DNA from: Brachybacterium alimentarium
Lineage (GTDB): Bacteria > Actinomycetota > Actinomycetes > Actinomycetales > Dermabacteraceae
NCBI RefSeq assembly: GCF_002332425.1
Contig: NZ_NRGS01000014.1
Coordinates: 124,001 to 188,000, forward strand
Direction of reading: 5' to 3'
Length of the DNA stretch: 64,000 bases
Position numbers and translations under genes: made by a program. This document shows, in pieces, positions 1 to 64,000 of this stretch; positions within the stretch are counted from its first letter, which is position 1; each line of letters starts with the position of its first letter. The notes under the pieces are model-generated. The model searched no databases. It was not told the DNA's origin and worked only from the letters and a program-made list of their open reading frames with translations.

Positions 1-1
1 C

Positions 2-1498
2 GGCTGCGCCGACGCGGGCGACAGCGGCTTCTTCTGCGACTACGTCACCCGGTCGCTGCTGAACGACCCCGAGTTCGCCCCCTCCTACGAGGAGCGGCGC
101 AAGCTCCTGTACGGCGGCGGTCTCACGATCAAGACCACCCTGGACCCGGAGATGCAGAAGACGGCGACCGACATTCTGCAGCGCAAGGTCCCCGGCGACT
201 CCTCGAACGGCTTCGGCCACTCGATCGTGAGCGTCGAGCCGGGCACCGGCAACATCCTCACGATGGCCGAGAACCGCGTGTTCAACCCCTATGAGGAGGT
301 CGGCGCGGGCGAGACCGCGATCAACTACAACGTGCCGCAGGCCCTCGGCGGATCCAACGGCTTCCCCGTCGGCTCGACGTTCAAGCCCTTCGTGCTCCAG
401 GAATGGCTCAAGAGCGGCCACAGCATCGATGACCGCGTCAGCACCAAGCGCGAGGCGATGTCGAACTTCCCCGCGCGCTGCCTGTCTCGTGGCGCCTGGC
501 GGGAGAGCCCCGGGTACAACCCGGACAACGCCGTCTCCGTGGACATCGCTCCGATGGAGTCCGTCCTGAACGGCACCAAGTTCTCCATCAACACCGCCTA
601 CGCGAACATGGCGCGCCAGATCGACCTGTGCGACATCGCCGACGGCGCCCGCGACATCGGCGTGGTGCCCGGCAAGTACAACCCCTTCGACCCGGCCACC
701 TACGACATGGACATCGCCGACATGTACGGCACCACGCTGGCCCCGTCGGCCGTGGTGCTGGGGCAGCTGCAGGTCTCCGCGCTCGACATGGCCGGCGCGT
801 ACGCGACCTGGGCCGCCGGCGGCACGTACTGCAAGCCGCAGGCGATCACCGAGGTCACCGACCGCAACGGCGACGCGATGGGGATCTCGGGCGCCGACTG
901 CCATCAGGCCGTCGAGAAGAAGGTCGCCGACACGATGGCCTGGACGCTCGAGCAGGACCTCGAGGACCCGAAGGCCACCGGCAAGGGGAAGATCATCCCC
1001 GGCCACCCTGCAGGCGGCAAGACCGGCACTTCGAACAAGCAGTACCACACCTGGTATGTCGGCTTCACCCGGCAGGTGTCCACCGCCGTGTGGTTCGGCC
1101 ACCCCCAGGGCGACAAGCGCCCGGGCGGCTTCGACGTCGACGGGACGATGCTCCGCACCGGCCACGTCTGGGGCAACACGATCTCCCTGCCCACGTGGCA
1201 GGAGTACATGACCGAGGTGCACAAGGATCTGCCCAGCGAGTCCTTCCCGGACGCTCCGCCGGAGACCAAGACGGAGGCGAACGACGCAGTGGAGAAGGGC
1301 AAGGTCCCCGACGTGAACGGCAAGGTCATGTCCGAGGCCACGGCATCGGTCGAGGCCGCCGGGTACAAGACCGAGGTGCGCGAGGAGAGCTCCGACTCGG
1401 TCGGCGAGGGCTACGCGATCGGCACGGATCCCGAGCCCGGGGCGGATCTGCCCGAGGGCCAGACGGTCGTCATCCGCCAGTCCACCGGGAAGGGCTGA
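2..1498 (+). CDS. Class A penicillin-binding protein, C-terminal part (5' end outside window)
   Basis: Bifunctional transglycosylase/transpeptidase that polymerises and cross-links peptidoglycan; only the transpeptidase half and tail are in the window. The frame is open from base 2, and the first residues before the ATG at 152 (including GGLTIKTTLD) are typical of the family, so 152 is not the start. Catalytic motifs are visible: STFK with the acylated serine at 374-385, SIN at 584-592 and KTG at 1019-1027. From about 1303 to 1490 there is one PASTA domain, which binds muropeptide or beta-lactam. The metallophosphoesterase follows one base after the stop, so the two genes are probably cotranscribed. 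This order, ending in tRNA-Pro, is familiar in actinobacteria. Product confident; exact paralogue (PonA1/PonA2 type) not determined. Confidence 0.93.
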   Translation, partial: GCADAGDSGFFCDYVTRSLLNDPEFAPSYEERRKLLYGGGLTIKTTLDPEMQKTATDILQRKVPGDSSNGFGHSIVSVEPGTGNILTMAENRVFNPYEEVGAGETAINYNVPQALGGSNGFPVGSTFKPFVLQEWLKSGHSIDDRVSTKREAMSNFPARCLSRGAWRESPGYNPDNAVSVDIAPMESVLNGTKFSINTAYANMARQIDLCDIADGARDIGVVPGKYNPFDPATYDMDIADMYGTTLAPSAVVLGQLQVSALDMAGAYATWAAGGTYCKPQAITEVTDRNGDAMGISGADCHQAVEKKVADTMAWTLEQDLEDPKATGKGKIIPGHPAGGKTGTSNKQYHTWYVGFTRQVSTAVWFGHPQGDKRPGGFDVDGTMLRTGHVWGNTISLPTWQEYMTEVHKDLPSESFPDAPPETKTEANDAVEKGKVPDVNGKVMSEATASVEAAGYKTEVREESSDSVGEGYAIGTDPEPGADLPEGQTVVIRQSTGKG

Positions 1499-1499
1499 G

Positions 1500-2438
1500 A
1501 TGCGGCCATTGGCCGCCGCCGCGGGAGCCGTGGGCCTGGCCGGCCTCGGCGCCGCTGCGGCAGCGCACGTCTGGTCCCACCAGGTCGAGATCCACCGGTA
1601 CACGCTGCGCGAGCACGAACTGCGCATCCTGCCGCCGGGGGCACGCACGATCCGCCTGCTGCACATCAGCGACATCCACCTGATGCCCGATCAGCACCGC
1701 AAGCTCGCGTTCCTGCGGCACCTCGCCTCGCTGCGGCCGCACCTGGTGATCGACACCGGCGACAACATCGCCTCGGCGGCGTCCGTGCCGGTGCTCGCCG
1801 ACGCCCTCGACCCGCTCCTGCAGAGACCCGGGGCGTACGTGATGGGATCCAACGACATGTTCGCCCCGGGGCCGAAGAACCCGGCACGGTACCTGCTGCC
1901 GGATCCGCGCCCCGAGGGGATGACCGAGCCCCGCGACCCGGACCTGCCCACGCAGGAGCTGGCCCGACGGCTCTCGGCACATGGCTGGAAGGACCTCACC
2001 AACACCCGGGCGTGCATCGAGCTGGGCGGCCTCGAAGTGCGCCTGGCCGGCGTCGACGACCCCCACCTCGAGCGCGACGAGATGCCCGCCCGGCCGGCCC
2101 CTGAACCCTCTGCCCCCGATCACGGCAATGTGCTCCGCCTGGGGGTCGCGCACGCCCCGTACCGCCGGGTGCTGGATGCCTTCGCGGCCGACGGCGCTGA
2201 TCTCATCCTGGCCGGTCACACCCATGGCGGCCAGCTGCGGCTGCCCGGCGTCGGGGCCCTCGTGACCAACTGCGATCTGCCGCGCCAGCAGGCGCGAGGA
2301 CTGTCCAGCTGGCAGGGAGTGCCGCTGCATGTGAGTGCGGGGATGGGCGCGAGCCCCTACTCGAACTACCGCTTCCTCACCCCTCCGGAGGCGACCTTGC
2401 TCACGTTGCGTGCCTCGCGGCCCGATACGGGGCGCTGA
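1500..2438 (+). CDS. Calcineurin-like metallophosphoesterase
   Basis: Predicted 312-residue phosphoesterase of the YkuE/YaeI-like group, with an N-terminal hydrophobic stretch (residues about 3-23) that should anchor it in or carry it across the membrane. Dinuclear metal motifs are in order: SDIH (residues 57-60), the GDN motif (D near 86), GSND replacing the usual GNHE, and GHTHGG near the C-terminus. The asparagine of the GNHE motif is preserved but the histidine-glutamate pair is replaced by aspartate. It starts one base after the PBP stop, consistent with translational coupling and an envelope role. Substrate cannot be read from sequence; related proteins act on phospholipid or nucleotide phosphoesters. 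Confidence 0.9.
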   Translation: MRPLAAAAGAVGLAGLGAAAAAHVWSHQVEIHRYTLREHELRILPPGARTIRLLHISDIHLMPDQHRKLAFLRHLASLRPHLVIDTGDNIASAASVPVLADALDPLLQRPGAYVMGSNDMFAPGPKNPARYLLPDPRPEGMTEPRDPDLPTQELARRLSAHGWKDLTNTRACIELGGLEVRLAGVDDPHLERDEMPARPAPEPSAPDHGNVLRLGVAHAPYRRVLDAFAADGADLILAGHTHGGQLRLPGVGALVTNCDLPRQQARGLSSWQGVPLHVSAGMGASPYSNYRFLTPPEATLLTLRASRPDTGR

Positions 2439-2495
2439 CCCCCTCCGACGCCTGCTAAAGTTGCTCTCCGGTGCACCGCTTCGGTGGCGCACCAC

Positions 2496-2571
<76 letters not shown>

Positions 2572-2576
2572 GGTTG

Positions 2577-2620
2577 CTCAGGGCCGCGAGAACGTCGAGA
2601 GACGCGATCGTGGCCCTGAG
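2577..2620 (+). terminator. Hairpin after tRNA-Pro
   Basis: CTCAGGGCC (2577-2585) pairs perfectly with GGCCCTGAG (2612-2620), starting eight bases after the tRNA; the loop can form a shorter inner stem. No long T tract follows, as is common in high-GC actinobacteria. It probably ends or processes the tRNA transcript. Confidence 0.55.
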
Positions 2621-2737
2621 TCGTTCCCGGGCGTCGTTCTCAAGCGTCACTCTCAAACGTCGTTCCCGGGCGTCGCTCTCTAGCGTCACTCTCAAACGTC
2701 GTTCCCAGGCGTCGATCTCAAGCGTCGCTCCCGAGCC
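2621..2737. repeat. Three tandem copies of a 39-bp GC-rich repeat
   Basis: Units start at 2621, 2660 and 2699 with an exact 39-bp spacing. Each begins TCGTTCCC(G/A)GGCGTCG and continues with an AGCGTCACTCTCAAA-like half. The third unit is the most diverged. No protein-like frame with normal codon use crosses them. Confidence 0.8.
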
Positions 2738-2814
2738 TCGCCGCCGTCACTCACGGGCCGCGCCTCGCCTCGCGCCCCTCTGCCCCGCCGCACACCGTTC
2801 ACACCGTCGTGAAT

Positions 2815-3115
2815 AACAATCGTGTAACTACCATATGAATTGTCCGATTTCACGGGCAACACGGTGAAAATCAGCGATTTTAGGTAAATTCTTGGCAAAG
2901 GTGTCGGTCTCCCTGGGTAAACCCCCCTGTGGGCTGGATTCCACCTGGACATACAGTGGCCAATGGTGCCGCCTTGACCTGGGGTGCCGTCCATGTCGCC
3001 GCCTCCCCGTCACCGGCATGGACCCTTCCTCCGCTTCCCTGGGTGACGGGCGCAGACCCTTCGCGCGCGACGCGTCCGGTCTTCTGCGAGGCGACGGAGA
3101 AAGTGAATACCGCTG
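2815..3115 (+). promoter_or_regulatory. Long structured 5' leader / promoter region of the NlpC/P60 gene
   Basis: About 300 bases without a convincing gene, markedly AT-richer than the surroundings between 2810 and 2900. GATTTCAC and GTGAAAATC form a hairpin at about 2847-2874. TTGGC (2892-2896) can close with GCCAA (2959-2963). GTCCATG (2989-2995) pairs with CATGGAC (3017-3023), and CCCGTCACC (3006-3014), which lies in that loop, pairs perfectly with GGTGACGGG (3042-3050), giving a pseudoknot or two exclusive folds. Leaders of actinobacterial NlpC/P60 and rpf genes often hold c-di-AMP (ydaO) riboswitches, but I cannot see the conserved ydaO segments here. Confidence 0.45.
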
Positions 3116-4186
3116 ATGTTCCGCACCACTCCCCGAGGCACACACCGGGCAGCCGGCCGTGCCGTGATCGACTACCGGGGCCTCGCCGCTCCGGTCGGTC
3201 GAGGCGTGGGGGGCGTCGCCGTCATCGGCGCCGTCTCGGCCACCGCCGCTCTCACGGGCACAGCCACCGCCACCGCGAAGGGTCCGTCGGCCTCCGCCGT
3301 CGGCACCGTGCGCGGCGCCGCCCCGGCCGTCGCCCCGGCAGCCTCCTCCCAGTACACCAGCGTGAAGCTGCGCCTCGGAGCACGCGGCAGTGCCGTGTCC
3401 TACCTCCAGGGTCGGCTGAACGCCCACGGCGCCTCGCTCAAGGTCGACGGGGTCTTCGGCTCCGCCACCCTGCGAGCGGTCAAGAACCGGCAGTCGTCAG
3501 CGCGCATCGGCGTGGACGGCGTCGTCGGTCCGAAGACCTGGAACGCCCTCAGCGGCAGCTCGTCCTCGGGCGGCTCGTCGTCCTCGCAGCCCAAGCTGCG
3601 GCAGGGATCGCGCGGCACGGCCGTGCGCACCCTGCAGTCCCAGCTCAACGCCCGCGGTGCCTCCATCGCGGTCGACGGCTCCTTCGGCCCCGCCACCAAC
3701 TCCGCCGTCCGTGCGCTCCAGCGCGCTGCGGGCATCGGCGTGGATGGTGTCGTCGGCCCGAAGACCTGGAACGCGCTGTACGGAAACGCCACCATCGGTG
3801 GCAGCTCCGGCGGAGCGTCCTCCGGGACCTCCGTGAACGGCCAGGCGATCATCAACGCGGCACGCAGCCAGACAGGCGTCCGGTACACGTGGGGCGGCAG
3901 CTCGCCCTCCACCGGGTTCGACTGCTCCGGCCTCGTGCACTACGCGTACGGCCAGGCGGGCATGAACCTGCCGCGCAAGACGGCCAAGGGATACACCTTC
4001 GGCGGGAAGATCATCTCCCAGTCGCAGGCGCAGCCCGGCGATCTCGTGGCGTTCACCGCGAACAACTACGGGCACATCGGGATCTACGTCGGCAACGGCC
4101 GGATCATCGATGCCTCCGGTTCGCGCCAGCAGGTCGTCGAGCGTTCCATCTGGAACTCGCCGCACGTCTTCGTCACCTACCGCTGA
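3116..4186 (+). CDS. Secreted NlpC/P60 peptidoglycan endopeptidase with two peptidoglycan-binding domains
   Basis: A 356-residue cell-wall hydrolase that should cut D-glutamyl-meso-diaminopimelate (or equivalent) bonds in stem peptides. It has a basic N-terminus and a hydrophobic, Ala-rich signal segment (residues about 25-55). Two PG_binding_1 repeats follow at about 80-145 and 158-225, each with the D-G-x-F-G and GVDGVVGPKTW signatures, separated by a Ser/Gly linker. The NlpC/P60 domain begins near 245, with the nucleophile Cys270 in FDCSGLVHY and His320 in YGHIGIYV. The ATG at 3116 has GGAGAAAG about ten bases upstream. It stands alone behind a long leader, so expression is probably controlled at the RNA or promoter level. 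Confidence 0.93.
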   Translation: MFRTTPRGTHRAAGRAVIDYRGLAAPVGRGVGGVAVIGAVSATAALTGTATATAKGPSASAVGTVRGAAPAVAPAASSQYTSVKLRLGARGSAVSYLQGRLNAHGASLKVDGVFGSATLRAVKNRQSSARIGVDGVVGPKTWNALSGSSSSGGSSSSQPKLRQGSRGTAVRTLQSQLNARGASIAVDGSFGPATNSAVRALQRAAGIGVDGVVGPKTWNALYGNATIGGSSGGASSGTSVNGQAIINAARSQTGVRYTWGGSSPSTGFDCSGLVHYAYGQAGMNLPRKTAKGYTFGGKIISQSQAQPGDLVAFTANNYGHIGIYVGNGRIIDASGSRQQVVERSIWNSPHVFVTYR

Positions 4187-4200
4187 TCTGCTGATCAGCG
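4181..4200 (+). terminator. Short perfect hairpin overlapping the NlpC/P60 stop codon
   Basis: CGCTGATC (4181-4188) and GATCAGCG (4193-4200) are an exact inverted repeat with a 4-base loop, and the TGA stop lies inside the 5' arm. It may stabilise the mRNA 3' end ahead of the stronger hairpin at 4277. Confidence 0.35.
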
Positions 4201-4276
4201 TCTGAGGAAGACGCCCACCAGCCACGACGGCCTGCTCGACGCATCAGCGTCAACGGGAAGGAGCAGGGCGGAGTGA

Positions 4277-4309
4277 GGGAGCCCGGTCGGCACTGCCGAC
4301 CGGGCTCCC
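4277..4309 (+). terminator. Strong intrinsic-type hairpin before the GH20 gene
   Basis: GGGAGCCCGGTCGG (4277-4290) pairs perfectly with CCGACCGGGCTCCC (4296-4309) around a 5-base loop. There is no T run. A 14-bp all-paired stem between two same-strand genes is most simply a factor-assisted or U-less terminator for the upstream gene. Confidence 0.7.
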
Positions 4310-4420
4310 GTGCGTCCGGGCCACTACGAGCCCGCCAGCCCGCGCGACCGGGTCTCGGCGACGCACGCCGCGTGGCAAACTGGGATCTGCACATCGACGT
4401 CCAGGTCCTAGGAGAAGCTG

Positions 4421-5830
4421 ATGCCCGATCCGATCGCGCTCGTCCCGTACCCGCAGTCCGTGATCTGGTCCGAGGGGACATGGCAGACCACCGCACCGTG
4501 GGACGAGCTCTCCGTCGGTCTCACCGAGGATCTGGGCCGCACCGAGTACGCCCTGTCGATCTCTCCCGAAGGCGCGAACCTCACTGCCGGCAGCGAAGCC
4601 GCCCTCGCGGACGGCCGCAACACCTTCGCGCAGATCGTCACCGGCGCCGGGGACTCGATCCCCTGCGTGACCATCAGCGACTTCCCGAAGAACGCCTGGC
4701 GCGGCATGCACGTGGACGTCTCCCGCCACTTCCTCGCCGTGGCCGAGATCGAGACCTTGATCGACGCGATGGCGCTGCACCGCCTGAACATCCTCCACCT
4801 GCACCTCACCGATGATCAGGGCTGGCGCGTGGAGATCAAGGGCTACCCGAAGCTCACCGAGGTGGGCGCCTGGCGCGATCAGACCCTCGTGGGCCACATG
4901 AGCGGCGACGAGGACGCCTGGGAGTTCGACGGCACCCCGCACGGCGGCTTCTACACCCAGGAGGAGCTGCGCGGGCTCGTGGAGTACGCGCGCCGTCGCG
5001 GCATCATGATCGTGCCCGAGGTGGATCTGCCCGGCCACATGCAGGCCGCGATCGCCGCCTACCCCAATCTCGGGAACTTCCCCGAGCAGCAGGTCGGGGT
5101 GCGCGAGGTCTGGGGCATCTCGGATCACGTGCTCGGCGTGGACGACGCGGCCTTCGACTTCCTCCGCGACGTGCTCACCCAGATCGCCGACATCTTCCCC
5201 GCGCCGTACGTCCACATCGGCGGGGACGAGTGCCCGCGCGTGGAATGGGAGCGCTCCTCCGCGGCGCGCGCCCGCATGAACGAGTGGGGGCTGACCCGGG
5301 TCTCCGAGATCCAGGGCCGCTTCACCCAGTTCGCGGCCGACGTGCTGGCCGAGTCCGGCAAGCGGATCGTCGCCTGGGACGAGGTGCTCGAGAGCCATCT
5401 GCCCGATGACACCGTGGTCATGAACTGGCGCGGCGCCGACGGTCTGAAGACCTCCACGGAGCGCGGCTTCCAGACCATCATCGCCAGCAGCGAGCACACC
5501 TACTTCGACTTCTACCAGGCCGATCCGAAGGGCGAGCCGCTCGCGATCGGCGGCCTGACCACCGTCAAGGACGTCTACACGGCGGACTTCACCCCCAAGA
5601 AGCTCGGCGAGGAGCAGGAGCGGCTGCTGATCGGCCTGCAGGGCCAGCTGTGGTCCGAATACCTGCCCGATGCGGCTCAGCTGCAGTACATGGCGTTCCC
5701 GCGCATGTGCGCCCTGGCAGAGCGCGCCTGGGGCTCGCCCGAGCAGAGCTGGGAGGAGTTCGAGGAGCGGCTGCGGGCCCATCTGCCGCGCCTGGATGCC
5801 TTCGGCATCCGGTACCGCCCGCTGGACTGA
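4421..5830 (+). CDS. Beta-N-acetylhexosaminidase, glycoside hydrolase family 20
   Basis: A 469-residue enzyme releasing terminal beta-GlcNAc or GalNAc by substrate-assisted catalysis. The N-terminal 100 or so residues form the GH20b alpha/beta domain. The TIM barrel then starts at about the WRGMHVDVSRHF segment and includes HLTDDQGWR. The catalytic pair is Asp269-Glu270 in HIGGDECPR. No signal peptide is visible, so it is probably cytoplasmic and acts on imported amino-sugar oligomers or recycled wall fragments. The ATG at 4421 follows AGGAGAAG at a good distance. The LytR_C gene starts two bases after the stop, suggesting cotranscription. Confidence 0.93.
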   Translation: MPDPIALVPYPQSVIWSEGTWQTTAPWDELSVGLTEDLGRTEYALSISPEGANLTAGSEAALADGRNTFAQIVTGAGDSIPCVTISDFPKNAWRGMHVDVSRHFLAVAEIETLIDAMALHRLNILHLHLTDDQGWRVEIKGYPKLTEVGAWRDQTLVGHMSGDEDAWEFDGTPHGGFYTQEELRGLVEYARRRGIMIVPEVDLPGHMQAAIAAYPNLGNFPEQQVGVREVWGISDHVLGVDDAAFDFLRDVLTQIADIFPAPYVHIGGDECPRVEWERSSAARARMNEWGLTRVSEIQGRFTQFAADVLAESGKRIVAWDEVLESHLPDDTVVMNWRGADGLKTSTERGFQTIIASSEHTYFDFYQADPKGEPLAIGGLTTVKDVYTADFTPKKLGEEQERLLIGLQGQLWSEYLPDAAQLQYMAFPRMCALAERAWGSPEQSWEEFEERLRAHLPRLDAFGIRYRPLD

Positions 5831-5832
5831 CC

Positions 5833-6453
5833 ATGACGGTCCCGCCCTCGTCCCATCGCGACGCCCATCCCTACGGGCGATCGTCCGACGATGTGCGCCG
5901 CCGCGAGCTGCGGGTGCGGCGCACCCGTCGGCTGCGCGCGGTGCAGCTGGCGATCTTCTCGCTGCTCGTGATCGTGCTGATCGGGGTGGGCGTCTACGCG
6001 GTGGGCGAGTTCCGCAGGCCCAGCGCCGAGCAGGGCGTGATCGCCCAGAAGTCGTTCGGCGAGGAGGAAGCCGAGGTCACCTGCCCGGATCCCGGCGCCG
6101 TCCCGCTGCCGCCCGGGGACGTCACCGTCACCGTGCTCAACGGCACCAGCCGCGGGGGCCTCGCCGGGGAGGTCACCGAGCAGCTCGGCTCGAGAGGTTT
6201 CACGATGGGCGACGCGGGCAATACGAAGAAGGCTGATTCCGCGGTCACCATCGTGTACGGGCCCGACGGGTATCTCGCCGCGCAGTCCGTGCGCACACAG
6301 GTGCCCGACGCCGCGCTGCGGCTGGACGACCGCGAGGGCGCCGAGGTGGATCTCCTGCTCGGCAACGGCTTCTCCGAGCTCGCGCCGGAGGACGACGCGG
6401 CCGCCGCGCTCGAGGACGCCGTCGAGATGCCCGAGGGCTGCCCCACCGAGTGA
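5833..6453 (+). CDS. LytR_C domain protein with one membrane anchor
   Basis: A 206-residue protein. Residues 1-35 are Arg-rich and cytoplasmic, one transmembrane helix (about 36-58, rich in Ile/Leu/Val) follows, and the extracytoplasmic part carries a LytR_C domain (about 92-185) beginning VTVTVLNGTSRGGLA, the NG(T/S) turn typical of this family. LytR_C is the C-terminal module of many LytR-CpsA-Psr wall-polymer ligases; stand-alone copies like this are accessory proteins of unclear role. The frame is open further upstream inside the GH20 gene, but the ATG at 5833, two bases after that stop, is the natural start. The C-terminal codons run into a tandem repeat. Confidence 0.85.
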   Translation: MTVPPSSHRDAHPYGRSSDDVRRRELRVRRTRRLRAVQLAIFSLLVIVLIGVGVYAVGEFRRPSAEQGVIAQKSFGEEEAEVTCPDPGAVPLPPGDVTVTVLNGTSRGGLAGEVTEQLGSRGFTMGDAGNTKKADSAVTIVYGPDGYLAAQSVRTQVPDAALRLDDREGAEVDLLLGNGFSELAPEDDAAAALEDAVEMPEGCPTE

Positions 6454-6598
6454 TCGGGGCGCGGGCCTGCAGGCGCGGGCCGCACGGAGTGAACGGCGCA
6501 CGAGCCGGCGCATGGGGCCCCACGGAGTGATCGGGGCGCGAGCCTGCGGACGGGGCCCTCGGAGTGATCGAAGCGCAAGCCTGCGGGCGGGGCCGCAC
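6446..6598. repeat. Four tandem copies of a ~38-bp repeat
   Basis: Units beginning C(C/G)GAGTGA occur near 6447, 6485, 6523 and 6560, spacing 38, 38 and 37, each followed by a GCGCGAGCCTGCGG-like core. The first unit contains the stop codon of the LytR_C gene, so the array grew from or into its 3' end. It fills the gap to the convergent surface-protein gene. Confidence 0.8.
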
Positions 6599-6610
6599 GA
6601 GGCCTCCCGC

Positions 6611-8563
6611 TCAGTTCTCCCAGTCGCGCTTGTCGGCTTCCATCTGCACGCCGATCCACAGGGCGAGGCCGCCGCCGAAGAGCAGCAGCAGCACGATGGT
6701 CCCGAAGACCAGGAACGTCGCCGGCGCCGACGGCATCAGGCCCGTCAGCAGGGTGTTGATGCCGGCGGACTGGTTGCCCGTCTCCGCAGCGCCGGTGAGG
6801 CTCGGATCCACCTCGACGGCGAGCTTGGCGGAGGTGGGGGTGCCGGCACTGTCCAGCACGTCGTAGGTGATCGGAGTGGTGCGGCCCACGAAGCCGTCCT
6901 CCGGGGTGAAGGTCACCGAACCGTTCGCGCTGACCGTGTAGGTGCCCTCCTCGGGCACCACGAGGCGCTTGCCGCGCCCGTCCTCCAGCTCGGTGAGGTT
7001 GGTGGCCTCGAGCGAGCCGATCTCGAGCGTGCTCGGGGTGAGGGGGCGGGAGCCGCTGCCCGCGGTGTCGTTGGCCAGCACGTCGATCGTGAGCGAGGTC
7101 TGCGGGGCGGTGCGCTGCTCGTCGTCGCGCATCGTGGCGATCACCGGTGAGAAGACGGCCTCGAAGGTCGCCGAGACGGGGTTGTCGGCGAAGACGCCCC
7201 GGGCGGTGACTCCCACCGGTGAGGCGGTGCCGGTGAACTCCTCCTCGGGGGTCATCGTCACCGTGCGGTCCTCGATGTCGATGCTCCAGGTGCCCTCGCC
7301 GTCCACGCGCACCTGGGTGGCGTCGTGGGAGAGCTCGGCCCCCTCGGGGAGCGCGTCCTGGTCGAAGCGCAGGGAGTCCGAGCGCACGTCGCGGTTGCCG
7401 AGCGTCAGATCGAACTGCAGTGCGGTCCCGGGGGCCGACGCCGCACTCCGGTCCGCGAGGATCGGGTAGGCGGTGCTCAGCAGAGCAGTCGCCGACTCAG
7501 CGCCCTTGCCGTCGCCGCCCACGATGCCCATCGGCGCGGTCACATGCACGTCCTCGCTCTCGGGGCTGAACCGCACGCTGGCGCTCTCGCGGTCCAGGCT
7601 CCAGGTCCCCTGCTGCGGGACCACCACCTGGGTGCCGTCGTCGGACGTCGTCACGCCGGTGTCCCCCGCCGGTGGGGTCAGGCGCAGGGTGGCGGGGTCC
7701 ACGTGCTGCTGCCCCTCGCCCACGGCGAAGACGATGTCCTCGCCGAACGGCGCGGAGCGGTCGAGGTCGGAGATGATCGGGACGGTCAGCACCACCTCGG
7801 CGGCGCTGACCACCCCGCCCTCGGCATCCTCCGCGACCAGGCGCACCGGGTCCAGCTGCCGCCCCAGCGCGGTGCCGGCGGGGGTGTGGGTGAGGGTGGT
7901 GCCGTCGGCCGAGAGCTGCCAGACGCCCTGCTCCGGGACCGTCGCCCGGCTGCCGTCCTCGGTCACGGTGGAGCCGGCGGGGAGCCCGGCGAGCTCGAGC
8001 CGCACGGAGCCGTCGGTGGGAAGGGAGTCGTCCAGCGGGATCTTCTCGACGTCTCCGGCCGATCCGCGCAGCGAGATCTCCTCGAGCTCGACGACCTCCG
8101 GGGTGAAGGTCGCCGGCTGCGAGCGGGTGCCGGAATCGCCCTCGACGGTGAGCGCGATCGGGGTGGCCGGTCCCTCTGCACCGGGCAGCGGGGTGAAGAC
8201 GAGGGCGTCGCTGATCAGGGTCCAGGTCCCCTCCCCCGCCACGCCGATGCTGCGGGAGTCGTCGGAGACCTCCATCAGCTGACGCTCGGCCTCGTCGAGG
8301 TCCTCCGGCACGGCGAGCTGGGCGGATTCGAGGTCGACCTCCGCCTCGAGGTCGTCCTCCAGCAGCGCGGTCAGCGGCACCCGCGTCACGGCTCCGGGGA
8401 TCATCGTCACCGTGGTGGTCTCGGCGGGGAAGTCGAACGGGCCGTCCTCCCCGAGCGCGGCGGCCGGGAGCGTCAGCGAGGCGGCGAAGGCGGTGGCGGC
8501 GCACAGTGCGGCACCGCGCGCGACGGCCCTGCGCAGGCGCGCGCGCCACAGGGGACGCGGCAT
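6611..8563 (-). CDS. Cell-surface protein with five CshA-type fibril repeats and a C-terminal membrane anchor
   Basis: A 650-residue exported protein. A Sec signal peptide (Arg-rich, then an Ala/Leu core ending near AAALG) is followed by about five repeats of roughly 110 residues. Each has a (G)EGTW or EGTY strand, a V-x-F-T-P strand and a PI or PV turn, the CshA-type repeat pattern; the last copy (VPEEGTYTVSANGSVTFTP) is the most canonical. A single helix near residues 610-632 ends in a short charged tail (KRDWEN), so it is membrane-anchored rather than sortase-linked (no LPxTG seen). I took the ATG at 8563, not the upstream one at 8605, because the signal peptide starts there. It lies 38 bases after jetC on the same strand. 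Role in adhesion is inferred from the family. Confidence 0.8.
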   Translation of the reverse strand: MPRPLWRARLRRAVARGAALCAATAFAASLTLPAAALGEDGPFDFPAETTTVTMIPGAVTRVPLTALLEDDLEAEVDLESAQLAVPEDLDEAERQLMEVSDDSRSIGVAGEGTWTLISDALVFTPLPGAEGPATPIALTVEGDSGTRSQPATFTPEVVELEEISLRGSAGDVEKIPLDDSLPTDGSVRLELAGLPAGSTVTEDGSRATVPEQGVWQLSADGTTLTHTPAGTALGRQLDPVRLVAEDAEGGVVSAAEVVLTVPIISDLDRSAPFGEDIVFAVGEGQQHVDPATLRLTPPAGDTGVTTSDDGTQVVVPQQGTWSLDRESASVRFSPESEDVHVTAPMGIVGGDGKGAESATALLSTAYPILADRSAASAPGTALQFDLTLGNRDVRSDSLRFDQDALPEGAELSHDATQVRVDGEGTWSIDIEDRTVTMTPEEEFTGTASPVGVTARGVFADNPVSATFEAVFSPVIATMRDDEQRTAPQTSLTIDVLANDTAGSGSRPLTPSTLEIGSLEATNLTELEDGRGKRLVVPEEGTYTVSANGSVTFTPEDGFVGRTTPITYDVLDSAGTPTSAKLAVEVDPSLTGAAETGNQSAGINTLLTGLMPSAPATFLVFGTIVLLLLFGGGLALWIGVQMEADKRDWEN

Positions 8564-8601
8564 CGTCTCGGGCACCGGATCAGCGTAGCAAGGGGGCGGG
8601 G

Positions 8602-11600
8602 TCACTCCTCGACCGGGACGAATTCCACCGGGGCGACGGAGGAGTACCGGTCCTGCCGGATCGAGACCACGCCGACGCCGCCGATGAACGGGGCCAGCGC
8701 CTGCGGGTTCTTGCCCGGGTTGGCCAGGATCACCTGGAAGCCGAAGTGGCGGAAGGACTCCATCGCTGCGGTGATGAACTTGCCGGCGCCCTTGGAGAAG
8801 GCCTCGTCGATGATGATCGGGGCGTAGCGCGGCACCTCGTGGCCGGTGCCGGCCAGCTGGTAGCGCAGCGCTGCAGCGAGGCAGAACGTGGCCAGGCGCT
8901 CGTTCTGGCCGCCCGAGAGCGGACCGCCGGATTCGTGGGCATGGACCACGGTGCCCTCGGTGTCGACCTCCTCCGCATGGAAGTGCACGTGCCGGCGCAC
9001 ATCGAGGATCACGCGGGAGATCTGGTCGTCCCGGGTGCGGGCGGCGCCGATCATGTCCATCAGGTGGCGCAGCGAGAGGAAGCGCTCCTCGGCGAGGTCC
9101 CGGTCGCGGCTGATGTCGTTCAGCGCGGTGTCCGCGACCGCATCCTCCAGCGCCCGCTTGAACTCATCCAGTGCGGTGAGGTGCACCGGGCGCATCGACA
9201 GCTGCAGGAACCGGCCGGAGTGGAACTCGACCTGGGTCAGCAGCGCGTTGATGCGCTGCAGCCGCTTGCGGATCTCGGCGGGCTCGCGGGCGATCGCGGT
9301 GGCGAGCGCCTGCACGTCGCCCAGGGTGTTGCCGGTGAAGAACTCGAAGAAGCGGTCCTCGACCTCGGGCAGCTTCTCCTCCTCGATCCGCTGCAGGATC
9401 GCGAGGTAGTCGTCGGCCGCTTCGAGCGTCGCTGCGGTGTCCCCCGCCTGGGCGGGCCAGCGGCGGGAGAACTCGCGCATCGCGGTGCGCATGTCCTCCT
9501 CGGCGCGGGAGGTGCGGCGGGTCAGCGCCATCAGCTCGGCGTCCAGGGTCGCCGAGGCGTCCTTGGTGACCTGGTCGATGTTGCCGATCACGAGGCTGGG
9601 GGCGATCGCGGTGAAGCGTTCGGCGAGCTCGGCCTCGACCTCGGGGGCCAGGGACGATTCGGCCACGCGCTCCTTCGCCTCGACCAGCCGCTCCTCGGCG
9701 CGCTCGGTCTGCTCCCCGAGCTTGCCGGCGGAGCGCACCACCTCCAGCAGCTCCTCCTCGGAGGCGGCGATGGAGCTCTCGACGTCGTCGATCTGGCGGG
9801 CCAGCTCGCTGAGCGCGGCGGAGCCGTCCTCCGCGGCGCGCACCATGTCCCGCAGGTTGGCGACGCGTCGGGCGACCGACGCGGCATCGATGTCGTCCCA
9901 GGTGACCTGGCTGATCGACTGCAGCGCGTAGAGGCGCTCGCGGCGCTGCTCGCGCTCGGACTCGACGTCCTTGCGGCGGGCCTGCGCCTCGAACAGCTCC
10001 TGCTCGGCGCGGGTGCGCTCGGCCTCGAACACGGACCGCTTGGCGCGGTTGTCGAAGCCCAGCACCCACTGGGAACGGTCGTTGATCTGGCGGTCGGCGT
10101 TCTTCTCGTGCCGGGTGGCGGAGTGCTTGATCTGGCCCGAGCGCAGCACGGCCCGGTTCAGGCGCGTGAACTCCTCGAGGGTGTCCGCGCAGGTGTAGTC
10201 CATGCGCGAGGCGATCTCGTGGCTCAGCCACACGTGGAACTCGCCGTCCTTGACGTCGAGCTTCGCGGCCAGCGAGCGGTCGTCGATGTTCTTCGCGGGG
10301 CGGCGCAGATCGGTGTTGACGCGGTTGTAGGAGATGCGCCGACGCAGCTTGGTGCGGTCGATCACCGCGGCCACCTCGCGGTAGACCCGATCGGGCACGA
10401 GGATCGAGCGGGCCAGGCCCCGCAGCGCCTGCTCAGCGGCCGCGGTCCATTCCTCCTGGCCCTCGCGCACCTGCAGCAGCTCGGCGGCGAAGGGCAGCTC
10501 GGTGGGGGCGATGCCCACCTCGGAGGCGATGTGATCGCGCAGGGCGATGTCCTCGGAGTGCAGGTTCGAGGCGCGCGTGGTGAGGGACTTCAGCTCCTCG
10601 CGGGTGCGGGCCAGGGTCGCGGTGAGCTCGCGGACGGTCGCCTCGGCCTCCCAGCGGGCCGAATCGGCGCCCTTCTCCTCGGTCTCGAGCGTCTCGCGGA
10701 GCTCCTCGACCTCGCGCTGGAGGGCGAGGAACATGTCCTCACCGGCCGGGGTGCGCAGTTCGACGGTGGCCAGCTGGGAGGCGAACTCGGTGCCGCGCTC
10801 GCGGCGGCGGTCCCGCTCCACCTCGAGGCCGGCGATCTGCTGCTTCCAGTCGTCGATCTCGCCGCCGCCGGCGCGCTTGCGCTGCTCCTTGAGCTGGCCC
10901 AGATCCGCGCGCGCCTCGTTGACGTCCTGCGTGAGGCGGCGCTGCTGGGCACCGAGGCGGTCGCGCTCGAGCTGGAGGCGGCCGGTCTCCTCCCCCAGCA
11001 GGCGCACCAGGTGCTGGGCGGCGTACACGTCGATGTCCGCCCGACGGTCCACGAGCTCTCCGCCGCGCTCGCGCATCGCGGTCCAGTCCTCATGGTTGCC
11101 CCGCAGGCCGCGCAGCAGGTCCCGCTGCTCACGGGCGGTGACCAGCGCCTCGTACACCTCGGAGAGGTTCTGGAAGTTCGCGAGCGCCTGGTCGGCGAGC
11201 TCGAAGGTGCGCGGCGCATCGAGCATGTAGTCGCGCAGGAGGGCGTTGACGTCGCCGAGCTCCTTGGCGGACTGGATCTTGTGCAGCAGCCCCAGGGCCT
11301 TCTCGTCGGGGATGCCCAGCAGCTGGCTGAAGGCGGCGCGGTACTCGCGGAACTGGCGGAAGGTCTCGGTGCCGGGGTGGGCGGCCTCGAGCGCCTTGCC
11401 CTCGATCTGGCTGGAGACGAACTGGCGCAGGTCGGTGACGTCCAGGGGCTTGCGGGCGATGACGTACAGGCTCTTCACGTCGGAGTCGGCGCTGTGGCCC
11501 GCATGGAGCAGGAGCAGGCGGGAGAGCTGGACGGTGCCGCCCATCCCGTCGCCGTAGCGCAGCGTGAGCACCGACAGCGTGGTCTTGTCGCGCAGCACCT

Positions 11601-11988
11601 CCTGGCTGAACTCGCCGGTGGCCTGGTCGTAGTGCATCGCCCAGGCCCCGCGCACGTAGCTGGCCACGGTGCGGCGGTACTTCGAGCGGGCCGGGCCCGC
11701 ATCGGAGGCGGCGGCATTGAACTGCAGCGTGCGCGGCGGCGTCAACAGTGCGCTGATGGCGTCCAGCAGCGTGGACTTCCCGGTGCCGGGCCCGCCGGTG
11801 AGGAAGAAGCCCTTGGGCGAGATCGTCAGGTCATGGGTGCCGTGGAAGGTCCCCCAGTTCGAGATCTGCACAGCGACCAGGCGCCACTGACCCGGATGCG
11901 GATGCTCGGGGTCGGTGCCCACCTGGTCGGTGGGCGCGTCGGTCTCGGGCATGCCCGGGAGATCGAGGGTCTCGGCTGCGGAATTCAC
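8602..11988 (-). CDS. jetC: Wadjet JetC / MksB: SMC-like ATPase
   Basis: A 1128-residue SMC-family ATPase, motor of the Wadjet (JetABCD, equivalent to MksBEFG) complex that extrudes and helps destroy circular plasmids. The N-terminal head contains QISNWGTFHG and Walker A GGPGTGKST (residues 65-73). A long Glu/Arg-rich coiled coil with a hinge occupies most of the middle. The C-terminal head has the ABC signature LSGGQ (about 1024) and Walker B IIIDEAF (about 1058). Length is normal for JetC. The GTG at 11988 overlaps the stop of the Stealth gene as GTGA, but the AGGAG there sits too close; ATG at 11952 is the alternative. JetB and JetA lie on the same strand 16 and 21 kb away. No JetD nuclease follows; a surface protein does. 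Confidence 0.9.
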   Translation of the reverse strand: MNSAAETLDLPGMPETDAPTDQVGTDPEHPHPGQWRLVAVQISNWGTFHGTHDLTISPKGFFLTGGPGTGKSTLLDAISALLTPPRTLQFNAAASDAGPARSKYRRTVASYVRGAWAMHYDQATGEFSQEVLRDKTTLSVLTLRYGDGMGGTVQLSRLLLLHAGHSADSDVKSLYVIARKPLDVTDLRQFVSSQIEGKALEAAHPGTETFRQFREYRAAFSQLLGIPDEKALGLLHKIQSAKELGDVNALLRDYMLDAPRTFELADQALANFQNLSEVYEALVTAREQRDLLRGLRGNHEDWTAMRERGGELVDRRADIDVYAAQHLVRLLGEETGRLQLERDRLGAQQRRLTQDVNEARADLGQLKEQRKRAGGGEIDDWKQQIAGLEVERDRRRERGTEFASQLATVELRTPAGEDMFLALQREVEELRETLETEEKGADSARWEAEATVRELTATLARTREELKSLTTRASNLHSEDIALRDHIASEVGIAPTELPFAAELLQVREGQEEWTAAAEQALRGLARSILVPDRVYREVAAVIDRTKLRRRISYNRVNTDLRRPAKNIDDRSLAAKLDVKDGEFHVWLSHEIASRMDYTCADTLEEFTRLNRAVLRSGQIKHSATRHEKNADRQINDRSQWVLGFDNRAKRSVFEAERTRAEQELFEAQARRKDVESEREQRRERLYALQSISQVTWDDIDAASVARRVANLRDMVRAAEDGSAALSELARQIDDVESSIAASEEELLEVVRSAGKLGEQTERAEERLVEAKERVAESSLAPEVEAELAERFTAIAPSLVIGNIDQVTKDASATLDAELMALTRRTSRAEEDMRTAMREFSRRWPAQAGDTAATLEAADDYLAILQRIEEEKLPEVEDRFFEFFTGNTLGDVQALATAIAREPAEIRKRLQRINALLTQVEFHSGRFLQLSMRPVHLTALDEFKRALEDAVADTALNDISRDRDLAEERFLSLRHLMDMIGAARTRDDQISRVILDVRRHVHFHAEEVDTEGTVVHAHESGGPLSGGQNERLATFCLAAALRYQLAGTGHEVPRYAPIIIDEAFSKGAGKFITAAMESFRHFGFQVILANPGKNPQALAPFIGGVGVVSIRQDRYSSVAPVEFVPVEE

Positions 11989-13538
11989 TCCTGCAGGGTA
12001 CCGAGTTCCACGGGCCTGCGTGGTGCCGACGCCGGCGCCGAGCGCTCCCACGGCGCGGGATACGGCAGGTAGCTGTTCAGGAACGCGCTCAGCTCGCGCC
12101 GGACGTCGTCCGTCGCCGCGCCTTCCTCCTGGTTCAGGCAGAAGGTGTCGTAGCGGCGCAGCGAGTCCAGGGCGTCGAGCCGCTGCCCCAGTCCGGGTGC
12201 CGCGAGATCGACGTACAGGTAGTTGGGCTGGGCGGGGACGGCCCGGCCCTGGGCATAGGCGTACCAGTGGTGCAGCGACGAGGCGAGGGAGAGGTCGGTC
12301 GGCGAGCGGAACAGGGCGCTGCGGGTGCGGGCCACCGCCTCGGGGTTCTCCCGATCGATCTGCTCGCCGATGGTGCGCAGCTGCGGATGCACGGTGTGAC
12401 GGATCTTCGTGCGCACGGCGAGGCCGAAGCGGGAGGCCAGCAGGTCGCGACCGTTCTTGGCCGCCGCCATGATCGGCAGGTCCCCGCCGGTCACGGGGCC
12501 GGGGTCGATCGGCAGGTCCGAGGGGAAGAACTTCGCGATGCCCTCGGCGGCGAAGAAGTCGCTCGGGTAGGCGATGCGCCCGAACAGCACGTCGTCGTTG
12601 AGATAGAGGTAGTGCTCGGCGAGGCCCGGGATGCGGTGCAGCGCGGATTCGATCGCATGGGAGTTGAAGCGGCTGCCGCCCAGCAGGTCGCGGTGGTCCA
12701 CGATCCGGATCCGGGGGTCCTCCCGCATCAGCCACGACGGCACCTGCTGGTCCGTGACGATGTAGATGCGTCGCACCCAGTTCACGTAGCGGTGCACCGA
12801 CCGCAGCGAGAACCGCAGCTCGTCGGAGTTCAGGAAGCGACTCGCATCGACGGCGGAGTCATGGCGCGCAGGCAGGCCCTCGCCGCGCGCGTGCAGTGCC
12901 GCGTCACGGCGCTCCCGCCAGGCCGGATCGGATCCGTCCACCCAGGTGTAGACCAGGTCGATCGGCACGGCCGGCTCCGGGGCGCAGGGCCGACGGGCGT
13001 CGCCCCTCAGGCTCTGCTCGGACAGCGCCGCCCAGTCCTCGGCGGGCACGTGGCGCAGCGCGCCCTGGGAACGGCCGACGTAACGGCCCTGCTCGCGCTC
13101 CAGCACGTCGATCATCACGTCGAGGCCCGCAATGGGCTCGAAGGGTCGGTCTGCGACGGCCAGGTGCGGGCGGGCGATGATCTGCTGGTCGCGGGGCTCC
13201 TCGCGGATCTCCCAGTGGGCGGGGAGGCCGCCGAGCCGGCGACGCACCGCCGTGATCTCGTCGGCGCGCACGGCCAGCCGCCACGGCCGACGTTCGACGG
13301 GCGCGGTGAGGATCGGCTGGTACGGGGCGAGCGCCTGGAGCACCGTCTCGAGGCTCTGCTCACGTTCGGCATGCAGATCGGGGGCCTCGAGGGAGCGGGC
13401 CTGCTGGAGTCGCGGTCGCAGTCCGGTCCAGACGTTTCCGGGGTCCGCCGCAGGCAGGAGGGCGCGACCCGACAGGCTCAGCCGACGGGCCGCATCTCCC
13501 CTGTGCAGTTTCGCTGCGATACGCCGGGTCGTGCTCAC
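11985..13538 (-). CDS. Stealth-family sugar-phosphate (capsule/phosphopolysaccharide) transferase
   Basis: A protein of about 517 residues of the Stealth family, whose members transfer hexose-1-phosphate from nucleotide sugars to build phosphodiester-linked glycans. All conserved regions are visible: CR1 DLVYTWVDGSDPAW, CR2 with LNSDELRFSLRSVHRY and IYIVTDQQVP, CR3 with LYLNDDVLFG, and CR4 near the C-terminus. About 230 residues precede CR1, an N-terminal extension typical of actinobacterial members. The GTG at 13538 is preferred; the frame is open back to 13577. It is divergent from the GlfT2-like gene, and its stop overlaps the jetC start by four bases, so jetC may depend on its transcription. 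Confidence 0.88.
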   Translation of the reverse strand: MSTTRRIAAKLHRGDAARRLSLSGRALLPAADPGNVWTGLRPRLQQARSLEAPDLHAEREQSLETVLQALAPYQPILTAPVERRPWRLAVRADEITAVRRRLGGLPAHWEIREEPRDQQIIARPHLAVADRPFEPIAGLDVMIDVLEREQGRYVGRSQGALRHVPAEDWAALSEQSLRGDARRPCAPEPAVPIDLVYTWVDGSDPAWRERRDAALHARGEGLPARHDSAVDASRFLNSDELRFSLRSVHRYVNWVRRIYIVTDQQVPSWLMREDPRIRIVDHRDLLGGSRFNSHAIESALHRIPGLAEHYLYLNDDVLFGRIAYPSDFFAAEGIAKFFPSDLPIDPGPVTGGDLPIMAAAKNGRDLLASRFGLAVRTKIRHTVHPQLRTIGEQIDRENPEAVARTRSALFRSPTDLSLASSLHHWYAYAQGRAVPAQPNYLYVDLAAPGLGQRLDALDSLRRYDTFCLNQEEGAATDDVRRELSAFLNSYLPYPAPWERSAPASAPRRPVELGTLQE

Positions 13539-13611
13539 ACAGCGCAGTCTACGGTCCGCGGGAGGCGGGCCCGCCACAGGGTGCCTCGTGTTCCGGGCCA
13601 GTTCACGTTGC

Positions 13612-13617
13612 TATAGT
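13612..13617 (+). promoter_or_regulatory. Candidate -10 element in the Stealth/GlfT2 divergent region
   Basis: TATAGT in a locally AT-richer patch of the 212-bp region between the divergent starts at 13538 and 13751. It fits the actinobacterial TANNNT consensus for the plus-strand glycosyltransferase operon. No good -35 is seen 16-18 bases upstream. Confidence 0.35.
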
Positions 13618-13750
13618 CCGAGTTCCGCACGCTCCGGACGGTCTCGCTCCTGGCGATCTCCTGTGCGCGGCACCAGCATCCGGCTCGCTGCATCCTCCTC
13701 GGGATCGCGCGCGAGCCCCGTTCCAGCACTCGAGGGAGGGCCGTCATCGC

Positions 13751-15520
13751 ATGAGCTCCGGCCCCCATGCCCCCACGCTCACCCTGGCGACCTTCTCCGC
13801 CGGTGAGCGCGCGTCGCTCTGGGAGCAGGCGTTCCCGGTCGCGGCCTGGCGCACGGTGCTCGGTGCGGGCACGGTGACCGTCCACGTGAACTCCGGCTCC
13901 GGCAGCACGGGCAGCACTGACGCCACTGACGCCACTGACGGTGAGGGCAGCGCTGGCAGCACGGACAGCACGGGCAGCACGGGCAGTGCTGATGGTGCGG
14001 CGCTCGTGCTCATGGGATCCCGTGATGGTCGACGCGAAGCGCTCCGCCCGCTCACCGCCGGCTCCCACGAGATCTGCCTCGCCCGTGAAGAGCACGACTG
14101 GCTGTGGATCGACGGCGACGTGCGCACCGTGGCCTGGACGGTCGAACGGTCCGTCGAGCTCGCGCCCGTCACGGTCGTGATGCCCACCTTCCGCCGCGAG
14201 GAGGACGCGGTCGCGCAGGCGGGACGCTTCGCGCGGATGGAGTGCGTGCACCAGGTGATCGTGGTGGATCAGGGCGGTTCCCTCGCCGAGCATCCCGGTT
14301 TCCTCGCACTCCAGGAGTCCGCCCCCGGTGTGCGCCTGATCTCCCAGCCCAATCTCGGAGGGTCCGGCGGCTACGCCCGCGGGATGCTCTGCTCCCAGGA
14401 GTTCCCGGAGGACTCCGTGCTGCTGTCCGACGACGACGCCGTGATCAGCGAGGAGTCGCTGCTGCGCATGGCCACGTATCAGGCCCTCGCCGCGCAGCCC
14501 ACGATCCTCGGCACTCCGCTGTTCTCCGCGCAGGAGCCGCTGCGCCTGATCGCCCTGTCCGAGGCGGTGCGCGCGAACGACTTCCAATGGCATGCCGCCG
14601 ACGGTGTGCGCGCCCCGGTCGACCTCACCGGCACGTCCCCGGAGGACTGGGACTTCCTGCGTCCCCGTGGGGAGGCGAACTACACCGGTTGGTGGGCGAC
14701 CCTGTTCCCGCCCGGCACCGTCGCAGAACTGGGCCTGCCCGCCCCGTTCTTCCTGAAGTGGGACGACGCCGAGTACGGGCTGCGTGCCACCCGGCGCGGC
14801 TACCGTCATGTGGTGCTGCCGGGCACCAGCGTGCACCATCCGCCGTGGGACGCCTATCGCACCCAGATGTCGTGGACCTCGCGCGTCCTGCACCGCAATC
14901 GCCTGGCCACCGCGGCCGCCTACAGCCCGCGCCGGGGCGTGATCCTCTCCTCGCTGGTGCACCAGTGCAAGCACATCCTCTCCGGCCATCACCTCACCGC
15001 TGCCCTGTGGGACGACGGCATCGAGGGCTTCCTCGCAGGCCCGTCGGCCTGGCTGGGTCATGACCTCGAGCGGGCCCGGGCCGAGGGCCAGGAGATCGTC
15101 ACCCGCTGGCACGAGGACCATCCCGTCGCCGCCTCCGAGCTGCCGCCCGCGCGCCGCGCCCCGCTGCCCTTCGTGCCCGCTGTGCTGCGCGCCGCGCTCC
15201 GCCTGGTGACCCCGGACCGCGCCCCACGCGTGGTCGTCGAGGTCACCGCCGAGGAGCTGCACTGGCACACCACCATGGGCGCCGATGCGTTCGTGGTCAC
15301 CGGCGCGGGCGTCCCGGACGGCACAGCGCATCTCGTGCAGGGGTCCACCGCGCGCAGCCTGCTCCTGGGCACGCTGCGCCGTCATCTGCGCATGGCGCTG
15401 CGCTGGTCCTCGCTGCACCGCCGCTACGAGCGCGACCTGCCGCGCGCCACGACGGAGCAGGCCTGGTCCGCGCTGTTCGACCGCGCCGGTTCGCCGCCCG
15501 AAGCGGAAGGGGGCCGGTGA
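13751..15520 (+). CDS. GlfT2-like galactofuranosyltransferase (GT2)
   Basis: A 589-residue enzyme resembling mycobacterial GlfT2, which adds Galf from UDP-Galf to a growing wall galactan at the inner membrane face. An N-terminal beta-sandwich-like domain (1-135) precedes a GT-A fold starting VTVVMPTFRR (140-149). The metal-binding DDD is at 227-229 in LLSDDDAV, and the acceptor/catalytic loop WDDAEYGLR follows a WWATLFP segment, both typical of the family. The C-terminal 200 residues are helical. Residues 49-81 are a Ser/Thr/Gly/Asp repeat encoded by a minisatellite. Its stop overlaps the start of the CDP-alditol transferase (TGATG), so the two are coupled. The exact sugar is inferred. Confidence 0.85.
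   Translation: MSSGPHAPTLTLATFSAGERASLWEQAFPVAAWRTVLGAGTVTVHVNSGSGSTGSTDATDATDGEGSAGSTDSTGSTGSADGAALVLMGSRDGRREALRPLTAGSHEICLAREEHDWLWIDGDVRTVAWTVERSVELAPVTVVMPTFRREEDAVAQAGRFARMECVHQVIVVDQGGSLAEHPGFLALQESAPGVRLISQPNLGGSGGYARGMLCSQEFPEDSVLLSDDDAVISEESLLRMATYQALAAQPTILGTPLFSAQEPLRLIALSEAVRANDFQWHAADGVRAPVDLTGTSPEDWDFLRPRGEANYTGWWATLFPPGTVAELGLPAPFFLKWDDAEYGLRATRRGYRHVVLPGTSVHHPPWDAYRTQMSWTSRVLHRNRLATAAAYSPRRGVILSSLVHQCKHILSGHHLTAALWDDGIEGFLAGPSAWLGHDLERARAEGQEIVTRWHEDHPVAASELPPARRAPLPFVPAVLRAALRLVTPDRAPRVVVEVTAEELHWHTTMGADAFVVTGAGVPDGTAHLVQGSTARSLLLGTLRRHLRMALRWSSLHRRYERDLPRATTEQAWSALFDRAGSPPEAEGGR
13895..13993 (+). repeat. In-frame minisatellite in the GlfT2-like gene
   Basis: About 99 bases built of 9-base units, mostly GGCAGCACG or GACGCCACT variants, coding for a (G-S-T)(D-A-T)-rich loop. 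Because the unit is a multiple of three, copy number change would alter loop length without a frameshift. Confidence 0.75.
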
Positions 15521-16779
15521 TGCAGCCGCGGGAGAACACGCTGAACCGTCGGATCCGCAGCGCCGGCGGCAAGTTCCTGCGCCGTTTCGGGATGCTTCCC
15601 GGCGGCATGCCGGACGGCCTCGGGGACGACGAGTCGCTGCGCGGGACCACGCTCTCGGGCGACGTGATCCTGTACTTCCCGGACACCGCGGACAGCCTCT
15701 ATCAGCTGCGCGGCTGGTACGGGCCGCTGCGCGAGCTGCACCGCGCCCAGGGCCTCACCATCATCTGCATGGACTCCCGCGTCGCCGCGACGATCCGCGG
15801 GGAGATCGACGTGCCGGTGGTGACGGTCGCGCAGGATGCGACGCTCGATGCGCTCATCAGCAACAGCGGCACGAAACTGATCCTGTACGTGAACTACAAC
15901 CCGCTCAACATGGCACCGCTGCGGGCGCGCTCGGCCCTGCACGTCTCGCTGCTGCACGGCGATTCCGACAAGGGCGTCTCCGTCTCCAATCAGGTCAAGG
16001 CCTACGACTACTCCTTCGTGGCCGGGCAGGCGGCGATCGATCGCTTCGCCCGTTACACCTCGCTGTTCGATGCCGCGTCGCGCTGCATCGCGGTGGGACG
16101 GCCCGCGCTGGACACCGACCGGGCGCAGGTCAGCTCCTCCTCACAGCGCGGTGACCAGCCCGTGGTGCTGTACGCGCCGACCTGGGAGGGCGGGCAGGCG
16201 AGCGTCGCCTACAGCTCGCTGCGCACCCACGCCGATCCGATGCTGCGCTCGCTGCTCGCGGCCGGATATCGGGTGATCTATCGCCCCCATCCGCTCACGG
16301 GCGTGCGCGTGCCGGAGTTCGGGGAAGCGGATCGCGCCGTGCGGGATCTGCTAGAAGGCGGCTGGCACACGATCTCCGACAACCGGCCCCTGCAGCTGGA
16401 CTTCGTCGAGTCCGATCTGCTGATCTGCGATGTCTCCGCTGTCGCGAACGACTGGTTGGCCACCGGCAAGCCGGCGATCGTGACGCGCTCGGCGGGGCTC
16501 GAGGCGCAGGATGCGGCCACGCGGATGCTCGAGGTGCTGCCGCGCCTGGACGCGGCGAACGCCGAGACGACTGCGGAGCTGGTGGCCGAGCAGCTCGAGG
16601 TGGATCCTCACCGCGAGGAGCGTCGGCTGCTCACCGAGTACTACCTGGGCGACACCACGCCCGGTGCCTCGCTCGAGCGGTTCCTGGCCGCCTGCCGCGA
16701 TCTCAGCGCCCAGCGCGACGCGCTGTGGTCGCGGATCGAGGGGTCCGACGGCATGGGCCACCTGCCCCGCGTGGACTGA
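15520..16779 (+). CDS. CDP-glycerol/CDP-ribitol glycerophosphotransferase (teichoic acid primase or polymerase)
   Basis: A 419-residue member of the TagB/TagF family that transfers glycerol- or ribitol-phosphate from a CDP-alditol to a lipid-linked chain. Family motifs in order: LLHGDSDK (about 143-150), FVAGQAAIDR, GRPALD, YAPTWEG, YRPHPL and CDVSAVANDWL followed by TGKP. It is shorter than TagF and has no membrane helices, so a peripheral membrane protein is likely. ATG at 15520 overlaps the upstream stop by one base and has GGAAGGGGG six bases before it; GTG at 15517 is less well spaced. Alditol type cannot be told from sequence; the CDP-ribitol genes 2.5 kb downstream favour ribitol. Confidence 0.88.
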   Translation: MQPRENTLNRRIRSAGGKFLRRFGMLPGGMPDGLGDDESLRGTTLSGDVILYFPDTADSLYQLRGWYGPLRELHRAQGLTIICMDSRVAATIRGEIDVPVVTVAQDATLDALISNSGTKLILYVNYNPLNMAPLRARSALHVSLLHGDSDKGVSVSNQVKAYDYSFVAGQAAIDRFARYTSLFDAASRCIAVGRPALDTDRAQVSSSSQRGDQPVVLYAPTWEGGQASVAYSSLRTHADPMLRSLLAAGYRVIYRPHPLTGVRVPEFGEADRAVRDLLEGGWHTISDNRPLQLDFVESDLLICDVSAVANDWLATGKPAIVTRSAGLEAQDAATRMLEVLPRLDAANAETTAELVAEQLEVDPHREERRLLTEYYLGDTTPGASLERFLAACRDLSAQRDALWSRIEGSDGMGHLPRVD

Positions 16780-16815
16780 GCCTCCGCACCGAGTCGCAGG
16801 CTCGGCGTGCTCAGT
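16775..16815. terminator. Composite hairpin spanning two convergent stop codons
   Basis: ACTGAGC (16775-16781) pairs with GCTCAGT (16809-16815), and an inner CCGAG/CTCGG stem can form between them. The arms contain the stop codons of both convergent genes. The symmetry would serve both strands. Confidence 0.45.
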
Positions 16816-18667
16816 GCTCGGGCCGACCCGTGCGCCAATAGCCCATGAACGAGACCTGCTTGCGGTCCAGGCCGAGCTCGCTGACCAGGTGCCGGCGCAG
16901 GGACTTGATCACGCCGGCCTCGCCGGCCAGCCACGCGTAGAAGGCGCCGTGACCGGTGGAGGTCTCCCAGAGGATCGAGGAGTCCACGTCGACGTCCTCG
17001 AGCTCCGCGACAGGGCTCTCGTCGCCGTCGGGGCATTCGGCGTGGAACGCCTGGGCGTCCTCGCTCATCAGGCGCTTCACCTCGGCGCTCAGCAGCTCGC
17101 CGTGCGGGCGGCCCTCGCGAGGCAGCCAGCGCACCTGCACACCGGAACGCGTGAGCATGTGCTGCTCGTCGGACGCATCGGGGATCTCCACCAGCGCATG
17201 GCCGGTGATCGAGGCGGGCAGCGACTCCAGGATCGAGCCGATCGCGGGCAGGGCGGTCTCGTCGCCCACCAGCAGCACGGTGCGGGCCGTGCCGGGACGG
17301 AACTCGATGCCGCCGTAGTCCGGGCCGACGAGGTGCTTGTTCGGGCCCAGCATGGAGACCGTGTCGCCGACCTCGGCGCCGTGGGCCCAGTGCGCGGCGA
17401 CCCCGCTGCCGAAGGCCTGCTCGGGCTCGAGGTGGAGCACGAAGTCGACGTCGATCTCCGGGTGCTCGCTGACGTTGCCGGGGTGCCCGGCGGCGCGGAA
17501 GTCCCGCACCGTGTAGGTGCGCATCCAGCCGCGGTCGCGAGGATCGATCTGCAGCCACTGGCGGTACCACTCGGCGAAGAACGTGGGATCCGCCATCGCT
17601 CCGGGGCGCACGCCGGCGAAGTGGTCCGCGCTCGCCTCGGGGCCGGGGATGACCATCTTGATGCGCATGTCCAGTGGATGGGAGTTGGTGCCGAAGTGCA
17701 CCAGGTCAGGGCTGGTGAAGGTGAAGCGCACCAGGGTGGATCCCAGCGGCTTGCGCGCGGCGACGGTGAGGTCGAAGGCGAGCATCGAGCTGTTCTCGAG
17801 GGCGGGCAGCTGCTCGGAGACGGATGCTGCCGGGTCGGTGATCAGTGTGGTCATGGCGTCCTCCTCGGAGGCGTCGTGGTGTGCGTTCCCGCGCCCGTGC
17901 GGCAGCACCATGGGGGTGCCCGTGAGGGAGTCGGGAACGATGCGGGCGTCGAGGGCGAAGACGTCGTGCACCATCTGCGCGGTGATCACGTCGCGGGGAG
18001 GTCCCTCGGTGTGGATGCGGCCGTCCTTCACGGCGATCAGGTGATCGGCGTAGCGGGCCGCGAGGTTGAGGTCGTGCAGGACGATGCCGATGGTGGTGCC
18101 GCGCTCGCGGTTGAGGTCGCGCACCACGTCGAGCACGTCGAGCTGGTGGGTGAGGTCGAGGAACGTGGTGGGCTCGTCCAGCAGGAGCACGTCGGTCTGC
18201 TGGGCGAGGGCCATCGCGATCCAGACCCGTTGGCGCTGGCCGCCGGAGAGCTCGGCCACCGGTCGGTCCTGCAGGGGGACGGTGCTGGTGGCCTCCAGCG
18301 CCTCCTGCACGGCGCGCTCGTCGTCGTCGCGCCATTGCGGGAACAGTCCCTGGTGGGGGAAGCGGCCGCGGGCGATGAGTTCGCGCACGGTGACTCCGTC
18401 GGGAGCGAGCGGGGACTGCGGCAGCAGCCCGAGGCGCCGGGCGAGGTCCTTGCCGCCGAAAGCCTGCAGCTCCTTGCCGTCGAGGACCACGGACCCGCCG
18501 CGGGGCGTCATCAGGCGCGAGAGGCCACGCAGCACCGTGGACTTCCCGCAGCCGTTGGCGCCGACGATGATCGTGATGAGCCCCTCGGGGAGCGTCAGAT
18601 CAAGATCGCGGACGACCTCGTGACGGTCGTAGGCCAGGTGCAGATTGCGAGCCTCGATCAGTGCCAT
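16811..18667 (-). CDS. Fusion: iron-siderophore ABC transporter ATPase + siderophore-interacting (ferric reductase) protein
   Basis: A 618-residue open frame joining two proteins that are normally separate. Residues 1-262 are a FepC-like ATPase: Walker A GANGCGKST (36-44), signature LSGGQ (about 139), Walker B VLLLDEP with the switch histidine in IVLHDLN. Residues 272-618 are a complete siderophore-interacting protein with an FAD-binding N-terminal part, the RTYTVRDFR flavin motif and an NAD(P)H-reductase C-terminal part ending near GYWRTGRPEH. An internal ATG at 17854 has an excellent GAGGAGG six bases upstream, so the reductase may also be made alone. Together they would power ferric-siderophore import and release the iron by reduction. 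The permease and binding protein are not in the window. A DtxR-type box lies 118 bases upstream. Confidence 0.85.
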   Translation of the reverse strand: MALIEARNLHLAYDRHEVVRDLDLTLPEGLITIIVGANGCGKSTVLRGLSRLMTPRGGSVVLDGKELQAFGGKDLARRLGLLPQSPLAPDGVTVRELIARGRFPHQGLFPQWRDDDERAVQEALEATSTVPLQDRPVAELSGGQRQRVWIAMALAQQTDVLLLDEPTTFLDLTHQLDVLDVVRDLNRERGTTIGIVLHDLNLAARYADHLIAVKDGRIHTEGPPRDVITAQMVHDVFALDARIVPDSLTGTPMVLPHGRGNAHHDASEEDAMTTLITDPAASVSEQLPALENSSMLAFDLTVAARKPLGSTLVRFTFTSPDLVHFGTNSHPLDMRIKMVIPGPEASADHFAGVRPGAMADPTFFAEWYRQWLQIDPRDRGWMRTYTVRDFRAAGHPGNVSEHPEIDVDFVLHLEPEQAFGSGVAAHWAHGAEVGDTVSMLGPNKHLVGPDYGGIEFRPGTARTVLLVGDETALPAIGSILESLPASITGHALVEIPDASDEQHMLTRSGVQVRWLPREGRPHGELLSAEVKRLMSEDAQAFHAECPDGDESPVAELEDVDVDSSILWETSTGHGAFYAWLAGEAGVIKSLRRHLVSELGLDRKQVSFMGYWRTGRPEH

Positions 18668-18784
18668 CAGCAGGTCACCTTCCGGTCGCAGGGGTCGGGT
18701 GGTCCATCGGCCTCAGCAGGCCGGCAGCGCCACCGACGAGATGCCCTCGCCGCGCCGGGCCGAGAACGGCCCTGCGCACTGCGA

Positions 18785-18803
18785 TTAGGCATGCCTGACC
18801 TTA
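18785..18803. promoter_or_regulatory. Candidate DtxR/IdeR iron box
   Basis: TTAGGCATGCCTGACCTTA matches the 19-bp TTAGGTTAGGCTAACCTAA consensus at 13 positions, including both outer TTAGG/CCTnA arms. It lies 118 bases upstream of the ATPase-reductase fusion, where an iron-loaded repressor would block transcription. Confidence 0.75.
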
Positions 18804-19290
18804 TTCCGCAAGCCGCTCGGCGCGCAATTGCCGTCCACCGTCGCGGCCCGACCGGGCGCGCATCACTGCACGCCGCAGGCTCGCAGCCCTCGCCTCGGTG
18901 ACACAGATCATTCCGTCGCCCGGGCGCCCCGCCCGGTCCGATGCTCCGCCGTCCGCGGGCACACACACCGCGCGGACGGCGTGCGCACTGGCCGACAGAC
19001 TCTGCGCAGAGCCCGGTCCCCCAGCGCACAGCGCCGGGCCACACCCTCCTCGAACGCTGGCCGGATCTTTTCACGATCGATCCGAGCGGGCTCCGGGGCC
19101 GGCTCGACGAGGCAACACGCTCAACACGCTCAGCTCTCCGCGCGCCGCACATTTGTCGGGGCGTGGCATCGTAGGGTGACCGCAGAGGGTCTCTCCCGTA
19201 GCGACCCGGTGAACTCGACGGATGCGGTCACTGCAGGTGTGGCTCCACGTCACCCGGCAGCGCCGCCGACCCGCACGAAGGAACGTCTAT
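18804..19290. other. Intergenic region between the iron gene and tarI
   Basis: Nearly 490 bases with no frame showing the strong G/C third-position bias of real genes here. It should contain the tarI promoter, but I cannot place -35/-10 boxes with confidence. A short CAACACGCT direct repeat occurs near 19112-19130. Nothing else is recognisable. Confidence 0.5.
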
Positions 19291-19977
19291 ATGTACTCAC
19301 TCATCCTCCTCAATGGCGGAATAGGCAGTCGCACGGGTGCAAGTCAGCCCAAGCAGCTCCTGAAGCTCCGCGGAATCCCGATCCTCGTCTACGCGCTCGT
19401 CAGCGCCGACCGCGTCGAGAAGATCTCCCAGATTGTGGTGAACTACCCGCCCGAGTGGCGTGAGCAGATCGAAGAGGTCCTCCAGGCCTACGCGATCTCG
19501 ACTCCCGTCACACTGGTCGAGGCCGGCCACTCCCGCCACGCCTCGGTGGCCGCGATGCTGCCGCACTGCACCAACGACGACGTGATCATCCACGAGTCCG
19601 CTCGCCCCCTGGTGCGCGAGAGCGACTTCCGCGGACTGATCGAGTCCAAGCACAAGAACGTCTCGCTGATGTCCGAGATCTCCTTCACGGTGGCTCCGGT
19701 GGACCCGGAGACCTCCGAGGTGACCGGTTCGCTGGACCGCGCGCGGCTGCGCAACGTCCAGCTCCCCCAGAAGTTCTCCAAGGCCGATCTCGAGGCGTCC
19801 CACGAGCGCGCAGTGCGCGAGGACATCGAGTTCACCGAGGACGCCACCCTCGTGGCAGACAGCGGCTTCCCCGTCCACTTCATCGACGGGTCGGACGAGA
19901 ACTTCAAGGTCACCACGAACACGGATCTCAAGATGGCAGGGTTCCTCCTGCGCCCGGAGGAGGACGACAATGAGTAA
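19291..19977 (+). CDS. tarI: D-ribitol-5-phosphate cytidylyltransferase (IspD/TarI family)
   Basis: A 228-residue nucleotidyltransferase making CDP-ribitol from CTP and ribitol-5-phosphate for poly(ribitol-phosphate) synthesis. The N-terminal CTP-binding loop reads LLNGGIGSRTG followed by KQLLKL; the IspD-type VIIHESARPLV motif lies mid-protein, and the tail has the K-x-T-x-x-x-D motif (KVTTNTDLK). The glycine-rich loop here is NGGIGSR rather than the AAG(x)GxR of IspD, which supports TarI. The ATG at 19291 follows AAGGA by about eight bases. It overlaps the next gene by eight bases, pairing cytidylyltransferase and reductase as in Haemophilus Bcs1, where they are fused. Confidence 0.88.
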   Translation: MYSLILLNGGIGSRTGASQPKQLLKLRGIPILVYALVSADRVEKISQIVVNYPPEWREQIEEVLQAYAISTPVTLVEAGHSRHASVAAMLPHCTNDDVIIHESARPLVRESDFRGLIESKHKNVSLMSEISFTVAPVDPETSEVTGSLDRARLRNVQLPQKFSKADLEASHERAVREDIEFTEDATLVADSGFPVHFIDGSDENFKVTTNTDLKMAGFLLRPEEDDNE

Positions 19978-20677
19978 GACCGCACTCGTGACCGGAGCGT
20001 CGCGTGGCATCGGCCTCGAGACCACCCGCCGGTTCATCCTCAACCACGACGACATCACCACCGTGGTCATGTTCGCCCGTGATTCGGAGGACTTCGACAC
20101 CAACGTCGCGGAGCTCGAGAAGGAGCTGCCGATCGGCCGCAAGCTCGTGCCGTACAAGGTCGACGTGGGTGACCGCGCCGCACTGAAGAAGGCCGTGAAG
20201 CGCGCCTATGACGAGGTCGGCAACATCGACATCCTCGTCAACAACGCCGGCTACACCAATCCGGTGCCGCTCCAGCAGGTCAAGATGGCCGACTTCGAGA
20301 AGACGATGGAGGTGAACGTCTACGCGCCGTTCACGATCATCAAGGCGCTGCTGAACCGCGGCAACACGTTCGATCTCATCGTCAACATCGCTTCGACCGC
20401 CGGCATCAACGGCCGGTCCGGCTGGCTGACCTACTCGGCCTCCAAGGCCGCAGTGATCAACATGAGCCAGGTGATGCGCGAGGAGCTGTCGATCTACGGC
20501 ACCCGCGTGGTGTGCCTCTCCCCCGGCCGCACCGCGACTGCTCTGCGCAAGACCCTCGCACCTGACGAGGATCCGACGACGATCATGCAGCCCGAGCACG
20601 TCGCTCAGGTGATCAGCACGCTGTCGTCCTCCGTCGGCAAGTTCATCGACTCGGAGAACATCGTCGTGCGGCAATGA
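19970..20677 (+). CDS. Short-chain dehydrogenase, probable ribulose-5-phosphate reductase for CDP-ribitol
   Basis: A 235-residue classical SDR: cofactor motif TGASRGIG (8-15), NNAG, and the catalytic Ser plus YSASK. It overlaps tarI by eight bases, so it should supply ribitol-5-phosphate from ribulose-5-phosphate with NADPH. This is the role of TarJ, but TarJ of Gram-positives is a medium-chain zinc enzyme, whereas this resembles the SDR half of Bcs1. The job rests on context; the SDR fold is certain. The transcript probably ends at the strong hairpin 50 bases downstream. Confidence 0.85.
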   Translation: MSKTALVTGASRGIGLETTRRFILNHDDITTVVMFARDSEDFDTNVAELEKELPIGRKLVPYKVDVGDRAALKKAVKRAYDEVGNIDILVNNAGYTNPVPLQQVKMADFEKTMEVNVYAPFTIIKALLNRGNTFDLIVNIASTAGINGRSGWLTYSASKAAVINMSQVMREELSIYGTRVVCLSPGRTATALRKTLAPDEDPTTIMQPEHVAQVISTLSSSVGKFIDSENIVVRQ

Positions 20678-20725
20678 GCCTCTACGCGTGAGTCGCTCCC
20701 GGCCGACGGGGCCGTGATCGACGGA

Positions 20726-20760
20726 AGGTGTGCCCCCGCTCCCTGAGCGGGGGCACACCT
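20726..20760. terminator. Strong terminator hairpin between convergent genes
   Basis: AGGTGTGCCCCCGCTC (20726-20741) pairs perfectly with GAGCGGGGGCACACCT (20745-20760) around a 3-base loop, ending the tarI-SDR operon and possibly also the opposing acyltransferase gene. Confidence 0.85.
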
Positions 20761-20807
20761 CTGTGTGCACCCGGGAAGTGCGCGCGAACTGTGGGCCGAT
20801 ACGGCAC

Positions 20808-22010
20808 TCAGCTCTCTGGGGCCTTCACGAGCTCAGGCGACAGGCTGGAACGCCCTTCGGCAGAGACGTTGGAAGGCTCAGCCGGCATTATCGATGTCGT
20901 GGAGTCTGCGAGGCTCGAGCCGGGAATCGCACCCGATTCCGTTTTCGCCCCGGCAGGCAGCATCAGGTCGACAATGCGCTGGAGCACGTCGACGACACTG
21001 CCGAGGGCATTGGAGAACAGCCAGGACCAGAAGCGCCGGGAGGCCTGGTTCTGTTCGACGAGCCGATGGAGAGTGAAGGCTAGGGCGACCACGAATGCAA
21101 GGATCACCGGATAGGCGACCCACTTGTTCTCCTCCGTCGCGAACCGGTCCAGGAGCATATAGCCGATATGGGCGTGAAGGAGGTACAGAGGGTACGTCAG
21201 GGCTCCGGCGGTCTTGGACCCCGGCAACCTCAGACTACGAACTCTCGGGCTGAGCGTAACGAGCAGGACCACGAAGATCAGAGTCTTGAGGCCAGTCAAG
21301 AGCGTCAGCTCGAAATGGCTGATCGGCAGGTAAGCCGCGAGGAGCCCGACTACCTTGTAGGTTGACCACCCGGATTCAACGATGGACGCGATGATCGCAC
21401 CGGCTGCGAACCAGATGAAGTACCCGCCGAGGTAGGGAGCGCTGCTCGTCATCTCAGGCGCTGCCATAGTCAGGTAGAACATGAGAATCGCCCAGGCTGG
21501 TATGAGGACTTCGAGCCGCTTCCCCTGTCCGAAGAGGATGAGCAGGAACACCAAGAAGTAAAACTGCACCTCGTACAGCAGCGTCCAGTACACCCCGTCC
21601 ACGAGCGGCTGATCGAGCAGATTCGGGACGATCGTGAGGTTCGTGAGGAATTGCGGGAAAGTCACGCCCATCTGGTCCCCGCCGAGAAAGAGTGAGAAGG
21701 CTGTGGTCACGATCAGTGCGACCCAGAATGCAGGGTAGAGCCGCAGGGCACGACCAACGGCGAACTGGCGTGCGGACTTCCCCCGCGCCGAGGCGAAGAT
21801 GACGTACCCGCTTATCATGAAGAAGAAGTTCACGCCGAGGTATCCGTACTGAGCCACCGCCGCGATGGGCTCATGGTCGATACTGTCGACCTTGCCGTTC
21901 TTGATCCCGTTGTACAAGTAATGGAACGCCACGACCGAGACTGCGGCGAGGAGACGCAGTTGGTCCACGATCTCGACCCGCTGACGAGACGGCGCCGACT
22001 TCTCGACCAT
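20808..22010 (-). CDS. Acyltransferase family 3 membrane protein (OafA/YrhL type)
   Basis: A 400-residue integral membrane protein with about ten helices, probably O-acylating a cell-surface polysaccharide or teichoic acid. The N-terminal signature DQLRLLAAVSVVAFHYLYN holds the catalytic histidine, followed by YGYLGVNFFFMISGYVIF and RALRLYP, all hallmarks of the family. The C-terminal 70 residues are a soluble Ser-rich tail. AGGAAGAAGG precedes the ATG. Codon use is visibly less GC-biased than in neighbours, with more A/T third positions, so the gene was probably acquired recently. Its place inside a wall polymer locus suggests that polymer as acceptor. Confidence 0.9.
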   Translation of the reverse strand: MVEKSAPSRQRVEIVDQLRLLAAVSVVAFHYLYNGIKNGKVDSIDHEPIAAVAQYGYLGVNFFFMISGYVIFASARGKSARQFAVGRALRLYPAFWVALIVTTAFSLFLGGDQMGVTFPQFLTNLTIVPNLLDQPLVDGVYWTLLYEVQFYFLVFLLILFGQGKRLEVLIPAWAILMFYLTMAAPEMTSSAPYLGGYFIWFAAGAIIASIVESGWSTYKVVGLLAAYLPISHFELTLLTGLKTLIFVVLLVTLSPRVRSLRLPGSKTAGALTYPLYLLHAHIGYMLLDRFATEENKWVAYPVILAFVVALAFTLHRLVEQNQASRRFWSWLFSNALGSVVDVLQRIVDLMLPAGAKTESGAIPGSSLADSTTSIMPAEPSNVSAEGRSSLSPELVKAPES

Positions 22011-22157
22011 GACGCCTTCTTCCTGACTCTACTTGTCGCCCGTCAGCGATGATCCTGAGCAGCGCACGCTCGGTGAACATAACCCATGCGACGCCCTCCA
22101 TCAGGAGGCATGGCGGGGAACGTTCGGCCTGCTGTTACATGTCTACCGGCGAAAAGG

Positions 22158-23027
22158 TCACCCCTTCGCCTTCGCTTTGGCATGCTCTTTCGACTCGGCC
22201 ACGAACTGCTTGTACCGGCCGCAGACCTCTTCGGGGTCACCATCCATCACGAGCTTGCCCTCGTGGACCCACAGCACACGGCTGCACATGTTCTGGATGG
22301 TGCCGAGCGAGTGGCTGACCAGGAACACGGTGCCGGCGGATTCACGCACCGAGTCCATCTTCGCCTTGCTCTTGGCCCGGAAAGCGGCGTCGCCCGTGGC
22401 GAGAGCTTCGTCGATCATGAGGATGTCCGGAACAGCAGAGGCGGAGATGGCGAAGCGCAGGCGCGCACCCATGCCGGAGGAGTAGGCCTTCATCGGCAGG
22501 TTCACGAATTCACCGAGGTCGGCGAAGTCCACGATCTCCTGATAGCGCTCTTCGACTTCCTTGGTGGTCAGGCCGAGCGCGAGCGCGCCGATCATGATGT
22601 TGCGCTCGCCCGTGAGGTCCTTCATGAGCACGGCGTTCACGCCCAGCAAGGAGGGGCTGCTGGCCACGTGCACGGTGCCGGCGGCCGGCGGGATGAGTCC
22701 GGCGATCGCACGCAGCAGGGTGGACTTGCCAGAGCCGTTCACCCCGATGATCCCGATGGACTCACCATGCTTGGCGGCGAAGGTGATGCCACGGACCGCC
22801 TTGACCTCGCGCACGGGAGGCTGGCGGGCACCGCGCCGCAGCAGCTTCTGCAAGGGCCCCTGCTTGTCGCCAGGGCCGTGCCCCACCTTCTTCGCACCGA
22901 AGACTCGGTAGGTGACGTGCAGGTCGTTGACGAGCAGGGAGAGGTGGTCGGACGGGGCGGCAACGACCGGCCCGCCCTCGAGGTCCTCCGGATCGATCTC
23001 GAAATCGACTTCTTCAGCTTCAGTCAC
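22158..23027 (-). CDS. tagH: Teichoic acid/polysaccharide exporter ATPase (TagH/Wzt type)
   Basis: A 289-residue ABC ATPase that drives export of lipid-linked wall polymer. Walker A GVNGSGKST, signature YSSGM (the degenerate form typical of TagH/Wzt/KpsT rather than LSGGQ), and Walker B ILMIDEALATGD are present. The N-terminal 45 residues are acidic. There is no long C-terminal SH3b or carbohydrate-binding domain, unlike Bacillus TagH. The GTG at 23027 lies inside the end of the permease gene (8-base overlap), so the subunits are made together. Confidence 0.9.
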   Translation of the reverse strand: MTEAEEVDFEIDPEDLEGGPVVAAPSDHLSLLVNDLHVTYRVFGAKKVGHGPGDKQGPLQKLLRRGARQPPVREVKAVRGITFAAKHGESIGIIGVNGSGKSTLLRAIAGLIPPAAGTVHVASSPSLLGVNAVLMKDLTGERNIMIGALALGLTTKEVEERYQEIVDFADLGEFVNLPMKAYSSGMGARLRFAISASAVPDILMIDEALATGDAAFRAKSKAKMDSVRESAGTVFLVSHSLGTIQNMCSRVLWVHEGKLVMDGDPEEVCGRYKQFVAESKEHAKAKAKG

Positions 23028-23967
23028 GTCCGTACCGCTCCTCTCCCCGCCAGAACACGAGGAAGCCTACGACCGCGAAGACGATCGCCCAGCCGATGCC
23101 GAGCAGCCACATGAACAGCGACTGCGGGTATGCGGGCTCGTTCAGCAGGCAGGAGCGCACCAAGTACAGGTAGACGGCGACCGGCTGGTACTGGGCGATC
23201 CAGCCCCAGCTGAACTGGCCGAGGTAACGGTCGATCGAGAAGATCACGCCGGAGGCGTACATCATCACGCGCATCACGTGCGGGATGAGGTTGTCGAGGT
23301 CCGGCGTGATCGCGACCCAGCGCGCCATGAGGAAGGCGCAGCCGGTGGAGAAGATCCAGAGCAAGCCGATCGCGGGGATCGTCAGCAGCCAGTACCAGTC
23401 GATGGTGACCTTGCCGGCAAAGGGCAGGAAGCCCGAGACGTACGAAATGACGGCCATGACCACTACGGCAGGCCCGAGGATGGCGAGTTCGGAGAGCACC
23501 CCGGCGATCGGCAGCACGGCTCGAGGGAACTTCACCGACCGCACCAGATTGAGGTTCTTGTTGATCGAGTGGGCGCCTGCCATCACGGAGCGCTCGAAGA
23601 AGCGGAACATGAACACGCCGCACACGATGAAGGCGATCGTGTTCTCGATGCCCGCGCGGCCCACCTGCAGGATGAACCCGAAGATGACCACGTAGACAGC
23701 GGCGTTCATCATCGGAGAGAACAGCGTCCACAGCTGCCCGAGGTAGGTGTTCTGGTTCTCCGCGTAGGCCTTGGAGATGGCCATCACCTTGATGAAGGAG
23801 CGGCGCGACCACAGATCCTTCAGGTAGGCACCCAGATGCGGGCGCACCCCGATCGGCTCCAGTCCGTTCTCCCGGGCAGCGGAGTCCACCTCTGCCTGGT
23901 CGAAGGTGCGTTCCAGCGGCGGCGGCACCAGCGGTGCCTCGCCACGCACTTCCTCGCCAACGGTCAA
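23020..23967 (-). CDS. tagG: Teichoic acid/polysaccharide exporter permease (TagG/Wzm type)
   Basis: A 315-residue ABC-2 permease with an N-terminal amphipathic region and six predicted helices between about residues 80 and 300; the segments NTYLGQLWTLFSPMMNAAVY and RSVKFPRAVLPI are typical of TagG/RfbA permeases. It flips undecaprenyl-linked polymer across the membrane together with the ATPase gene that overlaps it. The start appears to be TTG at 23967, with GGAG upstream; GTG six codons later is possible. It follows the TarS-like gene by about 160 bases on the same strand. Confidence 0.9.
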   Translation of the reverse strand: MTVGEEVRGEAPLVPPPLERTFDQAEVDSAARENGLEPIGVRPHLGAYLKDLWSRRSFIKVMAISKAYAENQNTYLGQLWTLFSPMMNAAVYVVIFGFILQVGRAGIENTIAFIVCGVFMFRFFERSVMAGAHSINKNLNLVRSVKFPRAVLPIAGVLSELAILGPAVVVMAVISYVSGFLPFAGKVTIDWYWLLTIPAIGLLWIFSTGCAFLMARWVAITPDLDNLIPHVMRVMMYASGVIFSIDRYLGQFSWGWIAQYQPVAVYLYLVRSCLLNEPAYPQSLFMWLLGIGWAIVFAVVGFLVFWRGEERYGRD

Positions 23968-24129
23968 GGCCTTGCTCCAATCTCACCGAGAGCTGTTCCT
24001 CTGCGCATGCAGGGGCCATCGGACTGCCGTTCATCATAGCGAGGGCGACGCTACCTGCCCGTTCACGCGACGGACCTCACGTCGACACTCGGCGACCATG
24101 CCGCTGTCCTCTCCGTCCGCTGGCGGTCC

Positions 24130-26127
24130 TCACCTGTGGTCGCGTCCACGGGCCCCGCGCAGTCGCCGGACCAGGGACTTCACCTCTCGCCCAGCACGCC
24201 GAGCGGACCGGCGACCCACAATGCGAAGGTCCCCGACCGCGCCACGGAAGATGTCAACGGTGTGCTCTCCCTCATGTCGTACCGGATCTGCTTCGGCCAT
24301 GTCGCACGTTCCTGCCTCGCTGAGAGGCGAAGACTCTCCCAGCGGAACCTTCCGCTCCTCGCCGCCGCTGCGGACCAGAAGCCGACGGCTGTCTCCGCCT
24401 CGCGGCAGACTGGATGGCAACTCGACGACATACAGATCACCCGTCAACGAGGCATACGGCACCGTGGCCCACGAGCCGTCGGACGACGACGACAGGAACT
24501 CGACTGCGCCGTCGCTGAGCACGCGAGCCACGGCGAGCTCGCCTCCCCCGCGCTGCTGGACAACACCGCGGATGGTCACTTCAGGCAGCTCATTCTTCGT
24601 GAGGGTGAACCCGAGATCGACAGAAAGGTTCCCGGGACCGCGTGTGTAGTAGAGCTTTCCTACTGCGTGCGGCTCCTCTCCGCTGGAAAAGAGATAGGTC
24701 GCGTTCGTGGGGACGTCCTTGGCCTTCTGCGCGCCGAAGCGACTGACGATCTCGTCCTCGCCGAAGCGCTGGACGATGTAGGCGTCCCAGACTCCTATCG
24801 AGTATCCGCCTAGGTCCACCCGCGCCCGGATCTCATGGCCGCTGCCCGAGGACCGGGTCAGCTCCGTCACCGTCTCGGACGGGACGTCGACCTCATCGGC
24901 TGTCGAGCGGTCACGCAGTCGCAAGAAGGTCTCGGAAGAAGCGGTCCCGCTCTCCAACGCGATCGCCAAGGCACTGATCTCGAGAACCGTCCCCGTGACC
25001 GAGACCGCGGTCAGCTTGGTCTCGGCCTTCACGGTCGGAGCGTGCAGCCGGTGCGGGCCGATCTGCGCTGCCAGATCTGCGGGGACCGAGTATCGGAACG
25101 TTGTGCCGTCGTGCACCACTGGGGCATCGGTGTTCGAATGCTCCCAAGTGATGAATTCACGCAGCGCGTCCAGGTCGCCGTCGATCATGAGGTCGATCTT
25201 CGTGCGAGTACGGGGATCGAAATGCACGGCGGTGGCATCGTTGTACACCGGGGCGAGCATCTCCCGGACCCGGCCCATCTGGGTGCGCTGCTCGCCCTCC
25301 GAGAGATCCAGGAACGAGCGGCCCACGATCTGTGGGATCTCACGCCGGAACGTCCGTCGGACCACCCCGTCGCGCAGCGGACCCGGCTCGGTCCCCTTGA
25401 CGATGGCGCCGAGCACGGCGCTAGAGAGGTCGACGTACTCGATCGGCGAGCGGAACGTCCGGGTGATGTTCGAGCCGTCGTCCCGCCTCCGGATGAGGAC
25501 GTACTCGCGGTCGGCGCAAATACTGAATTTTTTCGCGGCGAGGAAGAGCGCGGCGACGAACGGCTGATCAGATCCCACACGCAGGTGCGGCGGATGGAAC
25601 GCGCCGGTGATGTCCACGAGGTCGCGCCGGAAGAGCTTCACCGCGGCGAGCGTGTTGAAGATCTTGTGCTCCACCAGGTCGGCGTCGTACACGGTCTTCT
25701 TGTACACGCTACCGGGAGTGCGCCTGCCACCGAGGCTCCCGAGCTTCGCCAGGACCACGTCGGAGTGCTCCCGTTCGGCGACGTCGACGAGTTCGCGCAG
25801 GGCGCCTGGGGCCATGACGTCGTCGGAGCCAAGGATGAAGAAGTACTTGCCGCGCGATGCCCAGACACCCTCATTGCACGGAGAAGCGGGGCTTCCGGAC
25901 TGTTCCTGGTGGATCACTCGGAAGTTCGGGTGGCGCGCGGCGTACTCGTCCACCATCTTCTCTGACCCGTCATCGGATCCGTCGTCGACGATGACGACTT
26001 CGAGCTCTTCTTCCGAGACATCCTGAACCAGCAGGGAGTCAAGCGTCTCCGCGAGGTAGGTGATCGAGTTGTAGACCGGCACCACCATCGAGACGAGAGG
26101 CGTCGTCGGTTCTGCAGCAGTCGTCAT
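24130..26127 (-). CDS. Glycosyltransferase family 2, TarS/TarP-like teichoic acid decorator
   Basis: A 665-residue protein. The first 230 residues are a GT-A domain: VSMVVPVYNS, VIVDDGSDDGS and the metal-binding ILGSDDVMAPG. A helical linker ending near residue 340 is followed by beta-rich modules of about 100 residues each, resembling the C-terminal trimerisation and polymer-binding part of S. aureus TarS and TarP. Those enzymes attach GlcNAc to poly(ribitol-phosphate). The ATG at 26127 has GGGAG upstream; the frame is open further but that sequence looks non-coding. The last 30 residues are very Arg-rich. It is divergent from the polymerase gene at 26302 and upstream of the TagGH exporter, consistent with decorating that polymer. 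Sugar is inferred. Confidence 0.82.
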   Translation of the reverse strand: MTTAAEPTTPLVSMVVPVYNSITYLAETLDSLLVQDVSEEELEVVIVDDGSDDGSEKMVDEYAARHPNFRVIHQEQSGSPASPCNEGVWASRGKYFFILGSDDVMAPGALRELVDVAEREHSDVVLAKLGSLGGRRTPGSVYKKTVYDADLVEHKIFNTLAAVKLFRRDLVDITGAFHPPHLRVGSDQPFVAALFLAAKKFSICADREYVLIRRRDDGSNITRTFRSPIEYVDLSSAVLGAIVKGTEPGPLRDGVVRRTFRREIPQIVGRSFLDLSEGEQRTQMGRVREMLAPVYNDATAVHFDPRTRTKIDLMIDGDLDALREFITWEHSNTDAPVVHDGTTFRYSVPADLAAQIGPHRLHAPTVKAETKLTAVSVTGTVLEISALAIALESGTASSETFLRLRDRSTADEVDVPSETVTELTRSSGSGHEIRARVDLGGYSIGVWDAYIVQRFGEDEIVSRFGAQKAKDVPTNATYLFSSGEEPHAVGKLYYTRGPGNLSVDLGFTLTKNELPEVTIRGVVQQRGGGELAVARVLSDGAVEFLSSSSDGSWATVPYASLTGDLYVVELPSSLPRGGDSRRLLVRSGGEERKVPLGESSPLSEAGTCDMAEADPVRHEGEHTVDIFRGAVGDLRIVGRRSARRAGREVKSLVRRLRGARGRDHR

Positions 26128-26222
26128 GGGGGGAAGCTCCCTCAGTTCGCGTTCGTGTGGCGGGATGGTCCGGCTGGAGTTCCGAACGGGCACGTCGAAG
26201 CCGGTATCCTCGGCGTGCCAGA

Positions 26223-26249
26223 TTGTCGGAGGCAAGCCCTCACTATAGG
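26223..26249 (+). promoter_or_regulatory. Candidate promoter of the polymerase gene at 26302
   Basis: TTGTCG (26223-26228) and TATAGG (26244-26249) lie in the 174-bp divergent region. The 15-base spacer is short, so only the -10 is moderately convincing. Confidence 0.3.
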
Positions 26250-26301
26250 AGGCAGAAGTCCCGACGTCCGTACGATCCGCCCACCAAGGAGCCTCTCGGC
26301 G

Positions 26302-28179
26302 ATGACTCAGAACGAAAGCCCAGGCAGCGAAGCTGCCCCCGGACGCCGGATGAGGATCCCCTGGGCCCGCATGGCGGGTCTCCGCAGGCGACTGACCCAG
26401 ACGGTGTTCGCGCTCGCCCCGCTGGTCCTGCTCGCGATCGGGGTGCACCCCGCAATCGCCGCCATCCCAGCTGTCTATCCGTTCTTCATCCTGATCCGCC
26501 GCGGGTACCGCCGTCTGCGCAAGCGTGTGTCACGCACCGCATTGTCGGGTGAGCACGGGATCCGCCTCGCGCTCGCCCTCCTCCCGCTCGGCATCGCCTG
26601 GAGCATGGGCGCCGCTGGGCCTGTCGGCTGGGTGGCACTCAGCCTCTTCACACTGGTGCCCCTGGCCGAGCCGGTCGTCGCCCGGGTCGCCCCAGGGCGC
26701 AAGCTCCGCGTTGAGAACCTTCCCGGCATCACCGACACGCGGCCTCCGCGCCTGCCCGTGAACCTCATCCTCGTCACGGACCTGTCGCTCACGGCCCTCG
26801 CGAGCATTCTGCTGCTGGTCCACGTCCCGGCGGGTGCGCTCCTCCCTCTGCCGATCATCGCGCTGGGCCTGGCTGGGTTCTCCGCACTGGACTCGTTCCA
26901 GCGCATCCGCGAGTCGGTGCACGCGGACAACGACCTCTATGCGGCCGTCGAGGCCTACGACCCCCGGTTCGTGCTGTACTACGGCGTCCCCTCGGGCTCG
27001 TCGTACCAGGTCGGGATGTGGATCGAGTACCTCGAGCGCATCGGCGAGAAGTTCATCGTCGTGCTTCGCCGAACCTCCGCCTTCCGCGAGATCGCGAACC
27101 TCACCGATGCGCCCGTGGTGGTGCGTACGAACATCTGGCAGCTCGACGATGTGATCACGCCGAACATGACCGCTGCGTTCTACGTGAACAACTCCGCCCC
27201 GAACGTTCACCTGGTCCGCTACCCGCACATGATCCATGTCCAGCTGTTGCACGGCGACAGTGACAAGGCTTCGAGCTTCAACCCCGTCACCGCGCTCTAC
27301 GACAAGGTCTTCGTAGCCGGCCAGGCCGCGATCGACCGCTACGAGGACAACGGCGTGAACATCCCGAAGGAGAAGTTCACGATCGTGGGTCGCCCGCAGG
27401 TCGAGACCGTAGAGCAGCAGGGGCCCGAGAACATCCCTGTCCAGACAGTGCTCTACGCCCCCACCTGGGAGGGGCACTACGCAGATACGAACTACGGCTC
27501 GCTGCCGGTGGGGCCGGAGATCATCCGCGAGCTGGTGGCTCGGGAGCGGACGGTCATCTTCCGCCCGCATCCCTTCAGCTACCGCAATCCCGAGGCTGCA
27601 CAGCGCATCCGAGAGATTCGACAGATTCTGACCGCGGACGCGGAGGCAACGGGCCGTGAGCACTTGTTCGGCCGCCCGGCCGAGAAGGACCTCGACGCCT
27701 TCGGCTGCTTCAACGCGGCCGACGCCATGATCTCGGACGTCTCCTCGGTGGTCCCGGACTTCCTGTACTCGGGCAAGCCGTACGGACTGGTCACAATGAC
27801 CTCGACGATCGAGGAGTTCGAGCAGGCGTTCCCGCTCGCGCGCTCCGCCTATGTCATCGATCGCGAGCTGACGAGCCTCGGCGACGCTCTCGACGAGCTG
27901 CTGGTGCACGATTCCAAGGCGGATCAGCGCAAGGCCACCCGCGATCATTACCTCGGCCCGTTCCCGTCCGAGAACTATGCCGATGCCTTCGTCGATGCCG
28001 CGCGACACGTCGTGCTCCATGAGCGCAAGTCGATTGCCGCGCAGAACGCTCCCACCGAGCGTGAGGAGGGAGGCTCCGAGGAGCAGACTTCCGAGGGCCA
28101 GGACTCCCCGAACGCCATCAGCAGCGGCCAGGAGGATGTCGGTGAGGACGACGGACAGGATCAGGAGAGCGAGAACTGA
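26302..28179 (+). CDS. Membrane-anchored CDP-alditol polymerase (TarL/TagF-like)
   Basis: A 625-residue protein with two parts. Residues 30-220 hold about five or six hydrophobic helices, an unusual N-terminal membrane domain for this family. Residues 260-580 are a CDP-glycerol glycerophosphotransferase domain with QLLHGDSDK, FVAGQAAIDRY, VGRPQVE, YAPTWEG, FRPHPF and SDVSSVVPDFL followed by SGKP. The last 40 residues are an acidic Glu/Gln/Ser tail. It should extend the alditol-phosphate chain; with tarI nearby, ribitol is the likely monomer. ATG at 26302 follows AAGGAG by ten bases. It shares the motif set with the gene at 15520, so one may prime and the other polymerise. A strong terminator follows. 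Confidence 0.87.
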   Translation: MTQNESPGSEAAPGRRMRIPWARMAGLRRRLTQTVFALAPLVLLAIGVHPAIAAIPAVYPFFILIRRGYRRLRKRVSRTALSGEHGIRLALALLPLGIAWSMGAAGPVGWVALSLFTLVPLAEPVVARVAPGRKLRVENLPGITDTRPPRLPVNLILVTDLSLTALASILLLVHVPAGALLPLPIIALGLAGFSALDSFQRIRESVHADNDLYAAVEAYDPRFVLYYGVPSGSSYQVGMWIEYLERIGEKFIVVLRRTSAFREIANLTDAPVVVRTNIWQLDDVITPNMTAAFYVNNSAPNVHLVRYPHMIHVQLLHGDSDKASSFNPVTALYDKVFVAGQAAIDRYEDNGVNIPKEKFTIVGRPQVETVEQQGPENIPVQTVLYAPTWEGHYADTNYGSLPVGPEIIRELVARERTVIFRPHPFSYRNPEAAQRIREIRQILTADAEATGREHLFGRPAEKDLDAFGCFNAADAMISDVSSVVPDFLYSGKPYGLVTMTSTIEEFEQAFPLARSAYVIDRELTSLGDALDELLVHDSKADQRKATRDHYLGPFPSENYADAFVDAARHVVLHERKSIAAQNAPTEREEGGSEEQTSEGQDSPNAISSGQEDVGEDDGQDQESEN

Positions 28180-28233
28180 TCCTGTTCAGCTGATCGCTCG
28201 GCGGTCACCCCGTCGAAGCTCTGACACAAGACA

Positions 28234-28267
28234 CTGAGGCCCGGATCCATGTGGATCCGGGCCTCAG
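28234..28267 (+). terminator. Terminator hairpin after the polymerase gene
   Basis: CTGAGGCCCGGATCCA (28234-28249) pairs with TGGATCCGGGCCTCAG (28252-28267), leaving an effective 4-base loop. It lies between the convergent polymerase and jetB genes. Confidence 0.8.
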
Positions 28268-28390
28268 CGCTATATGCCTGGTGTCGCTGTCCTCGTCCGG
28301 AATGTCAGCTGCGTCGGCTTCCGGTCCGGCGTCACGTCTTGGCGTCAGCGCGCCCTGACCATCCGGTCGAACGCTCGCCGCATGTCGCGC

Positions 28391-29089
28391 TCAGACGTCG
28401 TCGGAACCCGCAGCGGGAGTCGGTGACTCGTCGTCGTCCTGAGTCTCGTCGGCCGGATCCTCGAGCCCGCCCACGCCGGCCTCCCGGTACAGCGCGATGA
28501 ACTCGCGGGCGGTGTCCGGGCCGATCATGAGCCGCAGCACCGGGGAGACCTCGTAGTCGTCGCCCTGCTCGTCCAGCAGGCCCGCACGCTGGATCTTGGC
28601 GATCGACGCACGCACCTCCTTGGCGAAGCCGGCCTCGTCGGTGGAGGTGGTGCGGCGATAGGCGGCCAGCGCCTGCTGGACCTCCGCCTCGGAGACCACG
28701 GTGCGCTGGCCGCGGGAGGACTGGGTGAGCAGCATTTGCCGCAGGACCAGCAGGAGCACCGAGTCCAGACGGTTCAGGCCGGTCAGGCGGCGCAGCAGTT
28801 TCGGAGCGTCGGCGTCGGCCTCGCTCTGGCGCACGAAGGCGACCTGGGCGTCGTCGTCCACCACCAGCTCGAGGAAGATATCGGCCAGACGGGTCTCGAT
28901 CGCCGCGCGGTCGCGCAGGAGCTGCGCGTAGCGGGCGGGGTCCCGCCGGCCGTCGAGGAACGGGCCCTGCATGAGGTGCACGAGCACCCGTCGGGACTCG
29001 TCCACGAGCGCGGAGCCGGGCAGGGACGGCGACTCCTCGCCGGGGTCCGGGGCGTCGTCGGCTGCGGTGCGGAACGCTGAGCTGGTCAC
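28391..29089 (-). CDS. jetB: Wadjet JetB / MksE (DUF4194)
   Basis: A 232-residue protein of the DUF4194 family, the kite-like (winged-helix) subunit that binds the JetA kleisin. Family hallmarks: RRVLVHLMQGPFLDG near the N-terminus, FLELVVDDDAQVAFVRQ, the LDSVLLLVLRQMLL helix, and the conserved C-terminal EVSPVLRLM. The ends are acidic and low-complexity. The likely start is GTG at 29089, without a clear ribosome binding site. In canonical systems jetB lies directly between jetA and jetC; here jetA is 4.1 kb upstream and jetC 16 kb downstream on the same strand. It is divergent from a low-complexity membrane-anchored protein. Confidence 0.88.
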   Translation of the reverse strand: MTSSAFRTAADDAPDPGEESPSLPGSALVDESRRVLVHLMQGPFLDGRRDPARYAQLLRDRAAIETRLADIFLELVVDDDAQVAFVRQSEADADAPKLLRRLTGLNRLDSVLLLVLRQMLLTQSSRGQRTVVSEAEVQQALAAYRRTTSTDEAGFAKEVRASIAKIQRAGLLDEQGDDYEVSPVLRLMIGPDTAREFIALYREAGVGGLEDPADETQDDDESPTPAAGSDDV

Positions 29090-29268
29090 AGGGACTCACC
29101 TTACCGGCGACCCCGCGGCGGCGGCGATATCACGGACGTGAACGGGGCCATGACGAGACCCGTGGAGGCGAACTTCGTGCGTTCGGGCGGCAGATCTGGT
29201 GCAATCGTGTCGAGAGCAGGATTCCCTTCGCTCGATCGAGCGGAGGAGCCGATAGCAAGGAGCCGACG

Positions 29269-30942
29269 ATGAACGACCTCCCCATCTCATTGCCCGTCCT
29301 CATCGGAATCATCGTGGTAGTGCTCGTCCTCCTGGTCATTCTGATCGTGGTGGGCGCGCAGTCCTCGAAGCGCCGCAAGGCCCAGCAGCAGGAAGAAGAC
29401 CGTCGGCGCGCCGACGAGCTCCGGCAGGAAGCGCAGGCGAAGGACAGAGCCGTCCAGGAGCGCGACCTGACGGCGAAGGAGTCCGAGCTCGAGGCCGACC
29501 GTGCCCGTCTGGACGCGCAGAAGAAGGCGAAGGCGGCCGAGCAGGAGCAGGTGGCCGCCGAGCGTCGCCGCCAGGAGGCCGATCAGCAGCGTGCGTCGGT
29601 CGAGCAGGAGCGCAGCTCCGTGGATGAGCAGCTCGCCGAGGCGGATCGGCTCGATCCCGATACCCCCGCCGATGGCCGTCGGGCCGCGGCCGGTGGCGCC
29701 GCAGCAGGCGGCGCAGTGGCCGGTGGCACCGCTGCCGGTGCCGCCGCGCACGAGGGCGGTCGCCGCAAGGCCGACGGCCCCGTCCGTGACGAGGCAGGTC
29801 GTGGTGAGCCGGTGCGTGAGGCCGCTGGCCCCGCCGGAGCCGACCCCGGCGCGCACCGTGCCGATCAGCCCGCTCCCGAGCGAGGGGCGGCCCCTGAGCG
29901 GCGTGCCCCGGAGCGCGACGAGGATGCGCTCCGCTCCCCCGATCACCGCGACGCCGGTGCCGGAGCTGTCGGCGGAGCCGGCGCGGCCGGCGCCGGAGCT
30001 GCCGCTGCCCCCGGTGCGGAGGATCGGGACGCATACGGCCGCGGAACGCACGACACCCGTGAGACCCGCGAGACCCGCGATGCTGCCGCGTCCCGCGAGG
30101 GCCGCGGTGCACAGGAACCGCTCGCTCCCCGCGAGGACCGCGGCGAGCCGATCGAGCGTGACCGCTCAGGCCATCCCGGTGCCGGCGCTGCCGGTGCTGC
30201 GGGAGTCGGTGCCGCCGGTGCCGGGACCGCAGGTGCGCCCCCGCGCGATGAGTCGATCGGCCGGGACGCCCGCGCCGAGCAGGCTCCTGCCGGCGACGGA
30301 CCCCGTCAGGGAGAGCCGCTGGATGACGAGACCCTCCGCGATCGCGTCCACCGCGACGACGACGCGGCCAGCGCCCAGGGCCGCGCCGAGACTGCGGAGC
30401 GCGGGAGCGTCGAGGGCCGCGGCGGCAGTGCCCCCGCACAGCCGGCCGATCATCCGGTGCAGCGCTCTGCGCCGAACGATGCCGGTGCTCCGCCGACCGG
30501 TGCCCATGCCGGCGGCGCGGCGGCCGGTGGCGCAGCCGGAGCCGGTGCCGGCGCCGCGGCGCAGCCCACCTCGCGGGAGGACGCCGAGGCCGCACGCTTC
30601 GGCGAGCAGCCCGGACAGGCCTCGCCCTACGGGGCGGGTCAGTACGGGGCGGAGCCGGCCGAGTTCCAGCAGGACGGCTACGACGAGCACATCCGGACCG
30701 TGAACCCGGACGATTCCGGACAGCCGCACCAGGGCCGGCCCCTCACCCGGGACGACGGCGGCCAGACGGAGCCGCGCTTCGAGGACGCCGACGGGAATGT
30801 CCCGCCGAGCGCCCCGGAGTTCCGTGACCCCCGTGAGGAGAATCCGCAGCGGGGCCGTCACGCCGGCGGCCAGGGAATCGAGGGCGAGCGCCTGGACGAC
30901 GGCGAGCGTCTGGACGAGGACGGCCCGGACCTCCGCGGCTGA
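29269..30942 (+). CDS. Low-complexity membrane-anchored protein of unknown function
   Basis: A 557-residue protein I do not recognise. Residues 5-28 form one hydrophobic helix (IVVVLVLLVILIVV). Residues 30-125 are a charged coiled coil rich in Glu, Arg, Gln and Ala. The rest is largely disordered, with Ala/Gly runs alternating with Arg/Asp/Glu stretches, and short internal repeats such as TRETRETR and several AAGGAAAGG-like blocks. The C-terminal 100 residues are acidic with less repetition. The ATG at 29269 follows AAGGAG by about eight bases. It probably projects from the membrane into the cytoplasm. It is divergent from jetB across 179 bases and ends at a strong terminator. Confidence 0.75.
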   Translation: MNDLPISLPVLIGIIVVVLVLLVILIVVGAQSSKRRKAQQQEEDRRRADELRQEAQAKDRAVQERDLTAKESELEADRARLDAQKKAKAAEQEQVAAERRRQEADQQRASVEQERSSVDEQLAEADRLDPDTPADGRRAAAGGAAAGGAVAGGTAAGAAAHEGGRRKADGPVRDEAGRGEPVREAAGPAGADPGAHRADQPAPERGAAPERRAPERDEDALRSPDHRDAGAGAVGGAGAAGAGAAAAPGAEDRDAYGRGTHDTRETRETRDAAASREGRGAQEPLAPREDRGEPIERDRSGHPGAGAAGAAGVGAAGAGTAGAPPRDESIGRDARAEQAPAGDGPRQGEPLDDETLRDRVHRDDDAASAQGRAETAERGSVEGRGGSAPAQPADHPVQRSAPNDAGAPPTGAHAGGAAAGGAAGAGAGAAAQPTSREDAEAARFGEQPGQASPYGAGQYGAEPAEFQQDGYDEHIRTVNPDDSGQPHQGRPLTRDDGGQTEPRFEDADGNVPPSAPEFRDPREENPQRGRHAGGQGIEGERLDDGERLDEDGPDLRG

Positions 30943-30961
30943 CTTCCTCCACTGCTCCACA

Positions 30962-31003
30962 CACTGCGGGCCGGGAACCTTCCGAGGTTCCCGGCCCGCA
31001 GTG
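30962..31003 (+). terminator. Very strong terminator hairpin
   Basis: CACTGCGGGCCGGGAACCT (30962-30980) pairs perfectly with AGGTTCCCGGCCCGCAGTG (30985-31003) around a TCCG tetraloop, 20 bases after the low-complexity gene. Confidence 0.9.
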
Positions 31004-31038
31004 CGTGTGAGGCGTGAGTCGCGTGTGAGGCGTGAGTC
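31003..31038. repeat. Two exact tandem copies of an 18-bp sequence
   Basis: GCGTGTGAGGCGTGAGTC occurs at 31003-31020 and again at 31021-31038, next to the terminator hairpin. Confidence 0.85.
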
Positions 31039-31047
31039 CGCGACGCG

Positions 31048-31278
31048 TCAGGCGCCCTTGCGGACGGTGATCGTCCAGCCGGCCTCGCCCGCGCGGTCGA
31101 AGGCGACCACGTCGTGGCCCGCCTCAGCGGCCCACTGCGGCAGCGAGTCCGTCGCCTGCGTGCAGTCGAATCCGATGATCAGGTCATCGCCGGTGGTCAG
31201 CTGCTCCATCGCGTTCTTCGCGTCGATCAGCGGGAACGGGCAGACGGCGCCGTTGGTCTCGAGGGTGTAAGCGGCCAT
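31048..31278 (-). CDS. tsuB: TusA-family sulfur carrier (TsuB/YeeD-like)
   Basis: A 76-residue protein with the TusA/SirA fold. Cys13 in the motif CPFPLIDAKNAM (CPxP) carries the persulfide or thiosulfonate group. In the characterised pair, YeeD/TsuB works with the membrane protein YeeE/TsuA to take up and process thiosulfate. The ATG at 31278 has an ideal AGGAGG upstream. It lies 74 bases after the transporter gene on the same strand, so the two form an operon. Confidence 0.87.
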   Translation of the reverse strand: MAAYTLETNGAVCPFPLIDAKNAMEQLTTGDDLIIGFDCTQATDSLPQWAAEAGHDVVAFDRAGEAGWTITVRKGA

Positions 31279-31352
31279 GGGGTCCTCCTGGAGTGCAGTG
31301 GCAGTAGTCGTGGGATCGGGAAGTTCGACGGGCTCGATACGCGGGGCGCGGG

Positions 31353-32432
31353 TCAAGCCGCGGGGGTGAGCACGGGGGCGGGACGGTTCGAGGCGGCGGC
31401 CCGCTGCGGGCGCACCAGCAGGAACCAGGCAGCGCCCCAGGTGCCGAGGATGATCGCGATCAGCGACACCCAGCCCTGGTAGCTGAACAGGCTCGTCTCC
31501 ACGAGGGAGTTGCCGATGGTGCAGCCGCCGGCCAGCGCCGCACCGACACCCATCGCGACACCGCCTCCCGCGCTGCGCAGGATGGTCGATGCGTCCGGCA
31601 CGCGCCAGCGGAACTCACCGGCGAGCTTCGCGGCGATGAACGACCCGACCAGGATGCCGAGCACGAGCATCACGGACCAGTCCACGAGGGTCACGTCGCC
31701 GGTGGACAGGAAGGTGACGATCTTGGCCGACGGCGTGGTGATGCCGAGGCCGCCGTTGCGGCCGGCGGCGGTGGAGGCCACCCAGGCGAGGATCGCGATC
31801 AGGCCCAGCAGCACACCGCCCACCCACGGGCTCCAGGGGATGTCGGCGAGGTAGTGGCCGATCCCGGTGCGACGCGCCGGCAGGGAGACGGCGGGCCGGC
31901 CCGCCGAGCGTGCGGCGTTGCGGCGCACCTGCCACACCACGAGCGCGGCGACGAGCCCGGCGAAGACGACCGTCGGCACCCAGACGCTCACGCCGAGGGT
32001 CTCCTGGATCGTGGCGGAGCCGACGGTACGTGCGCGGGCGGCCTCCGTGAAGCCTCCCAGCGGGCCGAACTTCATGACCGCGGCGAACAGGGCGTAGAAG
32101 ATCAGCGCCACCCATGAACCGATCAGTCCCTCGCCGGCGCGGTAGTACGTGCCGGTGGCGCAGCCGCCGGCGAGGATGATGCCCACGCCGAAGATCAGCC
32201 CGCCGCCGATCACGGCCAGCGGTGCGAAGGACGCGGCCTCGGGAGAGAGCACGCCCGCGCTGGTGAGCGCGGCGACCCCGACGGCCTGGATGGCGATCGC
32301 CAGCACGAACGGGGTGAAGTAGCGGGTGGAGCGGGAGAGGTAGATGTCGCGGAAGGCGCCGGTGACGCAGAAGCGGGAGCGCTGCAGCACGTAGCCGAGC
32401 GCAGCGCCGATGAGGAGGCCGGTGAGAATCAT
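31353..32432 (-). CDS. tsuA: Thiosulfate transporter, YeeE/YedE family (TsuA-like)
   Basis: A 359-residue integral membrane protein with about nine to ten helices arranged as two related halves. Cysteines that relay thiosulfate in TsuA are conserved: RSRFC near residue 22, GGCATG in the first half and GGCTIG in the second half. It should import thiosulfate (or a related sulfur species) as a cysteine sulfur source, passing it to the TusA-like protein encoded next. The ATG at 32432 is followed at once by the first helix. An inverted repeat 23 bases upstream may be an operator. Confidence 0.88.
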   Translation of the reverse strand: MILTGLLIGAALGYVLQRSRFCVTGAFRDIYLSRSTRYFTPFVLAIAIQAVGVAALTSAGVLSPEAASFAPLAVIGGGLIFGVGIILAGGCATGTYYRAGEGLIGSWVALIFYALFAAVMKFGPLGGFTEAARARTVGSATIQETLGVSVWVPTVVFAGLVAALVVWQVRRNAARSAGRPAVSLPARRTGIGHYLADIPWSPWVGGVLLGLIAILAWVASTAAGRNGGLGITTPSAKIVTFLSTGDVTLVDWSVMLVLGILVGSFIAAKLAGEFRWRVPDASTILRSAGGGVAMGVGAALAGGCTIGNSLVETSLFSYQGWVSLIAIILGTWGAAWFLLVRPQRAAASNRPAPVLTPAA

Positions 32433-32454
32433 TCGCCCAACGGTAGCTAAGGGA

Positions 32455-32477
32455 TGACATAAGCGGAACCCATGTCA
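32455..32477. promoter_or_regulatory. Inverted repeat upstream of tsuA
   Basis: TGACAT (32455-32460) and ATGTCA (32472-32477) form a perfect 6-bp inverted repeat with 11 bases between, 23 bases before the tsuA start. Position and symmetry suit a repressor site. Confidence 0.4.
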
Positions 32478-32619
32478 CGGTTCATGACCGACTGGCTGCG
32501 CTGCGGAGCCGATGCGGGGACGGCGAGGAGCCGGGAGTCGGCACGCTCGGCGGACGGGAGGCGGGGTAGGGACGGGCAACCGGGGCGACTCGCTCGCATC
32601 CCAGTGCCAGACTTGGCCC

Positions 32620-33045
32620 ATGCCCCCGAATCAGCCGGATCAGCCGGATCAGCCGGATCAGCTGGATCAGCCGCATCAGCCTCGCCCTCGCGCCCGCATG
32701 GACGACGTCACCGTCGAGCGGGTGCTGCGCGTGGTCGAGGCGATCCCGCCTGGCCGGGTCGCGGCCTATGGCGAGGTGGGAGCGATCGTGGGCGTCGGCC
32801 CGCGGCTCGTCGGCCGCATCATGCGCACCTGGGGCTCGGGGGTGCCGTGGTGGCGCGTCACCAACGCCGCAGGCGACCACCCCCTGCTGGCGCGCGCCCT
32901 CCCCCATTGGGAGGCGGAAGGCATCGTGGTGAAGCCCAACGGGCGCGGCTGCCGGATGGCGGAGTTCGGCGCGGACCTCGACCTCCTGGCCGAAGCGGCC
33001 GAGCGCGCCTGCGCAGACCTGGCAGATCTGGCAGATCTGGAATAA
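32620..33045 (+). CDS. Alkyltransferase-like (ATL/MGMT-family) DNA-binding protein
   Basis: A protein of 141 residues with the DNA-binding domain of O6-alkylguanine-DNA alkyltransferase: IPPGRVAAYGEVGAIVG, the Arg-finger helix and PWWRVTNAAGD. The catalytic PCHR motif is PWWR here, so no alkyl-accepting cysteine is present; such ATL proteins flag O6-alkylguanine lesions for nucleotide excision repair. The start is uncertain: ATG at 32620 includes a repeated Gln-Pro-Asp tract, while ATG at 32698 begins right at the conserved domain (MDDVTVERV). The C-terminus ends in a short Ala-Asp-Leu repeat. It is divergent from tsuA and convergent with jetA. Confidence 0.85.
   Translation: MPPNQPDQPDQPDQLDQPHQPRPRARMDDVTVERVLRVVEAIPPGRVAAYGEVGAIVGVGPRLVGRIMRTWGSGVPWWRVTNAAGDHPLLARALPHWEAEGIVVKPNGRGCRMAEFGADLDLLAEAAERACADLADLADLE
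32632..32676 (+). repeat. Five 9-bp repeats at the start of the ATL gene
   Basis: CAGCCGGAT units at 32632, 32641 and 32650 are exact; 32659 (CAGCTGGAT) and 32668 (CAGCCGCAT) are variants. If translated they give a (Gln-Pro-Asp)n tract. Confidence 0.85.
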
Positions 33046-33120
33046 CCGGCAGATCTCAGCGCAGATCCCACGGGGTCGCACCGCGCGCAGGACTGACGCC
33101 GCTGACTCCCTACGGCACGT

Positions 33121-33222
33121 CACGCCACGCCACGCCACGCCACGCCACGGGGACGTCACACCACCGGAACGTCACGCCACGGGAGAGTCACGCCACCAGG
33201 ACGTCACTCCACCGGGACGTCG
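33121..33222. repeat. Pentamer array followed by ~17-bp repeats running into the 3' end of jetA
   Basis: 33121-33150 is CACGC repeated five times plus one CACGG. It is followed by degenerate units of 16-18 bp (G-G-A-C-G-T-C-A-C-x-C-C-A-C-C-type) up to about 33222, so the last codons of jetA, whose stop is at 33204-33206, are part of the array. Confidence 0.75.
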
Positions 33223-34742
33223 TCCAGGAAGTAGAACGAGGGCACCTTCGCGGCGTACTGGTTGCCGTCCAGCTCCTGCCAGCCGACGATCTCGGTGGAG
33301 CCCTCGCGCTCCTGCGCGTAGTTCGTGGCCAGGAACATCAGCCCGATCACGCTGGCCAGCCCCTGCTCGGCGGGCCGGGCGCGCAGCACGTCACCGATCG
33401 AGGCCTGGCCGCTGAGGCCGCGCACCTCGTTCACATGGCCGGTGAGACCCACGATGTCGATGTCATTGGTGCGCACCAGATCCTGCAGCACCTCGATGCT
33501 CAGCGCCGTGGCGTCGTGCACCTCGGCCTCGGCGGGCGCCCCGGGATCGGTGGGGTCCTTCAACCGGTGCTGCGCCACCGACGACAGCTGCACGCGCGAA
33601 AGGTCCAGCTCCATCGGGAACGGGGTGCGCGTGGTGACCTCGTCCTTCTGGGACAGGGCCAGTCCCTGCGCCTCCTGCAGCGCCTCGAGCAGCACGCGGT
33701 GCTGGCGGAAGTCCTGGGAGCGCACGAAACGGGCGAGCGAGCGGTACAGCTCCGTCTTGACGTCCAGCACCTCCTGCGCAGGCTCGTAGAGGTCGCTGAA
33801 CACGTTGGCCAGGCGCTCCCGCTCGCTGCGCTGCAGGGTGCGAGCGAAGTCGCGCTCGAGCAGTCGGTCCACCACCTCCTGGGTGGCGCGGGTCTGCGCC
33901 GGGTCGTTGAGCATCCGGAAGAACGCGGTGAAGGTGCGGCCCACGGTGGACTGCCCCAGCAGGTCGTCGCCGGCGAGCAGCTGCTCGAGGATCTCGCCGC
34001 GCGAGGTCTCCGGGGAGAGGATCTGCTCGCGCAGGTGCAGATCCACGGCGCGCAGGTCCTCGCGGTACTGGAGGAAGTCGCCGGAGAGCTCCGAGGCGAT
34101 CTGGAGGATGTCGCGCAGGCGGTCGGTGGAGGCCTCGGGGCTGGGCAGCAGCAGCTCGCCCTCGGACAGCTCCCGGATCTCGGCCTCGATCCGTTCACGG
34201 CGCCGCTGGAGATCGGCCAGGCGCACGTCGCGGTCCGCTTCCGTCTCCTCGGCGAGGCGCTCGAACTGCTGGACCACGAGGGTCAGGCGCGATTCGGTGG
34301 TGGTGGGCCGGTGCTCCTCGAGCGAGGCGATGAACTGGATCGCGTCGATCGTGGCCGGGGACGGTTCGAAGGTGGTCTCGGTGCGCTGGGGATCATCGCG
34401 CCGGGTCAGGTACCCCTCGCGCACCCAGCCGTCGACGTACTCGGCCGCGGTGCGGCCCCCGGCGGGTGCCGCCTCGCCGTCGGCCTCGCGGGCCTCGGAG
34501 ACGGACTCGTCGTCGTGCAGCAGCGACAGGTGCGCGCCCACGCGTGCGATGAGCTCGCTGCGCGGCAGCCGACGGTCGCCGCCGGGGAACACGGACTGCA
34601 GGATCGCGAGGACGGCGGGCGCCTTGGTCGCGGCGAGCAGGCGCCAGGTGCTGGCCCGACGCAGCTGCTCGTACGTCTCCTTGCGCGCGGAGACGGCGTC
34701 GCTGCGGCGGTCGGTCCACCGGTTCGGCTCGGTCGTGGTCAC
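33204..34742 (-). CDS. jetA: Wadjet JetA / MksF (DUF3375, kleisin)
   Basis: A 512-residue DUF3375 protein, the kleisin that bridges JetC heads and binds JetB. The N-terminal winged-helix region shows the family pattern: a charged helix ending STWRLLAATKAPAVLAIL, then LPRSELIARV and YVDGWVREGYL. After it come TTESRLTLVVQQFERLAEE and a charged coiled coil (LADLQRRRERIEAEIREL). The C-terminal third contains the ATPase-contacting domain with VGLTGHVNEVRG. The GTG at 34742 is the first plausible start; the sequence before it has no good ribosome site. jetB is not adjacent: an ATL gene, a thiosulfate pair and a low-complexity gene intervene. Confidence 0.9.
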   Translation of the reverse strand: MTTTEPNRWTDRRSDAVSARKETYEQLRRASTWRLLAATKAPAVLAILQSVFPGGDRRLPRSELIARVGAHLSLLHDDESVSEAREADGEAAPAGGRTAAEYVDGWVREGYLTRRDDPQRTETTFEPSPATIDAIQFIASLEEHRPTTTESRLTLVVQQFERLAEETEADRDVRLADLQRRRERIEAEIRELSEGELLLPSPEASTDRLRDILQIASELSGDFLQYREDLRAVDLHLREQILSPETSRGEILEQLLAGDDLLGQSTVGRTFTAFFRMLNDPAQTRATQEVVDRLLERDFARTLQRSERERLANVFSDLYEPAQEVLDVKTELYRSLARFVRSQDFRQHRVLLEALQEAQGLALSQKDEVTTRTPFPMELDLSRVQLSSVAQHRLKDPTDPGAPAEAEVHDATALSIEVLQDLVRTNDIDIVGLTGHVNEVRGLSGQASIGDVLRARPAEQGLASVIGLMFLATNYAQEREGSTEIVGWQELDGNQYAAKVPSFYFLDDVPVE

Positions 34743-34827
34743 GAGGAGGGAGTCTACCGGCGCAGGCCGGACGGGGTGGCCGGGCACCGTTCGTTGCCGA
34801 GCTGTGCCCTGCAGGACCCCCGATCCG

Positions 34828-34848
34828 GACATTTCCTCCGGTAATGTC
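34828..34848 (+). promoter_or_regulatory. Inverted repeat and -10-like box upstream of the sugar-binding lipoprotein
   Basis: GACATT (34828-34833) and AATGTC (34843-34848) are a perfect inverted repeat with a 9-base spacer. TAATGT (34842-34847) resembles an actinobacterial -10. The site is about 80 bases before the start at 34928 and could be a promoter with an overlapping operator. Confidence 0.4.
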
Positions 34849-34927
34849 GAACGGTGATGGGGCTCTGCCGGTCGCACTGACGCGCAGGCATCCTCCCAGT
34901 CATCGGCATGTTCAAAGGAGAACTCCC

Positions 34928-36214
34928 ATGCGTCGCAGAAACTTCCTCCTCCTCTCCGGCACCGGCCTCGCCGCGACCGGTCTCGCCGCCTGCGGCAGCA
35001 GCGGCGGATCAGGGTCCGACGGCGGCGGTGGATCGGACGTCGAGGTCTTCACCTGGTGGGCGCAGGGTTCCGAGAAGGCCGGCCTGGATGCCCTGATGGA
35101 GCAGTTCGAGAAGGACTATCCGGACCTCACCTTCGTCAACGGCTCGGTCGCCGGCGGCGCCGGCAGCGCTGCCAAGGACATGCTGCAGTCCCGCCTGCAG
35201 GCGGGCGATCCGCCGGACACCTTCCAGGCGCACGCGGGCCTCGAGCTCGCCGACTACATCGATGCGGGCCAGCTCGAGGACGTCTCCTCCCTCTACGAGG
35301 AGTACGGGCTCACGGAGGCCTTCCCCGATGATCTGGTCCAGCTGCTGACCGTCGAGGACGAGATCTACTCGGTGCCCTCGAACATCCACCGCTCGAACGT
35401 GGTGTGGACGAACACCGCGCTGCTGGAGGCCGCCGGGATCGACCCGTCCGCCGTCCCGGCCGACGTGGACGCCTTCATCGCCGACGTCGAGAAGGCCGCC
35501 GCCTCGGGTGTGACGGGACTGTCCGTCGGCACCACCTGGACGCAGGTCAACCTGCTCGAGGCGATCCTCATGGCCGACCTCGGCAGCGCCGGCTACAACG
35601 GCCTGTGGGACGGCGGGACGGACTGGTCCGGCAAGGACGTCACCACGGCGCTCGAGCACTTCTCGGCGCTGATGGAGCTCACCAACTCCGATCGCGACGG
35701 CCTGGACTGGACCGATGCCACCCAGCAGCAGATCGACGGCACGGCCGCCTACAACGTCATGGGCGACTGGGCGGTGGCCTCCTTCCAGCAGGCGGAATGG
35801 GCCGACGGCGAGGACTTCGGCTACTACCCGCTCGCCGGGGGCGACGAGAAGATCTTCGGCTTCCTGGCGGACTCGTTCACCCTGCCCGTCGGCGCCCCGA
35901 ATCCCGACGGCGCCAAGGCCTGGCTGGACACGATCAGCTCGCAGGAGGGTCAGCTCGCCTTCTCGCTGGCCAAGGGATCGATCCCTGCACGCACCGATGT
36001 CGACACCGCCGACTTCCCCGCCTACCAGCAGACGGCCATCGAGTCCTATGCGGCGGACACAATCTGCTCCTCGCTCGCCCATGGCGCGGCGACCCCGGTC
36101 GCCTGGCTCAACCAGATCTCGGACGCCACGAGCAAGTTCACCACCGGCGCGAGCGATGTGGCCGGCTACCAGGAGGAGCTCGCCACGATCGCCGAGTCGA
36201 ACACCTCGGCCTGA
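34928..36214 (+). CDS. Sugar ABC importer substrate-binding lipoprotein (family 1)
   Basis: A 428-residue extracellular binding protein. The lipobox LAAC with lipidated Cys22 follows a short Arg-rich, Leu-rich signal; a Gly/Ser linker comes next. The mature domain starts VEVFTWWAQGSEKAGLDAL and has the family-1 pattern of carbohydrate-binding proteins, closest in style to glucose/mannose binding proteins of the GtsA group. AAAGGAG stands seven bases before the ATG. Two permease genes follow at once, but no ATPase gene, so a shared MsiK/UgpC-type ATPase must serve it. The sugar cannot be deduced. Confidence 0.9.
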   Translation: MRRRNFLLLSGTGLAATGLAACGSSGGSGSDGGGGSDVEVFTWWAQGSEKAGLDALMEQFEKDYPDLTFVNGSVAGGAGSAAKDMLQSRLQAGDPPDTFQAHAGLELADYIDAGQLEDVSSLYEEYGLTEAFPDDLVQLLTVEDEIYSVPSNIHRSNVVWTNTALLEAAGIDPSAVPADVDAFIADVEKAAASGVTGLSVGTTWTQVNLLEAILMADLGSAGYNGLWDGGTDWSGKDVTTALEHFSALMELTNSDRDGLDWTDATQQQIDGTAAYNVMGDWAVASFQQAEWADGEDFGYYPLAGGDEKIFGFLADSFTLPVGAPNPDGAKAWLDTISSQEGQLAFSLAKGSIPARTDVDTADFPAYQQTAIESYAADTICSSLAHGAATPVAWLNQISDATSKFTTGASDVAGYQEELATIAESNTSA

Positions 36215-36305
36215 TCACTGACCATCCCGACGCGAGCGCGCCCCGGCACCGGCCACGGCGCGCTCGCGTCCTGAGTCCCGGCTGCGCCGGGAGCAAGGAG
36301 CGGAT

Positions 36306-37208
36306 GTGAAGGGCCTCCTCGGGCGCTACGGCGCCCCGCTCTTGATGATCCTGCCGTCGATCCTCCTCATCGGTGTCTTCGTGTACGGCCTGCTGGGCGC
36401 GAACTTCTGGACGTCGATGACCGACAACCACACGGCGGGGCAGGCCTCCGGCCGCAAGCCCGTCGTCTTCGTGGGACTGTCCAACTACCTCGACCTGCTC
36501 GCCACCGAGGACTTCCGCCACTCGCTGGTGAACCTGGTGCTGTTCACCGTCACCTTCCTGGTGGGCGCCCTGGTGGTCGGCTTCGTCTGGGCCTGGCTGC
36601 TGGAGCGCCCCATCGTGGGCGGCCGCGCCTTCCAGACCGTCTACCTGTTCCCGATGGCCATCAGCTTCGTCGCCTCCGGCGTGGTGTGGCGCTGGCTGCT
36701 GAACTCCAACCAGGGCGAGAGCGCGAGCGGCCTGAACCGGCTGTTCCAGATGATCGGCCTGGACTCCCTGCAGAACCCCTGGTGGAACAACGTCACCTTC
36801 GGGATCACGGCGATCGCGCTGCCCGCGATCTGGCAGCTCTCCGGCTACGTGATGGCCCTGTTCCTGGCCGGCTTCCGCGGGGTCCCCGAGGAGCTGCGCG
36901 AGGCCGCACGCATGGACGGCGCCTCCGAATGGCAGGTCTACCGCCTGGTGATCTTCCCGCAGCTGACCCCGGTGCTGATGAGCGCGGTGGTGATCATCGC
37001 CCACATGTCGCTGAAGTCCTTCGACCTGATCATGTCGATCTCCTCCCCGTCGGCATACCAGACCAAGGTCCCCGCGGTGGACATGTTCGTGTTCAAGTCG
37101 AGCTTCGACTACGCCAATTCCGCGGCGGTCGGCGCCTTCCTGCTGATCATCATCGCGTTCCTGATCATCCCGTATCTCGTCCAGCAGCATCGGAGCCGCA
37201 CCCGATGA
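36306..37208 (+). CDS. Sugar ABC importer permease (MalF/UgpA type)
   Basis: A 300-residue inner-membrane permease with six predicted helices. The cytoplasmic coupling loop reads EAARMDGAS followed by the conserved LP/FPQL segment. It begins with GTG at 36306 after a strong AAGGAG; the ATG two bases earlier is out of frame and stops at once. It pairs with the next permease, whose ATG overlaps its stop as ATGA. Confidence 0.9.
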   Translation: MKGLLGRYGAPLLMILPSILLIGVFVYGLLGANFWTSMTDNHTAGQASGRKPVVFVGLSNYLDLLATEDFRHSLVNLVLFTVTFLVGALVVGFVWAWLLERPIVGGRAFQTVYLFPMAISFVASGVVWRWLLNSNQGESASGLNRLFQMIGLDSLQNPWWNNVTFGITAIALPAIWQLSGYVMALFLAGFRGVPEELREAARMDGASEWQVYRLVIFPQLTPVLMSAVVIIAHMSLKSFDLIMSISSPSAYQTKVPAVDMFVFKSSFDYANSAAVGAFLLIIIAFLIIPYLVQQHRSRTR

Positions 37209-38095
37209 GCACCTCCGCCTCCACCACGTCCGTCGCCGCCCCCGCGCCGACACCCTCCTCCCAGCGCCCCGGCACCGGATTCCGCTGGGCACGGCTGCTG
37301 CGCTATCTCGTGGTCCTGGCCGGGGTGGTCGTGGTGCTGATCCCCGTCTACATCCTGGTCATCACGAGCTTCAAGGGCATCGGGGACGCCACCCCGTCCC
37401 GGGCCTGGGCGCTGCCGACCACCTGGACCACCGAGAACTGGACGCAGGCCTGGGACACCCTCGCGCCGTCGATCCTGCGCAGCCTGCAGATGGTGATCCC
37501 CTCGACGATCATCTCCGCCGTGCTGGGCTGCATGAACGGTTTCGTGCTCTCGCGCTGGCGATTCCCCGGAGCGGACATCGTCTTCACACTGATCCTGTTC
37601 GGCATGTTCCTGCCGTACCAGGCGGTGATGATCCCCCTGATGCAGATGCTGCTGTGGGCGGGCGTCCCCAACGGCGTGCCCTCGCTGATCCTGCTGCACG
37701 TGGTGTTCGGCATCCCGATCACCACGCTGATCTTCCGCAACTACTTCGAGTCCGTCCCGCACGAGCTCATCGAGTCCGCGAAGGTCGACGGCGCGGGCAT
37801 GTTCCGCACCTTCTGGCACATCGGGCTGCCGCTCGCGGTGCCGGGCTTCGTGGTGGTGCTGATCTGGCAGTTCACCAACGCGTGGAACGACTTCCTGTTC
37901 GCCGTCTTCTTCTCCTCCCCAGCCAACGGCCCGGTGACGTTGGCGCTGAACAACCTGGCCAACGGCGCTCTGCTGACCAACTACGGGATCTCGATGGCGG
38001 GCGCCCTGCTCGCCTCACTGCCCACGCTGGTGGTGTACATCCTGCTCAGCAAGTACTTCCTGGCCGGGCTGATGCAGGGCTCCGTGAAGGGCTGA
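37205..38095 (+). CDS. Sugar ABC importer permease (MalG/UgpE type)
   Basis: A 296-residue permease with six helices after a Ser/Thr/Pro-rich cytoplasmic N-terminus of about 35 residues. The EAA loop is ESAKVDGAG, and the C-terminus ends in the usual GLMQGSVKG. Translation is coupled to the previous gene (ATGA). The SorC regulator gene converges from the other side 46 bases away. Confidence 0.9.
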   Translation: MSTSASTTSVAAPAPTPSSQRPGTGFRWARLLRYLVVLAGVVVVLIPVYILVITSFKGIGDATPSRAWALPTTWTTENWTQAWDTLAPSILRSLQMVIPSTIISAVLGCMNGFVLSRWRFPGADIVFTLILFGMFLPYQAVMIPLMQMLLWAGVPNGVPSLILLHVVFGIPITTLIFRNYFESVPHELIESAKVDGAGMFRTFWHIGLPLAVPGFVVVLIWQFTNAWNDFLFAVFFSSPANGPVTLALNNLANGALLTNYGISMAGALLASLPTLVVYILLSKYFLAGLMQGSVKG

Positions 38096-38141
38096 GCGAG
38101 GGCGGGAAGGGGCGCCGACCCTCACGCGGACGCGCTGACGG

Positions 38142-39149
38142 TCACGCGGTGGGATATGCGTCGATCAGGGCATCCGCGGTCCGCTCATCGATCACCAGGT
38201 CCGAGATGTGCCCGCCGACGAGTGCCGCATGGAGAGCGCCGATCTTGTGGATCCCCGAGACCGCGCAGATCCGTCGCGGTATGGACCGCAGGGCATCGAG
38301 GTCCGGCCCGCTGGTGCGCGCGTTCAGGCGCACGGGCGCACTGTCCCCGGCGGCATCGAAGAAGGACGTCGCGATGTCGCCGACGGCCCCGTCCTCCTCG
38401 AGCAGCCGGAAGTCCGAGTCATCCAGGAAGCTCCCGTACAGGTGAGGCGCGCTGGGCAGTCCGGCGGACACCGTGCCCACGTTGAACAGGAAGACATCGG
38501 CGTTCTGGGTGAGCTGCGTCGTCTGCAGGATCAGACGATCACGCCCCAGAGCTCCCGCGAGACCCGGGGTATCGAAGAACAGCGGCAGCGGACGCTGCAG
38601 CACGTTCGCCCCGAAGGCGTGCCCATACCGATCCATCATCGCGTGGGCATAGTGCACACCGACGGCCGTACCATTCCCCATCCCGTTGACCTGGACGACA
38701 CGGCAGTTCGTGACCGCCTTGGGCCGCAGCCTGATGCTGACGGCATTGGCCATGGTCCCCCACGCCACGGCGAGCACCACATCAGAGGTCACGACGTCGC
38801 GCAGCAGACGGGCTGCGACCTCCGCCGTCCGCGCGTGCTTCTCCTCGGCCGGGGCCTCCTCGGCGACGGGGACGACGAGCGGACGCACCCCGTACCTGCT
38901 CGCCAGGCGCTCCGCGAGTCGTGACGCCAGCGCACCGGGTTGGAACACCTTGATCTCCACGATGCCCTCCTCACGGGCACGCGCCAGCAGGCGGGAGACC
39001 GTGGCGCGAGAGGTCTCCAGCTCCCGCGCCACCGCATCCATCGTCTTCTTCTCCACGTAGTACGCGACCGCCGCACGCACCGCGCGTCCGTCCTGATCGG
39101 ACGTGATCTCCGGACCCTCGACGGGCGATCGTTCCTCAGAGCTGTGCAT
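38142..39149 (-). CDS. SorC/DeoR-type sugar-responsive transcription regulator
   Basis: A 335-residue regulator. Residues 20-75 form a helix-turn-helix (AVAYYVEKKTMDAVARELE, then TSRATVSRLLARARE), and residues 90-335 are the SorC effector domain related to sugar isomerases, with VAWGTMANAVS and the phosphate-binding VNGMGNGT region. Such proteins respond to phosphorylated sugars. ATG at 39149 is chosen because the HTH follows at normal distance; the frame is open upstream to 39338 but that part looks non-coding. It is divergent from the FAD oxidoreductase operon and convergent with the sugar importer, so it may control either or both. Confidence 0.87.
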   Translation of the reverse strand: MHSSEERSPVEGPEITSDQDGRAVRAAVAYYVEKKTMDAVARELETSRATVSRLLARAREEGIVEIKVFQPGALASRLAERLASRYGVRPLVVPVAEEAPAEEKHARTAEVAARLLRDVVTSDVVLAVAWGTMANAVSIRLRPKAVTNCRVVQVNGMGNGTAVGVHYAHAMMDRYGHAFGANVLQRPLPLFFDTPGLAGALGRDRLILQTTQLTQNADVFLFNVGTVSAGLPSAPHLYGSFLDDSDFRLLEEDGAVGDIATSFFDAAGDSAPVRLNARTSGPDLDALRSIPRRICAVSGIHKIGALHAALVGGHISDLVIDERTADALIDAYPTA

Positions 39150-39212
39150 GCCCGGATCCTGCCAGAGCCGGCCCGAGTTCGCCGCTGCTCCGCTCTTCGG
39201 TGCACCACCGTT

Positions 39213-39389
39213 CATCCGTTGCTCACGATACGGCCACCGGCCGGTTGATCGGAGAGGCCGGTCCACCGCCCGAGAATTCCCTGGCAGGGTCGCCAAGCGA
39301 CGACATCGTGGAGTGCGCATCCGTTCACGCCACCGCAAACACGCACGTGACGCCGCGCACCCTCATCACCATCGACGAACATCCGTTCA
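39213..39389. promoter_or_regulatory. Three CATCCGTT(CA) motifs between SorC regulator and FAD operon
   Basis: CATCCGTT occurs at 39213-39220, CATCCGTTCA at 39318-39327 and again at 39380-39389. The last lies in an inverted repeat GAAC-ATCC-GTTC (39377-39388). Repetition in a 313-base divergent intergenic region next to a SorC gene suggests operators. No convincing gene lies in this stretch. Confidence 0.5.
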
Positions 39390-39468
39390 TCGCCCTTGTG
39401 CGCCCCGGAGTCACTCTGCACGCTCTGACTGAGCACACAAAACCTCCCGTCGAGAAGGGCGCGTGACG

Positions 39469-40872
39469 ATGCGGGAATACACCAGGAGCCTCACCATCGA
39501 GAAGGCCACCGATGTCGTGGTCGTCGGCAGCGGCCCAGCAGGCCTGGCCGCGGCGATCGCAGCAGCACGCGGCGGCGCATCGGTCCGACTGGTCGAGCGG
39601 TACGGATTCCTCGGAGGGAACCTGACCGGCGGGCTCGTCGGACCCTGCATGACCTCGTTCTCACTGGACGGAAAGACTCAACTCATCCGGGGGATCTTCG
39701 ATGAGTTCGTGCGGAGGATGGAGTCGTTGGGCGGGGCCGTCCATCCTTCACAGACAGTGTCGGGCAGCCCGTATTCCGGATTCATGACTTTCGGTCATGA
39801 GGCCGTCACCCCGTTCGATCCAGAGGTTGCCAAGCGGGTATCGATGGAGATGGCTCTCGAGGCCGGCGTCGAGCTCCTGCTTCACTCCATGGTCGTGGAT
39901 ACCGTGGTGGAGGATGGAACGGTCACCGGAATAGTTATCGCGCACAAGGGAGGCATGTCGTTCGTCCCGGCCACCGTAACCATTGATGCCAGCGGGGACG
40001 GCGACGTCGCCGCCCGAGGCGGCGCCGCCTTCGACTATGGCCGCGACTCCGACGGCGGCGTACAGCCGATGACCTTGTTCTTCCGGGTGCGCGACGTTGA
40101 TGACGAGGCGGTCAGCGCCTACCAGGCAGAGCACCCGGATGAGCGTTTCCCCTTCCAGTCCATCGTGGAGCGAGCACACGAGGCGGGGACGTATTCTTTG
40201 CCCCGTCGCGGGGTGCAGCTGTTCAAGACCCTGGAATCCGGGGTATGGCGGGTCAACACCACCAGGGTCACCGGGGTCAACGGCACGAACGTCCATGACC
40301 TCACCACGGCAGAGGTGGCCGCCCGCCAGCAAGTAGTACAGCTGCTGGAGTTCTTCCATCACGAGTTGCCCGGTATGGGCTCCTGTCGCCTGCTCGACAC
40401 CGCCAGCACCATCGGGGTGAGAGAGACCCGCCGCATCGTCGGCATCTACTCGATCACGCTCGACGACCTCGTCGCGGGCCGCGCTTTCGACGATGTCATC
40501 GCTGTGGCGGGGTATCCGGTCGACATCCACAGTCCTACTTCGATCAACGGTCCTTTCGACGATGGTGTCCCGCCGACGGCGAATGTGTACGAGATCCCAT
40601 ACCGCGCACTTGTTCCGGCACAGCTGGATGGCCTGATCATGGCAGGCCGGTGCATCTCCGGCAGCCATGAAGCACTCGCCGCAATCCGTGTCATGCCGCC
40701 CGCCTTCGCTATCGGCGAAGCTGCCGGGGTCGCCGCAGCCCGCGCCGTCTTCACCCACCTCGAGCCGCGCGAGGTCGACGTCGCCGACCTTCAGACACGA
40801 CTGCTCAACTCTGGTGCTTACCTCGGCGCTCGCATGGACATACCCGACCTCATGATCACGTCGAACTCCTGA
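39469..40872 (+). CDS. FAD-dependent oxidoreductase (FAD_oxidored family)
   Basis: A 467-residue flavoprotein. The dinucleotide-binding motif VVVVGSGPAGLAAAIAAARG (residues 16-35) is followed by the family-typical YGFLGGNLTGG. Other conserved blocks are DASGDGDVAARGGA and, near the C-terminus, IMAGRCISGSHEALAAIRVMP and AIGEAAGVAAA. It has no signal peptide and is probably cytoplasmic. ATG at 39469 has GAGAAGGG nine bases upstream; GTG at 39463 is the alternative. It heads an operon with a UgpBAE-like importer and two phosphoesterases, so its substrate is probably the alcohol or sugar moiety released by them. The family acts on diverse, mostly unknown hydroxylated substrates. Confidence 0.87.
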   Translation: MREYTRSLTIEKATDVVVVGSGPAGLAAAIAAARGGASVRLVERYGFLGGNLTGGLVGPCMTSFSLDGKTQLIRGIFDEFVRRMESLGGAVHPSQTVSGSPYSGFMTFGHEAVTPFDPEVAKRVSMEMALEAGVELLLHSMVVDTVVEDGTVTGIVIAHKGGMSFVPATVTIDASGDGDVAARGGAAFDYGRDSDGGVQPMTLFFRVRDVDDEAVSAYQAEHPDERFPFQSIVERAHEAGTYSLPRRGVQLFKTLESGVWRVNTTRVTGVNGTNVHDLTTAEVAARQQVVQLLEFFHHELPGMGSCRLLDTASTIGVRETRRIVGIYSITLDDLVAGRAFDDVIAVAGYPVDIHSPTSINGPFDDGVPPTANVYEIPYRALVPAQLDGLIMAGRCISGSHEALAAIRVMPPAFAIGEAAGVAAARAVFTHLEPREVDVADLQTRLLNSGAYLGARMDIPDLMITSNS

Positions 40873-40913
40873 GCCCATCCGCAGCCGCACAGTCAGTCAA
40901 AGGAGACTCAACC

Positions 40914-42236
40914 ATGAGACGCCGTACATTTTCTTTCGCCGCAGCGGCAACGGCCGCCGGCCTCACCCTGTCCTCCTGCAATGGATCGAGCAGCGCCGAA
41001 CGCGGGCCGAACGACGAAATCATCGTGACCTTCTGGCACTCGATGCGGGGGAACAACGCCGAACAGCTCGAGGGGTTTGTGCAGGAATTCAATGACTCCC
41101 AGGACGATGTCCGTATCGACGCTTCGTTCCAGGGCATGTACGACGAGGCGCAGACGAAGCTGATGCAACTCGCCGGCACGAAAGACGCCCCCGATCTGAT
41201 GCAGCTGGGGTCTGGGGCGAAGCGGGAGATCATCGACAGCGGCATCGCGAGACCGATGCAGGAGCTGGTCGACGCCGCCGGTTTCGATACCTCGACGATC
41301 CAGCCGAGCATCCTGCAGTCCCGGCAAGTCGACGAGATGCTCCATTCGATGCCACAGGCAACTTCAGCCACTGTGCTGTTCTTCAACCGCGAGCTGTTCG
41401 AGAAAGGGGGGTTGGATCCTGACGATCCACCCCAAACGTACTCCGAGATCCGGGATGCCTCGCAGGCGCTGGTCGACTCCGGACTCGTCGACCATGGCAT
41501 CGCGATGCTCACGGACGGTGGCCCGTTCACCGACCTGATGGCCAACCAGGGCGAGCTCCTGTACGACCACGACAACGGCAGATCCGGGAAGCCCACCACG
41601 GCTATCTTCAACTCCCATGCTGGCGTCGAAACGATGACGTGGATCCGGGATCTCCACGAGGACCGGTTGCTAGCGAACTTCGGCCGCTCCTACGACGACC
41701 TCCGCCCTCCGTGGTACACCGGAGATGTGGCGATGATCCTCGACACCAGCGCTGCCTCCATCATTCATGACGGGGAGACCGACTTCGAGGTCGGTGCCGG
41801 ATACGTCCCGGTCCCCGACGGTGTCGACCCGCAGGGGCCGACGATTGGGGGCGCCGATCTCTGGATCTTCGCCGACTCCCCGGAGGAGACGCAGACAGCG
41901 GCATTCGAGTTCGTCGATCATCTGCTGTCCCCTGACGTACAGGCGCGGTGGGCAGCCGGCACCGGGTATTACCCGATCACCACCGCGTCCTACGACGAAC
42001 CCGCTTTGACGACCGCGATGGAGGAGATCGAATCGATCCGGGTCGCCAATGAACAGGTCGGGGATACCGAGACTACCCCGGCGTCGCTGGGGATCATCGC
42101 CGGTGTCACGCCGTCGGAGTACGTCGCGGACGCCTGGGAGCAGATTTACGACGGAGCGGATCCGAAGGATGAGCTGGATGCCGCCGCCAAGGAGGTCACG
42201 GGCGCTCTTGAGTCCTACAACGATGCCAACGACTGA
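40914..42236 (+). CDS. UgpB-like ABC importer substrate-binding lipoprotein
   Basis: A 440-residue extracellular binding protein with lipobox LSSC (Cys22). The mature part opens IIVTFWHSMRGNNAEQLEGF, the UgpB-type start; UgpB binds glycerol-3-phosphate and glycerophosphodiesters. Presence of two phosphoesterase genes in the operon supports a phosphorylated ligand, but this is inference. AAAGGAG precedes the ATG. It overlaps the next gene by 14 bases. More A/T third positions than in housekeeping neighbours suggest acquired DNA. Confidence 0.88.
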   Translation: MRRRTFSFAAAATAAGLTLSSCNGSSSAERGPNDEIIVTFWHSMRGNNAEQLEGFVQEFNDSQDDVRIDASFQGMYDEAQTKLMQLAGTKDAPDLMQLGSGAKREIIDSGIARPMQELVDAAGFDTSTIQPSILQSRQVDEMLHSMPQATSATVLFFNRELFEKGGLDPDDPPQTYSEIRDASQALVDSGLVDHGIAMLTDGGPFTDLMANQGELLYDHDNGRSGKPTTAIFNSHAGVETMTWIRDLHEDRLLANFGRSYDDLRPPWYTGDVAMILDTSAASIIHDGETDFEVGAGYVPVPDGVDPQGPTIGGADLWIFADSPEETQTAAFEFVDHLLSPDVQARWAAGTGYYPITTASYDEPALTTAMEEIESIRVANEQVGDTETTPASLGIIAGVTPSEYVADAWEQIYDGADPKDELDAAAKEVTGALESYNDAND

Positions 42237-43131
42237 GCGGGGGAGAAAGCGTCGCCGGCGCTCCTGGGTGGAGGTGGCCAGCGGCATCGGGTATCTCTCC
42301 CCCGCGTTGCTGATCCTGGGGGTGTTCCTCTTCTACCCGTTGGTCAAGACCGGGTACCTCAGCGCCTTCGTCACGAACGTGCGTGGCGATGCAGTGAACC
42401 TGGCGGGCCTGGAGAACTACTGGAACGTCTTCACCTCGTCGACCTTCCTGCCCTCGATGCGCGTCACACTCCTGTTCACCCTCATGACGGTGCCGTGCAC
42501 CATCGTCATCGCGTTGCTGCTGGCCGTGATGACCAACCGACGGCTGCGCGGCATCACGGTGTTCCGCACGACCTATGCCTCCACCATGGCCGTTTCCGCG
42601 GCGGCGGCCGCGGTGATGTTCCGCGCCCTGTTCCACCCCAGCTCCGGAGCGTTCAACAAGATTCTCGATCTGGTGGGCCTGCCCGGTGTCGGCTGGCTGA
42701 CGGACCCCGCCGTTGCGCTGATCTCCGTGGCCCTCACAACCATCTGGATGAGCCTGGGGTTCAACTTCCTCGTGCTGCTAGGCGGTCTGCAGTCCATTCC
42801 CGACGAGCTCTACGAATCCGCCATGATCGACGGAGCGGGGAGCTGGCGCCGACTGGTGAACGTCACGATCCCCCTGCTCTCACCAGTGCTGCTGTTCGTC
42901 GGGATCGTGCTGGTGATCGATTCGTTCCAGTCCTTCGGGCAGATCGACATCCTCACCCAGGGCGGGCCCGCCGGGGCGACGAACCTGATCGTGTACGAGA
43001 TCTACCAGAACGCCTTCCCCCGGAACCAGGTCGGGTTCGCCAGTGCCCAGGCCGTCGTCCTCTTCGTGATCGTCCTCGTGCTGACGGCTCTCCAGTTCAA
43101 GTTCTCCGAGAAGAAGGTGCATTACCAGTGA
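42223..43131 (+). CDS. ABC importer permease (UgpA type)
   Basis: A 302-residue permease with a very basic N-terminus (RGRKRRRRSW), six helices and the coupling loop ESAMIDGAG. ATG at 42223 lies within the end of the binding-protein gene, and the overlap of 14 bases without a clear ribosome site points to translational coupling. Its stop overlaps the next start as GTGA. Confidence 0.88.
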   Translation: MPTTERGRKRRRRSWVEVASGIGYLSPALLILGVFLFYPLVKTGYLSAFVTNVRGDAVNLAGLENYWNVFTSSTFLPSMRVTLLFTLMTVPCTIVIALLLAVMTNRRLRGITVFRTTYASTMAVSAAAAAVMFRALFHPSSGAFNKILDLVGLPGVGWLTDPAVALISVALTTIWMSLGFNFLVLLGGLQSIPDELYESAMIDGAGSWRRLVNVTIPLLSPVLLFVGIVLVIDSFQSFGQIDILTQGGPAGATNLIVYEIYQNAFPRNQVGFASAQAVVLFVIVLVLTALQFKFSEKKVHYQ

Positions 43132-43952
43132 CGCCCGTGACCGGCCGGTGGTCCAAGGTCATCACCTACACAGTGCTCGTCGCGCTCGCACTGATGACAG
43201 CTTTCCCGGTGCTCTACGCCCTCTCGGTGAGCCTGATGTCGCAGGAGGACTTCAATGCAGGTGCCTTCTTCCCCACCGAGTTCACGCCCGAGAACTATGC
43301 CCGCGCGACGGAGAGCTTCCCGCTACTGAAGTACCTTCTGAACTCCATGGTCATGTCGCTGCTGGTAACGATGGCGCTGCTCGTCACCAGTTCGACGGCG
43401 GCTTTCGCATTCACCTTCGTAAAGTTCCGCGGGCGCAGCTTCTTCTTCGCGGTGATCATCAGCACGATGATGATCCCCTGGGAAGCGACGATCATCGTGA
43501 ACTTCCAGACCGTGCGGGACCTCGATTGGCTCAATACCTTCGCAGGTCTGTCCGTCCCGTCGTTCGCCACCGCCTTCGGCATCTTCCTGCTGCGACAGTC
43601 CTTCCTCACCCTCCCGAACGATCTTTACGACGCGGCACGGATCGACGGCTGCCCTCGCCGGCGCTTCTTCGTGACCATGGTGCTGCCCCTGTCGCGGCCG
43701 ATGCTCGCCACGCTAGCCGTGTACGGATTCCTGACCACCTGGAACAAGTATCTGTGGCCGCTGCTGGTGACCAGCGATGACAGCGTGCGCACCGTACAGA
43801 TCGGGCTGAAGATGATGCAGGGCGAGGAGATGACCGCTTGGCCGGTGGTGATGGCAGCCGTGGTGATGGCGATCGTGCCGACCGTGGTGGTGCTGCTGGT
43901 CGGAGTTCGAAGTCTGCAACGAGGCCTGATGTCAGGAGCATTGAAAGGATGA
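43128..43952 (+). CDS. ABC importer permease (UgpE type)
   Basis: A 274-residue permease with six helices; coupling loop DAARIDGCP and the typical C-terminal RGLMSGALKG. It starts with GTG overlapping the previous stop by four bases and overlaps the phosphodiesterase start by four bases (ATGA). No ATPase gene is found in this operon. Confidence 0.9.
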   Translation: MTPVTGRWSKVITYTVLVALALMTAFPVLYALSVSLMSQEDFNAGAFFPTEFTPENYARATESFPLLKYLLNSMVMSLLVTMALLVTSSTAAFAFTFVKFRGRSFFFAVIISTMMIPWEATIIVNFQTVRDLDWLNTFAGLSVPSFATAFGIFLLRQSFLTLPNDLYDAARIDGCPRRRFFVTMVLPLSRPMLATLAVYGFLTTWNKYLWPLLVTSDDSVRTVQIGLKMMQGEEMTAWPVVMAAVVMAIVPTVVVLLVGVRSLQRGLMSGALKG

Positions 43953-44824
43953 CCATGAGATACACCCACGATGGCAAGCGGCGCAAAGCACTCTTCGTCG
44001 GCTTCGACGGAGTCCGCGACGACGTCCTGCGAGCGCTCGCCCCGCCTGCGGTCCAGGATCTGGCCTCCCACGGCCGCTGGTGGACGACGACCTTGCCAGA
44101 CGTCGACGTCGCACCGACGGTCACCGCGGTTGGCTGGTCGACTCTTCTCACCGGGGTCTGGCCTTCGACGCACAAGGTCTCCGGGAACGAGGACGAGTTC
44201 CACCTGCTGCACCGCTATCCGTCCGTGCTCACCCGCGCGTACAGCGCAGACCGCGAGATCCGCACCTACGCAGCAGCATCGGCGCTCATCTTCGGCACCC
44301 ACTACGGGCCCGGCCCGATCCTGGGTCCCGGGGTCAACAAGCTCTCGTTCTTCGATCGCCGCGACTACCGCGAGGGATTCTCGGACACCGATCCCCTGGT
44401 GCTCGACGAGGCCGTCCGGGAGCTTCGCACCGGGGAGCATGACCTGTCCTTCGTCTACTTCGGACAGGCCGACAAGGTGGGTCATGAGCATGGCGTGGGC
44501 GATGAGTACCGCGAGGTGATCGGCGTGCTGGATGACTATCTGGGGCGGCTTCTCGAGGCCGTGCGCAGGCGGCCGACATACGACCGGGAGGAGTGGCTGG
44601 TCATGCTCAGCACCGATCACGGGCATCTCGACGAGGGTGGACACGGCGGCGGGTCCTGGCAGGAACGCCAATCGTTCATCATCGCCGGACTTCTGAGCGG
44701 CACGACCGATGCGAAATGGCGTGAGGAGGCAGAGCCGGTGGACCTCGCCCCGACCCTCATGGACCATCTAGCGGTCCCGGTCGATCCAGCATGGGGCTAT
44801 CCCGGCACCACACTGTGCAGCTGA
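43949..44824 (+). CDS. Type I phosphodiesterase/nucleotide pyrophosphatase (alkaline phosphatase superfamily)
   Basis: A 291-residue metal-dependent phosphoesterase without a signal peptide, so cytoplasmic. The metal ligand Asp20 is in LFVGFDGVRDD, the likely nucleophile Thr59 in PTVTAVGWSTLLTG, and further metal ligands are in GHEHG and LSTDHGHLDEGGHGG. The usual Asn after the nucleophile in NPP enzymes (the NH of FPNH) is absent here, so substrate handling may differ. At 291 residues it is short, lacking the large cap of NPPs. Start overlaps the permease stop (ATGA). Likely role: cleaving the imported phosphodiester inside the cell. Confidence 0.85.
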   Translation: MTMRYTHDGKRRKALFVGFDGVRDDVLRALAPPAVQDLASHGRWWTTTLPDVDVAPTVTAVGWSTLLTGVWPSTHKVSGNEDEFHLLHRYPSVLTRAYSADREIRTYAAASALIFGTHYGPGPILGPGVNKLSFFDRRDYREGFSDTDPLVLDEAVRELRTGEHDLSFVYFGQADKVGHEHGVGDEYREVIGVLDDYLGRLLEAVRRRPTYDREEWLVMLSTDHGHLDEGGHGGGSWQERQSFIIAGLLSGTTDAKWREEAEPVDLAPTLMDHLAVPVDPAWGYPGTTLCS

Positions 44825-44926
44825 TCGGCCCGCACCAGCGGAGCTGCCGGTGGCGCCTCACTCGCCGGGCGACCAAGACCCCCCGGGGACGACACCGATG
44901 CCGCCGAGGGACCCGCACGGGGCCCG

Positions 44927-44938
44927 TTGTTCGAACAA
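44927..44938. promoter_or_regulatory. 12-bp perfect palindrome upstream of the secreted metallophosphoesterase
   Basis: TTGTTCGAACAA lies in the 188-base gap between the two phosphoesterase genes, 75 bases before the start at 45013. It shares GTTC/GAAC half-sites with the inverted repeat at 39377-39388, so the same regulator might bind both. Confidence 0.45.
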
Positions 44939-45012
44939 TCGCTCGTGGAGCGCTCCAGCCCGATGTTGTTGTCGCTCCGAGCCCGTCCAACACTGATCGC
45001 AAGGACACTCCA

Positions 45013-47220
45013 ATGGCCGACAATGCCGTCACTTTCAATCGCCGACGACTCCTCGCACTGACACCGCTGCCCCTGGCGGCCGCTCTCCCAGGCCCGTCGG
45101 CTCTGCCAGCGCAGGCGGCCGAAACAACTCCAGGTGGAGGGCAGGTCATCGCCTTCGTCACCGATGTGCACCTCAACCCCGAAGAGGAGGTGAAGACCGC
45201 GCGTGCCCAAGCATGCGCCGATGCTCTGGTCGAGCTCGATCCGGATCTGGTCCTCCACGGCGGAGACCTCACCGATCACGGCACTACCCTGGCACTGCGT
45301 ACCTGGATGGAGATGTTCCCGGCGTCGTTCCGCGACCGGATCCACCATGTCCCGGGCAACCACGAAGCCGCCTGGACCAACGACGCGTACGAGGCCTACG
45401 AGTCCGAGATCGGACCGAGGCAGTACTCGATCGACCTCGACGACATCCACATTGTCCTCAACGACGACTCCATCCCCGGGCAGAGTATCGCCGACTACGA
45501 CGACCAAAAGGTAGCCTGGCTGCGCCGTGACCTGGCCAAGGCAGCCGGACGGCCCATTCTGGTGGTCTCCCACCACATCCTGGCGCTGACACCGAACCAG
45601 ATCCGCAATGGCGACAAGGTGCTCGACGTTCTCACCGAGGCCGGGGCCGGGGCCTACCTGTGCGGACATATCCACAGCGAACGCTCCAACGTGGTCAACG
45701 GGCTGACCGAGCTTACCGGCGTCTCCAATGGCGCCGACCCTGGCTACTACCAGCTGACTCGGCACACCACCGAGGAGAGCGACGTGTTCGAGGTGGAACG
45801 CGTCGACATCGCGGACCCCACCAAGCCCGAGGCCGAGCCCGGCCGCCATTCACTTCCTGCAATCGACCTGGCGCCGACCGACCGTAATCGGCTCCGGCCC
45901 GGGCGGGCCGAGGCTCGTGTCACGGCGGAGGGGCTGAAGATCGAGGTAGACCTGGGACCCGATGCCCAGGTTGAGAAGGTCGAGGCTGCCGTGATGGGGC
46001 CGGAACTGGATAGCGGCAACATCGACGACTACCAGCCGCTGACTTCCGACGGGAACACGTGGACAGGCATTCTCGACCTGACCGATGTTCCGGCAGGGGA
46101 GAATCGCGCGTTGATCCGGGTCTCCGCTCCCGGTGGGGCCGGGCCCATAGGCGGGAACTTGTGGCGCACCACCCTCCACTTCGAGCTGGAGGGGTTCATC
46201 CCGGACTGGACGTTCACGCTTCGCGGTACGACCACCGCCGCGCTCATCGCAGACGAGGAGCTGGTGATCACTGCCACCACTGCTGGCCACATCTGGGCGC
46301 TGCGCAACGAAGGTCGCCGCGTCCGACCCGTCTGGCGGACCCACATCGGCCCCGTCCACAACGACCCGGTCGCCATCGCCGACCGGCACCAGATCTTTCT
46401 GCCCTCCTCGGACCACCACGTCTATGCGCTGGACTCCACCACTGGTGAGCGCCTGTGGCAGACCGATCTGGGCGCGCCGGTGATGTCGGACCTGGCAACG
46501 GCCTCGACCGACGACGGCCAGATCATTCTGGCGGTCGCTATCGACTCGCTGTACTGCCTGAACGCCGATGACGGCTCCCTCCGGTGGCAGCAGCAGCTGG
46601 CCGGATTCAGTCGCGGTCCCGCCACGTGCGACGGTGAGCAGATCTACCTCGGCCTCGCCGACGGCCATACCTGGGCCTTCGACGTACGCACCGGCGAACC
46701 AGGGTGGAGCATCGAGCAGGCCGGCGGCGAGACCAGCAAATACCACAGGATTCTCTACGGGCCCTGGCAGGCGCGTCGTCTGCTGCTCCCCGACGACGCG
46801 CTCCTGGCCTATAGCTTTGATTCGATGCGGGCAGTCAAACGCAGTAACGGTGAGTTGCTCTGGGAGCGCGAGGGTTCTTTCAGCGTCTGCCCTGGAGCCC
46901 GGATGTGGGGCGATCAGGTGCTGTCCGTCAGCAACAACGGCACCGTGCTGTTGCTCGACCCCGCTACTGGCGACGCGGATCTCGAGGTGGAGACGGTCCC
47001 ATACATCAAGAATGCCGACTTCCTGATCCGAGACACCACTGTCATCATCACCAGCGTCGGCGGGCTGGTGGCCACGGTCGACCTGAATGACGGGGCCAGT
47101 GAGACTGTTGGTCAGATGGCTCCCGACTATGTGTTCTCCACACCAGTGCTGTCGCCAGACCAGAGTCACTACATCGCGGCCACGATGGGCGGCGAGCTGC
47201 GCAGCTATCCGCTGCCGTGA
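45013..47220 (+). CDS. Tat-exported metallophosphoesterase with a C-terminal PQQ-type beta-propeller
   Basis: A 735-residue exported protein. The signal peptide has the twin-arginine motif NRRRLLAL followed by a hydrophobic stretch to about residue 36. Residues 45-300 are a calcineurin-like phosphoesterase: TDVHLN (D51, H53), HGGDLTDHG, VPGNHEA, VSHHILAL and CGHIHSE, a complete metal site. A beta-sandwich (about 320-420) links to a PQQ/WD40-like propeller (about 425-735) with repeats such as HHVYALDSTTGERLWQTDLG and YCLNADDGSLRWQQQL. The combination suggests phosphatase action on an extracellular polymer or ester bound by the propeller. AAGGA precedes the ATG. It is separated from the operon by 188 bases and may have its own promoter. 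Confidence 0.87.
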   Translation: MADNAVTFNRRRLLALTPLPLAAALPGPSALPAQAAETTPGGGQVIAFVTDVHLNPEEEVKTARAQACADALVELDPDLVLHGGDLTDHGTTLALRTWMEMFPASFRDRIHHVPGNHEAAWTNDAYEAYESEIGPRQYSIDLDDIHIVLNDDSIPGQSIADYDDQKVAWLRRDLAKAAGRPILVVSHHILALTPNQIRNGDKVLDVLTEAGAGAYLCGHIHSERSNVVNGLTELTGVSNGADPGYYQLTRHTTEESDVFEVERVDIADPTKPEAEPGRHSLPAIDLAPTDRNRLRPGRAEARVTAEGLKIEVDLGPDAQVEKVEAAVMGPELDSGNIDDYQPLTSDGNTWTGILDLTDVPAGENRALIRVSAPGGAGPIGGNLWRTTLHFELEGFIPDWTFTLRGTTTAALIADEELVITATTAGHIWALRNEGRRVRPVWRTHIGPVHNDPVAIADRHQIFLPSSDHHVYALDSTTGERLWQTDLGAPVMSDLATASTDDGQIILAVAIDSLYCLNADDGSLRWQQQLAGFSRGPATCDGEQIYLGLADGHTWAFDVRTGEPGWSIEQAGGETSKYHRILYGPWQARRLLLPDDALLAYSFDSMRAVKRSNGELLWEREGSFSVCPGARMWGDQVLSVSNNGTVLLLDPATGDADLEVETVPYIKNADFLIRDTTVIITSVGGLVATVDLNDGASETVGQMAPDYVFSTPVLSPDQSHYIAATMGGELRSYPLP

Positions 47221-47423
47221 CCTCAGGGAGAGCATCTGCATCTCGATCCGAGGGGCAACGAACCGGTCGAGTATGACGCAAGCTCAGCGTCCGGAGAAGA
47301 TCGTCATCTGGGGTGCGATGCGGGGTGACCGTGACGCCCAGCACGAGGCTGCCGGGCATCGGGAGTGTTCCTGGTGGACATGGTTACCTTGGGCTGTCCA
47401 TCAGGCGGCTCGGTGCCGGCCCG

Positions 47424-47726
47424 TCATCGATCCGAGTTCGATGCCCGTAGCCGACCGAGGGCGTGTTCCAGGTGCTTCCGGAGTCGCTGGTTCTCGGCGG
47501 TAAGGTCGCGGACGCGCGCGGTGGCGACCTCGAGGCGGCGTAGCAAGGATGCATCGGTCGAACGTTGGGACGCAGGCACCTGTGCGCCGGATCTGCCTCG
47601 TCGGAGGTCGCGCAGCCGTCGGATTTCGGCGCAGATGTCCTCCTGCGTGTAGAGCCAGGAGCGTGAGACTTGTGCCTTCTGGGCGACGATCTGGAAGGTG
47701 ACCGGGAGGACCGTGGAGTTCCGCAC
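47424..47726 (-). pseudogene. Truncated transposon accessory gene (DUF6262 / TnpC-like)
   Basis: The frame encodes about 100 residues whose body matches the DUF6262 pattern: PVTFQIVAQKAQVSRSWLYT (HTH-like), EDICAEIRRLRDL, then ASQRSTDASLLRRLE and ENQRLRKHLEHALGRLRA. Full-length members carry roughly 35 more N-terminal residues and accompany tyrosine-recombinase transposons of the TnpA/TnpB/TnpC type. Here the N-terminal part is lost at a junction with the PIN toxin stump (about 47735-47760). No recombinase gene remains. The 200 bases on the other side (47221-47423) show no recognisable gene and are probably more debris. Confidence 0.75.
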
Positions 47727-47741
47727 CAGGACGCCGGCCGC

Positions 47742-47807
47742 TCAGGCCTCTGGGCCGAACGGCGTAATGGCCCGCATCGCGGCCGAGGTGTCGAGGTAGA
47801 CGATCAT
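47742..47807 (-). pseudogene. PIN-domain (VapC-type) toxin, N-terminal stump
   Basis: ATG at 47807 overlaps the antitoxin stop and starts MIVYLDTSAAM, the typical first strand of a PIN nuclease with its first catalytic Asp. After about 14 residues the similarity ends and a TGA closes the frame at 47742. The remaining ~110 residues are missing, replaced by transposon debris, so no active toxin can be made. Confidence 0.8.
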
Positions 47808-48061
47808 TCCTCGCCCCGCAGATCGTCGAGGATCTCGCGGCTGCTGACGCCGTGCGCCAGCGGGATCGCCTCCAGATCGACGGGGCGGGCAGCACTTACC
47901 CTGCCCGCCTCTCGCAGAGCGTCGAGCGGGGAGCTGGAGTATGGGACCAGGCGGGCGAACGGCCGACCGTTGTTGGTGATCGAGATGGTCTCCCCGGCCT
48001 CGACCCGACGCAGGATCTCCGTGCTGTGATCACGCAGTTCGCGGTGCGTGATGGTGAACAT
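47804..48061 (-). CDS. Phd/YefM-type antitoxin (orphaned)
   Basis: An 85-residue antitoxin. MFTITHRELRDHSTEILRRV is the N-terminal DNA-binding and dimerisation region, followed by GETISITNNGRPFARLVP, both classic Phd/YefM features. The C-terminal half would neutralise the PIN toxin. The start is ATG at 48061; the frame is open upstream, but that part lacks homology features. Its stop overlaps the toxin stump start (AATGA), the normal coupling in such pairs. The antitoxin itself looks intact. Confidence 0.85.
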   Translation of the reverse strand: MFTITHRELRDHSTEILRRVEAGETISITNNGRPFARLVPYSSSPLDALREAGRVSAARPVDLEAIPLAHGVSSREILDDLRGEE

Positions 48062-48229
48062 GGCCCCAGAACTCCTGACGGTCGGATGCCTCATAACACG
48101 ATGTAGCACACCCTAGCAAGCGAGCCGACCGGTACCGGTAGGCCCCTGGATCCGACGGTCAAGGATCACCCAGGGCCGGCCGCGGCGCCACACGCCGTCG
48201 TGACGCCAGCTGATGGCCATCCCGAGTAG

Positions 48230-51301
<3,072 letters not shown>

Positions 51302-51324
51302 CCCGACACCTCGCCGTGATCGTC

Positions 51325-51362
51325 GCGACGCCCCGGGCCGATAGTCTGGTCCGGGGCGTCGC
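51325..51362 (+). terminator. Terminator hairpin after lacZ, with a -10-like loop
   Basis: GCGACGCCCCGG (51325-51336) pairs perfectly with CCGGGGCGTCGC (51351-51362). The loop contains TAGTCT, which fits the local -10 pattern and could belong to the promoter of the gene at 51396. Confidence 0.65.
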
Positions 51363-51395
51363 GCGGCGTTTCGTGGATACGGCACAGGGAGACGC

Positions 51396-52148
51396 ATGAC
51401 TCAGGGGTACGGACCGAACAACGGGCAGCAGCCGCAGTGGGGCCAGGGGGACCAGAACCCGCAGCAGCCGGCTCAGCCGCAGTGGCAGCCGGCCCCGCAG
51501 CCGCAGTCCCCCGCGCAGCCGCAGTGGCAGCCGGCCTCCCCGGCGCCCACTCCCGCACCGGGCGGCTACCCGGGCGCCCCGGCCGCTGCCGCCTATCCCG
51601 GCGCCCCCGGGCACTCCGCACCGAACGGCGTCGGCTCCGGAGCCGGCTCAGGCTCCGGCTCGAGACTCGCGAAGCTCACCCAGTGGATGCTGATCCTGGT
51701 GGCCGCCGTGATCGTGGTGCGCGTGATCCGCGAGATCGTCAGCATCGTGACGTCCCTCGTCGGGAATGCGGCCATGAGCAGCGGCTCCATGGACAACGGC
51801 ATGGCCGTCGCCGGCGGAGGCGTCATCGTCGGTCTGCTCTTCCTGCTCGTGAACGGGCTGGTCTCGCTGGGCCTGCTCGTCCTCTCGATCATGGTGGCTG
51901 TGCAGTCCACGGGGCGCGGACGCGCGGGCGCGATCATCGTCGCGGCGACCCTCGTGGTGTCCGTCATCGTGTACTGGATCTTCTCCGGCATCTTCACCGC
52001 CGTCCTCTACAACGCCGGTGACTTCTCCACCATCCAGACCGTATCGATCATCTCTGTCGTGGTCGAGATCGTCCGTCTGCTCGTCGTGTTCGCCGGCCTC
52101 ATCGTCGGTGGCCTGATGGCGCGGAACTGGGTGAAGCGCAACGCGTGA
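51396..52148 (+). CDS. Small membrane protein with a Pro/Gln-rich N-terminus, unknown function
   Basis: A 250-residue protein. Residues 1-85 are a disordered, Pro/Gln/Gly/Ala-rich tail with repeated (P)QPQWQPA units. Four hydrophobic helices follow (about 92-112, 140-165, 178-200 and 212-238), and the protein ends in a basic NWVKRNA. Similar tailed four-helix proteins are common in actinobacteria and lack an assigned role. It is not obviously cotranscribed with lacZ or tgt. The ATG at 51396 follows GGGAG. Confidence 0.8.
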   Translation: MTQGYGPNNGQQPQWGQGDQNPQQPAQPQWQPAPQPQSPAQPQWQPASPAPTPAPGGYPGAPAAAAYPGAPGHSAPNGVGSGAGSGSGSRLAKLTQWMLILVAAVIVVRVIREIVSIVTSLVGNAAMSSGSMDNGMAVAGGGVIVGLLFLLVNGLVSLGLLVLSIMVAVQSTGRGRAGAIIVAATLVVSVIVYWIFSGIFTAVLYNAGDFSTIQTVSIISVVVEIVRLLVVFAGLIVGGLMARNWVKRNA

Positions 52149-52174
52149 CCCTCGCGCCACCTCCCCTCTTGCCG

Positions 52175-52209
52175 GCGACGGCCCGTCCCCTCAGGGGTCG
52201 GGCCGTCGC
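52175..52209. terminator. Terminator hairpin between convergent genes
   Basis: GCGACGGCCCGTCCCC (52175-52190) pairs with GGGGTCGGGCCGTCGC (52194-52209) with one mismatch and a 3-base loop. It lies between the membrane protein gene and tgt. Confidence 0.75.
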
Positions 52210-52258
52210 TCTGTCACGACCGGTCAGCCGCAGGGGTCCGGGGTCAGGGGTCAGGGGC

Positions 52259-53587
52259 TCAGCGAGGAGCGCCGTAGTACGCGCCGGTCGTCTCCTCGCG
52301 CAGAGCGTCGAAGTCGCCGCTGTGCAGCGCGGCGCGGATGCGGTCCACCAGGCGCACCACGAAGCGCTCGTTGTGGATCGTGCACAGCGTCGAGGAGAGC
52401 ATCTCCTTGGCCCGGAACAGATGGTGCACGTAGGCGGCGGTGTAGTGCGTGCAGGTGTAGCAGTCGCAGGCCTCGTCGATCGGTGCGAACTGCCGGCGGT
52501 ACCGCGAACCGGTGAGGTTCACCCGCCCGGTGCGGGTGTAGACCGCGCTGTTGCGGGCCACCCGGGACGGGGAGACGCAGTCGAAGGTGTCCGCACCGGA
52601 GGCGATCGCCACGAAGAGGTCGTCGACCTCGCTGATGCCCAGCAGGTGGCGGGGCTTGGCCTCGGGCAGCTCGTCGGTCACCCAGTCCACGATGGTGCCG
52701 AGGTTCTCCTTCTCGAGCGCGCCGCCGATCCCGAAGCCGTCGAAGCTCCAGCCTTCCACGTCCATCGCGCCGAGGTCCCGGGACGCCTGCCGGCGCAGGT
52801 CCTCGTACTGGGCGCCCTGGATGACGCCCCACAGCTGCTGGTAGGGGCGATGCGTGCGGTCCGCGGTGAGCCGGGCGTGCTCGGCGAGGCAGCGGATCGC
52901 CCACAGCCGGGTGCGCTCGAGGGCCTGCTCCTGGTAGCGGCGGGAGTTCATGAGCGTGGTGAGCTCGTCGAAGGCGAACATGATGTCCGCCCCCAGGCCG
53001 TGCTGGATCTGCATGGAGATCTCGGGCGTGAAACGGTGCTCGTCGCCGTTGATGAAGGAGCGGAAGGTGACCCCGTCGTCGTCGACGTGGGCGAGGCGCT
53101 CCTTGCCCTCGGCGACGGCGTCGTCCTCCCCGGAGGAGGTGCGGGCCTTCTCCCCGCCGGAGAACTCGCTCGAGAGCACCTTCTTGAAGCCCGCGCCGAG
53201 GCTCATCACCTGGAAGCCGCCGGAGTCGGTGTAGGTGGGGCCGGGCCAGTTCATGAAGGCGCCCAGGCCCCCGGCCTCGTCGATCAGGTCGTGGCCGGGC
53301 TGGAGGTAGAGGTGGTAGGCGTTGGCGAGCAGCGCCTGGGTGCCCAGATCGCTCATCGACTCCGGCAGCACGGCCTTGACGGTGGCCTTGGTGCCGACGG
53401 GGATGAAGGCGGGGGTCGCGATCTCGCCGTGCGGAGTGGTGATCACGCCGGCGCGGGCCTTGTCCCCGTGGCGTGCCGTGACCTCGAACCCGGTCTCGGC
53501 CCGGCCCGGATGGGCGGAGGGCGCAGGGACGGAGGGTCCCGCGGCGGTGGGCAGCGGCGGCGTCGGCTCGGGGGCGTCGGTGGTCAC
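52259..53587 (-). CDS. tgt: Queuine tRNA-ribosyltransferase (tRNA-guanine transglycosylase)
   Basis: A 442-residue TGT that swaps guanine-34 for a queuine precursor in tRNAs with GUN anticodons. The catalytic block DSGGFQVMSLG starts with the general-base Asp121, and the Zn site CDCYTCTHYT plus the following histidine is complete near residue 370; the nucleophile Asp lies in the GFGIGGALEKE region. The N-terminal 30 residues are a Pro/Ala-rich extension not found in most TGTs. The start is GTG at 53587. No queuosine synthesis genes are in the window, so the base may be salvaged or made elsewhere. Confidence 0.95.
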   Translation of the reverse strand: MTTDAPEPTPPLPTAAGPSVPAPSAHPGRAETGFEVTARHGDKARAGVITTPHGEIATPAFIPVGTKATVKAVLPESMSDLGTQALLANAYHLYLQPGHDLIDEAGGLGAFMNWPGPTYTDSGGFQVMSLGAGFKKVLSSEFSGGEKARTSSGEDDAVAEGKERLAHVDDDGVTFRSFINGDEHRFTPEISMQIQHGLGADIMFAFDELTTLMNSRRYQEQALERTRLWAIRCLAEHARLTADRTHRPYQQLWGVIQGAQYEDLRRQASRDLGAMDVEGWSFDGFGIGGALEKENLGTIVDWVTDELPEAKPRHLLGISEVDDLFVAIASGADTFDCVSPSRVARNSAVYTRTGRVNLTGSRYRRQFAPIDEACDCYTCTHYTAAYVHHLFRAKEMLSSTLCTIHNERFVVRLVDRIRAALHSGDFDALREETTGAYYGAPR

Positions 53588-53710
53588 TGGCTCATGGTCC
53601 CACGACGTCCCCCGCCCGGACGTGCCGGATCGCCACCGCGACGCGCATCACGCCCGCAGGGTCCGGTGCCCGTCAGCGCGGCCCGCCACGTCGCGCAGAC
53701 GTCGATCCAC

Positions 53711-53716
53711 TAGAAT
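53711..53716 (+). promoter_or_regulatory. Candidate -10 box of the first acyltransferase-SGNH gene
   Basis: TAGAAT in the gap divergent from tgt, an actinobacterial TANNNT-type -10. No -35 is evident. Transcription would begin about 53722, well before the purine-rich GGAAGGGG at 53775-53782. Confidence 0.4.
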
Positions 53717-53926
53717 CCAGCCGAGCACTGCCCACGCCCCACCGGCGCGGCAGACGCTCAGGCCGCCGCAGCACGGAAGGGGATCGCGATCAGTTCGCCT
53801 CACGATCCCCGCACCCCGACGTCCGGGAGCGCGGGCGGCCGCCGCGCCCGCCCGCTCAGCGCGGAGGAGCAGGCCCGCCAGGCCGCCATCGCCCGCGCGC
53901 TCGCAGCGCAGTCCGAGGCCGCCCCC

Positions 53927-56311
53927 GTGGCCCCCCTTGCCGATTCCCTCGAGGACTGGACCCAGGAGGCGGCCGCGGAGCCCGCGCAGCCCGACAAGGA
54001 GCCGCCGCGCTCCGAGCTCTCCGCGTGGACCGCGGGCGCACTGCCGACGGCGACGTCCTCGCTCGATGACTGGCTCCAGGGCCCGATCGAGCTGCACGCC
54101 GAACGGGAGGCCGAGGACGCCTGGTCCACGGCGGATTCCGTCTCCGGCACCTGGGTCCCGGCCGACGAGGAGCGCCGCTCCCGCACGGCCACCGCCGACG
54201 ATGCCGCCCGTGCAGGCGGCCGGAGCACGCCGGCCGCCGCGGAGGCGCGCCACGCCCGCCCGGTCTTCCGCCACGAGCTGCACGGCCTGCGAGCGGTCGC
54301 GCTCGGACTGGTCGCGATCTACCACATCTGGCTCGGCCGGGTCTCCGGCGGGGTGGACGTCTTCCTCTTCCTGTCCGCCTTCTTCCTCACGGGGACCTTC
54401 GTGCGGCGCCTGGAGAGCGGCCGGCCCCTCGGTGTGCCCCGGTACTGGCTGCACACCTTCAAACGCCTGCTGCCGCCCGCGGCTGTGACGATCGTGCTCA
54501 CCCTCGTCGGGACGGCGGCGTTCCTGCCCTCCTCGCTGTGGCCCACGGTGATGCAGGAAGCGGTCGCCTCGGCCGCGTACGTGCAGAACGCGCTGCTGGT
54601 GTTCCTGCAGGTCGACTATCACGCCCGCGATGCCGGCGGCGCCTCTCCCCTGCAGCATTTCTGGTCCCTCAGCGTGCAGGGGCAGGCCTTCGTGGTGTGG
54701 CCGCTGCTGTTCCTGCTGGTGGTGCGCCGGGCGCGGCGCGGCCAGAGCGTGCGCCGGCCCCTGGTGGTGCTCATGCTGGCGATCGCGGCCGCGTCGCTCA
54801 CCTGGTCCGTGATCAGCACCCAGACCCAGCAGCAGGTGGCCTACTTCGACACCGCCGCCCGGCTGTGGGAGTTCGCCGCCGGGTCCCTGCTCGCGCTCGC
54901 CCTGCCCGTCATCGACCGGCTCACCGGTGCCAGCCGCCCGGAGGCCGGTGCGCTGCCGCGCCTGCGCACCGGCCGCGCCCTGCTCGGGTGGGCGGGCATC
55001 GCCGCCCTGCTCGCCTGCGGCATCGTGCTGGACGTGTCGACCATGTTCCCCGGCTGGATCGCCATCGTGCCGCTGGCCGCGGCGGGCGCCGTGGTGGTGG
55101 CGGGATACTCGGGTCGCCGCTGGGGCATCGATGCGCTGCTCTCCACCCGCCCGGCGGCCTTCATCGGCGACATCTCCTACGCGCTGTATCTCGTGCACTG
55201 GCCGATCCTCGTGCTCTGGCTGCACCAGAGCGGCCAGCAGCGGGCCGGGCTGCTGGACGGCCTCGTGGTGCTCTCCGGCTCGGTGCTCCTGGCCTGGCTG
55301 GTCACGCGGGCGGTGGACGCGCCCGTGCGCCGTTCACGCTGGCTGGAGGCGAAGCCCTGGCGGGCGCTGACGGCCGTCGCCGCGAGCTTCGCCCTGGTGG
55401 CGGCCGCCTCAGGCGGCTGGTGGCTGGTGCTGAGCGGGTCCGGCGCGCAGGCCCCCGCTGCCTCCTCCCAGGAGCTGCCCACTGACGAGGTCGCGACCGA
55501 GGCACCCACCGAGCTCCGTCCCGCCGGCTGGCAGCTCGGCTCCCAGTGGCCGGACCTCCCCGAGCGCTGCGCCGGAGACTGGGCCCCGTCGGCCGATTTC
55601 CCCCACGTGCTCTGCCAGCAGCTGCTGCCCGGCGACGCCGAGGCCTCCGGCACCATCGTGGTGGTGGGCAGCTCGCACTCCCGGCAGTACATCCCCGCTC
55701 TGCTCCCCACGGCCGAGGCGGAGGATCTGCAGATCGTGAACCTGTCGATGGACGGCTGCCAGTTCCTGGCCGGGGCCGAGCGCGACAGCTACTGCGCGGG
55801 TTACGACGAGTACGTGCTCTCCTACCTCGACGCCGTCGAGCCCGACACGGTGCTGTCCACGGTCACCCTCACCGAGGCCGACACGGCGGACGAGACGCTG
55901 CCGGACGGCGCCGAATCCTCCGTGCAGGCGCTGCTGGATCGCGGCATCGACGTGATCGCGGCCCGGGACACCCCGCGCTGGGAGGAGGACCAGTACCAGT
56001 GCGCCGAGGCGGTGATCGACGGCGGCGGCACCCCGGTGGACGCCGACGAGGACTGCGGCGCGGAGGCGTCGGACCGCCTCGCGGCCTCGAACCCCGCCGA
56101 GCCCCTCGCCGATCTCGTCCCCGCGGATCCGGGGAGCGACGCGCGGGTCACCCTGCTGGATCTCTCGGACCGGATCTGCCCGGACGGACGCTGCTCCCCG
56201 GTGCTCGGGGACGTCGCCGTCTACATGGATGACGACCATCTGACCAGGCTCTTCGTCGAGGAGAACCTCGCGGGGCCGGTGACCGAGGAGCTCGATGGCG
56301 CCGTGCGGTGA
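53927..56311 (+). CDS. Acyltransferase-3 / SGNH hydrolase fusion (OafA-like O-acetyltransferase), copy 1
   Basis: At least 794 residues. A disordered acidic N-terminal part (about 110 residues) precedes an acyltransferase-3 membrane domain: FRHELHGLRAVALGLVAIYH with the catalytic His, VSGGVDVFLFLSAFFLTG, FKRLLPPA, and SLSVQGQAFVVWPL. About ten helices are followed by a linker and a periplasmic SGNH domain (about 545-794) with block I GSSHSRQ and the Asp-His pair in MDDDHLT. Such proteins transfer acetyl groups across the membrane and onto surface glycans. GTG at 53927 is the first canonical start, but the frame remains coding-like up to about 53789, where only ATC codons fit a ribosome site. 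Paralogue of the gene at 59870. Confidence 0.88.
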   Translation: MAPLADSLEDWTQEAAAEPAQPDKEPPRSELSAWTAGALPTATSSLDDWLQGPIELHAEREAEDAWSTADSVSGTWVPADEERRSRTATADDAARAGGRSTPAAAEARHARPVFRHELHGLRAVALGLVAIYHIWLGRVSGGVDVFLFLSAFFLTGTFVRRLESGRPLGVPRYWLHTFKRLLPPAAVTIVLTLVGTAAFLPSSLWPTVMQEAVASAAYVQNALLVFLQVDYHARDAGGASPLQHFWSLSVQGQAFVVWPLLFLLVVRRARRGQSVRRPLVVLMLAIAAASLTWSVISTQTQQQVAYFDTAARLWEFAAGSLLALALPVIDRLTGASRPEAGALPRLRTGRALLGWAGIAALLACGIVLDVSTMFPGWIAIVPLAAAGAVVVAGYSGRRWGIDALLSTRPAAFIGDISYALYLVHWPILVLWLHQSGQQRAGLLDGLVVLSGSVLLAWLVTRAVDAPVRRSRWLEAKPWRALTAVAASFALVAAASGGWWLVLSGSGAQAPAASSQELPTDEVATEAPTELRPAGWQLGSQWPDLPERCAGDWAPSADFPHVLCQQLLPGDAEASGTIVVVGSSHSRQYIPALLPTAEAEDLQIVNLSMDGCQFLAGAERDSYCAGYDEYVLSYLDAVEPDTVLSTVTLTEADTADETLPDGAESSVQALLDRGIDVIAARDTPRWEEDQYQCAEAVIDGGGTPVDADEDCGAEASDRLAASNPAEPLADLVPADPGSDARVTLLDLSDRICPDGRCSPVLGDVAVYMDDDHLTRLFVEENLAGPVTEELDGAVR

Positions 56312-56324
56312 CGGCCGGGACCGC

Positions 56325-58328
56325 TCAGCAGAAGTCGATGCGATACAGGCCCACCTCGCCCTCGACGACCACCGGGTCCAGCAGGCCCGACTGCGCGGCC
56401 TCCACGAGAGGCGCGAAGACCTCGTCCTGCGCCCCGCCCATGTCGGCGGAGTCCACGAAGTCGAGATACCAGTAGGCGCCGGTGGCGGTGACCACCCGGC
56501 ACACCTCGTCCCGCTGTGCCGGGTCACCGACCCCCTCCACGATCGGAGCATAGGGGCTGTCGACCATCGTCGAGACGTGTCGTGAGCTGACCTCCCGATC
56601 GACCATCGAGTAGGCGAGCGCCCCTCCACCCCAGGGGTTCGCCAGGATGACCTCTTCCTCGGGCACGTGCTGGGGCACCTGCTCGAGCACGGTGTATTCG
56701 TCCTCGGTCAGGAGCAGGGAGTGCTCATGGACCTCGTAGTCCCGCGAGACGGGGCCCCAGGCGTCTCGCGCCGGGCGACTGCTGCTGGTCAGCAGCAGCG
56801 CACCGAGCATCACGACGGCGAGCGCCCCTCGCACCCAGCCCGTGGGGATCCGTGGCCCGGCGCGCCCCAGCAGCTGCTCCGCCCGGTCGGCGATCGTGGC
56901 GGCACCGTATCCGGCGAGCAGCGCGGCAGGCGTGGCCGTCATCGCAGCCAGCCGGAACGCATCGTTGTACCAGGGCCCCACGAGCACGGCCCGGGCCAGC
57001 GAGAAGTCCCAGGAGTCGGCGACCATCCACAGGAACCCCGAGAAGAGCCAGGCGATGACCAGCCAGCGGCTCCCGGGCCTGCGCCAGCACGCCCACGCTC
57101 CCAGCCAGGTCAGGACGGCGAACACCCAGATCACCGATCCGCTGCCGAGGGCGGAGGTGAGGAAGTCGCCGAGCGCGTGGGCTTCCTGCAGGGTCGGTCC
57201 CCAGGTCTCGCCGTGGCCGAGCACACCGCGCTCCCACCACCTCTCCCGCGGCGGGCGCACGAGGATCCACAGCCCGACCACGACGGGCAGCGAGATGCCC
57301 AGGCTCACAGCCGTGGAGCGGAGCCGAGGGCTCGGCCTGCTCTCAGCGGCCCAGAGGGATCCGAGGAGGAACGGGAGCAGCAGGGCAGCGGCCGAGACGA
57401 GGGCGCTGGGCTGCGCGAGCGTCACAGCGGACGCGCCGATGAGCGCCTGGAGGCTGAGGCTCGTGATCTCACGGCGCTGCCGCCTCCGGACCGCACGGAT
57501 CAGCTCGATGACGATAGCGACGACTGCGGGGACCAGAGCCAGCGCGAGCATCGTCGGGTAGAGGACGCCCCAGGTGAGCATCGTGCTGGGGAACGCCACG
57601 GCCGACGCGGCGGCGGCGACGCCCCCTCCGACGGCGTAGAACGAGAGCCGCGACGACTGCGGGGGTCCCTCACCTGACCGCAGGGACCAGACGAGGGCGA
57701 GCAGCGACAACGGCCATCCCAGCGCGGCGACGATGATCACCGTCGCATTCGCGCTCGCGACGATCGGCAGGTCGGACAGCGCATGGACGATCGCATGCAC
57801 GTCGTGCCAGGCGGCCGGGTACACGGACGGAGCTCCTCCCGGGCTGACCGACGCCCCGACCGTCAGCGTGGATCCGTTCTCGGTATCGAGGATGTATTCG
57901 ACCGTGTTGAGGTGGAAGATGACGTCGCTGAGCTGCGCCAGGGCATCGGGCACGATGATCCCCTGCTTCACCCGGAGGAAGATCCCGATGAACGCGACGC
58001 CGACCGCGCCGGCGACCAGCAGCCGCTCGCCGAGCGGCGCTGCGGGGACGCCGTCGGGCCGGCCACGACGCCCTCCGACGAGGAGGAGAAGGCCCCAGGC
58101 CCCCACGGTGAGCACCGCGCAGCCGGCACCGATCGTCAGCGGGGTGAAGGGCACGGAGAGCATCGGTTCGAGCACCGCCGCGACACCGATCATGGCCACG
58201 GAGAACACGGGGGCGCGGGAGACGAGTGCGATGCCGCGCAGACCGAGCACGGCCCCCATCGCGAGACCGGGGAGCGTGATGACCAGGGCGCCGAGCACGA
58301 GCGCCGGCACGATCTCCGTCCAGTACAT
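56325..58328 (-). CDS. DUF6541-like polytopic membrane protein
   Basis: A 667-residue membrane protein with about 14-16 helices and an extracytoplasmic C-terminal domain of about 150 residues. The long loop containing the SVSPGGAPSVYPAAWHD segment, after a helix ending DALAQLSDVIFHLNTV, resembles GT-C glycosyltransferases and actinobacterial DUF6541 proteins, which sit in wall or polysaccharide loci. The first loop should carry catalytic acids, but I cannot assign them. ATG at 58328 begins just before the first helix; the frame is open upstream into non-coding-looking sequence. It is convergent with the acyltransferase (13 bases apart). Its role may be sugar transfer from a lipid donor; this is inference. 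Confidence 0.75.
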   Translation of the reverse strand: MYWTEIVPALVLGALVITLPGLAMGAVLGLRGIALVSRAPVFSVAMIGVAAVLEPMLSVPFTPLTIGAGCAVLTVGAWGLLLLVGGRRGRPDGVPAAPLGERLLVAGAVGVAFIGIFLRVKQGIIVPDALAQLSDVIFHLNTVEYILDTENGSTLTVGASVSPGGAPSVYPAAWHDVHAIVHALSDLPIVASANATVIIVAALGWPLSLLALVWSLRSGEGPPQSSRLSFYAVGGGVAAAASAVAFPSTMLTWGVLYPTMLALALVPAVVAIVIELIRAVRRRQRREITSLSLQALIGASAVTLAQPSALVSAAALLLPFLLGSLWAAESRPSPRLRSTAVSLGISLPVVVGLWILVRPPRERWWERGVLGHGETWGPTLQEAHALGDFLTSALGSGSVIWVFAVLTWLGAWACWRRPGSRWLVIAWLFSGFLWMVADSWDFSLARAVLVGPWYNDAFRLAAMTATPAALLAGYGAATIADRAEQLLGRAGPRIPTGWVRGALAVVMLGALLLTSSSRPARDAWGPVSRDYEVHEHSLLLTEDEYTVLEQVPQHVPEEEVILANPWGGGALAYSMVDREVSSRHVSTMVDSPYAPIVEGVGDPAQRDEVCRVVTATGAYWYLDFVDSADMGGAQDEVFAPLVEAAQSGLLDPVVVEGEVGLYRIDFC

Positions 58329-58528
58329 GCCTTCCGGGCTCCACTTCGCCGTCCCTCGCGCTGACGCACGCTGCCCTGACGGAGCCTTCGCCAAGCCGAT
58401 GACCTCCCCGAGGCATGCGTCTGAACCGCGTTCGAACTTCGCGTGAACTCCCAGGTGGCGTGCGGCGGAGAGCCCCGCTGGCGCGCACGTCGTGTCGGCT
58501 CCGGTCGTCCTGCCGCCGCGCCACCGAT

Positions 58529-58541
58529 GGTTCAATGAACC
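58529..58541. promoter_or_regulatory. Perfect palindrome directly upstream of the aminopeptidase start
   Basis: GGTTCA (58529-58534), one base, TGAACC (58536-58541), ending one base before the GTG at 58543. It could be an operator, and TTCAAT within it a -10 for leaderless transcription. Confidence 0.4.
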
Positions 58542-58542
58542 G

Positions 58543-59850
58543 GTGACTCCCTACTCCGCCTCCGCCCCGTCCCCGCGCGCCCGCGCCACCGCCCTCGACC
58601 TCGGGGACTTCGTCACCGCGTCCCCGTCGAGCTTCCACGCCGCCCGCGAAGCCGCCCGCCGGCTCGAGGAGGCCGACTTCACCGAGCTCGACGAGACCGC
58701 CCCGTGGGAGGCGGCCGACGTCGCCGGGGACCGGTACGTGCTGCGCGACGGCTCGCTCATCGCGTGGTCCGCGCCCGAGGGAGCCGACCCGGCCAGTACC
58801 TGGCGCATCGTCGGCTCCCACACCGACTCCCCCGCGCTGAAGCTCAAGCCGAACCCGGACCTCGGCGGCGAGGGCTTCGCGCAGGTGGGCGTCGAGGTCT
58901 ACGGCGGACCGCTGCTGAACTCGTGGCTTGATCGGGAGCTGCGCCTGGCCGGGCGCCTCGCCCTGGCCGATGGCCGCACCGTGCTGGTCAGCACCGGGCC
59001 CGTGCTCCGCGTGCCCCAGCTCGCGGTGCACCTGGACCGCGCCGTGAACAAGGACGGTCTGCAGCTGGACCCGCAGCGCCACCTGCAGCCGGTGCTCGGC
59101 CTGGGCTCGGTGGACGTCATGGAGCTGCTGGCCGCCGAGGCCGGCGTGCCCGCACACGACATCGTCGGCTTCGACGTGGTGACGGTCGATGCCCAGGCCC
59201 CGGCCCTGTTCGGCGCCCACGAGGAGTTCCTCGCCTCGGGCCGGCTGGACAACCTCACCTCGGTGCACGCCGAGGTGGAGGCCCTGATCTCGGTCGCGGC
59301 CGCCGGTCATGACGAGGGCGCCCCGATCGCGCTGATGGTCGCCAACGACCATGAGGAGGTGGGGTCCGCCTCCCGTTCCGGCGCCGCGGGGCCCTTCCTC
59401 GAGGACGTGCTGGTGCGGATGCATGCCGCCGTCGGCGGGGACGAGGCGTCCCGGCGCCGCGCGTTCGCCTCCTCGATGGTGCTCTCGGCCGACGCCGGCC
59501 ACGCCGCCCATCCGAACTACCCCGAGCGTCACGACCCCGTCACCCGGCCCCGGCTCGCCGAGGGGCCGATGCTCAAGATCAATGCCCAGCAGCGCTATGC
59601 GACCGATGCCGTGGGCATCGCCGCCTTCGCCGCCGCCTGCGATCGTGCCGGGGTGCCCTACCAGCACTTCGTCTCGCACAACGCCATGCCCTGCGGGTCC
59701 ACGATCGGTCCGATCACCGCGACCCGACTGGGCATGACCACGATCGACGTCGGCCTCACCCTGCTGTCCATGCACTCGGCGCGCGAGATGTGCGCCGTCA
59801 CCGACCCGCTCCTGCTCCAGCAGGCCTGCGCCGCCTTCCTGCGCGGCTGA
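58543..59850 (+). CDS. apeB: M18 family aspartyl aminopeptidase
   Basis: A protein of about 435 residues that removes N-terminal acidic residues from peptides using two Zn or Co ions. Metal and catalytic motifs of M18 are intact: GSHTDSPALKLKP (His and Asp), ASGRLDNLTS (bridging Asp), NDHEEVGS (catalytic Glu and metal Glu), SADAGHAAHPNY, and HFVSHNAMPCGSTIGP (last His). No signal peptide, so cytoplasmic. GTG at 58543 is preferred; another GTG at 58492 would add 17 residues with no family match. No Shine-Dalgarno is seen, consistent with a leaderless mRNA. Confidence 0.92.
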   Translation: MTPYSASAPSPRARATALDLGDFVTASPSSFHAAREAARRLEEADFTELDETAPWEAADVAGDRYVLRDGSLIAWSAPEGADPASTWRIVGSHTDSPALKLKPNPDLGGEGFAQVGVEVYGGPLLNSWLDRELRLAGRLALADGRTVLVSTGPVLRVPQLAVHLDRAVNKDGLQLDPQRHLQPVLGLGSVDVMELLAAEAGVPAHDIVGFDVVTVDAQAPALFGAHEEFLASGRLDNLTSVHAEVEALISVAAAGHDEGAPIALMVANDHEEVGSASRSGAAGPFLEDVLVRMHAAVGGDEASRRRAFASSMVLSADAGHAAHPNYPERHDPVTRPRLAEGPMLKINAQQRYATDAVGIAAFAAACDRAGVPYQHFVSHNAMPCGSTIGPITATRLGMTTIDVGLTLLSMHSAREMCAVTDPLLLQQACAAFLRG

Positions 59851-59869
59851 GAGGCGCCCCGCTCCCTCC

Positions 59870-62020
59870 ATGCCCTCCACGCCCCACCAGCGCCGCCGGC
59901 CCCACCGGCCCCACCGGTCCGGCTCCTCCTCCCCCGCAGGCACGACCGGCGGCACCGCCGCGGGACGCTTCCGGCCCGAGCTCCACGGGCTGCGCGGCCT
60001 CGCGATCGCCCTGGTGGTGCTCTACCACGTGTGGTTCGACCGGGTCTCCGGCGGCGTGGACGTCTTCCTGTTCCTGTCCTCGTTCCTGCTGGTGGGGACG
60101 TTCCTGCGCCGAGTGGACCGCGGCGAGGGCACGCGCCCTCTCGCGTACTGGGGGCGCACCTTCAAACGGCTGCTCCCGCCCACCGCCGTGGTCTCGCTCG
60201 CCACCCTGGGCGGGGTCTACCTGATCCTCCCGGCCGACCGGTGGATGCCCGCGATCACGGACGCGATCGGCTCGCTGCTGCACGTGGAGAACTGGGTGCT
60301 GATCCAGCGGGGCGTGGACTACAACGCCGCCGCCGAGACCGGTCCTTCCGCCTTCCAGCACTTCTGGTCGCTGTCCATCCAGGGCCAGGTGTTCCTGCTG
60401 TGGCCGCTGCTGATCGCCGCCGGCGTGCTGGTCGCGCGCGTGCTGCGCCGCTCCCCGCGGGTCGTGCTCGGCGTGGTCTTCGCGCTCGTCCTCGTGGCCT
60501 CCTTCGCCTGGTCGGTGCACTCGACGGCCACCCAGCAGGAGATCGCCTACTTCGACACCTTCACCCGGCTGTGGGAGTTCGCCGCGGGCAGCCTGCTGGG
60601 ACTGCTGCTGCCGCTGTGGGAGGAGCGCGCCGCCGCTCGCCGCTCCGGTCGCAGGCGGTCGGTCCCCCGTGCCGCGCCCCCGCTCCGGGTGATCGCCGGC
60701 TGGGCGGGCATCGCCGGCCTGATCTCGTGCGGCCTGCTGATCGACGTGCAGGGCGCGTTCCCGGGCTGGATCGCGGCGTGGCCGCTCGCAGCGGCCGCCG
60801 TGGTGCTGCTCGTGGGCACCACCGGGCACCGGTTCAGCGTCGACCGGATCCTGTCCACCGGCCCCGCGAAGGTGCTCGGGGACATCTCCTACGGCCTCTA
60901 TCTGGTGCATTGGCCGCTGCTGACGCTGTACCTCGCCCACACCGGCAAGGACCGCGCCGGAGTGCTCGACGGACTGCTGCTGATCCTCGCCTCCCTCGCC
61001 GCCGCCTGGCTGCTCACCCGCGTGGTGGACACGCCGATCCGGCGCTGGCCGTGGGCGAGCGCGAAGGCCTGGCGCTCCGGCGCCGTGGCGCTCACCTGCC
61101 TGGTTCTCGGGCTCACACCGGCACTCGCCGCCCAGCAGTACCTGCTCACCCAGCAGCGCGACGCCGAGCGTCGCGCCACGGCCGACAACCCCGGCGCCCG
61201 CGTGCTCGACCCCGACTTCGTTCCGCACCCCGACGCGGATCCCGACGCCGCGCCCCTGCCGTCGGCCGCGATCCTCCCCCAGGACTGGGAGAACCTGCCG
61301 CTGTCCTGCGAGGGCGAGTTCGCCCCGACGGACGGGATGCTCGCGGACTCCTGCCGCATGACCGATGCGCCCGCCGGCGCCCCGGTGATCGTCGCGGCCG
61401 GCAACTCACGCCTCGCCCAGACCGCCGTCTCCCTCACGGGTCCGGCGCAGGAGAACGGCTGGCGGCTGATCATCGTGCGGGCTCCGAGCTGCGGCTTCAC
61501 CCCCGGCAGCGCCTCCTACCTGGGGCCGGAGTGCGATGCCCACAACGAGGCCGCGAGCGAGTACATCGACCAGCTGCAGCCCGAGGCGGTGGCCGTCTCG
61601 ACCACCCTGCTGCCCCATGAGGGCCCCGAACGGGTCGATCTGGTCACCGAGGGCGAGGTGCCCCGGCTGCTCGAGGACGGGACGGACGTGATCGCGCTGC
61701 GCGATACGCCGCGCCTTCCCGAGAGCCCGGTGCCCTGCCTCGAGGCGGGCGACGTCGAGGACTGCACCCAGACGCTGGATCCGGAGATCATGCCCGAGCG
61801 GCGCACGGACGCCGCCGTGCTCGAGACGCTCGCCGCCCGCGGGGAGGGCGAGGTGTTCCCGGTGGACCTGGTGCCGGTGATCTGCCCGGAGCACGCGTGC
61901 CTGCCGATCATCGGCAACGTGCACGTCATGTTCGACGAGGACCACCTCACGGCGACCTACATGGAATCCTCCGGGGACGAGGTCGCCCGGCAGCTCGAGG
62001 AGGCCGGCTTCCGCTGGTGA
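59870..62020 (+). CDS. Acyltransferase-3 / SGNH hydrolase fusion, copy 2
   Basis: A 716-residue paralogue of the gene at 53927. After a short Pro/Arg/Ser-rich start, the membrane domain has FRPELHGLRGLAIALVVLYH, VSGGVDVFLFLSSFLLVG, FKRLLPPT and SLSIQGQVFLLWPL. The SGNH domain (about 465-716) has AAGNSRLAQ where copy 1 has VGSSHSRQ: the serine is kept but the histidine of block I is Arg. The C-terminal Asp-His pair is present in FDEDHLT. It lacks the long acidic N-terminus of copy 1. It starts 19 bases after apeB and is probably cotranscribed with it. Role: acylation of a surface polymer, target unknown. Confidence 0.9.
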   Translation: MPSTPHQRRRPHRPHRSGSSSPAGTTGGTAAGRFRPELHGLRGLAIALVVLYHVWFDRVSGGVDVFLFLSSFLLVGTFLRRVDRGEGTRPLAYWGRTFKRLLPPTAVVSLATLGGVYLILPADRWMPAITDAIGSLLHVENWVLIQRGVDYNAAAETGPSAFQHFWSLSIQGQVFLLWPLLIAAGVLVARVLRRSPRVVLGVVFALVLVASFAWSVHSTATQQEIAYFDTFTRLWEFAAGSLLGLLLPLWEERAAARRSGRRRSVPRAAPPLRVIAGWAGIAGLISCGLLIDVQGAFPGWIAAWPLAAAAVVLLVGTTGHRFSVDRILSTGPAKVLGDISYGLYLVHWPLLTLYLAHTGKDRAGVLDGLLLILASLAAAWLLTRVVDTPIRRWPWASAKAWRSGAVALTCLVLGLTPALAAQQYLLTQQRDAERRATADNPGARVLDPDFVPHPDADPDAAPLPSAAILPQDWENLPLSCEGEFAPTDGMLADSCRMTDAPAGAPVIVAAGNSRLAQTAVSLTGPAQENGWRLIIVRAPSCGFTPGSASYLGPECDAHNEAASEYIDQLQPEAVAVSTTLLPHEGPERVDLVTEGEVPRLLEDGTDVIALRDTPRLPESPVPCLEAGDVEDCTQTLDPEIMPERRTDAAVLETLAARGEGEVFPVDLVPVICPEHACLPIIGNVHVMFDEDHLTATYMESSGDEVARQLEEAGFRW

Positions 62021-62035
62021 GCGCGGGAGACCCGC

Positions 62036-62314
62036 TCAGCTGCCCTCGATGCTGCGTCGGGCGAGGGTCTCGACCTCGGCGACCGCGGAGCGCACCCGCG
62101 ACACCACGTCGTGCTCGGGCCCGTGCTCGCGCTGGGCATCCTTCAGCAGCTCGTCGACCTGGAAGAACGCGTCCTCGAGCTGGCCGGATTCGGCCGTGGC
62201 CACGGCGAGCTCCGCGCGCAGGTCGATCGCCTCGAGCGAGAGGGACTCCCCGCGCTCCAGCAGGTCCAGCAGTCGGCGGGTGGCGTCATCGACGCGCTCG
62301 TGCGGGGTGCTCAT
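62036..62314 (-). CDS. Small helical protein, unknown function
   Basis: A 92-residue, mostly alpha-helical, acidic protein with TPR-like spacing (LLDLLERGESLSLEAIDLRA, then GQLEDAFFQVDELLKDAQ and HDVVSRVRSAVAEVETLARR). No signal or membrane segment. AAGGAG precedes the ATG well. Codon use is strongly GC3-biased, so it looks like a real gene. It converges on the acyltransferase and is divergent from the Cys-rich protein at 62398. Confidence 0.75.
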   Translation of the reverse strand: MSTPHERVDDATRRLLDLLERGESLSLEAIDLRAELAVATAESGQLEDAFFQVDELLKDAQREHGPEHDVVSRVRSAVAEVETLARRSIEGS

Positions 62315-62370
62315 CGCGGGCTCCTTCGGGGCAGGCTGGTCGCCCGTGATCCTACGTGCCCTGCTCAGCA

Positions 62371-62397
62371 GGCCCGGACCCGTAGTCTGAGCGGGCC
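62371..62397 (+). promoter_or_regulatory. Hairpin with -10 box abutting a start codon (leaderless promoter candidate)
   Basis: GGCCCG (62371-62376) and CGGGCC (62392-62397) pair around a loop holding TAGTCT (62383-62388). The ATG at 62398 is ten bases after the -10, where transcription should begin, so the mRNA would be leaderless. Confidence 0.5.
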
Positions 62398-62796
62398 ATG
62401 GAGATCAATCCCTACGAGTCGCGTCTGCGTATGCTGCAGCAGATCGACGGGGTGCAGATGCAGCGCGAGGCCGCTCCGGACGAGGAGACCGCCGGGTGCC
62501 CGGGCTGCCCCTACTTCTGGACCTGTCCAGTCCCGCATCGGGGCGAGGAGGTCGCACCTCCTCGCGAGATCGATCTCGCCGAGGTGGAGGACGTCCTGGG
62601 CCCGCGCCGTGCCTACCGGCCGCGCGACGAGTCCGACGTCGGCTGGACCGACGACTGGCTGGACGAGGACGGCCTGCGGAGCGAGGAGCCGGAGGCGCCG
62701 GAGGAGCCGGAGGAGCCCGACGCTCCCGACGCTCCCGAGCCGTCGTCGGCCCCGCAGCCCCACCGCCGTCGGGGCCTGTTCGGTCGCCGACGCTGA
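62398..62796 (+). CDS. Small acidic protein with a cysteine cluster, unknown function
   Basis: A 132-residue cytoplasmic protein. Residues 34-43 read CPGCPYFWTC, a C-x2-C-x5-C cluster that may bind a metal. The rest is acidic; residues 98-115 are Glu-Pro-Glu/Asp-Ala-Pro repeats encoded by GAGGAGCCG-like units, and the end is Arg-rich (HRRRGLFGRRR). I do not recognise the family. It probably has a leaderless mRNA. It converges on hemA with eight bases between. Confidence 0.7.
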   Translation: MEINPYESRLRMLQQIDGVQMQREAAPDEETAGCPGCPYFWTCPVPHRGEEVAPPREIDLAEVEDVLGPRRAYRPRDESDVGWTDDWLDEDGLRSEEPEAPEEPEEPDAPDAPEPSSAPQPHRRRGLFGRRR

Positions 62797-62804
62797 CCGT
62801 CGGC

Positions 62805-64000
62805 TCAGGCCTCGGAGCTGACGCGGTCGGCCCTCGCCGCCGCGCCGAACCCGGCCGGGCAGGTGCCCTCACGCATCGCGGCCCAGGCGAGCGTCGCCGC
62901 GGAGACCTGGGCCGGGCCCTGCTGGACGCTCCGCAGCGCATCGGCCGTCATGGCGTTCACGCCCGCCGCCATCGCGGTGCCCGGCTGCGAGGGCACGGTG
63001 CGGTCCACCCGCATCCAGCCGGCGGCCGCGGCCTCGGCGTCGTCCTCCTGGGGGCCGGCGGCGTGACCGGTGGAGATGTCGATCCCGAAGATGGTGTGGA
63101 AGGCCTCGACATAGGCGTCGGCGAAGCCGGTCTCGGCGAGGTGGCGGGCGCGCTCGGCGGGCTGGTGCATGACCTTCGCGAGGATCCTGCGCACGCTGCG
63201 CTCGAGCACCTCGGCGGTCTCGCCGGAGACGTCGCGGCGCAGACGGTCCACCTCGTCGTCGGCGGCGTCGGCCACCTCGCGGCGCAGCGCGGCCATCGCC
63301 GGGTCGATCCGGCGCACCTCCTGCTGGGTGCGGAACGCCTCGACGTTCTCCGCGACGATGCCGCGCGCGGTGACCAGTGCCGGGTCGTCGGCCGCCTCGA
63401 CCCCCACGTGGAGGTCCGCCAGGCCCAGCACGGTGATGCCCTTGAGGTGGCGCACCAGGGGGTGGAGATCGGAGTGCAGGGCGAGGTCGAGCACCACGGT
63501 GCGGCCCGCGCCGAGGAACTGCTCGGGGAACAGGGAGGTGCCGCGCCCGGAGCAGGCCAGCACGAGATCCGCCTCGGCGAGCGCGGTGTCGAGCTCGCCG
63601 GCCTCGACGCGCTGGGCACCGTGGCGGTCGGCGAAGCCCGCGGCCCGACCCGACGGGGAGAACACCCGCAGGTCCGTCACGCCGCGCCGGGTGAGCTCGG
63701 CGAGGCCGAGGCGCGCATAGGCGCCGGTGCCGACGATCAGCGCGGTGCGGCCCTCGAAGCCGCCCAGCTCGATCCCGGCCCGGTCCACGGCGACGGACGC
63801 CCCGGAGCGGCCGGCGGCGCCGACGGGAGCCTGCGTGGCGACCCGCTTCGCGCAGCGGAAGCCGTGCTGGAAGAGATCGTGGAGCATGGAGGTGGTGCGG
63901 CCCTCGCGGCGCGCGGCCTCGAAGGCCTGGCGCACCTGGCCGGCGATCTCGGCCTCGCCGAGCACGATCGAGCGCAGGCCCGAGGTGACCTCGTACAGAT
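62805..64000 (-). CDS. hemA: Glutamyl-tRNA reductase, C-terminal part (5' end outside window)
   Basis: First committed enzyme of C5 haem/tetrapyrrole synthesis, reducing Glu-tRNA to glutamate-1-semialdehyde. The frame stays open to the window edge with RSIVLGEAEIAGQVRQAF, a signature of HemA, so the ATG at 63965 is internal. The NADPH site is IVGTGAYARLG in the middle domain, and the C-terminal dimerisation helices follow. The catalytic Cys and the tRNA-binding N-terminus lie beyond the window. After the dimerisation domain an extra ~100 residues (ending AADRVSSEA-like) extend past the usual end, as in some actinobacteria. Confidence 0.9.
   Translation of the reverse strand, partial: LYEVTSGLRSIVLGEAEIAGQVRQAFEAARREGRTTSMLHDLFQHGFRCAKRVATQAPVGAAGRSGASVAVDRAGIELGGFEGRTALIVGTGAYARLGLAELTRRGVTDLRVFSPSGRAAGFADRHGAQRVEAGELDTALAEADLVLACSGRGTSLFPEQFLGAGRTVVLDLALHSDLHPLVRHLKGITVLGLADLHVGVEAADDPALVTARGIVAENVEAFRTQQEVRRIDPAMAALRREVADAADDEVDRLRRDVSGETAEVLERSVRRILAKVMHQPAERARHLAETGFADAYVEAFHTIFGIDISTGHAAGPQEDDAEAAAAGWMRVDRTVPSQPGTAMAAGVNAMTADALRSVQQGPAQVSAATLAWAAMREGTCPAGFGAAARADRVSSEA

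Follow-up and report, generated by a model that had tools for sequence, protein, structure and literature searches.

Several SMC complexes related to the plasmid-defence system Wadjet have been described. MksBEF of Pseudomonas aeruginosa is presented as a Wadjet relative that lacks JetD and helps to organise and segregate the chromosome (PMC10586767; PMC7485682), whereas in Wadjet type I (JetABCD), known as MksBEFG in Corynebacterium glutamicum, the three core subunits are joined by the nuclease. MukBEF of enterobacteria is a further Wadjet-related complex, which apparently replaced SMC-ScpAB in an ancestor, and the same review speculates that MukBEF and MksBEF both came from Wadjet-like defence systems (PMC10586767). 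Borrelia burgdorferi is described as shaping its chromosome with Smc and MksB from an incomplete set of condensin subunits (PMC10406323).

Against this background we compared three jet genes of Brachybacterium alimentarium, found in a window of 64,000 nucleotides (the whole stretch of DNA analysed; Table 1). They resemble P. aeruginosa MksBEF in having no JetD, and share their three core subunits with Wadjet type I/MksBEFG, the PADLOC JetA1, JetB1 and JetC1 models all matching. However, MksBEF is described as coexisting with SMC-ScpAB in P. aeruginosa, whereas in Brachybacterium the genes lie scattered and no SMC-ScpAB was found; likewise, in contrast to Wadjet type I/MksBEFG, the B. alimentarium set has neither a JetD_C domain nor an operon. 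B. burgdorferi, as its source describes it, keeps Smc and ScpA without ScpB, MksE and MksF, while Brachybacterium keeps all three Jet subunits and no Smc-ScpAB was found. MukBEF is a parallel to the role proposed below, that of an SMC complex in place of SMC-ScpAB, although MukBEF and JetABC are different sequence families by name, the comparison having included no MukB sequence.

Table 1. Features of the jet region, in positions of the window.
Feature	Position	Strand	Basis or content
CshA-repeat surface protein gene, downstream neighbour of jetC	6611..8575	-	Pfam
jetC, SMC/MukB-like ATPase, 1128 aa	8602..11988	-	PADLOC JetC1 1171 bits, residues 26-1124
jetB-jetC insertion	11989..28390	.	Wall-polymer (teichoic-acid-like) cluster, Stealth gene, ABC/siderophore-interacting-protein gene; Pfam
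TACCCT, -10-like, 6 nt before jetC GTG start	11995..12000	-	Sequence
jetB, KITE-like subunit, DUF4194, 232 aa	28391..29089	-	Pfam PF13835 E 3.6e-41; PADLOC JetB1 192 bits
jetA-jetB insertion	29090..33203	.	O6-alkylguanine alkyltransferase-like, YedE-type sulphur-transport (Pfam); TusA-like ORF, membrane protein (by translation)
TAAGGT, -10-like, 8 nt before jetB GTG start	29098..29103	-	Sequence
jetA, kleisin-like subunit, DUF3375, 512 aa	33204..34742	-	Pfam PF11855 E 1.5e-133, full length; PADLOC JetA1 499 bits
Insertion, jetA to tgt side	34743..51395	.	Beta-galactosidase-like (Pfam), sugar-uptake-like genes (by translation)
TAGACT, -10-like, 8 nt before jetA GTG start	34751..34756	-	Sequence; putative leaderless promoter
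tgt, tRNA-guanine transglycosylase	52259..53587	-	Pfam TGT E 4e-120

The preliminary description of this DNA placed the three genes on the minus strand in A-B-C order, about 4.1 and 16 kb apart, and the coordinates agree (jetA-jetB 4,114 bp; jetB-jetC 16,402 bp). The identities that it gave, DUF3375, DUF4194 and JetC, were confirmed by concordant Pfam and PADLOC matches and, for JetA and JetC, by PDB matches: JetA to a PDB JetA (E 7e-24, with a profile built from 12 family members) and JetC to JetC chains such as 8dk2 (E 9e-76) and 8as8. JetB is also matched by the MksE Pfam profile (E 8.6e-9), while a PDB search with JetB, as a single sequence or as a 13-sequence profile, gave no JetB match. 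The top PDB matches of its AlphaFold model (mean pLDDT 54) were JetB and MukE at E of at least 0.03, none of them significant, and this comparison of a predicted fold supports the assignment weakly. All three genes are intact, as had been supposed from their sequence. JetC has the cores of its ATPase motifs (Walker A, LSGGQ and Walker B), which are kept in 38/38 aligned family JetC sequences. Thus, the locus encodes MksB-, MksE- and MksF-like subunits with intact ATPase motifs and without MksG, the make-up of an MksBEF-type condensin.

The absence of JetD first noted in the window extends to the whole B. alimentarium assembly, in which a profile search for the JetD_C domain gave no match. A second compact jet locus was also sought in the genome and none was found; JetA and JetC have one match each, and the idea that the genes described here are degenerate copies of such a locus was rejected. 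JetD_C was without a match in 29 of the 36 Brachybacterium genomes and in all six sister genomes. In five other Brachybacterium, the JetD-bearing Wadjet is a separate jetABCD operon whose JetC is divergent; in G014, JetD_C was matched on its own in a short frame. The compact four-gene operon of Wadjet is absent from all 27 genus genomes that could be judged (this one included), where the genes are split. A reading of the locus as Wadjet defence is therefore not upheld. Loss of the JetD-contact motif (IFDR, described as lying at the JetB N-terminus; PMC10586767) was considered and dropped after comparison of JetB sequences. An acidic LWPGDPG stretch occurs in the compact JetB of G008 and is missing from the family JetB; it is also missing from JetB of G040, G045 and G052 despite their JetD_C, and a similar stretch is found in JetB of G043 and G049, both without a JetD_C match and with no jetD apparent beside jetC among the ORFs listed.

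JetABC might still serve plasmid defence, partnered by a nuclease that went unrecognised and has its gene at another place in the genome, given that JetABC is described as the DNA-shape sensor of Wadjet (PMC10586767) and that the nuclease search covered the JetD_C domain only. We consider this unlikely: the same profile matched six relatives in the order and, within the genus, the five genomes that carry a jetABCD operon, so an ordinary JetD elsewhere should have been detected. Moreover, Wadjet is reported from approximately 5-10% of bacteria (PMC10586767), whereas jetABC is present in every genus genome searched, and a defence role leaves the absence of SMC-ScpAB unexplained.

JetA, JetB and JetC were each matched in 36/36 Brachybacterium genomes, the match being partial for JetA in G001 and in pieces for JetC in G003, G006 and G022 and for JetB in G022. 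Where all three lie on one contig (27 genomes, this one included), order and strand are kept in 27/27, with gaps of 0.6-73 kb; a chance arrangement is excluded because the same arrangement recurs across the genus. Orthologous JetC of 68-75% identity occurs in Helcobacillus, Dermabacter and the TAE3-ERU isolates, and a JetC tree, constructed without Pseudomonas MksBEF, groups the genera and sets TAE3 apart from the rest. The MksBEF-type complex appears to have descended vertically in Dermabacteraceae. Purifying selection acts on all three genes, with median dN/dS of 0.25 for JetA, 0.29 for JetB and 0.25 for JetC (pairs with dS <1), and highest single-pair values of 0.41, 0.60 and 0.43, respectively. 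Among the eight JetC pairs that are closest to each other, dN/dS is 0.03-0.21.

The same genes could instead be the relics of a decaying defence system that lost JetD and whose operon is breaking up. The missing JetD_C and the broken operon fit such decay, as do the lone JetD_C of G014 and two damaged loci. In G032 an IS21-like element interrupts jetA and the complex is therefore not strictly indispensable; in G022, a genome rated 85% complete, jetB and jetC carry frameshifts that are possibly sequencing errors. Decay is nevertheless most improbable, given the presence of all three genes throughout the genus, the low dN/dS medians, the conserved ATPase cores and the promoter-like elements retained on each gene (see below); one would not expect mere relics to persist this long as three genes apart from one another. 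G032 also has a jetABCD operon, whose jetD is adjoined by an IstB-like frame of the same IS21-like element, and the JetABC of that operon might cover for the interrupted jetA.

The preliminary description had proposed an ancestral operon split by insertions, and related isolates do keep a compact operon in the same neighbourhood. In one of them, TAE3-ERU5, a tight jetABC operon without jetD has the same neighbouring genes, and the window is thus that operon pulled apart by insertions. The content of the jetA-jetB insertion is missing from the TAE3-ERU5 operon, that of the jetB-jetC insertion is missing from the compact operon and varies between species, and that between jetA and tgt is not at that place in TAE3-ERU5. 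In 6/6 sister loci the first shared gene beyond jetC is a homologue of the CshA-repeat gene (28-36% identity), and tgt precedes jetA in five of the six, the sixth (L068) having neither tgt nor jetA within the stretch examined. From this gene order, the CshA-repeat gene marks one end of the ancestral block and tgt the other.

A -10-like element (TANNNT) lies close to the start of each separated jet gene. The element was found in 30/30 Brachybacterium jetA examined, in 30/30 jetB by a relaxed test (26/30 at the called start) and in 34/34 jetC by the same kind of test (30/34 at the called start), compared with 28 of 403 other ORFs in the same regions. It was found in none of six sister-genus jetC, and jetC is without it in relatives where jetC still follows jetB. 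A promoter beside each start codon would make insertions upstream harmless, which suggests a simple reason for the break-up of the operon.

Pfam profile searches of the B. alimentarium genome found no ScpA, ScpB or SMC hinge. ScpB was matched in 0/42 Dermabacteraceae genomes (36 Brachybacterium and six sister genomes) and in 22/22 relatives from the order; ScpA, searched for in the 36, in 0/36 and 22/22; and the SMC hinge in 1/42 and 21/22. The single hinge match (G011, 22.5 bits) is apparently spurious, lying within a frame read as a LacI-type regulator. SMC-ScpAB might be present but too diverged for these profiles, with JetABC only a second complex: the profile searches that failed to find it covered drafts and MAGs besides closed genomes, and G046, a MAG from outside the family, likewise has no hinge match. 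This is very unlikely, however, when the profiles fail so consistently in the family yet succeed in 21-22 of the 22 other order genomes and in 9-11 of 14 control genomes (the C. glutamicum control being positive for ScpA, ScpB, SMC hinge and JetD_C), and when six of the Brachybacterium genomes (G002, G004, G011, G014, G018 and G020) each consist of one contig with a completeness rating of 100%. In G043 and G049, jetABC is compact and JetD_C gave no match, yet both keep ScpA, ScpB and the SMC hinge; loss of JetD alone therefore does not imply replacement.

No SMC-ScpAB turned up in the related genomes that were searched, and a chromosome-organiser role is therefore proposed for JetABC. It is likely, judging from gene content, that a Wadjet-type motor without its nuclease is the only recognisable condensin here and organises the chromosome in place of SMC-ScpAB. 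The condensin role retained without operon constraint, raised as one option in the preliminary description, is supported as a reading and much strengthened by this absence. Judged by co-occurrence, the cell has probably taken over a defence motor to organise its own chromosome. JetABC would be assembled from separately transcribed subunits, would act on the chromosome as an ATP-driven DNA-loop extruder instead of SMC-ScpAB, and would no longer cut plasmids because the nuclease is gone.

Pfam confirmed both ParA and ParB in Brachybacterium G034; in Dermabacter G060 it confirmed ParB. ParB is thus kept in Dermabacteraceae where looked for, whereas E. coli and its family are described as having no chromosomal par genes (PMC7022226), and origin segregation therefore probably still proceeds via ParABS. 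ParB, where looked for, adjoins arrays of degenerate parS-like sites. It was assumed at first that complete chromosomes start at the origin; this was set aside, a scan of their ends for parS-like sites (at most two mismatches) having given one weak site at the end of a Brachybacterium chromosome and another in G036. A broader scenario is put forward tentatively, and we hold it to be somewhat less probable than its converse: independently of MukBEF, a bacterial family would have domesticated a plasmid-defence SMC complex as its sole chromosome condensin, the nuclease being lost before the operon dissolved, and the complex would now work with ParB bound to arrays of unusual density, made up of degenerate parS-like sites next to parB.

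Dermabacteraceae may offer a living series from a nuclease-less compact operon through a partial to a full split, none with a recognisable SMC-ScpAB. If so, the family would be a test case for a Wadjet motor running a chromosome alone and for what loads such a motor, and a test of what lets an operon break up although its products must assemble with one another.

Three coding regions of the window match the JetA, JetB and JetC models over approximately their full length in profile searches, and the Walker A, LSGGQ and Walker B cores are intact in its JetC and conserved in all 38 aligned family members. Solved JetC structures were retrieved with the window JetC as query, and a solved JetA structure with the JetA family profile. 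Neither the window JetB sequence nor the JetB profile matched a solved JetB; the top fold matches of a low-confidence JetB structure model were JetB and MukE, both non-significant. The window's assembly yields one match each for JetA and JetC, and none for JetD_C, which extends to the whole assembly the preliminary description's observation that JetD is missing from the window.

The scattered genes are a core set of the genus Brachybacterium. JetA, JetB and JetC were each matched in 36/36 genomes searched, with partial or fragmented matches in four (G001, G003, G006 and G022). All three lie on one contig in 27 genomes, including the window's own, and all 27 share the A-B-C order on one strand, with gaps, measured match to match, of 0.6-73 kb (A-B) and 1.9-37 kb (B-C); in the other nine the genes are on different contigs and outside these counts. 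The three genes are under purifying selection, the median dN/dS over pairs with dS <1, sister rows included, being 0.25 for JetA (476/528 pairs), 0.29 for JetB (514/595) and 0.25 for JetC (700/703).

No recognisable SMC-ScpAB condensin was found in these genomes. ScpA was found by profile search in 0/36 Brachybacterium genomes, whereas it was found in 22/22 other genomes of the order. When six sister genomes were included, ScpB was found in 0/42 family genomes vs 22/22 others of the order, and the SMC hinge in 1/42 vs 21/22. The lone family hinge match (22.5 bits, about 50 residues) appears spurious; its frame reads as a LacI-type regulator. A 2013 survey of actinobacterial genomes, with Brachybacterium faecium in its set, describes Smc, ScpA and ScpB in nearly all actinobacteria and, in the portion available, names no exceptions (PMC4255298).

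JetD_C was not found by profile search in 29/36 Brachybacterium genomes or in any of the six sisters. The seven Brachybacterium matches comprise five jetABCD operons, a 28-bit fragment in G020 and a lone short frame in G014, which adjoins an ATPase-like gene, is distant from the jet genes and looks like a remnant. The five operons (G008, G009, G022, G026 and G032) consist of adjacent jetA, jetB, jetC and jetD, additional to the scattered set, and their JetC is only 32-33% identical to that of the window; this patchily distributed set looks like a defence system. In G008 this operon is located between jetB and jetC of the scattered set, which would fit an insertion hot spot there. Loss of JetD alone proves nothing, because two other genomes (G043 and G049; loci L139 and L140) keep SMC-ScpAB although their compact jetABC lacks both a JetD_C match and an apparent jetD beside jetC.

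Two genomes count against an indispensable role. The jetA of G032 (loci L117 and L044) is interrupted by an IS21-like element, so labelled from a reading of its two transposition genes; its transposase-like ORF also occurs, in two copies, near the parS region. The jetABCD operon of G032 might compensate, but its jetD has as a neighbour an IstB-like frame belonging to this element. In either case the scattered set is open to damage. Furthermore, jetB and jetC are frameshifted in G022, whose completeness is rated at 85%.

Relatives suggest how the operon came apart. A public collection search revealed orthologous JetC in Helcobacillus, Dermabacter and the Dermabacteraceae isolates TAE3-ERU5 and TAE3-ERU27; NCBI taxonomy places Helcobacillus, Dermabacter and Brachybacterium in one family. 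The comparison of gene order proposed in the preliminary description supported an ancestral operon: jetA, jetB and jetC are adjacent in TAE3-ERU5 (A-B spacing 9 bp, B/C overlap one base), where jetD is absent, and are flanked by a CshA-repeat gene and, at the opposite end, by tgt plus a small ORF. The flanking shared genes are collinear with the window on both sides, namely acyltransferase and tgt on one and, in order, surface protein, LytR_C-like, hexosaminidase-like, peptidase-like, phosphoesterase-like and penicillin-binding-like genes on the other (the last five labels being readings of translations). In all four Dermabacter/Helcobacillus loci jetB and jetC are adjacent; jetA is 2-4 kb off in three of them (L067, L069 and L078), and in the fourth (L068) none was seen in about 9 kb upstream. 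The A-B splits in these genera and in Brachybacterium may be independent, because the gap genes differ between the two groups. The A-B gap holds an alkyltransferase-like gene in 15/15 Brachybacterium spans compared with the window, and the B-C gap holds window-like wall-polymer genes in 7/15. In the window this cluster, of varying gene content among species, occupies most of the jetB-jetC gap; its Tag/Tar names are partly presumed. A quick JetC tree, with support of 85 at the fork separating TAE3 and long outgroup branches, separates TAE3, Dermabacter/Helcobacillus and Brachybacterium, in agreement with the degree of splitting.

Coordinates and loci of features in the window and compared genomes
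Feature	Region	Position	Detail
jetA	Window	33204-34742	minus strand
jetB	Window	28391-29089	minus strand
jetC	Window	8602-11988	minus strand
Wall-polymer cluster	Window	13751-28179	TagF-like, IspD/TarI-like, SDR/TarJ-like, ABC transporter, TarS-like
GC drop	Window	20-28 kb	~62-66%
jetA stop and -10-like element	L071 (TAE3-ERU5)	9264-9278
IS21-like element interrupting jetA	L117 (G032)	3265-5570
Lone JetD_C frame	L199 (G014)	5203-5841
Compact jetABCD	L089 (G008, contig 1)	2861649-2868364	opposite strand
Dense degenerate parS-like arrays	L233-L236, L239, L245-L248		beside parB
Dense degenerate parS-like arrays	L216, L217, L221, L223, L224

Each of the window jet genes has TANNNT a few bases 5' of its GTG start. 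A rule that asks for an in-frame start no more than 12 codons from the called one, with TANNNT 5-9 bases ahead of it, is satisfied by Brachybacterium jetA (30/30), jetB (30/30) and jetC (34/34) and by 28/403 other ORFs of the same regions; at exactly the called start the counts are 30/30, 26/30, 30/34 and 21/403. Among the sister loci, in which jetB is directly succeeded by jetC, the counts are 0/6 for jetC, 5/5 for jetA and 3/6 for jetB. Promoter-like elements of this kind suggest why the operon could come apart. We read the spacing as probably that of leaderless transcripts, which published papers, in the parts available, report in Actinobacteria. In the compact operon of TAE3-ERU5 the jetA stop codon begins TAGGGT, which resembles a -10 element and stands 6 bases ahead of jetB, so a putative internal promoter may predate the split.

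Dermabacter G060 has ParB, and the Brachybacterium genome G034 has both ParA and ParB; the parS-like array of G034 is flanked by parB and a thioredoxin-reductase-like gene. Near-exact parS sites (≤1 mismatch) occur in 11/36 Brachybacterium vs 18/22 order relatives and 6/6 sisters; the window's own genome yielded none, and its parB was not located. Among the matches listed, nine family genomes (six Brachybacterium and three sisters) carry 8-18 parS-like sites (≤3 mismatches) within about 1-2.7 kb beside parB, in regions chosen for holding a near-exact site, so that only genomes with one are represented. Shuffled sequence gave no such sites. Degenerate sites are not wholly special to the family, because G036, one of three order relatives compared, has three in 1.2 kb. 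In the other two nearly all parS-like sites are close to exact: G053 (10 over 5.5 kb) and G043 (six over 4 kb).

Among the matches listed from open-licence PubMed Central, no description of such a condensin, SMC or ParB situation was found for Brachybacterium, Dermabacter or Dermabacteraceae, or in the Wadjet-condensin literature. There are precedents elsewhere, as described in the accessible parts of two papers: Pseudomonas aeruginosa MksBEF acts on the chromosome, there alongside SMC (PMC7485682), and MukBEF apparently replaced SMC-ScpAB (PMC10586767). We think that JetABC is the condensin of these bacteria. In this view the complex descends from Wadjet's sensor half, with its nuclease lost and its three genes probably transcribed independently; as a motor it would extrude loops on the chromosome, and it would have replaced SMC-ScpAB.
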